NCBI GenBank assembly: GCA_964020155.1
Contig: OZ026551.1
Location: 3,202,518-3,266,517 of the forward strand
From: Chondrilla cf. caribensis
Taxonomy: Eukaryota > Porifera > Demospongiae > Chondrillida > Chondrillidae
Reading direction: 5' to 3'
DNA length: 64,000 nucleotides
The translations under genes were made by a program, and so were the position numbers. The notes under the pieces were generated by a model. The model saw nothing but the letters and a program-made list of their open reading frames with translations. It did no database searches and was not told the DNA's origin. Shown one piece after another: positions 1 through 64,000 of this stretch (the stretch's first letter is position 1; every line of letters starts with the position of its first letter).

Positions 1-445
1 TATGTGTGTACATATGTACATACATACAAAGTTATATATGTAAAATGCACTCTGATACATACAAATTCAATTTACATCAAAGCCATCACCTGGGATACGT
101 ATATCAATCATACAATTCAGATCTACATTGAAATCACCCATGTAGCATAAAATATCACGTCATGATTACGTATATCACACATAAGTAGTTGGATATACAT
201 TATAATAACACATACAAGGTCGGAATGTACATGTACGTATATGTATGCAAAGGCAGATACCAATGTAAAATGCACCCTTATAATGTACAACCTCAATACA
301 CATCAAAGGATTCACCCGGGATATATCAACCATATACGTACGTAGCTCAGGTGACGTCATTGAACTACATTGAAATAACCCACGCATCACATACATCATG
401 CCATGATCATATCATGTACAGGGAATTGATCAGGGACCAGCGCAC

Positions 446-9203
<8,758 letters not shown>

Positions 9204-9732
9204 TACAGAGCGAGTACCATAACAACTAAATCGGAATCGTCAAGTACTTGGAACAGAATAAATATCTCTGAATTAAGTTAGTTCAAAATGACTCGCGATT
9301 CTTCTTCAAATCTATAAGTCGTCTCAATGAAGAGTATCGAATACATACAATAGACTCAAAATTGTAGGCAAAGCCACGGAATCCCTTGAGGAATGGCAGC
9401 CATTAATTTCAACCCCCACGAACGTGCGATGACATCATCGCCTATGACGTAATTGAAAATCCATTGTCGACAGAATCCGAACCTGACGTGATGTAACACA
9501 CGCATTCCTTCAGAGAAGATTATTCTCGGGGTAACCAACGTACACACATGCGCACGTGTACCGTTCACAGCGTCTTCGACAATAAATAAACGAAAAATTA
9601 AGACAAAATTGTGTATGAGCTTCTGTGTTTCGGCTAATGCATTTAATTTGATTACATCAACCATAAACATCAACACATGCCATGCAAATTAAAGTGTGTA
9701 CATATTATACAAAATTCGTTAGCAAAGCCATA
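9204..9732 (-). promoter_or_regulatory. Spacer and probable promoter region upstream of the MRCK-like gene
   Basis: This 0.5 kb lies between the MRCK start codon (9203) and the ATG8-like stop codon (9733). It is almost free of the CA and TACGTA tracts typical of the introns. Two CRE-like words are visible, TGACGTAA near 9445 and TGACGTGA near 9484. A 106-codon minus-strand frame at 9356-9676 has no recognisable features and is not annotated as a gene. No TATA box is assigned. Confidence 0.4.
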
Positions 9733-12700
9733 CTACATGGAATTTTCTCTGCGAAGCTCTTCCTTGTAACTTAAATACAGGAAATAATCAGGTTCGCGGT
9801 ATTCTGTGTATATAGCAGATAAGGCCCGGGTTCTATCAACAACTGTTCCATCCGCAATGATTCTGGAGAAACACACGTGTTGAGTAAACGTACTGCATGT
9901 GACTACTGCACTGTAAATTACAATCAACATACACATGTGTCACTGTGTGCATGTGTACTTACTTTATATCATAAACAGATGGTAGATCGTGCCATGACTG
10001 TAACAGCTGGACAATATGGCTGACTGTAAATGATTGGAAAAATGAACTGTCATAACCAGGTACATATGGGGTGGGGAAAACTACAGAATCATTGTGTATT
10101 CCTGTATTGTGTGTTGGGTAGGAGTGCTGTAGCTCCATTTCTAAGGCAATCTCAGTGCTAAACATCTCAAATTACTCCAATTAGACCGCCCCTATGTAAA
10201 AACCACCTGTCAAGAGTGCAATGTTGGGCCATCACCTCAACCACACAAGGCACCTCAATACAATGAACAATTGTCAACAGAGACTCCCATTTTCCTGGTC
10301 CGTTGTGTGGTGCACACAAGGTTCCACTGTAGCAATTGCCATGCTCACTTAGTATGGTGGGAGGAGCTGGTGGTTGGAAGGCTGACAAGAGGGCTGGCAA
10401 TGATTTTTCCCAGGTTCAAATCCCAGATTTGGAATATTTTTCCCTGTACCCCCTCCTTCTCACACCAACAATAAGGAACATGACACAAGACGCCATCTAA
10501 CTTGATTCTAACTTCAATGTAACTCTTAGACTTCCATTTACTGTGTTATTGCAACAGTTGTGCTGTGATTGTTGTACTGTGTAATCGTGGGAGCCTTGAA
10601 AAGTGTCCTCAAGGCTAAAGGACTCCCCACATAAAATAAGATATCAATCAATCAATAGCACTCACTGGGCGCACTGGCTGGGAGCAGGTATTTACACTTT
10701 GGAAGATCACTTAACTCAGAGTCTCCAAGTCTTTCAAGGATAACCTACAATGAGAAGGAAACACAATCTTTGACATTATTACAGCCACAATTAGATGAAG
10801 TAAGTGTAAAATAATGATAAAGTTCATGTGGGAATTATCAACAACAACGACAAAGGTAACAGTTAGTGGTAAGATTTGGTGGATAGGCTTGGTTTTTGGA
10901 TTGCTATTTCTGTGGACATGGAGTGGTCAATGGCAAGTTTCCACATGTGGCAACTACATACATGTGCGCATTTCAAGAGCTATCCATTGCATAACAGTCT
11001 GGTTTGCTACAACTGTCCCACCAGGTACCCAGGGCAAGGAAAGAAGGGACAGTCTAGTAGCGATAGTTTAGTATATTGTAGCAATAGTTAATTCACACCC
11101 CAGTGATATCCATAAGGTTTGATAGGTGACACCTATGCTTGAAAGCAGTTAAAACCTTGTCAGAGTGCCGGCTATTGGTGTACTCACATCTGATTCGTTA
11201 CTATTGCTGTAGACTGTCTCCCCAATGGGTTGCTTAGAAAGGTGGTCGTAGCAGACCAAACTACTATAGTACATTAAGAAATTATGAACTTCTACAATAT
11301 TGCTTGCAAAGCTCAACACGTTCACTAGTAAGGCTCTTTAGAATTGCTGAACATTCAGGACTGTAAAGGTCTCAATGACATGGGCAATAGTGCTGATAAC
11401 AATTTCAGTTGGAATTGTGTAAGTTTCATATCATCTGAATTCATTGCTATAATGGCATTTGTCAGCATAGATCAAATATGTACTATCAACCTTTCACTGC
11501 GTCTGCATGTAACTGACATTCAACTGTAATTAACATTCGCCATTGTGATTAATTCACACACTACTGTAAGTAAACCAGTGATGACGGTCTTCGTGTTAGA
11601 TGTTATATTATAAAGTGAGCACTTTCTATATTAACCACTCCCCATGGGAAGTCACTAAAACTCTTTATTCACAGTGTATCTTAGTCCTTTCACATTTCAT
11701 ACAACATACTTCAAGTAGTATTTTCTCAATTGACCAATATTAAAATGGTGATTATGATAAAACAACATTAACAGTTTCCTGTGGACTGGGGTTTGGCTGT
11801 ACCATCACATGGATTTTATGTAGAATCTGACTTTAATCTGTCACCAGTTGGACTGCAGAGTATGTACAGAGTACATGTACATGTGTAGAGAATAATGCAG
11901 AACAATAGAGGGGCTGAGAGACACAGATCACAATGATGTATTTTGAGGATTCTTTATACCAGCCATAATATTGTGCTGTGGAGATGTCCTGTTAAAATAA
12001 TTAGAACTTGTACTTGAGCTTGATACCTGTAAAGCTTCAGAAAAGCCAGAGGGAATTGATTTCAGAACTAACAGGTGTGGAATAACTGACAGATGTTGAT
12101 TGACTGACATTCTAGGAGTTGTACTGAAGCCAAAAATGTACTGTCAGGTGGTCTCTTGGCATAGGTGAGGATGACGTTATCCACAGTAAAATGCTTAATA
12201 TTCTATTTCTGAATTCCTAATGTATCCAGCCCTTATTATCCCATTATTCCTCCATTTTCACAAATGGTTCTTTCATTACTTTGGCTTTGCAGTGAACAAA
12301 AGTAAAAACACTATTATAAACAAGGGTGATTTATGTGTAAAGTATGTTGTGTGCTTGTACTCGGAAGCACTTCAAGTTCTTATTCTTCATTGCTCACTAA
12401 GTTGGGTAATTATTCAATGATTGCATCAATTTTCGTGTACATCGACACATATCATTAACAGGTAATTTGATATCACAATTAATGTTACCACATCATTATT
12501 GGCTAATACCATGCCTATGCCATGTTTAATCATGTGATAATATTAGACCTAATAAAGGTTGTATGTTCACAGTTGTGGTAGCCCCTCTATTATCATCACT
12601 TCAACTCCTGGTATGTTATGTTTGTCCAATAAATATACACAGTCACACCTCATTAACATGAAGTTGCTTAGCACAATATATTTCATATGAAACTTTTGTC

Positions 12701-13880
12701 TAGTCATTATAATATTTGCTGCTAATGTACATTCACACACAATTTACACAATATGTAAGTACTGTTAACACAAAATACTGTTAACATGATATTTTGAAGC
12801 TGTTCGTGGGGGTTTGTGTTGAAGAGGTTTGACTCAATATTGTCAGTTGCTCATAACTGGAACAGTAAATTTATAATACGCAAAAGATGACCGATTTCAA
12901 AACACTGAGAATTAGAAATTAGGCTAGAATTCGAGTGCAATGGCTTTGCCAGGGATGTAAGATATTCAGCAAAGATTATTTCAAACCTAATAATAACTTG
13001 AATTATTTGCTTTTAGCTTACTTTATCTTCCTTATTTTAGATAGTAATGACCTTCTCAGTGTCCAATCATTAAAACAATCTTAATATCAACAACAGACAA
13101 CAATTGTTTATGAGATTCACTATACCCCACAACACTATTGGCTGCTATCATAGTAGATTGCCTGAGTCCACCCTTGTTAAGGTTGGGCTGGGGTTAGACT
13201 ACCTCCCACCTTGTCTACACATACATACAAAGGAGATAAAAATATAGTATCCCAGTCTGGCAGTCAAATTATATTCTGAGATTATTCCCAATTCCTTTTA
13301 TTTCTCATTATCCCCATATCACTCAATAGTATTCTCAAGCCTTAATATATATGTACATACATACACTGATTTTATATTCATTTTTACTTGCTATTACTTG
13401 GACTGGGGATAACAATCAACTGTACAGGTGTACAATAGGGGTATGTATGCTATTATTAAGTTAATTAGTGTGTGTACCATGGAAATTAGTATACTAAGAG
13501 TATGCAATTTGACATATTAAGAGAAGAAAACTAAGTTATGAAGGAATCAGGCAAAGCACACATTACATACAACCATTATACTGCTAGACAACCATATACT
13601 GTACAGATGTATGTCATCAATACTTTCATTCGTATAATCCACTTTATTTGTAATTAAACAAGTTTAAGTTTCACCTTTCAAACCCTCAACCTCTGTACGA
13701 TAGCTACACACAACATGGTAGTTCAAGGTCATGACGACATTCGTTGGATAGCTTAATAACTTGTCGAAAACTACAACTCACTGGAACTTTGTCGGAGTGC
13801 TGGTTTATAGCCTGTATAGCTTGTCTTTTGCGATCGTCAAGATCAGGAATAGCTTGTTTGAACCGACAATTGGCAGCCAT
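9733..13880 (-). CDS. Divergent ATG8/LC3/GABARAP-like ubiquitin-fold protein lacking the C-terminal glycine
   Basis: Exons (minus): 13880-13782, 10744-10666, 10023-9963, 9862-9733; phases join to 122 residues, the normal ATG8 size. Family signatures in order: FKQAIPDLDDRKRQA (N-terminal helices), SDKVPVILERLGDSEL, LPKCKYLLPAS, then IVQLLQSWHDL in the place of the helix before the family's L-x-x-x-x-A-x-F strand, and PDYFLYLSYKEE near the end, like the family's FLY-x-x-Y. ATG8 proteins are cut by ATG4 and joined to lipid through a glycine just after this strand. Here the protein ends LRRENSM and stop, with no glycine, so classical lipidation looks impossible from this transcript. Intron 1 is about 3 kb. 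The start is the ATG at 13880; an in-frame GTG lies just upstream. Confidence 0.72.
10340..10655 (+). repeat. Possible tRNA-derived SINE in an intron
   Basis: The word GGTTCAAATCC at about 10413-10423 matches the pol III B box, preceded by a weak A-box-like stretch (GAGCTGGTGGTTGG) about 45 bp upstream. The unit ends in ATCAATCAATCAAT near 10640-10655, a typical short tandem tail. Only one copy is seen here, so identification is tentative. Confidence 0.4.
10745..13781 (-). other. Long intron 1 of the ATG8-like gene
   Basis: About 3 kb, AT-rich. Apart from scattered short repeats I see no exon, RNA gene or protein homology between about 11,100 and 13,700. Confidence 0.6.
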
Positions 13881-13951
13881 TTTCACAATGCGGAGGGATT
13901 TTCCAAATCCCTAAGAGGTCGATTGATCACGTGCACTTAGGGACATTGAAG
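13881..13951. promoter_or_regulatory. 71-bp divergent promoter region with a kappaB-type site and an E-box
   Basis: The start codons of the minus-strand ATG8-like gene and the plus-strand surface-protein gene are separated by only 71 bp. Inside lie GGGATTTTCC (13895-13904), a full match to the NF-kappaB consensus GGGRNYYYCC, and CACGTG (13928-13933), a perfect E-box. The 5' UTRs must also lie partly here or be very short, so transcription start sites are uncertain. Confidence 0.55.
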
Positions 13952-16900
13952 ATGATCTCTTCAGAGCGATTCGTTATCTCTTTGCCTCTGCTGTTGCTAA
14001 CAGTCGTTATTGCCGTACGACTGCAGACCTCGACCTCTGATGATGTTACACAATGCTCCATGTTGGACTCGACGGACAAACTCGTGGTTTTCGCGAAAGA
14101 TGGAGGGAATCGTTCTCTTTGTAGCCGTGCAGACGACAGTTGCCTCGAAGTAGCCTTGGATACCGCTCTTTCAAGCGACAGCGCCACTCTTTGGATACCT
14201 CCCGGAAGATGGAGGTTGAACGTTTCGGTTATCCGCACCAACGTGAGCAATGTTAACATTGTAGGTAGCTGTGACGGGAGTACAACTGTTGCGTGCGAGG
14301 GCTCGGCCGGAATGGCTCTTGTCGACGTGGTAAACTTGTCCTTGTCTCACATTTCATTCGAAGGCTGTGGTATAGGGAATAAAACCATAATGAACATCAG
14401 TGATCTCATTGAGCCGTTTGTGAATTTCAGTAATTATAGATTTTCAGAAAACATACCAATTTCCCTATTAATCGCTTATTCTGACCAACTCAGGCTTACT
14501 AATCTTTCTTTCACTGGTGGACGTAGTATTGCTTTAATGTTAATGAATCCATTTGGCGACACAGTTATCAGCAACACTTCTTTTACTAACATTACCAGTA
14601 ATATGAGAACTAGTGTGTGCACTGGGCCTGATACTAACCCTGAGATCTGTACAACTGGTGGAATGCTTGTATTCTATGGGGAAGATGGCCCTGATGTATC
14701 AGAACACTCACCCCACTCCAATGTGAGTGTTGATAGTTTTGTTGTCAAGGGAATAACGACTATTCACAGTGTTATCAAAAATGAATTGATTAAGAGTGTT
14801 TTTTCAAACTCTCTACTGAACATGTCGGCTGAGCCAGATGTGTGGGCTCTCTCCGCTGGTCTTTCTCTTATAGTTCAGCGTTCAGTGGAGCCGGTTCTTG
14901 TCTTCAGTATATCAAATGCTGTGTTTGAAAGAAATCGAAGCCCTCTTGCTGGGTGTATATATGCCAGCTTCTTTGATGCTAGTGTGTCTGTCTCCCTCAA
15001 TATTCGCGATTCTCAGTTTACTGTATGCGAGGGAGGTGCAGCAGGAGGGGCTGTTTACATGTCTTTTGGGATATCATCCTTTGTTGTTGAACCATTCAGT
15101 CATACCGATGGTAATATCACTGTTTCAATCTCCAACTGTACTTTTCACAGTTGTGTGGCAGCATGGGGTGGTGCTATTGGTGTAGTTGGTTCGGTGAACT
15201 TCCACAATGAAATGACTTCTGATCCTGGGATGCCTCAAGCTACTGTAAATGTAGCTTCAAGTATTTTCATAAATAATTCAGCTTTTGCAGGATCCGCCAT
15301 TGCTTTGTGGAATTCCAAGTTCCATGGCGGTCAGCGAAGATTTGGTGTCGAATTGGCCCTGTATAATGATCACTTTTCAGATAACATTCGGCAAGTGACT
15401 ACCATCCCTTTCAGCCCAGGTACATCAGATTCAGACACATCTCTGAATGGAGCGGTAATTTATGCTGAATCATCAATGTTGAATGGCTTCGGATTACTAA
15501 TGTTTCAAAGAAATATCATATCCTGTGTTGTTTTGATAAGAAGTATTTTTCTGGCAGAGGGTTGTGAAATCAAAGTGAAAGACAATTTTGCCATTGAAGG
15601 TACTGGGTTGGAAGTCAGGAGTGAGTCACTGTTTCTTGACCGAAACTCTACAATTGTTATTGAAAGGAACCAGGCATTGTGGCGTGGTGCTGCTGTGGCT
15701 CAAGTGGTGGCATCTGCATCCCCTCTGCGAACAGTGACGCCTTCTTGTTGGATTCATTTCGAAAATATTGCATTTACAAGGTACAATCTCAGTGAAAGAG
15801 TAGCAAATGGCCTTAATAGCAGTATATTTTTACTTAACAATTTAGCTGGTGTATCTGGCTCAACTCTGTTCTCATCTGTTCCTCCCAATTGTCCTTGGTT
15901 TCTTCAAGACACAATTTCCAGCACTATAGATGCTATTCGTAATGAAACGTTTCCTATCTTTACTGTTGAGGATGTAAATATTCCACGTCTGCTTAATGAC
16001 TCTTCATCTATTGGAATTGGACTTGGTTCTATTCATCTGCTCCATCCGAAACCTCCACTAATGGTGATGCCCGGTGAGGAGTTTTCCATTTTTTTGAATG
16101 TGACGGATGAACTCGGATTTCCTAGTCCTTCTGTTCTTGGTATTGGATTCCAGAATGAATTCACATTTAAGGGTGTGTATCATAGAATCAATAATGAAGT
16201 ACTCACTCATGTGACTGGCAGGAATTCTACAGTACGTGTTCGGATATTTGGTCCCACTAATAGTACTGGTTATAATGTCAGTTATCAGGTTTTCAGTGTT
16301 GATGGGTTCACTTTCAGTGAAACTCTGTGTGCAGTTCTTACTGATTGCCAAGAAGGTTTTTTGTTTGATAATGAAACCAAGTCTTGTGTGTGCGACCCTC
16401 AACTCAATGATAATGATGCTGTTTCGTGTAATGTCAATGGAACCATAGCTGTATCCTTTAATAAGTGGGTAGGAAGAGCGCAGGCTGGTAAAGATTTTGT
16501 CATTCGTCCGTGTATATTCGATTTTTGCAGATCAGGCAATATTCCAATCAAAAACCTTAGTAATGACACTGAACAGTGTGCCAATAACCGTTCTGGTATT
16601 CTCTGTGGAAAGTGTCGTGATTCGTTCAGTAGAGTGTTTGGAAGCCTTAGGTGTTTGCAGTGTCAGACATATTATCTCTTCTCCATAATTGCATTTGTGA
16701 TTGTCGGAGTGGTCCTCATTTTTGTGCTTTTGTGCACACGTGTCACTTTCACATCTGGGATTCTAGGAGGAATAGTGTTCTACTCCAATGTAGTGAGTAT
16801 CTTCTCCCAACAGTTGTTTCCTGCATCATTTGGTAGCAATTCCAACGGAGCGTACATTTTACTATCCTTTTTCTCTGTAAATACCGGTTTTGAAATGTGT

Positions 16901-17992
16901 TTCTATGACGGCATGGATAGTTTGGCTCTCACTGGTTTGCATTTAGTGTTTCCTGTGTACTTGTTCTGCCTTGCCATCCTTGCCATTGTTGTTGCACATT
17001 ATTTCCCCAGAATCCCGCTACCCAAGTCAAACATTTTGGTAGAAGTATTAGTGACTGTTGTACTGATATCTTATACTGCAGTGCTGGAGGCTGTCACTGA
17101 AATGCTCGGAGTTGTTATCCTGCGTGGCGAAACTGCTCGATGGTTGCAAGATCCCAACGTTTTGTATGGTACTGGTCTCCATTTGTTCTACCTCATTCTA
17201 GCCATTGTGATCATCCTCATCTTCATCCTCCCCATTCCGATAATCATAATATTCCCAAATATTTTTTCTCGGTTCAAAGTGTACAATAAAATTCATCCAT
17301 TCCTTTATTCACTGCAAGTTCCTTTCAAGAGCAAATGGCGAAGATGGGAAGGAATTAGAATCGTGATTCGGATCCTCTTACTAATTCTTGCCAACCTGAG
17401 TTATGTAATTTCTATGGATGGAATAACAACCTTTCTCTTTTCTGAGATTCTACTTGTCACTGTAATGGCCTTTCAAGCATATGTCCAGCCATATGAAGCA
17501 GAATGGCTGAATGTTCTGGACTTGTTCTACATGTTGAATCTTGCTGTATTGATGCTAGTGAGTCTCACCCTCACCGACAGAGCAGAATTATTGCTACCGT
17601 CAAATAATCTTGTGGAGAACGAGGACGCTAGTAGGAAAATCGCTGTGACCTTACTAATGAGTATAACTCTTCTTGTGTTTTTGGTCAGTATTTTCGTTTA
17701 CCTGACAATCAAGTTTCACTGGAAGAAGAAACTGATGTCACTGTCACTTGTGAAGAAGATGCATGCAAAGATTAAGTCTTTCAAGTACTCCAGATACGAG
17801 CAACCTATAAATGATTGTGATGATGATGATCATGTCAATTCTTATGAGATGCAAAGTGATCTAGATTCCAGCTCCATTGGAGTCAGTCAGTGGTCTGGAG
17901 CAGGAGATAGTGAGGATGATCGACCTGCCAAGAATTTATCCCATCTTCGAGAATCACTTTTAGAAATTGAACATTCTGACAGTGTGTGGTAA
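13952..17992 (+). CDS. Intronless surface protein: PMP-like beta-helix ectodomain, Cys-rich neck, C-terminal multi-TM domain
   Basis: A single 1346-residue frame. The first ATG of the signal peptide is at 13952 (MISSERF, then LPLLLLTVVIAV); the frame also continues to a GTG at 13931. Residues about 40 to 800 are a Ser/Asn-rich ectodomain with many N-glycosylation sequons and repeats resembling chlamydial PMP-type units (GGAVY, WGGAI, AGSAIAL with nearby FxxN), suggesting a right-handed beta helix. Next is a Cys-rich segment, NNRSGILCGKC and LRCLQC, then eight or nine hydrophobic helices including CFYDGMD and PVYLF, and an acidic Ser-rich tail ending DSVW. I recall large, mostly intronless families with this architecture in marine invertebrates; their function is not known to me. 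It is a candidate sensor or adhesion protein. Lack of introns contrasts with every neighbour. Confidence 0.8.
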   Translation: MISSERFVISLPLLLLTVVIAVRLQTSTSDDVTQCSMLDSTDKLVVFAKDGGNRSLCSRADDSCLEVALDTALSSDSATLWIPPGRWRLNVSVIRTNVSNVNIVGSCDGSTTVACEGSAGMALVDVVNLSLSHISFEGCGIGNKTIMNISDLIEPFVNFSNYRFSENIPISLLIAYSDQLRLTNLSFTGGRSIALMLMNPFGDTVISNTSFTNITSNMRTSVCTGPDTNPEICTTGGMLVFYGEDGPDVSEHSPHSNVSVDSFVVKGITTIHSVIKNELIKSVFSNSLLNMSAEPDVWALSAGLSLIVQRSVEPVLVFSISNAVFERNRSPLAGCIYASFFDASVSVSLNIRDSQFTVCEGGAAGGAVYMSFGISSFVVEPFSHTDGNITVSISNCTFHSCVAAWGGAIGVVGSVNFHNEMTSDPGMPQATVNVASSIFINNSAFAGSAIALWNSKFHGGQRRFGVELALYNDHFSDNIRQVTTIPFSPGTSDSDTSLNGAVIYAESSMLNGFGLLMFQRNIISCVVLIRSIFLAEGCEIKVKDNFAIEGTGLEVRSESLFLDRNSTIVIERNQALWRGAAVAQVVASASPLRTVTPSCWIHFENIAFTRYNLSERVANGLNSSIFLLNNLAGVSGSTLFSSVPPNCPWFLQDTISSTIDAIRNETFPIFTVEDVNIPRLLNDSSSIGIGLGSIHLLHPKPPLMVMPGEEFSIFLNVTDELGFPSPSVLGIGFQNEFTFKGVYHRINNEVLTHVTGRNSTVRVRIFGPTNSTGYNVSYQVFSVDGFTFSETLCAVLTDCQEGFLFDNETKSCVCDPQLNDNDAVSCNVNGTIAVSFNKWVGRAQAGKDFVIRPCIFDFCRSGNIPIKNLSNDTEQCANNRSGILCGKCRDSFSRVFGSLRCLQCQTYYLFSIIAFVIVGVVLIFVLLCTRVTFTSGILGGIVFYSNVVSIFSQQLFPASFGSNSNGAYILLSFFSVNTGFEMCFYDGMDSLALTGLHLVFPVYLFCLAILAIVVAHYFPRIPLPKSNILVEVLVTVVLISYTAVLEAVTEMLGVVILRGETARWLQDPNVLYGTGLHLFYLILAIVIILIFILPIPIIIIFPNIFSRFKVYNKIHPFLYSLQVPFKSKWRRWEGIRIVIRILLLILANLSYVISMDGITTFLFSEILLVTVMAFQAYVQPYEAEWLNVLDLFYMLNLAVLMLVSLTLTDRAELLLPSNNLVENEDASRKIAVTLLMSITLLVFLVSIFVYLTIKFHWKKKLMSLSLVKKMHAKIKSFKYSRYEQPINDCDDDDHVNSYEMQSDLDSSSIGVSQWSGAGDSEDDRPAKNLSHLRESLLEIEHSDSVW

Positions 17993-18700
17993 TTGTAATG
18001 TTTGTATTGTTTTGCCATTGTATGTAACTCGCTATTATTTCAGTTGTAACTACATAACTTCAACTGTGATTAGCATGTTTCGCCCTTACTATTATATTAA
18101 TGTATGTAATGTAATGGAGTATCAAAATGTATGCATGCTATAATAATGATACTAAAGATTAATCATCGTTATAAGAATATCAAGTACACATTAATATATT
18201 ACAGTATTTCTCAATTATATAATACATACGTATATACTTCTACATATATTTTATGTGTATAAAATTTGATTTATGACTAATACTTTTAATTAGTGCACAA
18301 TTGAATGTTGACCTTACATCATTTGGCATGCATGTTATGTGTGATAATTATGCATATGGCCTATGGTCTATATAACATTAATTTTTATTATTTACATCAT
18401 ATCATACAATATTAATGTCATACACATTAAACATACTATACGTATATTATCATGCATAATAATTATTTATAATTATGCATTACGTAGCATGACCTTGTAT
18501 TAATTATGTATCAATAATATTATTGATCATGATACAATATACGTATGAAGGCCATCATACAATAAAACACATGTTGGGATGTATGGGTGATATCAAAAAA
18601 AACTTATAATGACAATCAATATCTATATATCCAACTAGTCATCTAATTTACATGCAGCAAAGGGGACATTGCCCTCTGCCATGATCACAGGAATTGAGCC
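17993..18700. other. AT-rich 3' flank
   Basis: Very AT-rich, with short palindromic AT words (TAATTATTTATAATTATGC and others). AATAAA-like words occur, but I cannot choose a polyadenylation site. No gene is seen. Confidence 0.5.
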
Positions 18701-18714
18701 CAAATCAATGGCGT

Positions 18715-21320
18715 TATTTCCTGCTGATGTTGACTGAACCACGGATTGCTACTATTGATGGTCTCAAAAGGCTAAATCTCCATCGGCATCTTATCCAATT
18801 TATAGTCCATGCATAATCCTGATTACGCTTTGTGGCAATCATGACGGACAGTCTCTTGTAGAAGGTTGTAGCAGCTGGGCCCATCCCTCCAGTGGCAGCA
18901 AAGACCAGAGGGGTAAAGGAGCCATGTTCTACTTCTATAACCCTCTGCTCATATGATCTTTTTATGCGTTCATTAGCCTTGAATAGTGCTGGGATTGTGG
19001 TGTTGCGATTACTTGACACTAATGGGTTAAACACCCTAACATCGAAAAATGCGTCTTGCATGGCATTCCAAAATCCCTTGCACTTTACGTCCAGTCTGCT
19101 ATTCTCTCAACATTTGCTGATCTCCTATCGAATACTTCCCCAGTAATCGGCTGCAGGTTTGGCTCCACTTCGACACAGGTTGCTACCTCACGGAGGAATG
19201 AAGCTGTTAGATCTCTGATTTCGTTATGTCTCATTATTACATAGCCTCCCCTGCCGCAGGCCAAAGCATGGTCCACATCATTACTACTCCCACATGCGCA
19301 TATGCTGGCCATAGCACCTGGTCTCCATCCATATCGTAGAGTTAGGGCATCTCAAAAGGCACCTTTATGGAGGGCAAAACCATGTTCTTGTATTGGTAGT
19401 GTGGTCAGCCACACCCAGGTTCCTTTCTCTTGTGCTAATTGTATTGCTCCCTTCATAGTTGGATTTGCTTATTGAGAGAGATCCTCTGCCAGCTTTTGCT
19501 TCTTGTTTCTGTGCTCAATCTTTTCTTTTCTCTTTATTTTCTCTTGCATCAACTCTAACTGCATTTTGTTGCTCTCCATATCATTTCTCATTGCTCTCTT
19601 CAATCGCTCGGCGAAGGCTGAGGATGACTTATACAGGCGGTCAGCGATTTCCAGTAAGATGTCAATGCCAAATCTACCCAAATTGGCTGGTACGGCAATG
19701 ATTTTTCTCTCTTCGTCATTTATATTGTTCTTGTCAGTAATTGTGGGGATAATCTTATACCTGATGATGTTTTCAATAGGCTGTAGCAGTTGGCTGATGT
19801 TCTTTGTTATCCTGGCAAGATATGTCCATTTGCTTTTGATGCTACGAGTCAATGCACAAAAAGGTGGCCAGCAGTTGGCTGGTAGCAATCTTTGCTAGCT
19901 TTTCCAACTCTGCTCTCCACTGATCGACTTTCATTTTCACTTAAGTGTGCTTAACGCATTGATCGCCTATGGTTGATCCCAGGTAGCCTTTACCTGATGG
20001 AATGATTTGAATCCCGTATCTCTGAAACACTTTTCTGCTTCTGCAAACAACTCTTCTTTTATAACTAATGAAGACTTTGTTGGATTAGCATTATAACCAA
20101 AGGCAGGGCCGAGCTGAATCAGCATATCCCACCATCCAAGTAGCTGCATGAGAATACCACCTGCTGCAGAGGCATTGGCATACCAAACTTGCTCTATATC
20201 TACCTTTGTTTTTAGCTGTTGGATGAGTGGAAACGTTCCCAATGCATACATTGTCATAGCGAGAGGGTCGCCCTGAGTCATGCGCTCCCGTGATATTACG
20301 GATTGTCCATTAATGAATAGGGATGGATCTGACATATGTGTTAATGAGAACTGTAGCTATAGATGGACATAGATTCAATGAATTAGCCAGTGCTGCCTTT
20401 CTATTGTATTGTATTGAATGCATTATATGCATCTATCAGCAATACACCTTCAGTGGAATCTTCTCTAAAAATTTCATCCAAAGTATGAATGGCATGAACA
20501 TGCTGAATTCTGACCAACACACAATTGATCCATTCGTACAACTTCTGCAACATCTGAGCATAAGATTGATAAAATTGTCTTACTTATAATACACTGAGAA
20601 ACTTCACCAATACCAACAGGCCTCACTCCCGGACACTTGTCTAATGAAACCAATCTGCAGGCCGTGAGAGGTCTCAGTGGGTCAGGGTCGACAAATGAAC
20701 TACTAATTCTCCTAGCCGTCTTTGCGAGTGCATCACATAAATCGACTGATGATCCCTTAAATGAGCAGCACATTCTACTCCATGCATACGCATCCATACC
20801 TTAAGGTCCCGCAATACGTCTGTGTGAAGGGCTGAGTTTAAGACAGCTGTTGCATTGATCTCCTCAAAGATCACTGGGTGTGATCTAGTTCATTGTGGAG
20901 TTGAGATGGCAATTATTGGTTGTAGCGGTTGTCCAGCCAGATGTTTCTCCAACAGGACATCATGCACCGTAGTATTCTTATCTATTTGACTGTGTAATGG
21001 TAATACTTTGCTGTTATTCTCACCTGATATCAGATGAATAATGCATCCTTGAGTCTGCCAGTCATCATCAGCTCTGTAAACTTCCTGGCTGCATCCACTT
21101 TATCTCCGCTATATTTTTGTTATGGGACACACGATTCTGGATGGCTTTTCCTTCTTCAAAGAGTTCTTGTAAGTTGCCTTCTCTCCACAATACCATTGCT
21201 TTATACAGGAGACATGATCCTTTGATTTCGATGTTCTAAAGGGTTTTTGCAATTGTAGGATTAAGGCAGGCAGGATCATTACTGCCTTAAGAGCCACTGC
21301 TTCTATAGTGCAGATGCATA
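18715..21320 (-). mobile_element. Degenerate reverse-transcriptase retroelement, body about 2.6 kb
   Basis: Read on the minus strand from the right: KAVMILPALILQ and SKSKDHVSCIKQ (about 21,225-21,300), FTELMM and GRLKDA (about 21,040-21,080), the RT entry RLVSLDKCPGVRPVGIGEV (about 20,590-20,665), the RT core MTQGDPLAMTMYALG (about 20,220-20,290), FGYNANPTKSSLV, then GRFGIDILLEIADR, and a C-terminal part with CGSSNDVDHALAC, GGYVIMRHNEIRDL, FFDVRVFNP and GSFTPLVFAATGGMGP. I recognise this gene order from retroelement proteins in other animal genomes but cannot name the clade. The catalytic Y-x-D-D box is YANAS, so both aspartates are lost. The frame is broken by stops and shifts. Copy number and ends are not visible. 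Confidence 0.8.
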
Positions 21321-21816
21321 TGTGCATGATAGAAATAGGCAAGCAACTTCTATATTATATAGATCTGTCACGAATAATTTTCCTTGCCTTAATTCCAGAT
21401 GGTATTTTAACTAGTTTCGCTTCCAATAATGGACGATTTCCTCAATTATATATATATCATCAATATGGCAATATATTATTATACACACTTCTCGGGCATA
21501 TTTTTTTCATTGATCATGCATGAGTAATATCATTATATTATTAATCAGAATTATTACAATAAGGAGTTCCAATGTACGTATGCAGATAATATTATAATTA
21601 CACACAGTAATTTTATACAGTTTCTATAACATATAATATGGAAATCCAACCATAACACACTATATTACATAGTCACAGCATAATAATATAAAATTATACC
21701 AGGGTGAATAATAAGCATGGTTAAAGTATCCACATTATACAATCACGTGTATTACAATAATAATCAGGTTAATCATGACACATCTCAATGTAGCTTTGTA
21801 GGTAGGTAAAATGAAT
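21321..21816. other. AT-rich spacer downstream of the RPTP gene
   Basis: Lies between the retroelement and the RPTP stop codon. I see no gene. It probably contains the RPTP 3' UTR at its right end. Confidence 0.4.
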
Positions 21817-24800
21817 TCATACTAGATCCAGTTTCTTGAAGTTGGCATAAGGCTGGAACGCTTGGAGGTAACACCAAACCAAGTCATGGATGAGGATGTA
21901 CTGTTCCTGTAAATGATATAACACATGTACGGTAAGTATTTAACATGTAACAACACATACAGAGTAAAATGTTAATAACACACTAATCAGTACATGGGTG
22001 ACACACTCATCTGTACATGGGTGACACACTCATTAGTACATGGGTGACACTCATCTGTACATGGGTGACACACTCATCAGTACATGGGTGACACTCTCAT
22101 CTGTACATGAGCGACACACTCATCAGTACATGGGTGACACAGTCATCTGTACATGGGCGACACACTATCAGTACATGGCTGACAAACACATTATTACAAT
22201 AATATCATCAGTAACTTGATATATGTATATACGTGGGTGATTAGTTGTCCATTTCATGCAAATCTATCCAATACACGGTGTGAAAATAGAAATACGTAGA
22301 CCCTAAATAATTACACAGAGGTATCAGATGTTCAAGTTTTGTATTTACCACAATACACTATAAGCCTGTTCATGGGATACCCTTTGGACAATGTCTTCAT
22401 ACTTGTGTATGTACAGTCAAATTTGCTTAATGAGCCTTTAATGGCACACCAAATATGTACTTCTTATTTTGAGTACATACATAATACTTGTTGACATTCT
22501 GTCCACGCATGAGCTCCACATACATATAAGTGAAATGAATGTGTTAAACCAAAAGTACTATGTTAACCACTGAGCTCAATGAGAGTAATGTACATTATTT
22601 ATATGATGCCACACATAGGGAAAATTAATACATACAGTAGGTAACCTACGTACTTTATAAATAGACAGGCCTTACGTATGTACGTACATAAGTAGTGATG
22701 CATTGGAAAACTTACGACAGTAGACACCATATATGGTCTCTGGTTTCTGGCAGCTTTGACACTTTGAAATATGTCAGCACTAGCTTCCATTTTGATTCTT
22801 TCAATTTCTGAGCACATGCAGATGAAGGCTCCAGTCCTGCCCATACCGTCACTGTTGGGAAAGTGAAAATGTCATTAAACCCCTGAAGCGAAACTTTACA
22901 ATGAAAGTCACTACAGATAATCAGAATGTACGGAATCTACAAGAGTTTGTGTCAAACACACTAAAGTAGGATCTACAGTACACGGACAATCATTGACTGA
23001 ACCATTCACTGCAGTGTTCCATCATATCTGTCTACATGCTGTCTACTGATCCCATTTGTTAGGGACATGAATACATTGTGAGCATGTACGTATGTACATG
23101 TAGTAGGTATGGGAGGTGCTAAAAGTATCCGTAATAATACAGTCACACTTGCATTAATCACCTCAGGCTGATGCCCGAGGTGATTTATTGAAAGTGTGAC
23201 TGTATAGCTGCACATCGTGTGTGGAAGGGACATAACTAGCTTGTGTCATGGGATGACAATTTTGTTATTGCTCTGTTGTTTGCCTTTGCTGACGTTGTTG
23301 GTAACAGGAAATTGGTCTGATCAGTTAATGGAAAGGGTGATGCGTCATTAGTAACTTGATTGCAAGTGTGCTGTATTGGTAGCTGCAAGTGTGCTGTAGA
23401 GGTTTTATGAGCCACTTTTTTCCTTTGATCTGCCTGTCTACCATGACACAATATACAATAGACTACAACTTTGTTACACAGTAATTATGGTATAACTACA
23501 GTGACAAAAACATTTGAAATACAGCCGAACTACGAGTAAATAACAATCAAACCACGACAACAAGTATGATAACACTACAGTCCAACTACTTCTGAGCTAC
23601 ACATGTACATATGTTGGTAGCATAAGAATTGATCTACAACAGCTACTGCAGGAGAATATACCCAGTATGATGGAGCAAGACAGTGAGAATGGTTGAGAAG
23701 GATAAGAGAAATATGCTCAACTAACAGTTATAGATTGTTCAATCAAACTACGCATGTACGTACGTACATTAGGATTATGATGGAACTGTAGTTATTTAAT
23801 GATCAAGATACAATTAGATTACTATTCGTGCTATGAAACTATTATGTTGCAGAAACAAGTTTGATGCACACAGTACTTTGCATCCACTCACTTGCACATC
23901 ACCACAGCTGAGGCAGTAGATCCCTTCTGTGCTTGGTCATATTCCTGAATTACATTCAGAATGGTGGACGGTTGAACTTCACCGACCTCAGGCCAACCGT
24001 AGAGATGGATCAAAGTCAATTCACGACACTCTTTTCCTTGCTGTGGAAAAAGTATACAACAGGAAACACAGCTTTTAAGAGTAATCCATCACAAATGTGA
24101 AAAGAGTACTGCTATAAAACTATGAAACAAATTATGTACATTACTCAGTGCATCAAATACACACGAATTACTACAAACTACATACGTGTACGTACGTATG
24201 TACAAGTGCAATTACATATGCATGGCCAATAACAATACAATGCAGCATAAATTGACTGCCAAAGTCAGCTAAAATGTTCATTCACTGTATGTACGTACAT
24301 GTAAATGCACATGTACATAAATATTACATATGCATATATACATGACTCTATGTACCTACCGTCATTATGACTATTTGTGTGTTTATTCTCATGGTATGTA
24401 CGTACATATGTATGTACATATGTCACTCATTACAGTATGTGCATATGTAGTCAGGTACATAAGTACATACGGTACTAATCATATAAAACTGAACGTTCTA
24501 CGGGTACGGAACAGCCGTTTAGTAGGCGTTTCACCGAACTTGACGATTGCAAAAAATGTACACCTACGTAGTGATACCTAGAGTAACACCTACGTATCTC
24601 CTTTTCATCGTGTTATAGTTCGTTAGAAGACGGTTTATTCGAGTTACGTGAAGCAGCGAATTCTCTTTTGTCGTCGTTCGAGAAAAAGCTACGCAGAAGA
24701 CGATGAAATGACCGCGGTCGAACTCCAATAACTACTTAAGAGCGAATCGTATGACGCCTCACTATCCACGATACTCTGAGGAACACTCATGACGGGAGAA

Positions 24801-25730
24801 GAACGTACATACGTACGTAGAAAGCTCGTTTCGAAATAGCACTTCACTATAAAAATTAATGCATACGTAACAATAATAAATGATAACACGAGGTGTCGAT
24901 TACGGTAAGAACGGGTACGGGTACGGGTACACCCATACCCGTACCCGTTTCACGGGCGTTTTCACACTACGGGTACGCCCGTAGAACGTTCAGTTTTGTA
25001 TGATTAGTACCGTACATACGTACGTATGTATTGCATACCTCATCTTCCATAGACAGCTGTAATTTATACACGCAGCATTGCTCTATGTCTCTTTTCCCCA
25101 GTATTTTGATGGAAAACTGACCAAACACAGGATCTCCATGATCCGAGGACCAGAAGCAGCACACAGAAGTCTAACAGCAAAGAAGATAAAGCACTCACAA
25201 TGGCAAGGTCAAGTACGGATGTACGTACGTACATTTCTGACATACTACTAACAACATGCACATATTCCTATATGTATGCATGTACGTATGTACATATGTG
25301 TACTCGAAGGTTTTCAATACTCACATCCTTCAGCTCTTCAAGAGTACAGATGGCAACCACAGTTTGACAACGTTTGAACAATATGACTTTCAGAAGATCC
25401 TGGACTGTACTGGGCAGTGGGAGTTGTGTGGCAATGACACCCTTGCTAACAGAGTAGGTCTGAAGAGGGGCATATATGTACGTACGTTCACTTTAATGTA
25501 GTGTGGGAAGTATGATTGAGGAGAGCAAGTACAACTAACATCAATTTGTGAAGCATTGACGTATCTTGAGGCTCGGTTGCCAGGAACATAAAAGCAGTTG
25601 GCTTGATCTGTGAACACAAGGATAAGAAATGCAAAATACATTGACATTGGTGCATGTGCATACATACATACGTATACTGTACAGAATTAATGTGTGTATA
25701 CACACACACACAAACTCACTCACTTAATCA

Positions 25731-25792
<62 letters not shown>

Positions 25793-25815
25793 TACACACA
25801 TACACACACACACAC

Positions 25816-25856
<41 letters not shown>

Positions 25857-28800
25857 CACACACACACACACACACATACATAATGAAAAAGTATGTACAT
25901 ATACATACAAGATATACCATATGTACATACGTACATACGTGTGTACAAGGTAGGTAAGTACTATCATGTAATAAGTACTGTATATTATACACACCTACGT
26001 ACATGTGTATAATATTATTTATACGTATACCATGCATACATATGTATGCATGCTCATTGACTACTTACATGGGAACCGTGCGGCATAGCGATTTTCATGC
26101 ACGTTTTTTTCTGCAAATTCCTCATCTACTTTCAGTGGAAACCGTGACAGTTGTTCCAAAAGCTACAAAGCACAAATCACAAAAGAGAACAGCTTGACAT
26201 GGCAAAGATATGCATTAGCCATGCACACTAGTACACTAGTGGTGGGCGATATTCCTTAGAGAGTATTCAACTAACAACTCCCTATTGACATCCCGATATA
26301 ACTATATATCATGATACTCCTTTACTCATATCTTTAACTACAATGGTTTTCCCACACATTTCAACACCCCTCTGTAGACTACAGTAATAGCTTCACATTG
26401 CCATTCCTTGGGTAGATGACAGCAAGACAGAGTGATAATCAACTTCATCAATTCTGTAGCACATCAAGACAGCCTACAGCCATAACATGAAGTATCCAAT
26501 ACCACAGTTATTATATCATGTACGATATCTCGATACTGATCAAATATTCCCGCTATCATATCGACACTCTTTGGATATCTGGAATAACTACAAATATTGG
26601 TATACTTTCCAACATTACTGTACACTGTGCATTACCAATTCACATACGTACATATGTATAAACATATGGATGTATGTACATACGTATGTACGTACGTATG
26701 TAGATAAATGCATACCTTAAACTGTTCTTCAAAGCCAGTCATATTTTTGCTTCCAATCTGCCGTAGACTCACAAGAGTGGACTCAAAGTCATGAGCCTTC
26801 ACAGAGGTGTCCCCACAGGTCACATACTCGGAGATGGCTTCATGTACGAATATGTACTGCTCCTACATGTGGAACAGACACGAGTCTACATAACACACAT
26901 TACACACACCTGCGTACGTACACACTTTGTAGCAATGTGCCCATCTGTGTATCTTTGCACTCATGTGTATGCATAGCAACCAATAACACATCTTTGTGTG
27001 CGATATTTATCTACACACTTGATACACACAACATATATATACGTACATACGTATGCACATATACAGATGTACATATGTACACACACACCAGATTCTGTAT
27101 CATGTAAGGCCTGTCACAACGCATACTGTACATGAATTCGTAAATGTTGACATCGCCTTTCGTCTTCAATCTCTGCATCATTGCATCGATGGCAATCATA
27201 GTTCCAGAACGGCCCACACCGGCACTGCAGACAGAGACAGCACAAAAATACACATCAAATAACTGATTTGATATTGTGAAAGTGATAAACACCTCAAACA
27301 ACAGACATAATAACTACGTAGGCATTCAGTGACACACCTGTGTTAAGGTACATATGTACGTACATATAGGAACTTATAATAATATAATATATAAGTATTT
27401 GTGTCCCTCCAATGAAAAGACTTGTAATGAATGGAGAGATGCATACGTAGTATACACTCTGAATATATGAAACAATAAAAAATACTTAAAACACATCGCA
27501 ACAGATTGAACAAGTCAGTCAACAGCACACCATACAGCAGTACCATGCAATTGTAGAAACAGGACAAAATTGATGTGACAAGTGGAATATATCCACAATT
27601 GTTTGACAAGAAGTAATAAGTGATCAATACCATGCTATACACCTTTTTATATGTTCCATGGTGTTATTTCAAACTTTGCAGCAGTGCAAAGTTTCTTTAT
27701 ACACATTTCACTTTATATTTCATTTTCATATTTTATTTCCAATATTTCACTTTGACAAAGAAACTGCACACACATGCTACATGTAATACAAGTGTTGACT
27801 AGTGGTCATTTCCTATTGGAGCAGGTAACTCCAGCTGTCCTCATAATTTAGTTATCCAAACATCTTTGGTCCCATGAGTCTGCATGACTGCCTCCCAATT
27901 AAACATACCACATACACATACGTATACTACGTAGGTAACTAAATACACACTACACTGCTTAATTCTCAGGAGATCTGCACTAATCCTTCCTATCTGGTCT
28001 GTTCAATTGCAGCCGTATGAAGTCTCTGCCCACAACATGAAATAAACATGCAAACAGTTTACCACATTGAGGAGGTGTGGAGCCTTAGGAATGTCCACCA
28101 GTAACATAAACAAACATACAGGGTGAACTGCACCACAATATTTGTGAATCTAGAAGAGAGAACATGCAAGTGTACATCTGTATGAATGTTCGTATGTACT
28201 TACGTATGTATGTATGTACGAATATACGCACATACGTACGTACGTACGTACATATGTATGGAATAAAAATACAGCAAGACGTTAGATCACACATACGTAC
28301 ATACATACATATTCTCACCTGCAGTGTACCAAGAGAGGTGATTTGTTGGAATGATGGTCTCTAATAACTTGTATGAATTTGATTACAGAGGCAGGGTACT
28401 TGGGAACCCCATGGTCGGGCCAAGCTGTGTACTGGAAGTGCTTGATGTACATACTGGATGGGTCATCTCCTTCCTATGAGGATATACGTACAAGGCAGTC
28501 AATTTGCATATGTACATTTCTGTGGGCACAAATACCACAATGTGTGTACAGAGTTCTCACTGATAAGAGAGGAGACAACAACAGATTGCCACAACATGCC
28601 ACAGGTTCACAAAACCATGGTCAGGTGCAAGCAAGGTGGGCAATACAGATGCCTAATAATATCAACAACCAGTTGGGGCAATACACTGTCACAGCATGTG
28701 GTTGGAATGATGAATTTTTTCCCAACCCTTTTTGTTTTTTCACTCAAATGTGAAGTGAAAATTGAAACAGACAGACTGTGTGATACTAACACTGTACACA

Positions 28801-31500
28801 CCATAACGGATAATTCTTCAATAGCTTGTACGTACATACATACGTACATACATACATGTGTATGAAGAGAGTTGTCACTGACAGGAGATGAGACAAAGGC
28901 ATATTGCCACAACATTCCACAGGTTCAATAAACCATGACCAGATGCAGGCCAGGTTGGCTACATTAATTTGTAGTGAACCCAATTCATGTGCAGTGTACA
29001 GTGCATGGAACCAGGACCAGCATAGAGCATGTCTAAGATAATAATATGTCAACTACAAAACTGCTGACATATGTCAACTATCTGTGTACACCAGACCAAC
29101 TGTCTTACAATGGGTATATGTACGTATGTACATATATACAGACCAATACAAAGACACATCATTAATATACACACATAATACGTGCATGTACATATATTAT
29201 ATATATACATACGTATTTAATAATGGCAAGTAATACTATACCACAGGTACACAAATATGTACGTATGTACATAGTAAAATGTATAACAATATTTACATAT
29301 GTACCATCATGATGAAATTTGATTAATTAATCAATTTATACCCAAGACTGATTATGTCATGCCTATTCTTAACCACAGAGCTCTTCTTGGTAGACTATTG
29401 TAAGCTATTGCTTGAAACTCACTTTAGTTAGTGAAAATGTGCGAACTTCATACTCAGCAAACGACTTGTGCTCCAAAAGTGTAACAGCCAACCCATTTTC
29501 GAGGGTGAATTGCTCAGAGACCTTGTCATTCCAATACTGGACACACTTCATCTATTATGATGGACAACAAGAAGGGGTCAACATACGTACGTATACAATA
29601 CATTGGTTCATACAGACAGCATGGATCATATTTCTATTCACAATGGTTAAAATATGCATTGCATTCACGTGAATGCATATCCAGTGTGAATAGGCAAACT
29701 ATGACATGTATAGGATCCACATTCACTGGAGTATAGGTATGTAACTATGTACGTACTTATGTACCTAGCTGGCCACAAAATATGTACGTATGCACACCAA
29801 TGTACTCACATGCATACATGCAAACAAATGTACATACGTACGTACATATGTAATTAGAGTAGTATTGCTATGAATAGTAATGAAATACATACGTATGTAT
29901 TTCTCTAAGATATTAACATTGCACAAGTACACATGAGTCTCCATTAACTGGGATTTTGAGTTTATGTGAATAGAATCATATGTAGTGCCCACGCACGTAC
30001 ATACGTATGTACGTATGTATGTACATAATTACATGTGCTAACCAGTGTTAGCTTGATTGAGCAGACATTTATTACCTTGATCTGTAGACACCAAACTACA
30101 ATCACATGTACGTACATACGTACGTATGTGCTAGGTGTTTCTTGGAATAGACAATTTATACAGAGTACATGTAAATAGTTCAGTATAAAATATCATGGCA
30201 CATAGAAAGTGTTCATCAATACCTTGCCTGGTTTCAGTCAAACAATCCTAACAATGAAACCTGTCTGGTGAACGGTGTTGGTTCCCACATGCACACAATA
30301 GTAACCTGGTCCCAGTGCTGATGTGTGCACACTGCTTTGTTTGATCTTTTGCCAAACAGGCATACAAGCATGCACATGCTTCTCACCTTTCCTTTCTCCT
30401 CCACTTTTGTGAGCATCACAATGACGGACATCTTGTTCTCCATGACCATTTGCCAGAAGTCACTTGTAGTGTGGGGCAGAGGACCTGAACCGGACAACAT
30501 GTCAGAGAGGAACTTGTAAGTACTGCTCAGGCATGCACAAATACATTAAATGTCCACTATGTATTCAAGCATACATATGTACGTACCTACGTATTATGAA
30601 TATTAAGCATTTATATATGTAGATACAATCTCATGTACGTACACATCCAGTATATACGTACATGTGTATGTACATATGTACATCAAGTATTTAAGCATAA
30701 TAGCATGTAGTAGATAAATCTTTCCTTGGGTTGGTACATGAGAAATGTACTCACTGCAGAAGACTAATTGACCTCAGGATGTGCTCTTGGTCAATTAGTC
30801 TTATGCAGTGAGGACATTCCCATGTACCAACCCAAGGAGGGATTTATCTATTATGTATCCTGGCAACTAGAAGTGTATCAGAATTAATCAGGCTTTGTCA
30901 AAAAGTACATCAACTTGACCTGTTCTGAGCTAGTACATGGGAAAAGTACATAAGCCATATCCTTTGATTTTACCTTCAACCAGGATACATAATACAGATG
31001 TACTTCTGTACATACGTACATGAATACACTTCCCGTATCATGTGTGTATGTACAGTGAATTCCCATTAATCCATCAAACATTTTTATCCACCACAATTCC
31101 CCTGTACCAATATACATGTACGTACTAATGAATATCCAAATAATCTGCCATACTTGCTAATCCACCATACGTATTTCGAAAAACTTGTATTTGATTGATG
31201 AGAGTTCACTGGACATACGTACTTTAGGATTGTGGGTGGGTATGTTGCTATTGGTGTACAATTACAACACGGGTGACACTAACCTTGAGCCACTACATAT
31301 GAAATCCTCTTATCGTAACCCTACATTGATATGCACATGCATAGTAGACTACAGAATTCATCATTGGATAGGACATTCAACTCACAGTTATGAATGAGGC
31401 ATTGATGTAGTCACAATTTCCTGAAATGGACACTCTTGAATGGTCATCTATATAAGGAACAATAGGGGGTGTCTGATGTATTGAGTAGTGTATGTACGTA

Positions 31501-31532
<32 letters not shown>

Positions 31533-31541
31533 TGTGTGTGC

Positions 31542-31572
<31 letters not shown>

Positions 31573-31596
31573 TGTGTGACACTGTGTGTGTGTGAC

Positions 31597-31675
<79 letters not shown>

Positions 31676-31692
31676 CACTGTGTGTGTGTGAC

Positions 31693-31734
<42 letters not shown>

Positions 31735-31851
31735 TGATTAAGTGAGTGAGTTTGTGTGTGTATATACACATTCATTCTGTACAGTATACATATGTACGTA
31801 TACGTATGTACATACTTTTTCATTATGTATGTGTAATTGTGTGTGTGTTGT

Positions 31852-31920
<69 letters not shown>

Positions 31921-34900
31921 TCATATTTTAGTTATGTATTTGTATGTGCAAACACTCCCAAATAAAGTAGTATGTTTATCACATAGGTACATATTATATG
32001 TAGACAGTATACCTACTACCCACAACTCAGGATACACAGGCATGCTAAGTTTAGACAAGTGACAATGTGTTTAGTTAACAGTCAGGAAGTGTGAGATGTA
32101 CAAGCCATACAAATCCCATACATACATGGTATAATCTTCCTGTATCTGTTCTTTTCAGGGCAGGCCTGCCCTGCGCTTGTCTGTGCTGTGAAGTCCCTCA
32201 AAGGAAGTCCCTAACAAAGACAGTTGACGTAAAGGTCATGCATATGCATCAGCACGACCTCAATCATAGACCAGACCATAGGTTCTACAGTGACACAAAT
32301 TATGGGTATGTTTTTGCAATTTTCCCAGGGTCAACAACTGAGGTTCCATAAGGCTGACAGTAATCTATGACATAAGCCCACACATGGGTACAATTAGTCA
32401 ATGACGTAAGTGAGTTTAGCGTAAAAGCACAGCAATTTATCACTGGGGATAGCACAAATGCAATATCAAATGCTTCAGTGAACTCCATCAAATGCTCCAC
32501 TGAACCCCAAATATGCACCGTTAGCAACATTGGGTGCAAATCAGTTTGGGCAACAGTGTGGGATGTATTGACATGCATTCCTGGCGTGTTGTCAATCTTC
32601 AACAGGACAGCGAGGTCTGGTCCCATGGCATGACTAACCCGATAACGAATCACATGGGAATGGCTGGTCTAAGGCTTCACCAGTAGCAGTACAGCACAAA
32701 TATAGTAACAGACAGAGGGGAAATTGCACTTTGATAAGTGCGAGATTCTTCAGTACACACACTTGAGTGGCTTCAGAGTGACAGAATGCACATCATCTCA
32801 CTTACTTTATACTCGACAGCAAAGCTGTCATTTTTCCTCATTTCTTTCATGTAATTAAAGAATTGTGACGTTTTAACTGGTGGTAACAGGTTAACATATT
32901 GTCCTATGAAGAAAAAAGTGCGTTTTAACCAGGCACCAGATGTGATTGCAGTATTCACACATTGACAGTGAAGTGTACGTACTTTCATTCTTGATGTCAG
33001 GTGGCTTGATTTGGTCAATCTCAGCTGCCAATATGTCGTCTTCGTCTGGTGTTGCTCGAGCTGAGGGTGGACACAAACCACTCATTCAAATATGTAACAA
33101 CAGCCACATCAATGATGTCTATCTTGTGTTTGTGGGTGGGATATACATACACAATTACATGTGTACTAAAGTGCATACACTCTAAGTACGTATGTGGGTA
33201 CACATCTACAATAACGCAGAATATACCTACACATACTGCACATAACCACATCCATGTATGTACATGGTAACATACGTATGTAACTATGATATGGTACTTC
33301 ATGTAAAACCAACAATAATTACACAAATATGTACATACGTACGTACGTACGTGTACACTCCCATGTTGCATACACGCATACATATGTACGTACATATGTA
33401 GGATTGAGAGTGGATACAAAATAAAATATACGTATATACCTATGCACAGTGTGTGTGTACATTACATATACATTTATATACAGAGTACTGCATGAATACG
33501 TATGTCTGTACATACGTATAAAAATTGCCCAACGTTGATGGAAACATTAACATAATATGTACGTACATACGTACGTACGTATGCACTGGTGCTATGTACG
33601 TACGTACGTACGTGAATAGGGTATAACGTACCTGTTAATTGACCACTGCTAGGATCACAAACATGCCCATCAGGCTTCTCTCCCTTTGGAGGTAGACTGA
33701 TCACTGTCTCCAGCTCAGGAGGCTCTCGGCTAGTACTCTTGGACAATGTACCTTGGCTATCGGAACCACTCTCACAGAGTTCTTCATTGTGGAAATTCAC
33801 CGTTTTATTCCTTTGGAAGAAGAGCGAAAGTATTGACACTTCACATTACCATACGTGATTTACGTACTGAGTACTGTGCACACTCACACAGGGTACGTTT
33901 TCAAGAAAACCTTTAATGAAGATATTATGTGCAGTGAAACATTTAAGTTCGACTTTTAGCATGAATTAAAATTGTTGACGTTTCAAAATCTGCCATCATT
34001 TTGCTCAATATAAATTATGATATAAATTTCACTGTTGTGGTTACATGTAGGAAAACATTATATACTCATTAATCTACCGTAATTCTTTTCCAAAAAATAA
34101 GGTGGATTAACAAGTTTTGTGGATTAACTGGAAATTCACTGGTAGTTGTACATTGTGTAAAACAAATTCAATCTCAGTCTAATAAATATTATGGTAACCT
34201 CGTGGCAAAACAGTAACATACGTACTTACCAAAACAATCTGCATATTTCCTACACACACATGCACACAGACACACACACACACACACATATTAATATGGC
34301 ACAATATGCTATATGTACATACGTACGTACGTAACTGAATACAACACATAAATGACCAAGACTTTATAAGTGTAAGCTTGACAAAATGTCTCTTACTAAC
34401 CTTTTTTTATACTTGTAGCAGATAACAATTGCCACCAGAACTACAGCCACGACCACGACAAAACTGACAATAATCACCACAGCTAAAACAATTCCAACAG
34501 TTGTTGGTGGTTCTGTACTTAAGATGCCAATAGTTGTTGGTGTGGTGAACAGAGGGACATCCACTAGGAGGTGATATCAGGGAAGATGAATACATGTGAA
34601 GTAAAGACCATCACCACCACCACCACTGCAGCTATGACAAGGTCCCACATACCTGGAGTAGAATCTGGTCCACTGCCACCTGCAGTACTGACTCCAACAA
34701 CAAGAGAATAGGTTACACCTTCACTCAAATCAATAATAGTTGTAGAATTCTGTTGTGTTTGTTGTGACTGTGCCTGTCTGGACACTCTCCCACTAGTTCC
34801 TGTTGGTGTGTATGTTATAGTATACACAGGGAATCCCCTGGCCTCCCTTGGAGTTAGACTGGTCCAACTGACCATCATTTCACTAGAGGACAATCTCTCA

Positions 34901-37303
34901 ACATTGATCCCACTCACTGCTACTGTGGGTACTACAGTGGGAAGAGGACAATGCAAACCAACCATGGATCCGGTTTGGATGGCATCAACTACGTATGTAC
35001 ATACATAGTCATCATACCATACCATATGAACTAAATGGCAACATCACACACATTCGTAAAATGCACACACAAAATAGACACAGTCAACATACTCAGTTCT
35101 TTGGAGAAGAACAGTTTCTGTTCACTCTCTTCACCAGTACCACCTCCTTCTGTTTCTGCTATCACCACAACACTGTAAGGGACACCGGGGACTATTGGAT
35201 GCAATAGAGAATTAATGAAGCATAAACGTCATTATATGGATTCACATACAAATGTATACATTTGAATACAAGCAAATAATATATTCACGTCTACATACGT
35301 ACGTACATGTACGTAAATGTACGTAAGTAGGCACGTATATATGTATACCTATGTATACATACATAAATACATATACATATGTAAGTACACAAATACAAAT
35401 TATTGACATGATTGTACTCACCAAGTCCACTTATCTCAATCTCACGAGTAGATTCATTGGTGTTCAGTGTGTTGTCATTCTGACTGTCATATTCCCTGTA
35501 TTTCACCGTATACTTCGTGATGACTCCATTGAGAGGGTCGGGGAGACTCCAGGACACACTGACTCGACTATCATTGTCAACTTTGCTCACTGTGATGTCC
35601 ACTGGTCCAGGGGCTGAGGGGATAACATCACACATACGTAACTGTCAGTCTTACAAGGAAATTTATTAATCTGTGAAGACAGATATTACTGTACATCACA
35701 TCACTGTACATCTCACATGGAAATATATTAATGAGTGAAGACAGATACTAAACCCAGCAGACACTACCAACTCACCACCCTGGGGTGTGGTGATGTTCTT
35801 GTACATGCTGTATGGACCTGTACCATTGACGTTAACAGCAGCAACACGACATGCATACATTGTGTGGTGTGGAAGATTGGAGAATGTCATAGTAGTGGTC
35901 CCTGTCTCCGTAGGTCCCCTGGGGATACCCTCACCCAAGCACTCCACATAGTAGCCTGTGATGATACCATTCCTGTCTGTCTCATTTGGCATGCTCCAAG
36001 AAAGCTGTAATGAGGTCATTCCCTGTACAGTCAGTGTAACATCAACCGGAGGACCAGAAGGTTCTGAGGAAGCAGCAACATTCCACTACATACAAAGCAT
36101 CTACGTCAACGGGAATAGTCTCAAACTCACTGGCGCTGGAGGTCATTACTGGGACATCACGAGACCTGTCATTGATATAACACACATACTCTGTGAATTC
36201 CTCCAAATCACTGATAGTCACTGAACCACTATTCAGTGTTGATGAGGATGTCTCACAAGAGGATGGTATTGTTTTATCCAAACAACAGGTTCCACTAACG
36301 ACTGTATTGTCAGGTAGAGGTTCCCATAGCAACTGTACTGATGTCGTACTGACAGAATACGACATGATCACAACACCTACCAGAAGCAAACTACAATCAT
36401 AACACATGTACAGAATTGTCTCAGTCAGAATCTTAACATGTACCTTCTTCCACTCGTACAGTAACAGTTGGAGTATTCCCTGCAAGTTCACGGCACTGGT
36501 ATGTCTGTATAATATTATCTTGGAAGTCTGTAATCACTAATTCTTGATTCTGACCAGCTGATCTTTGGAATACAGGGTCAGTCCTATCAGTGCTGACGCC
36601 AACGACTGTTGAACCTAAAACAATAGCGTCCCAATTCTTTGCTCCACTCCCTCCCTGACATGATATGGTAAAGTTGGTCCCAAAAGGAGCATAGAAGTTG
36701 TCATTGGTGTAATCGACTCCATTTGATATAATACTCAACTGAGCAGTAGTAAGCGCTGAGGAAATGCAAATAATATACTATATCCAACAATGGGCAATAA
36801 CCTACGTACAATACAGTATACGGACACCACAATAAAAATGTTAACTCGGCAGGTTGGTTTGTAGAAACTGTACAACCGTCTTCTATAATTAACACAGGGC
36901 TATTTACAGACGACATTAGGTCTAACTCATGCGCACAGAGTGCGCCAGTACACTTCCAACTAGACATGCTTTCACCATAGACTCTAGATACCTATGTAGG
37001 GTCTATGCTCTCCCGACCACCAGATAGAGACGGTAGTACGAAGTGAGGCGCGGGAGTCATACAACTCGCGGGAGCAACTCACTAATACACGCTACAGAAA
37101 CACAAAGTCAGACCTAAACTTGGAAGATTGGAGAGTCCTCACACCTTAACGTCTATACTACGTACGTAATACTAGGTCTGTGGTCTGACTGATTCTGATT
37201 CTGATGATAGGTACCCAAAACGGGTTACGTTGTACCTACTCGTTTGGCTCATTCACTCACCCAATACGCTGCCTACAAAGAAGGGATAGACTAGAATATT
37301 CAT
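21817..37303 (-). CDS. Receptor-type protein tyrosine phosphatase: SP, Ig-like, four FN3, TM, D1, D2
   Basis: Exons seen (minus): 37303-37261 (signal peptide), 36755-36444 (Ig-like), 36376-36131, 36063-35776, 35613-35422, 35191-35093, 34931-34653 (FN3 stalk), 34563-34401 (TM), 33810-33632, 33060-32983, 32903-32806, 31472-31386, 30484-30387, 29551-29423, 28473-28319, 27224-27089, 26862-26716 (D1), 26162-26069, 25607-25540, 25441-25325, 25170-25039, 24040-23892, 22851-22716, 21906-21817 (D2). About 1170 residues are assembled. Two small D1 exons (before PPIVPY, and the one carrying the family's IATQ before GPLP) were not found. RPTPs remove phosphate from tyrosines of membrane-proximal proteins. 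The ectodomain and TM exons are nearly the same as in the receptor genes to the right, including parts of the introns, which makes this gene the enzymatic member of the cluster. Confidence 0.9.
21975..22195. repeat. Minisatellite, about 23-bp unit, some eight copies
   Basis: Units of the type ACACTCATCTGTACATGGG then TGAC alternate TCAGTACATGGG and CTGTACATGGG variants. It lies in the last intron of the RPTP gene. Confidence 0.8.
23137..23205. repeat. 69-bp near-perfect hairpin in an RPTP intron
   Basis: Arms begin ATACAGTCACACTT and end AAGTGTGACTGTAT. The stem continues through ATCACCTC and GAGGTGAT to a tiny loop. Probably a hairpin MITE or its core. Confidence 0.75.
24471..25011. mobile_element. 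541-bp MITE with about 40-bp inverted ends and an 8-bp target duplication
   Basis: The left end GGTACTAATCAT then AAAACTGAACGTTCTACGGG is matched inverted at 24,963-25,011. Internal GGGTACGGGTACGGGTAC repeats sit next to the right end. GTACATAC flanks both ends directly (24,463-24,470 and 25,012-25,019), the 8-bp size expected for hAT-like elements. GTACATAC is a common word in this genome, which weakens the duplication evidence. The element has no coding capacity and lies in an RPTP intron. Confidence 0.7.
25640..25900. repeat. CA microsatellite with flanks mirrored at 31,720-31,810
   Basis: The flank CTCACTCACTTAATCACTCAC and the adjoining GTATACTGTACAGAAT occur inverted next to the GT tract at about 31,720-31,795. 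Both are in introns of the RPTP gene. The long CA frames here are artefacts. Confidence 0.75.
30713..30848. repeat. 136-bp hairpin (MITE-like) in an RPTP intron
   Basis: Arms GATAAATC, CCTTGGGTTGGTACATG and AAGACTAATTGACC pair with GGTCAATTAGTCTT, CATGTACCAACCCAAGG and GATTTATC. TA lies on both sides, as for a TA-target element. Confidence 0.7.
31497..31915. repeat. Compound GT/GC microsatellite
   Basis: Long GT runs with a (GC) tract at 31,541-31,555 and interspersed ACACTGT breaks, then a second GT run at about 31,840-31,913. It lies in an RPTP intron directly next to a D1 exon. Confidence 0.85.
34653..36755 (-). other. RPTP ectodomain: Ig-like domain plus four FN3 domains
   Basis: The first exon has the Ig pattern FTISCQGGSGAKNW ... 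YQCREL (Cys-Trp-Cys). Next come FN3a (one exon, SVQLLWEPLP), FN3b (one exon, LQLSWSMPNETDRNGIITGY, with MYACRVAAVN), FN3c (two exons, VSVSWSLPDPLNG and YSVVVIAE) and FN3d (one exon, MMVSWTSLTPREARGFPVY). All exons begin and end in phase 1 except the split inside FN3c, which is also phase 1, so every exon is a symmetric cassette. Confidence 0.88.
37261..37303 (-). other. Signal-peptide exon of the RPTP
   Basis: A 43-bp frame from ATG at 37303 gives MNILVYPFFVGSVLG and stops at a GTGAGTG donor in phase 1. The signal exons of receptors A and C are also 43 bp and phase 1 and end VLG or VVG, which supports this choice. No alternative start with a hydrophobic leader was found between 36755 and 37500. 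Confidence 0.75.
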
Positions 37304-37757
37304 TTCTTCTGGCTTTGTCGCACTCTACAGTTGGTTCTGACGCAGTGACGGTAACAAGTTTCCTGGCACGAATTAGGTGTTTACACCATGCACTATTGCG
37401 CTATGTTAGGAATGAATACAATATTTATACGGAATGTACGAATGTCTCACGTATATTAATCTATAGATACAGTATGTTATGAAGTACCATGTTCGGCGTA
37501 TGTATCACAATAATATCGCATAATAGTAAAACTGACTTTAATTCTTTAGTGATAATATTAGCACTACATCTATAATGTCTTGAATATAGCACATGCATTT
37601 ATAAGCAAAAATAATCTCTTACAGGACACTCAAACATCTATGGTCTATAGCTTGATATAGTTGATTGTTTGATTATTACTGTTGTAGTTGATTGAAATCT
37701 GTCTGATCACACATGACATGGCAGTGGAGAAAACTGTCAACACACATGCCAAGATAA

Positions 37758-37964
37758 GACTATGTGGAGTGCTTGGGTGAGGGTATCCCCAGGGGGGTTA
37801 CAGAGACAGGGACAACTACTATGACATTCTGGAATCTTCCACACCACACAATGTATGCATGTCGTGTTGCTGCTGTTAACGTCAATGGTACTGGTCCATA
37901 CAGCATGTACAAGAACATCACTACACCCCAGGGTGGTGAGATGTTGGTGTCTGCTGAATTTCTA
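37758..37964 (+). pseudogene. Orphan 3' part of an FN3b exon
   Basis: The frame VECLGEGIPRG, then TMYACRVAAVNVNG and KNITTPQGG, matches the second half of FN3b in all the receptors and keeps the exon-end GGTGGTGAG donor. The first half, its acceptor and all other exons are absent. It is a relic of an earlier gene copy or of the breakpoint between the inverted RPTP and receptor A. Confidence 0.8.
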
Positions 37965-38212
37965 TGCAAGACAGATAGTGATGTGTGATGCTTCTCTCCT
38001 GTAGTCCAGTCAAGTACAGTGCCACTATATTAACCTCTGGAATCATTATTGTTTTGGTGGTATATAATTGTCATTTTGTTGTTATGGTGGTACTTTGTTC
38101 TGCTTGTAATTTTGTCAAAAGACAACTACAGTTATAGTGATGGTTAATGAGATTCTGTATATGGCCTTTTATATACATTATGTGAGAGTGTACATAATGT
38201 ATAAGTAGTGTG

Positions 38213-38640
<428 letters not shown>

Positions 38641-39444
38641 ACCACCACTAAATAATGCTACTACAGAAGCTACTAACAACATGAAACTTGGTGGAATACG
38701 TATGTGTAGATACAGTGTAGTTGGACCTGTTTTATCCAATCCCATTTGTTCCTATATCATACAACTCAGCCAAGGTATGAATAGGTGAATATATGGGATA
38801 AATTACTATAATAGTCAAGACGACAGTAACTTATGGGGTCCCAGCTCAGGCAATCTTTTGTCCAGAAGATGATCTGTGAGGAGGAGATGGCAATATTTCC
38901 TGCATCATTTTTTCCTCTTTTATTTTAATTTAAGTATACCAATCATATTGAATCAGCTACTAGGGTATGGTATCGGCGATAGCAGACCTATAACCTGTAA
39001 TACGGTAACTGACCTTCTATACTTATGCATTCCGTATAATATAGAGTATCTACGTATATGGTTGTACCATAGACCCTATGGTTGTACAGATCAACGCGGC
39101 AATGTTATTAATAATAATAGGAATAGAAATTACTGTGCGTGTGGTTGGAAACGAGCTAACTTAAAGGTGGATTGCCTCTCTAATTCAGAAGAAAAACAAA
39201 ACTAACTCGCGTCTATGAGGAAACGCTAACGTTTGGTAAGGTGTTGCTGAGTTGGTGTGTAAAACTGATACAAATAGCGCCATACGTATCTATTCACTCG
39301 CCAAACCTCATAGATACTCTGTTAACGATCGTTTCTTCCTTCATTTACATTATATAGCCTCGTCATGGTGGTTTAAATCCCTGCGATTCTGTTTACCGAA
39401 TACGGATTCAGCAGTAACATATTAGCTGTGGACGAGAGGTCGTT

Positions 39445-39839
39445 ATGAGTATCTCAACAATATTGCTGATCTCGAGCTGTGTTCTGGGTGAGATTCCATA
39501 TACGTTACCAAGGTAGACTTACGTAATTCTAGTCCATATCAAAGTTTACGTCTATGTTATACCATATTATTATTTGTGTTTTCTAATAGTAGTAAAAATA
39601 AAGTAAACAAGGTCACATACAATAATGTATAAAATACTATATTGTAACATTGTACAGATATGAATAATAAACAGAATAATTGACTAGACATGATATGTCA
39701 TGATTTAAAGTAATTAATCCCACTGTAACATTTCTGGGAATTAAAAGTGACCGAGCAGCTAAGGTGTTAGTCCTCTTTGCACTCCCAAGTACTGGAGCTG
39801 AAAACTGGTTATAAAGACTGTGAATTATCACAATGTTTC

Positions 39840-39884
<45 letters not shown>

Positions 39885-42800
39885 TGAATATGTACCATAC
39901 TTTCTCAGACCATGCAATAATAATAATATTACATTATGTGATGCCTGTGAATGGTGGAACCTTTTAGCTTTGGTCCAGTCATGGGAAACCAGAGTGTTTA
40001 GAAACAACTTAATTTTACTGAAGACAAACTTCTGGTTGAAGCATCTCGAAAATGTACATCTATATGAGGAGGAAGAGAGTTTGCAAGATTCCTCTAATTC
40101 CAAAGTGCAATTCATGCATGTTTCACAATCCTATTCTGTTAGCTAGGTAAAATATGACCTTTGTCTATATGGATTCCATTCCCACCTAGGACATCACGTG
40201 TGTTAAAGTCAGAGCAAAGTAACATTAAATTGGTTGATGTACATGTACATATTTGTACGTACAGTATGTACATCCACCATCTACATACAATTTCTTTTAG
40301 GTTATGGAGATGAGGGGGCAATTCTCTTCTCGAGCTCTTTGGAGAAATCATCCCCTCCCAACTAGGTCTGGAGATTCTACAGTCATCTTCATTCTTAGAA
40401 AAAATAATGTCTGCACATAGTAACAATATGTAAATTGTGTTCCCTTCACCACTTATACAAATGTCTTTTTATCTTTACTGAAAGAAACTTTCATTACTGC
40501 GGATATGTACATAATACATGGGTATGCAAAAAATGTCTTAACTGAGATATTCACATAATCCAGAAACTAAAATATCTGAACATTTTCATATGGAACAGAT
40601 TTGTTTTGATAATTGAGGTCCCACTGTATACGCATCTCCCCACACACTCGCATGCACACATACACATACAAACATTTACGTATAAATACACGCCTTCACA
40701 CATATGTACACACACACACAAATCATCACAATGAAACATCACATGTGTGTACATTCACATGTATATATGTGCATACATGCATTCATACACGTACATTCAT
40801 AAATGCACAGTAGTCGATCGTGCATATGTCGATGTGTGCAACCAAACATATGCACCTCCCAATACAGGTACACACACACATGGATGCATACTTGTATGCA
40901 TGTATATACATCTACATATGTATATTTGTGCTTTGCAATTAAGTCAAAAACACTCCATTTGGCTACTCTCTCTATAGTGCTACAATCAGTCATTAATATT
41001 AAATTTCATAATCGAGATGTCTTGTCTTAATAAGCTCTAAATAACATTATAGCCATATTTGATTTGTGGTCTCTTATCATTCCCAACGTACTTTGAAATG
41101 ACACAGTTTATTGTAATTATTTATCTCCCACAATTTGCAGAGGTATCCTTGTACTGAATATTATGGAAGTACTATAGTATCATTGTCGCTGCTCAATGCA
41201 GCAGGTTGTCCATATGACAAGTAGCCACCACTAGGCAGACTATTACATCAACGTTGTTGCTGCAAACTCACTAGCCCTAGTGGCTATCACTGCAAATGGT
41301 AGCCATTTTCCCGCCACGTGGACCCCACAGTCCTAGATAATTCCCTTGTTTATTTTCAAATAATGCTCAACACAGTCAGTGACACATCATTCAAACTACA
41401 CTTTGTATAATTATAGTTATTTTGCAATCCCTTTTTCCACCAATTAAACTGCCAGGTTGACATCTATAATCTGATGTACACATATACTGCACAGTAGGTT
41501 GGTGCACAGTGCTGGTTATACTTATTATTTTCATTTCCTCGATGCTTACAACTCCACAGTTGAGTCTGTAATGTGCTAACACTGCATGTGTTGAAGAAAA
41601 GGTTTCATGTTTTTTCCTAATTATATTGCAACCTGCTGAGTTTGCATGATAATATATTGCCCATAAATGTACTGTATTGTAGGTTAGTGCCCATTGTTGG
41701 ATATAGTATATTATTTGTACTTCCTCAGCGCTTACTACTGCTCAGTTGAGTTTAAAATCAAATGGAGTTGATTACACCAATGGCAACTTCTATGCTCCTT
41801 TTGGGATCAACTTTACCATATCATGTGAGGGAGAGAGTGGAGCAAAGAATTGGGACGTTATTGTTTTAGGTTCAACAGTCGTTGGTGTCAGCACTGATAG
41901 GACTGACCCTGTATTCCAAAGATCAGCTGGTCAGAATCAAGAATTAGTGATTACAGACTTCCAAGATAATATTATACAGACATACCAGTGCCGTGAACTT
42001 GCAGGGAATACTCCAACTGTTACTGTACGAGTGGAAGAAGGTACATGTTAAGATTCTGACTGAGACAATTCTGTACATGTGTTATGATTGTAGTTTGCTT
42101 CTGGTAGGTGTTGTGATCATGTCGTATTCTGTCAGTACGACATCAGTACAGTTGCTATGGGAACCTCTACCTGACAATACAGTTGTTAGTGGAACCTGTT
42201 GTTTGGATAAAACAATACCATCGTCTTGTGAGACTTCCTCATCAACACTGAATAGTGGTTCAGTGACTATCAGTGATTTGGAGGAATTCACAGAGTATGT
42301 GTGTTATATCAATGACAGGTCTCGTGATGTCCCAGTAATAACCTCCAGTGCCAGTGAGTTTGACACTATTCCTGTTGACTTCAGCGATTTGTTAGTGATG
42401 GAATGTTGCTGCTTCCTCAGAACCTTCTGGTCCTCCACTTGATGTTACTCTGATTGTACTGGGAATGACCTCATTACAGCTTTCTTGGGGCATGCCAGTT
42501 GAGACAGACAGGAATGGTATCATCACAGGCTACTATGTGGAGTGCTTGGGTGAGGGTATCCCCAGGGGACCTATGGAGACAGGGACAACTACTATGACAT
42601 TCTCCAATCTTCCACACCACACAATGTATGCATGTCGTGTTGCTGCTGTTAACGTCAATGGTACAGGTCCATACAGCATGTACAAGAACATCACTACACC
42701 TCAGGGTGGTGAGTTGGTAGTGTCTGCTGGGTTTAGTATCTGTCTTCACTAATTAATAAATTTCCATTTGAGATGTACAGTGATGTGTGATGTTATCCCC

Positions 42801-43086
42801 TCAGCCCTTGGACCAGTGGACATCACAGTGAGCAAAGTTAATGATAGTCGAGTCAGTGTGTCCTGGAGTCTCCCCAACCCTCTCAATGGAGTCGTCACCA
42901 AGTATACGGTGAAATACAGGGAATATGACAGTCAGGTTGACAACACACTGAACACCAATGAATCTACTCGTGATATTGAAATAAGTGGACTTGGTGAGTG
43001 TAATCACGTGCAATCATACATACATAGATGTTAGTTATATCTATATATGCATACTTTTGTCTGTAGACTTGCTCGAATTCCAATGC

Positions 43087-43128
<42 letters not shown>

Positions 43129-44244
43129 TCATGTATAAGAATCTATGCTTGATTAATGTTTCTATTTTCTATTGCATCCAATAGTTCCTGGCGTCCCTTA
43201 CAGTGTTGTGGTGATAGCAGAAACAGGAGGAGGTGCTGGTGAAGAAAGTGAACGGACATTGTTCTTCTCCAAAGAACTGAGTATGTTGACTGTGTCTATT
43301 TTGTGTGTGTATTGTATGTATCAAGCACTGTTCAAATGGTATGTATGTGATGTTGCTGCTCAGTTCAAATGGTATGGGATGATGACTATGTACATACATA
43401 CGTAGTTCATCCAAACCTGATCCATGGTTGGTTTGTGTTGTCCTCCACCCACTGTAGTGCCCACAGTAGCAGTGAGCGGGGTCAGTGTTGAGAGACTGTC
43501 CTCTAGTGAATTGATGGTCAGTTGGACCAGTCTGACTCCAAGGGAGGCCAGGGGATTCCCTGTGTATACTGTAACATACACGCCAACAGGAACTAGTGGG
43601 AGAGTGTCCAGACAGGCACAGTCACAACAAACACAACAGAATTCTACGACTATCAATGATTTGATGGAAGGTGCAACCTATTCTGTTGTTGTTGGAGTCA
43701 GTACTGCAGGTGGCAGTGGACCAGATTCTACTCCAGGTATGTGGGACCTTGTCATAGCTACAGTGGTGGTGGTGGTGATGGTGGTGGTGGTGATGTTCAC
43801 ATGTATTCATCTTCCCTGATATCACCTCCTAGTGGATGTCCCTCTATTCACCACACCAACAGTTGACCTCTCGAGTACAGAACCACCACCAACTGTTGGA
43901 ATTGTTATAGCTGTGGTGGTTATTGTCGTTGTTATCATGCTGGCGGCTGCAGTTCTAGTGGCAATTGTGGTTTACTACCAATATCGAAAAAGGTTAGTGA
44001 GAGAGACATTCATGTGTGCACAGTTTCCTCAGTACAGCAAGTGTAAACACACCAGATATTATGATCCGTATTCGATTCTTTTTTTCATTGCAGAAATCAA
44101 CCTTCTATATATGACGTTGACTATACTGAAGGTGGCGATGATGTCAAATTACAGAAGAGTCCAGCTTATGATACAGTACAGTTGAGCGGATGTACTAGCT
44201 CCAGTGCTCCAGAGTATGAAAATGTACAGCTGCAGATGGTGTAA
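39445..44244 (+). CDS. Receptor A: signal peptide, Ig-like, four FN3, TM, tyrosine-motif tail
   Basis: Exons: 39445-39487, 41729-42040, 42108-42353, 42421-42708, 42805-42993, 43185-43280, 43458-43736, 43833-43992, 44094-44244; sum 1764 bp, 587 residues in frame. Signal peptide MSISTILLISSCVLG; Ig-like about 15-118 (FTISCEG, NW, YQCREL); FN3a 119-200, FN3b 201-296, FN3c 297-391, FN3d 392-484; TM about 505-532 (GIVIAVVVIVVVIM), then a YYQYRKR stop-transfer; tail 538-587 with YDVDYT, AYDTVQL and EYENVQL. There is no kinase or phosphatase domain. The ectodomain is nearly identical to that of the opposite-strand RPTP. It is a type I receptor whose tail looks like an SH2-docking platform; ligand unknown. 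Confidence 0.87.
39842..39880. repeat. TA microsatellite in intron 1 of receptor A
   Basis: About 39 bp of TA repeat. Intron 1 (39,488-41,728) is 2.2 kb and otherwise resembles intron 1 of receptor C over most of its length; no exon is seen in it. Confidence 0.8.
41729..42040 (+). other. Ig-like exon of receptor A
   Basis: 104 codons in a symmetric phase 1 exon. Two cysteines about 65 residues apart flank a tryptophan (SCEG, NW, YQC). It is the same cassette as RPTP 36444-36755 and receptor C 54970-55287. Confidence 0.8.
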
Positions 44245-44750
44245 TAGCCACTGGTGATTACAGTTACTAAGTAGTGGACTCACCATATTATACATAATAA
44301 CATGTACATATGTTCATAATAATTTAATCATTGTATATATGTATGCATACATAGGAAAAAACACTACGCTACATAGAGTTGGAATGGTATGAATCAGAAT
44401 GGAGTGTGATCAAATCTGATTAGGCCAGGTGTATGTGCATTGTGTATAGTATTTCATTATAGTATAATTTTATGAGAATAATTTGATTTGCAATTGAATA
44501 ATAATGTACTATATTAATTTTATTGTATTATAGTGCAAATGGAAATATACTGCTTATATAGTACATACATACATACACAGATTATTATTTAGGTATAGGA
44601 TACAAAATTATATATAATAATAATAATAATATACATAATAATATTATACTACATAACAGTCTCTGATCAATGCAAAAATGGTTGATTGGCTAGGTGTCGT
44701 CATGGGAAAAATTAAATGCAATTCACTAGCCAAATGTTTATTCACTCCAA
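44245..44750 (+). other. 3' flank of receptor A, shared with B and C
   Basis: Begins CACTGGTGATTACAGTTAC and continues through AATAACATGT and an AT-rich stretch. It is clearly homologous to 51,368-51,720 and 57,526-57,960. It probably holds the 3' UTR; no polyadenylation site is chosen. Confidence 0.6.
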
Positions 44751-44819
44751 ACATTTTGACAGCTCATGATCACTGCTGTCTTCGTCCTTGATGAAGACAG
44801 CAGTGAGCTGTTGAAATGT
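44751..44819. repeat. Imperfect hairpin
   Basis: ACATTTTGACAGCTC and CACTGCTGTCTTC pair with GAAGACAGCAGTG and GAGCTGTTGAAATGT, with a 5-base bulge on the left arm and a 9-base loop. It lies just downstream of the GTPase fragment on the minus strand. Confidence 0.7.
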
Positions 44820-44846
44820 ATTGTACACGTACACTCATAAACGTAC

Positions 44847-46412
44847 CCTTATCGAATGAAGGACAGTCCTCGGAAAGGTCCCCCACTCTCAAGCCAATTA
44901 AACACACAGCAAACGATATCGAGTGACTGGACAACAGAGTTTGGACATAATCCAACCACTTTTGGAGATCTCTCAGGGACTGCTCATTGTTGTTACTGTA
45001 ATCAAATGTTAGTAGAATGAACCGGTTATTTCTTGTAGTACTGGTTAGTGACAGAATTGTACTTCTCTTGACCCTGGGTGTCAAACACCTTTAGCTACAT
45101 CAGAAGGAAGGGACACAAAAATGTGCATACACATAAACAGAGAGAGTGAGAGAGGGAGGGAGGGAGGGAGACATACACAGTGGAATCATACAATCTCTGG
45201 TGAAGTACTATCCAGTAAGGAGGTGGATCTTACGTAGTGTAAATTTGGTTCTGAAAAATGTGTTCAGGGATACAGCACCATCCCCACTGCTGTGGTTCAG
45301 GGATACAACACCATCCCCACTGCTGTGGTTCAGGGATACAGCACCATCCCCACTGCTGTGGTTCCAAACATGCACAATATTCTCCGATCACCTGAGATAA
45401 TTCTCACAATAGTACACCAATTTACAGTAGAGTTGTGAAAGCGAGTAATAGAATAGGGAGATACAATGATCCTGAACATACTGGAGACATTCATGTTCAC
45501 ATTGGTGTGCTTGTGTCGGGTAAACAAAGACGGACCGACAGAATGATTGATGGTGAGAGAAAGAAGACGTCTGATCAGGCTATACCTGTCAATCACAACT
45601 ATTAATTCTATGTACATTGTGAATGTTGTGTGGATGCATTCAATGCACCCTCCCGGTTGGTACACATTCCTGGTTAGTACACACTCCTGGTTAGTACACA
45701 CTCCTGGTTAGTACACACTCCAAGTTAGTACATACGCCTGGTTAGTACAAACTCCTGGTTAGTACACACTCCTGGCTAGTACACACTCCTGATTAGTGAG
45801 TACCTGGGTTAGAGCATACACTATGCTCAGTCCCTAGCTCATGTACACTATGTCAACCAGTACTGATAGTAAGTACCACTGATGAGAAGTACAGATTTTG
45901 TGTGCCTTTCAAGGTACTTACTAAGCAAGTTGGATAAACCTGACGTCATCCAGAGTGGAAGATATGAATGGTAAACCAAGTACCACAAAGTTTAATCACC
46001 CGTATGGAGTTATTGGCTGAATCTGTCACTTACATAAACTGTTTCGCCGTCGCTAACCATCACCACTTTTGTATAACCATCAAATGAGGTTCTCATAGTG
46101 GTAATGTTACTTCTCTGAGACCGCCCCGACCCAACATAGGTGTCTTCATCAACTCCGATGTTCTCTACCGCCTTGATAGCCTCTAAAAGAGCAGTCTTAC
46201 CAACCCTTGGACTGCCCGACTATATTGTTTGGTACTCGACCATCGCCCGAGTTTTCTTCTCCAATACTGATTATGTCTGACCTGCTAGACCACCTTGACC
46301 AGGCTGAAAATGTCGGTGTTCCGTCCCTGTTCCGCCCCTCGGTGCATCTTAGGGACGGTCTAGCTAGTCCAAGGTCCCTCAAATTGCCAATGAAAAAGCT
46401 GAGGTTGCCCAA
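44847..46412 (-). pseudogene. Small Ras-like GTPase gene fragment with frameshifts
   Basis: Two exon-like blocks on the minus strand: 46412-46034 and 45094-44847, joined in phase (VY then LKVFDTQGQ). Motifs: P-loop read as VGQSK then VGKTALLEAI, switch II VFDTQGQEKYNSVTNQYY, then NNRFILLTFDYSNNNEQSL and CLIGLRV in the place of the nucleotide-binding core. Two single-base shifts break the frame, one inside the P-loop at about 46,207 and one after QYY at about 45,035. The guanine-specifying NKxD motif is not evident. Probably a dead copy, although assembly indels could give the same picture. Confidence 0.65.
45260..45800. repeat. Two minisatellites: 33-bp unit x3 and about 17-bp unit x8
   Basis: At about 45,267-45,365 the unit CAGGGATACAGCACC then ATCCCCACTGCTGTGGTT occurs three times. 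At about 45,655-45,795 the unit GGTTAGTACACACTCCT occurs about eight times with variants. Both are in the intron-like gap of the GTPase fragment. Confidence 0.85.
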
Positions 46413-46417
46413 TCATT

Positions 46418-48480
46418 GTTGATGTGTTCGTTATGGGGTGCCATTTGTACAAATATTCAACAGAAATTTGATATTTCATACATCACACAATATTTGTATA
46501 TATTACATGATATATACACATATATCATGTGATATATGTACATATCACCTGATATATGCATATATCATGCGATATACCCATTTATCCATGGCATCAGCAA
46601 AGGTCACACTATGGTCACATGCTCACAGTGTGCAATGCATGTGACCATAGATACTCTATACCCCATCCCTATGATGTGACACACAGAATGTGACATAAGT
46701 GTTTCTTTGGAATGAGCACATGGCTTTGTGGTTAGGGTCTGGTAAGGTCTTGTAGCTAAACTAGATCTCAATGGCAGAAGGTAGAAATAGTCCAGGATTG
46801 TTGCAAGAAAGTGTAAGAGGAAGATGCACGTGTTTGACAAATCAATGATAAGCTCACGTTTTTTCTGCATCTTGCATCTATCTTTCAATAGTAAGCTGAA
46901 ATTTGTCTGTAGCTTCAAATATATTTGAGAAGTCGAGCAAATCTTCGAGTTCCAAGTCACAATAGCCACTGAAGATATACATAGTATATAATTATTCATC
47001 ATTATTATACTGCATGCTCTGTTCTATATGCTTAAGTTCATCAGCAGTGTGTTTCTTTGAAATGATTGAAATCTGTATAACTACTACTGAATAGTTTGCA
47101 AAACTCACCTGTACCCCATAAATTGCACTTCATCGTCACTGTCATCATCGATTGGGACACGACCCCAAACAACTGCACTTGAAATGTGCACGGCATCCTG
47201 ATCCTCAATAAAGTCCTGTGCCTCAAGATCCTCTGGCAATACAAGGTCATCTTCAGCAACAACATAGACTGCTCCACGCCCTGCTGATTGCACTACATCC
47301 TTAGCTGTCCATTCAAAGGAGGAACTGGTCTGTGGATCAAACAAGCTCTTACAACCCCCTCCGACTGGCTGCAAGAATTTTAACTGTTTTTCTCTCCCAT
47401 GGCCTCTTTAAAAACAGATCGCACTTCACTTTAACTTCCTTATACTTGATCATGACTGTAGAGAGATTTTTCCAACAAGACCCAATCTAGCTAACTCTGT
47501 GTGCTTAGCACCCTTTGGAATGGAAATGTCTTCCTTGCTAAGAGAGTAGTCTTTAGGGAGGCATACAATATCCTTTGTCCAGGTCTTCTTCTTCTCCTTG
47601 CCCTTTTTCTCTGAGTGTTTCTTCTTGAGAAAACTGGATGGCATATGTCCACTTGGGCCCCGCTTCCTTCTGGTACTGTCACCCTCACTAGCACTGTTGC
47701 TACCTCTGTTACTCTCCCCCTCACTAGCACTGTTGCTACCTCTGTTACTCTCCCCCTCACTAGCACTGTTGCTACCTCTGTTACTCTCCCCAGGACTACT
47801 TGGCATTACTCTAGACAGGGCCTCAGTGACAGCAGTGGACACTGCATTACTTGTGGCTTCTGTTATGCTCCTGGTATCCATCTTTCTAACCACAAAGCCA
47901 TGTGGTCATTCCAAGGAAACACTTATGTCACCAAAGATATTCTAAAAAAGCAACCTTTTCTTAGACAATCTACGATGTCACATTCTGTGTGTCACATGCA
48001 CTGCACACTGTGAGCATGTGACCATAGTGTGACAATTGCTGATGTCATGGACCACCAGAATTATAAAATAAATTGTATATATTGCACAATATGTACATAT
48101 ATCACATGATACATCCATATATCATGTGATATGTACATATAATAATTATTATTATTATCGCGATATATCCATATATTACGTGATATATGCATAATATATC
48201 GTGTGATATGTCCATGTATCGTGTGATATATCCATATATCACGTGATATATGCATATATAGTGTGATATGTACATATATCACATGATAATATATCCATAT
48301 ATCACGTGATATATGCATATATCGTGACACGTACATATATCGTGTGATATATCCAGATATCGTGTGATATATCCAGGTATCATGTGATATATGCACAATA
48401 TATCGTGTGATGTATGAAATATCAATTTTCTGTCGAATATTTTGTACAAACGGCACCCTCATAGTTCGTACGTGTTCGTG
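46418..48480. mobile_element. 2-kb element with very long, partly repetitive terminal inverted repeats
   Basis: The left arm (about 46,418-46,740: GTTCGTTATGGGGTGCC, a GATATA-rich stretch, then GGTCACACTATGGTCACATG and GACATAAGTGTTTCTTTGG) is repeated inverted at about 47,888-48,480. The arms contain period-about-20 units of the type ATATATCACGTGATATATGC. The core carries broken minus-strand frames. It sits between receptors A and B, just upstream of the B start codon, and no such arms are seen upstream of D. It looks like a non-autonomous DNA transposon, family not identified. Confidence 0.7.
47105..47881 (-). pseudogene. Broken gene inside the inverted-repeat element
   Basis: The first frame starts at the ATG at 47,881 (MDTRSITEATSN) and ends at 47,450. 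It has three copies of a 12-residue repeat ESNRGSNSASEG, a Lys-rich stretch, and KDIVCLPKDYSL and LARLGLVGKISLQS. A second frame (47,374-47,105) has PVGGGCKSLF and FEWTAKDVV. Stops and a shift lie between them. The order LPK, GLVGKI, then QPVGGGCKSL resembles, from memory, an N-terminal module of large unannotated invertebrate and fish proteins; function unknown. Confidence 0.45.
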
Positions 48481-48533
48481 AAGGGAAGACCGTTTCACAA
48501 GACTACTTCTGTTTATCTCAATTCGTTACATCG

Positions 48534-49671
48534 ATGGAGCAGATGTGTCTAAGAACTGTTTTCGTTCTGTTACTCCTTGTTTCGTTCCAACGAGGTAGAT
48601 CCCAAGCACCTGGAGACGAAAACGAATTTTGTGTGAACTTTAATGAACTTAACCCGCCAAGTTACAGAGAACCGAACAGAGAGATACTGTTCGATTCATA
48701 CAGCTATCCTGCTCTGGTAGAGCGTGTCATTGATGTTGCCAACCCGTCAGTGCACAATGCTCAACCAGTGTTTACTCGATACAGTTTAGAAGGATCTTTG
48801 GTGAGTTACTAGAACTGTTACAGTATTCGTGAGTCTTGGTGGATACGCCCAATTTACCCCAGTGTGATCTGCATTAGACAGCCTGACTCATCGGCTGCGG
48901 TGATGATCGTTATTTGAAGGTATCGTCTATTTTCTCTGTTTGTTCATCTCACTCACATGCAGAATTGGCAACAGCATCGGGGTCTTGGGAATTGTAGAGT
49001 TGAAGTATTCAACTGTAAGGTTGCTAGTGATGGTACTAGAAATTCTAATGTCGAGGAGGACAACTGGGTGGTCACTCAGCATGTGAGGGTTTCAAGGACT
49101 GTTCAAGAGCCTTGCGTATTCCTCAGGTTCACCCTCACAAGATGTCCAAGTGATGCCGGAACTACATGTCGTGACAGTTTTGCCTTGTACATCGTGCCGT
49201 CCAATGTCAGCTCCGGAATAAGTCAAACCGATGTGATGACGTTTTCAAGTCCTCTTATCCCGATTCAAATCACTGGGGTAGATAGTACAGCTACTTCTAA
49301 ATACCACAGTATTACACGCGGGTCCTTGACAGGATATGAAGGCTTCCGTATGGCTTTACGGAACGAGAATGCTTGCATGACAATACACAGAATACAAGTG
49401 CTGTACTGGATTTGCCCAGCAGGCAGGCAGGGGCTGGCCTATGTGGATAAAGTTGGAGAACCAAATGATGTGGGAACCTTCAGGTGTGTTGGTAATTCCT
49501 CCCTGATCGACCCAGCTAAAAATGAAAGTCTCTGTAAATTGAGTACAACAGGCAACGAGGAATCTGCAGATTGGGTGACTCTCGGTGGAGGTGCAGTTAG
49601 TTTGTCCCAAGCTTGTGGATGTGATCCTGGGTTTATTTCTACATGGATAAACGGAGAGGACCAGTGTCAAG
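48534..49671 (+). other. Eph receptor ligand-binding domain exons (receptor B)
   Basis: Two exons joined in phase 0 at SL then NWQQ. Beta-jelly-roll signatures of the Eph family are in order (EILFDS at the start, NWVVTQHV, the paired cysteines CPS and TCRDSF, and GFRMALRNENAC before YWICPAG). The known role of this domain is binding ephrins on neighbouring cells; here the ligand is unknown. Confidence 0.83.
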
Positions 49672-51367
49672 GTTAGCTCAACATTTCATGCGTTTTTTCA
49701 TAATATTAAATTTATTCAATAATTTGAAATCATCCCATCAAATCTCACTTGGTGCACTTCATAATATGCTGGCATCCTGGTGTATGTACGTACTTGCATG
49801 GTAGTCCTACCTGTATTTAGCGCTGGTGTGTGCATATGGACCGTAGATGACCATGGTGGTATTCAAGAACCCATACATGTGCAGTGAGACTGACATGTGT
49901 ATTGTATGGGTGTGAAATAGTAGCACTTCCTTATATGGCAAGTGATGTGTGATGTCATCCCCTCAGCCCTTGGACCAGTGGACATTGCAGTGAGCAAAGT
50001 TGACAATGATAGTCGAGTCATTGTGTCCTGGAGTCTCCCTGACCCTCTCAATGGAGTCATCACCAACTATACGATGGAATACAGGGAATATGACAGTCAG
50101 GTTGACAGCACACTGAACACCAATGAATCTACTCGTGAGATTGAGATAAGTGGACTTGGTGAGTAAAATCACGTGAATAAATTGCATGTATGTATAGATA
50201 TGTATACCATGTACCTAGCTACCTACAGATGTACGTACGCATATTATAGATGTGAATATATTTACTTATCAAATGTATACATATGTAATTGATATAATTA
50301 CTATGCTTCATTATATTCTCTACTGCATCCCATAGTCCCTGGTGTCCCTTACAGTGTTGTGGTGATAGCAGAAACAGGAGGAGGTGCTGGTGAAGAAAGT
50401 GAACGGACATTGTTCTTCTCCAAAGAACTGAGTATGTTGACTGTGTCTACATACTCTGTCTGTGTTTTGTGTGTGTATTGTATGTGTATGAAGCAAGTAC
50501 CGTTCAGATGGTATTGATTGATAATGTAGTACCTTGGATTGCGTTGTCCTTCCACCCACTGTAGTGCCCACAGTAGCAGTGAGGGGGGTCAATGTTGAGA
50601 GATTGTCCTCTAGTGAAATGATGGTCAGTTGGACCAGTCTAACTCCAAGGGAGGCCAGGGGATTCCCTGTGTATACTGTAACATACACACCTACAGGAAC
50701 TAGTGGGAGAGTGTCCAGACAGGCACAGTCAAGACAAACACAACAGAATTCCACAACTATCAATGATTTGATGGAAGATGCAACCTATTCTGTTGTTGTT
50801 GGAGTCAGTACTGCAGGTGGCAGTGGACCAGATTCTACTCCAGGTAAGTGGGACCTTGTCATAGCTGCAGTGGTGGTAGTGGTGGTGGTGTTGGTGGTGA
50901 TGGTGGTATTTACTTCATATGTATTCATCTTCCCTGATATCATCTCCTAGTGGACGTCTCTCTGTTCACCACACCAACAACTGTTGACCACTCAAGTACA
51001 GAACCACCACCAACTGTTGGAATCATAATAGCTGTGGTGGTTATTGTTGTAGTTATCATGCTGGTGACTGCAGTTCTAGTGGCAATTGTGGTTTACTACC
51101 AATATCGAAAAAGGTTAGTGAGAGAGACATTCAGCTGTGTACGCAGTTTCCTCTGGTGAAGCATGTGTAAACACACCAGATATATGATCTGTATTCTGTT
51201 CTTTCCTTCATTATAGAAATCAACCTTCTAAATATGACGTTGACTATACTGAAGGCGGCAATGATGTCAAATTACAGAAGAGTCCAGCTTATGATACAGT
51301 ACAGTTGAGTGGATGTTCTAGCTCCAGTGCTCCGGAGTATGAAAATGTACAGCTGCAGACAGTGTAA
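48534..51367 (+). CDS. Receptor B: Eph-type ligand-binding head, two FN3, TM, tyrosine-motif tail, no kinase
   Basis: Exons: 48534-48800, 48963-49671, 49967-50158, 50336-50431, 50565-50843, 50951-51113, 51217-51367; sum 1857 bp, 618 residues in frame. Signal peptide MEQMCLRTVFVLLLLVSF; Eph ligand-binding domain about 45-240: REILFDS, EEDNWVVTQHVRVS, VFLRFTLTRCPS, TCRDSFALYIVPS, GFRMALRNENAC, VLYWICPAG, the same order as in Eph receptors; a Cys-containing EGF-like stretch to 325; FN3c 326-421; FN3d 422-514; TM; tail with YDVDYT, AYDTVQL and EYENVQL. Compared with D it lacks the Cys-rich exon and FN3a and FN3b, yet the frame is kept. Eph receptors end in a kinase and SAM domain; this one does not. 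Confidence 0.87.
51217..51367 (+). other. Cytoplasmic-tail exon with four clustered tyrosines (receptor B)
   Basis: The last exon gives NQPSKYDVDYTEGG, KSPAYDTVQLSG and APEYENVQLQTV. Two YxxV-Q-L motifs are 16 residues apart (Tyr to Tyr), and YENV also fits the pYxN pattern known for Grb2-type SH2 domains. Strict ITIMs need S, I, V or L two residues before Tyr; here it is proline. The same exon ends receptors A (44094-44244) and C (57372-57525). Confidence 0.75.
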
Positions 51368-52816
51368 TAGCCGCTCATGATCACAGTTACTAAGTTTTGG
51401 ACTCGTATACATAATAACATGTCGTACATAATATGTTCATAATATTATGTGTATGCATACATAGGAAAAAACACTATGCTACATATAGTTGGAATAGTAT
51501 AAATCTGAACGGAGTGTGATTAAATCTGATTAGGCTAGGTGTATGTGCATTGTGTACAGTATTTCATTATAGTATATTATATGAGAATAATTTGATTTGT
51601 AATTGAATGGTAATGTATACGTATTGTATTAATTTTACTGTATTATAGGGCAAATGGAAATATAGTGCTTATATAGTACATAGATAATTATGTAGGTATA
51701 GGATACAGAAATATTTTTAATATTATTATGTACATATATTATACTAATTATTATTATAAATGTAGATACAGTTTAGTTGGACCTGTTTATCCAATAACAT
51801 TGTCCCTATAGCATGCAACTCAGCCAAGGTAAAGTGAGTGTTGGATACATAACTAATTAAATGAGATTTTCAATCATTAATTAAAAATTTTGGATAAACC
51901 ACTTAATTATCTCTCTTTCTAAAATGATGCAGTTTGCAGCATTAACTTTGCAAGCTGTCAATGATTGAAAGGTACGGTATCACTACAATTTTTGTTAATA
52001 GGCTGATAGCAGATAATTAGATTAATAGTAATAAGACAATTGTAAGTATTGCAGGTAAATAAAAATAATTGTAACAGCTTATACTGTTACAGTAGTATGA
52101 CATTGGAATCATATATGGTTATATAAGAATTTGAATCCTAATGCGAATACTGCAATTGCTTCTACTAATATTGACCACATTACAGACAGGGCTTACATTA
52201 ATAACTCGATAACAGCAATAATAGCAATTGTGATTTAATTTCTCAGACTTCAACTATTATTTTATTTCAGTGTTTATAATGTAGATGACCTGAATTATTA
52301 TTACATCAATTATATTGAATCAGTTACTAGGGTATGGGTATCGGTGATGTATATCACATTTTTATTGTATAGAATAACATAGTGTAGTAGCACAGACCTC
52401 TACTTTCTATACATTCCACAGTATAGACAGTACAACATAGGAATAAAATTTACTGTACGTGTGGTTTGAAAAGAGCTAATGTAGCTATAGACGGCGTAGG
52501 AATTTACATACTGTCCACCGTAGACGCCTTCTCTACTTAAGAAGGAAGACAGAAGTAACTCACGTCTACGCTCGAGGAAATCTAACGCTAATATTGGGTA
52601 AGATGTTGTTGATGAAGATGATTCTGTGTAAAACAGCGCAATATCTGTTCAATCACCAAACCTTATCGATATTCTGTCCAATAAATGATCGTTTCTTCCT
52701 TCATTTATATTTGCCTAGCTTTTTACCTAGTTATGGTGGCTTGAATGCCTGCGATTCCGTTCACTGCGTACGGATCCGGAGTACCATATATTCTTAAGCT
52801 GTGGACGAAGATTGTC
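51368..52816. other. Spacer between receptors B and C, duplicated from other spacers
   Basis: The left part matches the 3' flank of A and C. The right part, from about 51,765 (GATACAGTTTAGTTGGACCTG), matches 38,708 onward upstream of A. No gene is seen; it probably holds the promoter of C. Confidence 0.6.
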
Positions 52817-53915
52817 ATGAATACACTGACAATATCACTGATTACGTGCTGTGTTGTAGGTGAGATTTCATATTATACATCGCCAATTGCGAGATAGACT
52901 TACGTCTATATCCTATTTATCTATATAATATGTTATACCAAATTATATTAGGTAAGGTTAGGTATCAAAATATAAAGTAAACACGGACACATACAATACC
53001 AAACAAAATTTTAAATTGTAACATACAGATGCGAACATAGTATGTTATGATAAAGTACTGAATCGAACTGTAACATTTCTGGAAATTAAAAGTGACCGAG
53101 CAGCTAAGGTGTTAGTCCTCTTTGCACTCCCAAGTACTGTGGCTGAGAAACTGGTTATTAAGACTATGAATTATCACATGTTTCATTTTGTCATTTATAT
53201 ACTATTGTCATGCAATAATAATCATATTACATTATGTGATGTCTATGTTTGATGGGACTTGAGTGTTTGGAAGCAACTTGATTCTACTGAAGACAAACAT
53301 TTGATTGAAACATCTCTACAATGTGCAGCTATGGCCGGGGGAGAGAATTTGCAAGATTCCTTGAATTTCAAAGATTGCACCTTAATAAGTCCAATTTATA
53401 CATGTTTCGCAATCCTATTCTGTTAACTAGGTAAAATATGACCTTTGTACGTATGTATTGGTGCCATTTTTTCACCTAGAACATCATGTGAGTTAAAGTC
53501 AGAGCAAAGTAACATCAAATTGGTTGATGTACATATACATGTTTGTACGTATAGTACACACACACACCATCTACGCACATGTACTTAACTTTCTTTTGGG
53601 TGATGGAGACAAGGAGTTATTTCTCATGCTCTTTGGAGAAATCACCCCCTCCTGACTAGGTCTGGAGATTTCTTATTTGCATTGCATTCAAATTGTGCTC
53701 CCTTCCCCATTCATATATATGCCATTTTCATCAATTTACTGAAGGCAACTTTCATACCAGTGTATCTGTACATATGTACACAGATATACAATAAAATTGT
53801 CCTAATTGAGAAACACATTATATCCAAAAGCTATAATATCTGAACTTTTTCATATGGAACAGATTTATGTGGATAATTGAGGTCCCACTGTATACACATC
53901 TCCCCATACACTCGT

Positions 53916-54002
<87 letters not shown>

Positions 54003-57000
54003 TACACACACCACACACACACCATGTGTACTTTGTTATTCCACCAATGCATAAGACACCATTATAGCTGGGAGACCAGTCGTGATTCCCAAAGCTCCCA
54101 CTACAGTGTTTGTAGAGAGAATTGCGACTAACCATCAGACTGGGAGAACTAATTCCTTTTGCATTTTTTAGTGTCGTGCGGAAATGAACCCCAGCCCAGA
54201 ACATAGAAACCATGTCACTTGACTAACTGGCTACAGACACACACACACACAATATACAATACATCTGCATGTGCAATTGTACATACATGTACTCACATAT
54301 GTACATTCATACATGCACACTGATTGATGTGTACATCCAAATATATGCACATGCCAGTACATGCATGCACGTGTGCATATAACTCATAATTGAGTTACCT
54401 TGTCTTAATAAGCTCAAAATGATATCATAGCCGTCTTTGATCTGTGGTCTAGCGCTCCTCATTTTAAAAATACTTTGAAATAACACAGTTCATTATAATT
54501 ATATATCTCACACAATTTGCAGGGTATCCTTGTACTGAATATTATAGAAGTACTACCACTGTTGGTGCTCAATGCAGCAAGTTGTCCATATGACAAGTAG
54601 TCACCGGGGAGACATCAATGATATCTATGCTAACTCACCCTCCCTCTGGCTGGTCATATCACTGCTCATGGTAGCCATTTTTCTGCCACGTGGAACCCAC
54701 AGTTCTTGTTCATTCCCTAGTTTATTCTCAAATAATGCTCGACACAGTCAGTGACACATCATTCAAACTACACATTGTATAGTCATTTAGCAATCCAGGC
54801 TGACATCCATTATCTAATGTACACATACTGTATTGTAGGATGAGTACAGTATTATATTATTACTATATTATTGCAACCTGCCGAGTTTGCATGTATAATG
54901 TATTGTCCATATACCTACTTTATTGTAGGTTGCATTGTTGAATATAATTTATTAATTGTATTTCCTCAGCACTTACTACTGCTCAGTTGAGTTTAAAATC
55001 AAATGGAGTTGATTACACCAATGACAACTTCTATGCTCCTTTTGGGACCAACTTTACCATATCATGTCAGGGAGGGAGTGGAGCAAAGAATTGGGAAATC
55101 ATTATTTTAGGTTCAACAGTCGTTGGTGTCAGCACTGATAGGACTGACCCTGTATTCCAAAGATCAGATGGTCAGAATCAACATCAAGAATTAGTGATTA
55201 GAGACTTCCAAGATAATTCTCAACTGACATACCAGTGCCGTGAACTTGCAGGGACTACTCCTACTGTTACTGTACGAGTGGAAGAAGGTACATGTTAAGA
55301 TTCTGACTGAGACAATTCTGTACATGTGTTATGATTGTAGTTTGTTTCTCTTAGGTGTTGTGATCATGTCGTATTCTGTTAGTACGACATCAGTACAGTT
55401 GCTATGGGAACCTCTACCTGACAATACAGTTGTTAGTGGAGCCTGTTGTTTGGATAAAACAATACTATCGTCTTGTGAGACATCCTCATCAACACTGAAT
55501 AGTGGTTCTGTGACTATCAGTGATTTGGAGGAATTCACAGAGTATGTGTGTTATATCAATGACAGGTCTCGTGATGTCCCAGCAATGACCTCCAGTGCCA
55601 GTGAGTTTGAGACTATTCCCATTGACTTTGACACTTTGTATGTAGTGGAATGTTGCTGCTTCCTCAGAACCTTCTGGTCCACCGCTTGATGTTACTCTGA
55701 CTGTACTGGGAATGACCTCATTACAGTTTTCTTGGAACATGCCAAATGAGACAGACAAGAATGGTATCATCACAGGCTACTATGTGGAGTGCTTGGGTGA
55801 GGGTATCCCCAGGGGACCTACGGAGACAGGGACAACTACTATGGCATTCTCCAATCTTCCACACCACACAATGTATGCATGTCGTGTTGCTGCTGTTAAC
55901 ATCAATGGTACCGGTCCATACAGCATGTACAAGAACATCACTACACCCCAGGGTGGTGAGTTGTTGTTGTCTGCTGGGTTTGTATCTGTCTTCACTAATT
56001 AATATATTTCCATGTGAGATGTACAGTGATGTGATGTACAGTAATATCTGTCTTCACAGATTAATAAATTTCCTTGTAAGACTGACAGTTACGTATGTGT
56101 GATGTTATCCCCTCAGCCCCTGGACCAGTGGACATCACAGTGAGCAAAGTTGACAATGATAGTCGAGTCAATGTGTCTTGGAGTCTCCCCAACCCTCTCA
56201 ATGGAGTTGTCACCAAGTATACGGTGAAATACAGGGAATATGACAGTCAGAATGACAACACACTGAACACCAATGAATCTACTCGTGAGATTGAGATAAG
56301 TGGACTTGGTGAGTACAATCATGTGACTAATATGTATGTGTGTATATGTATGTATGTATACATATGCATACATACCTACCGACACGTACATGTACCTAGA
56401 TGTGAATATAATATATACGTGTATACATACGTATGTGAATCCATATAGTTATTTATATGCTTCATTAATCCTCTAATGCATCCCATAGTCCCCGGAGTCC
56501 CTTACAGTGTTGTGGTGATAGCAGAAACAGAAGGAGGTGGTACTGGTGAAGAAAGTGAACGGAAACTGTTCTTCTCCAAAGAACTGAGTATGTTGACTGT
56601 GTCTATTTTGTGTATGTATTGTATGTATCAAGTACCGTTCAAATGGTATGTATGTAATGATGACTATATACAGTTGATGCCATCCAACCTGATCCATGTA
56701 GTACCTTGGTTTGCATTGTCCTCCACCCACTGTAGTGCCCACAGTAGCAGTGAGCAGGGTCAGTGTTGAGAGACTGTCCTCTAGTGAAATGATGGTCAGT
56801 TGGACCAGTCTAACTCCAAGGGAGGCCAGGGGATTTCCTGTGTATACTGTAACATACACACCAACAGGAACTAGCGGGAGAGTGTCCAGACAGGCACAGT
56901 CAAGACAAACCCAACAGAATTCTACGACTATCAATGATTTAATGGAAGGTGCAACCTATTCTGTTGTTGTCGAAGTCAGTACTGCAGGTGGCAGTGGACC

Positions 57001-57525
57001 AGATTCTACTCCAGGTATGTGGGACCTTGTCATAGCTGCAGTGATGATGGTGGTGGTGGTGGTGGTGGTGTTCACATATTCATCTTCTCTGATATCACCT
57101 CCTAGTGGATGTCCCTCTGTTCACCACACCCACAACTGTTGACCTCTCGACTACAGAACCACCAACAACTGTTGGAATTGTTATAGCTGTGGTGGTTATT
57201 GTCGTTCTTATCATGCTGGTGGCTGCAGTTCTAGTGGCAATTGTGGTTTACTACCAATATCGAAAAAGGTTAGTGAGAGAGACATTCAGATGTACACACA
57301 GTTTTCTCAGTATAGCATGTGCAAACACACCAAACATATGGTCTGTATTCTGTTCTTTTTTTTCTTTGCAGAAATCAACCTTCTAAATATGACCTTGACT
57401 ATACTGAAGGCGGCAATGATGTCAAATTACAGAAGAATCCAGCTTATGATACAGTACAGTTGAGTGGATATTCTAGCTCCAGTGCTCCGGAGTATGAAAA
57501 TGTACAGCTGCAGACAGTGCAATAG
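52817..57525 (+). CDS. Receptor C: signal peptide, Ig-like, four FN3, TM, tyrosine-motif tail
   Basis: Exons: 52817-52859, 54970-55287, 55355-55600, 55668-55955, 56117-56308, 56489-56587, 56736-57014, 57106-57268, 57372-57525; sum 1782 bp, 593 residues in frame. Same architecture and exon phases as receptor A, with small differences: two extra residues in the Ig-like exon (NQHQE), one extra glycine codon in FN3c, and a different end, LQTVQ. Signal peptide MNTLTISLITCCVVG. Tail motifs are YDLDYT, AYDTVQL and EYENVQL. Its flanks also match those of A, so A and C are recent duplicates. A type I membrane receptor of unknown ligand. Confidence 0.87.
53917..53996. repeat. CA microsatellite in intron 1 of receptor C
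   Basis: About 80 bp of CA repeat; the equivalent place in receptor A (about 40,640-40,720) has only a degenerate CA-rich stretch, so the tract is expanding or contracting between copies. Confidence 0.85.
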
Positions 57526-58800
57526 TCACTGGTGGTCACAGTTACTAAGTAGTGGACTCTCCATATGCATAATAACATGTTGTACATATGTTTATAATAA
57601 TTTCATTCTTGTATATATGTATGCATACATAGAAAAAAAACACTATGCTACATATAGTTGGAATAGTATAAATCCAACCAGGAGTGTGATCAAATCTGAT
57701 TAGGCTACGTAGGTGTATGTGCATTGCGTATAGTATTTCATTATAGTATTTCATTTTATGAGAATAATTTGATTTGCAATTGAATAATAATGTACTGTAT
57801 TAATTTTACTGTATTATAGTGCAAATGGAAATATAGTGCTTATATAGTACATGGAAATAGCAAATGGAAATATAGTGCTTATATAGTACATATATACATA
57901 CACAGATTATTATGAAGGTATAGGATACAGAATTATATATAATATTATTATTATTATATTTTAGAACTTGAGAGGGATCTGGTAGAATGAATTCATATAT
58001 TATTATTATGTACATATATTATACTAATTATTATTATGTATTAAATATTATTATGTATTATAATATAATAATATTATAATACTTATAGTGTGATAAAAAA
58101 TATATAATAAAATACTATTATAATATATAGAAAATTGCTTTTGTTCCATCCACTCCTTTCCAATGAGTTCTGCTGGAGGCCCAGATGGCCTGAAATTGAA
58201 CTGAAATTGCTTTGATTAATATTGACCATATTACACAGACAGGGCTTACATTAATAACTCGATAACAGCAATAATAGCAATTGTGATTTAATTTCTCAGA
58301 GTTGAACTATTATTTTATATGTGCAGCTATGGCCGGGGAAAAGAATTTGCAAGATTCCTTGAATTTCAAAGATGACACCTTAATAAGTCCAATTCATGTC
58401 ATGTTTTGCAATCCTATTCTGTTCACCAGGTAAACATGACCTTTGTATGTATGTATTGGTGCCATTAGCAAAGTAACATAAAACTGGTTGGTGCAAGTAT
58501 ACATACATACAGTACGCACATCCACCATCTACGTACATGCACTCAACTTTCTTTTAGGTGATGGAGACAAGGGGGTATTTTTCTTCTAAAGCTCTTTGGA
58601 GAAATCACCCCCTCCTGACTAGGTCTGGAGATTTTATGTTTGTCTTCATTTTTTGAATATGTCTGTATATATAATAGCATTGCATTCAAATTGTGCTCCC
58701 TTTCCCATTTACATAAATGCGACTGACTACCAGACTGAGAGAACTAATTTCTTTAACACTTTTAGTGTCATGTACGGAAATGAACCCCAGCCCAGAGGGC

Positions 58801-58950
<150 letters not shown>

Positions 58951-59918
58951 CACGTATGCATACATACCATTATGCACACATATTATGCACACACACCATC
59001 ATACACATACGCAAACCATCACAATAAAATGTCACATGGATGTGTATACAATACATCCACATGTGCAATTGTACATACATGTACTCACACATGTACATTC
59101 ATACATGCATACTGATTGATGTGTACATCCAAATATATGCACGTGCCAATACATGCATGCACACACATGGATGCATATACTTGCACGCATGTGTATACAT
59201 CTACATACGTACATTTGTGCTTTGCAAGTAAGTCAAAAACACTCCATATGGCTACTCTCTCTATAGTGCTAAATCAGTCATTAACATAATATTATTGAGT
59301 TACTTTGTCGTAATAAGCTCAAAATGATATCATAGCCGTCTTTGATCTGTAGTCTCTCCTCATTTTTAGTACTTTGAAATGACACAGTTCATTTTAATTA
59401 TATATATCACACAATTTGCAGAGGTATCATGTTACTGAATATTAAGAAGTACTACCACTGTTGCTACTCAATGCAGCAGGTTGTCCATATGACAAGTAGC
59501 CATCAGGGAGACTATTACATCAATGATGTTGAAGCTAGCTCACTCTCCCTCTAGCTGGTCATATCAATTTTAAAGACATTTGTCACTTTTCATGACAACT
59601 ATCTAAAGTTTTTACAGATACACAAACGTCAATCCTAATCCTACCTGTACCTACCCTGCCTGCCATTGGTCTGATCGAGGCTATTTATAGATGAGGGTTT
59701 AATTACTACAAAAATAATTAATTTTAGTTATACCGTATCAAATTTAATATCAAAGTCCACAATTTAGGAGCTAGAAGACCCCATTTTGTTGGACCAGCAT
59801 ATGAGCTTGGGTGGAATAGCAGGTCCCCGAGCAAGGGTAGAGTATCCCGTTCCAGTCGATACAGTCACGTGATATGAAGGTGACCAGAACATGGCATTGC
59901 CGATTCATCCGAAGATAT

Positions 59919-59996
59919 TGTCGAATCGGGCGATCGGCAATTTCGATCTATCGAAGCGATCGAATCGGGCGATTCGGCAATTTCGATCGCGGCGGA
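59919..59996. repeat. Two-copy repeat rich in CGATCG and CGAATCGGGCGAT words
   Basis: The unit TCGAATCGGGCGAT(C/T)CGGCAATTTCGATC occurs twice, about 35 bp apart, some 70-140 bp before the D start codon. It is absent upstream of B, although the last 50 bp before both start codons (TTTCACAAGACTACTTCTG) are the same. Confidence 0.65.
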
Positions 59997-60061
59997 AAGT
60001 GTCCTTGTGGGCCACCGTAGTTTCACAAGACTACTTCTGTTTATCTCAATTCGTTACATCG

Positions 60062-63000
60062 ATGGAGCAGATGTGTCTGAGAACTGTTTTCGTTCTGTTA
60101 CTCCTTGTTTCGTTCCAACGAGGTAGATCCCAAGCACCTGGGGACGAAAACGAATTTTGTCTGAACTTGAATGAACTTAACCCGCCAAGTTACAGAGAAC
60201 CGAACAGAGAGATACTGTTCGATTCATACAACTATCCTGCTCTGGTAGAGCGTGTTATTGACGTTACCAACCCGTCAGTGCACAATGTTCAACCGGTGTT
60301 CACTCGATACATTTTAGAAGGATCTTTGGTGAGTTACTAGAACTGTTGCAGTATTCGTGAGTCTTGATGGATACGCCTAATTTACCCCAGTGTGAGCTAC
60401 ATTAGACAGCCTGACTCATCGGCTGTGGTGATGATCGGTATCGTCTATTTTTTCTGTTTGTTCATCTCACTCACATGCAGAATTGGCAACAACAACGGCC
60501 TGGTGGGAACTGTAGAGTTGAAGTATTCAACTGCAAGGTTGCTAGTGATGGTAGTGCAGGATCTAATGTCGAGGAGGACAACTGGGTGGTCACTCAGCAT
60601 GTGAAGGTTTCAAGGACTGTTCGAGAGCCTCGCGTGTTCCTCAGGTTCACCCTCACAAGATGTCCGAGTAATGCCGGAACTACATGTCGTGACAGTTTCG
60701 CCTTGTACATCGTGCCGTCCAATGTCAGCTCCGGCATAAGTCAAGCCGATGTGATGACGTTTTCAAGTACTCTTAGCCCGATTCGAATCACCGGGTTAGA
60801 TAGTACAGCTACGTCTAAATACCACAGTATTACACGAGGGTCCTTGACAGGATATGAAGGCTTCCGTATAGCTTTACGGAACGAGAACGCTTGCGTGACA
60901 ATACACAGAATACAAGTGCTGTACTGGATTTGCCCAGCAGGCAGGCAGGGGCTGGCCTATGTGGATACAGTTGGAGAACCAAACGATGTGGGAACCTTCA
61001 GGTGTGTCGGTAATTCCTCCCTGATTGACCCAACTAAAAATGAAAGTCTCTGTAAAGTGAGTACAACAGGCAACGAGGAATCTGCAGATTGGGTGACTCT
61101 CGGTGGAGGAGCAGTTAGCTTGTCCCAAGCTTGTGGATGTGACCCTGGGTTTGGTTCTATGCAAATAAACGGAGAGGACCAGTGTCAAGGTTAGCTCAAC
61201 ATTTCATGCGTTTTTTCATATGTATTAAATTTATTCAATAATTTGAAAGGGAGGGAGGGAGGGAGGAGCTGTAGGTCTAGTATTTTAAACTTCATACGAT
61301 AATTGTGTTTCCTACAAATGTCTGCGTGATTGAACCAACATCAAAAACCCACATCCAACACAGCAGAACATGCTAGAAAGCCTTTCACCAATACCACTTT
61401 GCATGATTTCACCAGCTTGTGTGTGCACATGTGCTCTGCTGTAAGGTGCACCATGTATTGCTGTTAAAGGTCTGTTGTACTGTGCATGTGTACACTATGT
61501 TGGATGAATCCCACCTTAGTACTGTACATACATACCATAGTGGGAATTTTATACACTTTGTACTTGCTTGTAAAATGTATAAATTTTCACAGCAAGTACT
61601 GTGAGAGGAGCCATGTGTCTTATCTCAGCCCCCTCAGTGATAGCCATATCTGAAAGTGGAGCCGTGTTTATGGGTCCATTTCACACCCTCACTTTCGTTT
61701 GTTACATAATGTGCATATGCGACTATTGTTAACCATTCAACTGAACTATCAGGTTGATATGCTTGACTGGTCTGTGTGTGTAGAGCTAAGGGTGTGAATG
61801 CACTGCTGAGGTGTTTCGGTATCACTGTTTGCTGAGTCCAAAGTACAGCAAACACAGGCGAAGGGATATTATCAATATACAGTGCCAGTACACACACTGA
61901 CAAATGTTGTGTGTATGTGAACAATGTTTGTTCTAGTTGTGGTAGACTGTAGTGAGTGAACCTCCATAATCTACCCACATGTTGAGATCTCCCCATCATT
62001 GCAGACTGCACTGAGTGAACCTCTATAATCTACCCACATGTTGAGATCTCCCCATCATTGTGGACTGTACTGATTCAAAGGTACGTGTGACTTCCTTCAC
62101 TTACAGAGTGTCTTCCAGGAATGTTCAAAGAAAAAGTGGCGAATGTTCCATGTTCTCCTTGTCCTGAGAGGAGCTTTGCTAACTCAACTGGCACTGTGTC
62201 TTGTCAGTGCAAGAAGGGCTACTACAGAGGAGAGAATGAAACAGCTTCACTTCCATGTGCACGTGAGTACTCCACACAGTACACAGTACATACAGTACAC
62301 ACAATACACACAGTACATACAGTACACACAGTATATACCGTACATACAGTACACACAGTACATGCAGTACACACAGTACATACAGTGCACACATTACATA
62401 CAGTACACACAGTACACACAGTACACACAGTACACACGGTACACACCGTACATACAGTCTATACGGTACATACAGTATACACAGTAGATACAGTATGCAT
62501 ATGCATACACACCATCATGCACACATATGCACATACACCATCATACACATACACAAACCATCACAATAAAATGTCACACTGATGAGTATACATTACTTAC
62601 TATGTGCTGTATATACTGTATATACTGTATATACTTGTTTCTGTTAGGAGTTGTGATCACAAGGTATTTTATCAGTGCAACATCAGTACAGTTGCTATGG
62701 GAACCTTCATCAGACAATACAGTTGTTAGTGGAACCTGTTGTTTGAATAAAACAATACCATCGTCTTGTGAGACATCCTCATCAACACTGAATAATGGTT
62801 CAGTGACTATCATTTATTTGGAGGAATTCACAGAGTATGTGTGTTATATCAATGACAGGTCTCGTGATGTCTCAGTAATGACCTCCAGTGCCAGTGAGTT
62901 TGAGACTATTCCTGTTGACTTCGACACTTTGTATGTAATGGAATGTTGCTGCTTCCTCAGAACCTTCTGGTCCTCCACTTGATGTTACTCTGACTGTACT

Positions 63001-64000
63001 GGAAATGACCTCATTACAGCTTTCTTGGAGCATGCCAAATGAGACAGACAGGAATGGTATCATCACAGGCTACTATGTGGAGTGCTTGGGTGAGGGTATC
63101 CCCAGGGGACCTACAGAGACAGGGACAACTACTATGACATTCTCCAATCTTCCACACCACACAATGTATGCATGTCGTGTTGCTGCTGTTAACGTCAATG
63201 GTACTGGTCCATACAGCATGTACATGAACATCACTACACCCCAGGGTGGTGAGTTGTTGGTGTCTGCTGGGTTTATATCTGTCTTCACAGATTAATAAAT
63301 TTCCATGTGAGATTTACAGTGATGTGTAATGTTATCCCCTCAGCCCCTGGACCAGTGGACATCACAGTGAGCAAAGTTGACAATGATGTTCAGGTCAGTG
63401 TGTCCTGGAGTCTCCCTGACCCTCTCAATGGAGTCGTCACCAAATATACGGTGAAATACAGGGAGCATGCCAGTCAGGATGACAACACACTGAACACCAA
63501 TGAATCTACTCGTGAGATTGAGATAAGTGGACTTGGTGAGTACGATCATGTGAATAATACGTATGTGTGTACATGTATGTATATGTATGTACCTACCTAC
63601 CTACAGATGTACGTATGTAGATGTGAATATATTTACTAATTATCAAATGTATACATATGTAAATCAATTATGTTTTGTTAATTCTCTAATGCATCCAATA
63701 GTCCCTGGCGTCCCTTACAGTGTTGCAGAGATAGCAGAAACAGGAGGAGGTGCTGGTGAAGAAAGTGAACGGACACTGTTCTTCTCCAAAGAACTAAGTA
63801 TGTTGTTACTATTTTGTTACTATTTTATTGTGTATTGTATGTATCGAATCCTGTTCAGATGGTATGTATGTAATGATGACTATGTATACTTGATACCATC
63901 CAAACCTGATCCATGGTTGGTTTGTGTTGTCCTCCATCCACTGTAGTGCCCACAGTAGCAGTGAGGGGGGTCAATGTTGAGAGATTGTCCTCTAGTGAAA
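60062..64000 (+). CDS. Receptor D: Eph-type head, Eph-type Cys-rich exon, FN3 stalk; truncated by the window edge
   Basis: Exons: 60062-60328, 60481-61189, 62107-62262, 62648-62893, 62961-63248, 63344-63535, 63702-63797, 63947 to beyond 64000. The start at 60062 (MEQMCLRTVF) is chosen because the same start opens receptor B; the frame also extends upstream to an ATG at 59,891 that would bury the signal peptide. Eph ligand-binding head as in B, then CLPGMFKEK, VPCSPCPERSFANSTGTVSC, QCKKGYYRGENE and LPCA, matching the Eph Cys-rich GCC2-type segment, then FN3a, FN3b, FN3c and the start of FN3d. This is the full Eph-type layout before the TM. The cytoplasmic end is not visible; by analogy with B a tyrosine tail is expected. 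Confidence 0.87.
62107..62262 (+). other. Eph-type Cys-rich exon (receptor D)
   Basis: A 156-bp symmetric phase 1 exon with six cysteines in the order C-LPGMFK, PC-SPC-PERSF, SC-QC-KKGYYRG, LPC. This equals the segment between ligand-binding and FN3 domains in Eph receptors. It is absent from receptor B. Confidence 0.85.
62275..62490. repeat. Minisatellite of 8-bp units (ACAGTACA type)
   Basis: Repeats of GTACACACAGTACATACA with variants fill the intron right after the Cys-rich exon of receptor D. The long frames through it (VHTVHT type) are artefacts. Confidence 0.85.

Follow-up and report, generated by a model that had tools for sequence, protein, structure and literature searches.

Paired receptors, matched on the outside and opposed on the inside, are characteristic of immune recognition in vertebrates. 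Among receptor tyrosine phosphatases (RPTPs), those of type IIa carry several Ig domains before their FN3 repeats. The ectodomains of CD300A and CD300C are similar, are kept alike by gene conversion and lead into opposite signalling ends (PMC12447643). In Botryllus, the tails of the fester co-receptors (FcoR) hold an ITIM, a hemITAM or a YxxI/L/V core, and candidate receptors of Hydractinia carry ITAM/ITIM motifs (PMC12065747); the Alr family of Hydractinia has 41 members (PMC11999971). Early animals are known to have Eph-like receptors that lack a kinase (PMC6485061; for the history of Eph, see PMC6993872), and FN3-type RPTPs have been described in the sponge Amphimedon (PMC5336234). For all of these papers, our statements follow their accessible parts. 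The main text of PMC6485061 makes no mention of a phosphatase, and a phosphatase as the matched partner of a receptor was not found in the accessible parts of the literature searched, whose coverage left out most subscription papers and preprints.

We analysed a stretch of 64,000 nucleotides from the sponge Chondrilla cf. caribensis (OZ026551.1, C6:3202518-3266517; the window) and searched the genome of 137 Mb in 37 contigs. The window contains one RPTP on the minus strand and four receptors, A, B, C and D, on the plus strand (Table 1), with the RPTP and receptor A arranged head to head. Blastn blocks of ∼0.6–1.8 kb with 83–96% identity connect the gene copies, which excludes a chance resemblance. 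The tested exons of the RPTP and of A–D contain zero stop codons, and an Rfam search of the window at gathering thresholds returned zero matches. The locus is tandem and rich in repeats, and a partial copy of FN2 lies at 37759-37956. Alternative splicing of one gene is ruled out for the RPTP and A by their opposite strands. We consider it very improbable that A–D are haplotype copies placed in tandem by the assembly: blastn shows similarity among the regions 5' of A, C and D, and the comparison used the assembled sequence as it stands, but the RPTP and A lie on opposite strands, the copies differ by 2–12% per ectodomain exon and by 4–20% in the TM exon, and B and D are unlike in exon content. 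The earlier note had itself raised the objection of a single gene or haplotype copies, which these observations do not bear out.

Table 1. Features of the receptor locus, in window positions
Feature	Coordinates	Strand	Remarks
RPTP signal-peptide exon candidate, MNILVYPFFVGSVL/A	37261..37303	-	phase-1 donor; one of six listed phase-1 candidates, picked by donor score and distance
RPTP Ig-like exon	36444..36755	-	domain name without Pfam support
RPTP four FN3 repeats on five exons	34653..36376	-	exons 36376-36131, 36063-35776, 35613-35422, 35191-35093, 34931-34653; ends approximate to 1-2 bases
RPTP TM exon	34401..34563	-	phase-2 donor AG/GTTAGT
RPTP juxtamembrane and D1 exons	26716..33810	-	Pfam Y_phosphatase 2.6e-66; PDB PTPRS 6.4e-106
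RPTP D2 phosphatase-like exons, to stop near 21817	21817..26716	-	two joined D2 pieces 1.1e-18; exon ends partly fixed
A signal-peptide exon, MSISTILLISSCVL/A	39445..39487	+	homologous to C signal exon
A Ig-like, FN3 x4 and TM exons	41729..43992	+	
A cytoplasmic tyrosine tail and stop	44094..44244	+	
B signal peptide and Eph-type ligand-binding domain (LBD)	48534..49671	+	two exons, phase 0 between; PF01404 1.6e-9; PDB EphA2 7.7e-9
B FN3a, FN3b, FN4 and TM exons	49967..51113	+	
B tyrosine tail and stop	51217..51367	+	
C signal-peptide exon, MNTLTISLITCCVV/A	52817..52859	+	homologous to A signal exon
C Ig-like, FN3 x4 and TM exons	54970..57268	+	
C tyrosine tail and stop	57372..57525	+	
D signal peptide and Eph-type LBD, Cys-rich exon, FN1-FN3b, FN4 start	60062..64000	+	signal peptide and LBD 60062-61191, Cys-rich 62107-62262; leaves window

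A module of 2.4 kb, consisting of the Ig-like exon, four FN3 repeats and the TM exon, is common to the RPTP, A and C. The DNA identity of the RPTP to A and C is 92–98% in the Ig-like, FN1, FN2, FN3a and FN4 exons and 91–97% in the short FN3b exon; A, B and C all carry a TM exon of the RPTP type, 80–84% identical to that of the RPTP, as had been claimed. The RPTP, A and C were aligned, and identity was scored in 100-column windows of the alignment. Between the RPTP and A it is 0.92–1.00 in most windows from 36.74 to 34.49 kb of the RPTP, with dips around three introns (0.84; 0.59–0.79; 0.86–0.89). It stands at 0.78 just before the Ig-like exon, at 0.79 in the TM window and at 0.36–0.40 in two windows past the TM. 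The donor AG/GTTAGT closes the TM exon in the RPTP, A, B and C alike, and the phase-2 junction codon, to which the next exon gives G in the RPTP or A in the tail genes, encodes Arg in both. One phase-2 junction feeds either phosphatase exons or a tyrosine tail, and the boundary of the module is the intron behind the TM exon.

In the RPTP, A and C, linked genes encode ectodomains that are almost the same but lead into different signalling ends, which is the layout of paired receptors. The earlier note had described receptors with a common outside and different insides, and for these three genes the description was borne out. It had also assigned one ectodomain to all five genes, which does not hold: only the RPTP, A and C have the Ig-like exon, whereas an Eph-type ligand-binding domain stands first in B and D, and as whole ectodomains these last two depart from the paired layout. 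The sharing of FN3 exons is complete for the RPTP, A and C, while B lacks FN1 and FN2 and D adds a Cys-rich exon. The Ig-like exon has a C..W..C pattern, matches no Pfam family and has a best PDB E value of 0.21, which is not significant; Ig-like is used as an unconfirmed label for this putative domain.

Receptors A and C have the layout SP-Ig-like-FN3x4-TM-tail, with homologous signal exons ∼2 kb upstream; the exon of C was located by a signal-peptide scan and that of A by aligning the flanks of A and C. The RPTP proceeds from a candidate signal exon through the Ig-like exon, the FN3 repeats, the TM and juxtamembrane exons to D1 and D2. A search for its signal exon by homology to the signal exon of A and C gave scores not above those of shuffled sequences. 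The usual D1 motifs (KNRY, YINAS, TTSDFW, KCVQYW, WPDHG, HCSAGVGRSG, QNLEQY) are present in this TM protein, which makes it a receptor tyrosine phosphatase. The D1 motifs had been called complete; those listed are all in place, and ∼13 residues between YINASF and GPLP are without an exon, a search for a small exon having given no consistent candidate. In D2 the motifs are altered to WPE and MC-N-DGMGRTG, and this domain is probably weak or inactive. The closest structure to the joined D1 model is PTPRS, followed by PTPRF/LAR; the FN3-TM-D1-D2 layout is likewise that of type IIa RPTPs, and the D2 of PTPRS also has WPE in the alignment. Unlike LAR and PTPsigma, the RPTP of the window has a single, unconfirmed Ig-like exon, short of the several Ig domains of type IIa, and its ectodomain is held in common with tail receptors.

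The layout of B is SP-LBD-FN3-FN3-TM-tail. Its LBD matches Ephrin_lbd at 38.5 bits (Pfam cut-off 27). A profile search of the genome with Ephrin_lbd confirmed two of two candidates, both in the window (B and D), and the 14 controls went unmatched; the LBD of B as a query returned the same two, in a search that divergent or split LBDs could escape. The Cys-rich exon of D corresponds to Ephrin_rec_like (PF07699) at 23.1 bits, exactly at the cut-off. A run of 7,500 N begins just past the window, beyond the start of FN4 of D, and the model of D stops short of its inner end. A genome search for an ephrin ligand matched neither a ligand nor any of its controls, and no conclusion is drawn from it. 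B is not an Eph kinase: the gene ends in the tyrosine-tail exon, and among the PF07714 kinase matches listed (133 of 1258 candidates scored) none lies in the window. When B (joined exons, 619 aa) served as a protein query, none of the 8000 candidates with the most words in common reached E <= 0.001. In combining LBD, FN3 and TM without a kinase, B resembles the kinase-less Eph-like receptors in the accessible account of PMC6485061, and it differs from them in its tail, a defined tyrosine exon that also occurs in A and C, which lack the LBD.

The relationships of the RPTP, A and C change along the module. In five alignment windows (starts at RPTP 36639-36245) spanning the end of the Ig-like exon, the intron and FN1, the identity of the RPTP to A is 0.97–1.00 and that of A to C 0.92–0.98. 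In the TM window the order is reversed, with 0.79 for the RPTP and A and 0.98 for A and C. Synonymous divergence between the RPTP and A is 0.080 in the pooled ectodomain versus 0.228 in the TM exon (Fisher p 0.0097 on rounded counts). Such a switch of nearest neighbour is the pattern expected of gene conversion, observed here at one locus in three sequences. The likeness of the module appears to be kept by duplication and, most probably, by gene conversion. The pooled ectodomain dN/dS is 0.32–0.69 across ten pairs. Ratios above 1 occur in 2 of 52 exon-by-pair comparisons (A-C Ig-like, 2.28; B-D FN3a, 1.38), each based on few changes. In the tail, dN/dS is below 1 in both pairs having a ratio, that of B and C being undefined with zero synonymous changes. 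Diversifying selection is not clear in these data, which counts against a diversification story.

The tail exon of A, B and C encodes ∼50 residues with clustered tyrosines, four in A, four in B and five in C, in agreement with the earlier description. Its sequence, RNQPS.YD.DYTEGG.DVKLQK.PAYDTVQLSG...APEYENVQLQ, finds three matches in the genome, namely A, B and C, and none elsewhere. The tyrosine sites are YDTV and YENV, not YEEI, and we take YENV to be a Grb2-type site. The ITAM consensus is YxxL/I-x6-12-YxxL/I; the tail of the window fails to fit it (YDTV-x12-YENV, with V in place of L/I), whereas one relative, L029, fits (YETI-x10-YEEI). FN4 of A as a genome query has at least 61 matches, and 53 of the 61 listed are on C6. 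Sequence was obtained for 20, four of which are the window's own. Of the remaining 16 (L028-L043), 11 have a tyrosine tail of the PAY type within 1.5 kb, L040 leads into a phosphatase (as read in L060) and L034 has a probable tail at the very end of its sequence, at C6:2789508; in L028, L031 and L036 no tail or phosphatase end was seen within 1.5 kb. Another form of the tail, NPAYGxVNIYEEI, is matched 14 times in the genome, 13 times on C6 and twice with an internal stop. The tail of L038 is single-copy in the genome. In an alignment of eight chosen tails from three clusters, the invariant positions are P, A, Y and one later Y.

A second cluster on C6 comprises the RPTPs L060 (2.95 Mb) and L063 (3.05 Mb) and NPAY/YEEI tails at 2.74–3.02 Mb, one tail being on the minus strand. 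The membrane-proximal FN4 exon of L060 has a DNA identity of 99.2% to tail receptor L061 and 98.1% to the RPTP L063, and L060 has several FN3 exons in common with tail receptors, at 68–96% over stretches that include flanks. The tails of this cluster end in NPAY..YEEI, where YEEI is the exact Src-SH2 consensus; pYEEI is the best ligand of the Src SH2 domain in the accessible part of PMC7337045. In FN4, protein identity between the second cluster and the window is ∼40%. Twice, in two families, one kind of ectodomain leads into either a phosphatase or a tail.

The genome carries large RPTP and tyrosine-kinase families; kringle kinase gene(s) are also present. The neighbouring RPTP in L023 is 25% identical in FN4, with no partner seen, and many RPTPs of the genome, L023 included, are without a seen tail partner, which counts against a reading as paired receptors. 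The comparison took in neither the ectodomain of the RPTP in L062 nor the RPTP matches at 4.3–4.86 Mb. At C6:4.53–4.59 Mb, plus-strand FN3 matches stand amid minus-strand RPTP matches and have no phosphatase match of their own among the matches listed. In the tail cluster at 1.2–1.5 Mb, the sequence read there contains no matching phosphatase ectodomain. Among 24 FN4 rows placed in a tree, those of the window (one phosphatase, three tails) group together (100/99). Of the 19 inner branches, 16 are open, and the labels by inner end show no more clustering than shuffled labels do (157 and 162 of 500 as low).

It is possible, though we think it doubtful, that the locus is the product of recent tandem duplication and exon shuffling with no functional pairing, the ectodomain module being young and the tail genes by-products. 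The tandem, repeat-rich locus with its partial FN2 copy and the abundance of FN3 genes on C6 would fit such an origin, and the lack of clustering by inner end in the FN4 tree is what duplication alone would also give. Against it, dN/dS is below 1 in the pooled ectodomains and in both rated tail pairs, the nearest neighbour switches along the module, the tail core is kept in three clusters, and the second cluster repeats the pairing in spite of its distant FN4. The PAY core is similar to NPxY, a sorting motif. The tail might serve in trafficking (NPxY, YxxV sorting), and A–C might serve the RPTP as adhesion molecules or act on it as dominant negatives that bind ligand. This we regard as improbable: the accessible part of PMC6485061 considers an adhesive role possible for the kinase-less Eph-like proteins found in sponges, cnidarians and ctenophores, but the spaced tyrosines, the acidic +1 and I/V +3 residues and the exact YEEI in the second cluster would exceed what sorting needs.

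We favour, with a probability of a little over one half, an interpretation of the locus as paired receptors, in which the RPTP and its probable substrate, the tail, bear the same module, presumably bind a common ligand and differ by a swapped cytoplasmic end. The interpretation was put forward in the earlier note; the layout of the RPTP, A and C, the module boundary, the conversion-like switch and the second cluster speak for it, and it falls short for B and D, which carry another head, so that sharing of a ligand cannot hold for all five. A Src-family kinase would phosphorylate the tails of A–C, and the phosphorylated tails would recruit SH2 or PTB proteins. A Src-type gene, L056, with SH2 and kinase domains in Pfam (PDB Src 2.3e-161), stands among kinase matches on C14, the SH2 check having covered L056 alone. 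The RPTP, whose matching ectodomain would bring it to the same ligand, would erase the tail phosphates or activate the kinase, and the output would be set by the ratio of both receptors on one ligand. The gene structures suggest that phosphatase and tyrosine tail give opposing signals. That the ligand may be a marker of self/non-self or of neighbouring cells is the least supported part of the paired-receptor reading.

Paired receptors themselves are already known; what appears to be new here, judging from the gene models, is a receptor phosphatase as the ectodomain-matched partner. The locus resembles CD300A and CD300C in its matched ectodomains, conversion pattern and different inner ends. 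Unlike in that pair, with its inhibitory and activating immune-receptor ends, the partner in the window is a transmembrane phosphatase, and the heads are Ig-like/FN3 or Eph-type. With Botryllus FcoR and Hydractinia Alr the locus has in common clustered receptor families with tyrosine tails. Those allorecognition receptors have Ig or Ig/sushi heads and demonstrated polymorphism, with no phosphatase partner of the same ectodomain reported in the accessible parts of the sources, whereas the window represents one genome.

With the pairing repeated in a second cluster, the idea that enzyme and substrate form a direct pair on one ligand becomes testable, and the genes offer concrete candidate receptors for self/non-self recognition in sponges. 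Only tentatively can a general recognition system of an early animal be envisaged, with several chromosomal clusters in which kinase-less receptors with PAY..YEEI/YENV tails and RPTPs would be matched on the outside by conversion, so that each ligand would encounter a phosphotyrosine substrate together with the enzyme that erases the mark. Such a system, if it exists, would be the counterpart, built on an enzyme, of the ITAM/ITIM paired receptors, and the locus would be a candidate allorecognition locus of a sponge.

The gap between the RPTP and receptor A holds a partial copy of the FN2 exon. The intronless open frame was scanned against Pfam from an internal methionine (1346 aa) and gave no match over the cut-off; the C-terminal half of its product is hydrophobic. 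The broken frames on the minus strand look like retroelement remains, and the kinase-like exon scored 20.3 bits against Pkinase_C, below the cut-off of 20.9.

Features in the window and elsewhere in the genome (C6, contig OZ026551.1; C14, another contig)
Feature	Position	Strand	Remark
Kinase-like exon	window 5660-6043	minus	like C-terminal part of protein kinase
Open frame, intronless	window 13862-17992		1376 codons
Broken open frames	window 18714-20356	minus	judged by eye
FN2 exon copy, partial	window 37759-37956	plus	96% identity to FN2 of receptor D
L029	C6:1489225-1492491		tail YETI-x10-YEEI
L023, further RPTP	C6:3152518-3162517	minus	~44 kb left of window
L056, L058, L059	C14:1603-1626 kb		tyrosine-kinase matches in tandem

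Among the tandem kinase matches, L056 is Src-type. The tail of L029 agrees with the ITAM spacing.

The FN4 repeat of the L023 RPTP is only 25% identical to FN4 of the window. Among the matches listed, numerous RPTP matches occur on the minus strand at C6:4.30-4.86 Mb, beyond the window, and FN3 matches lie on the plus strand at 4.53-4.59 Mb with no listed phosphatase match close by. The 4.30-4.86 Mb region is a possible third paired cluster of phosphatase and tyrosine-tail receptors.
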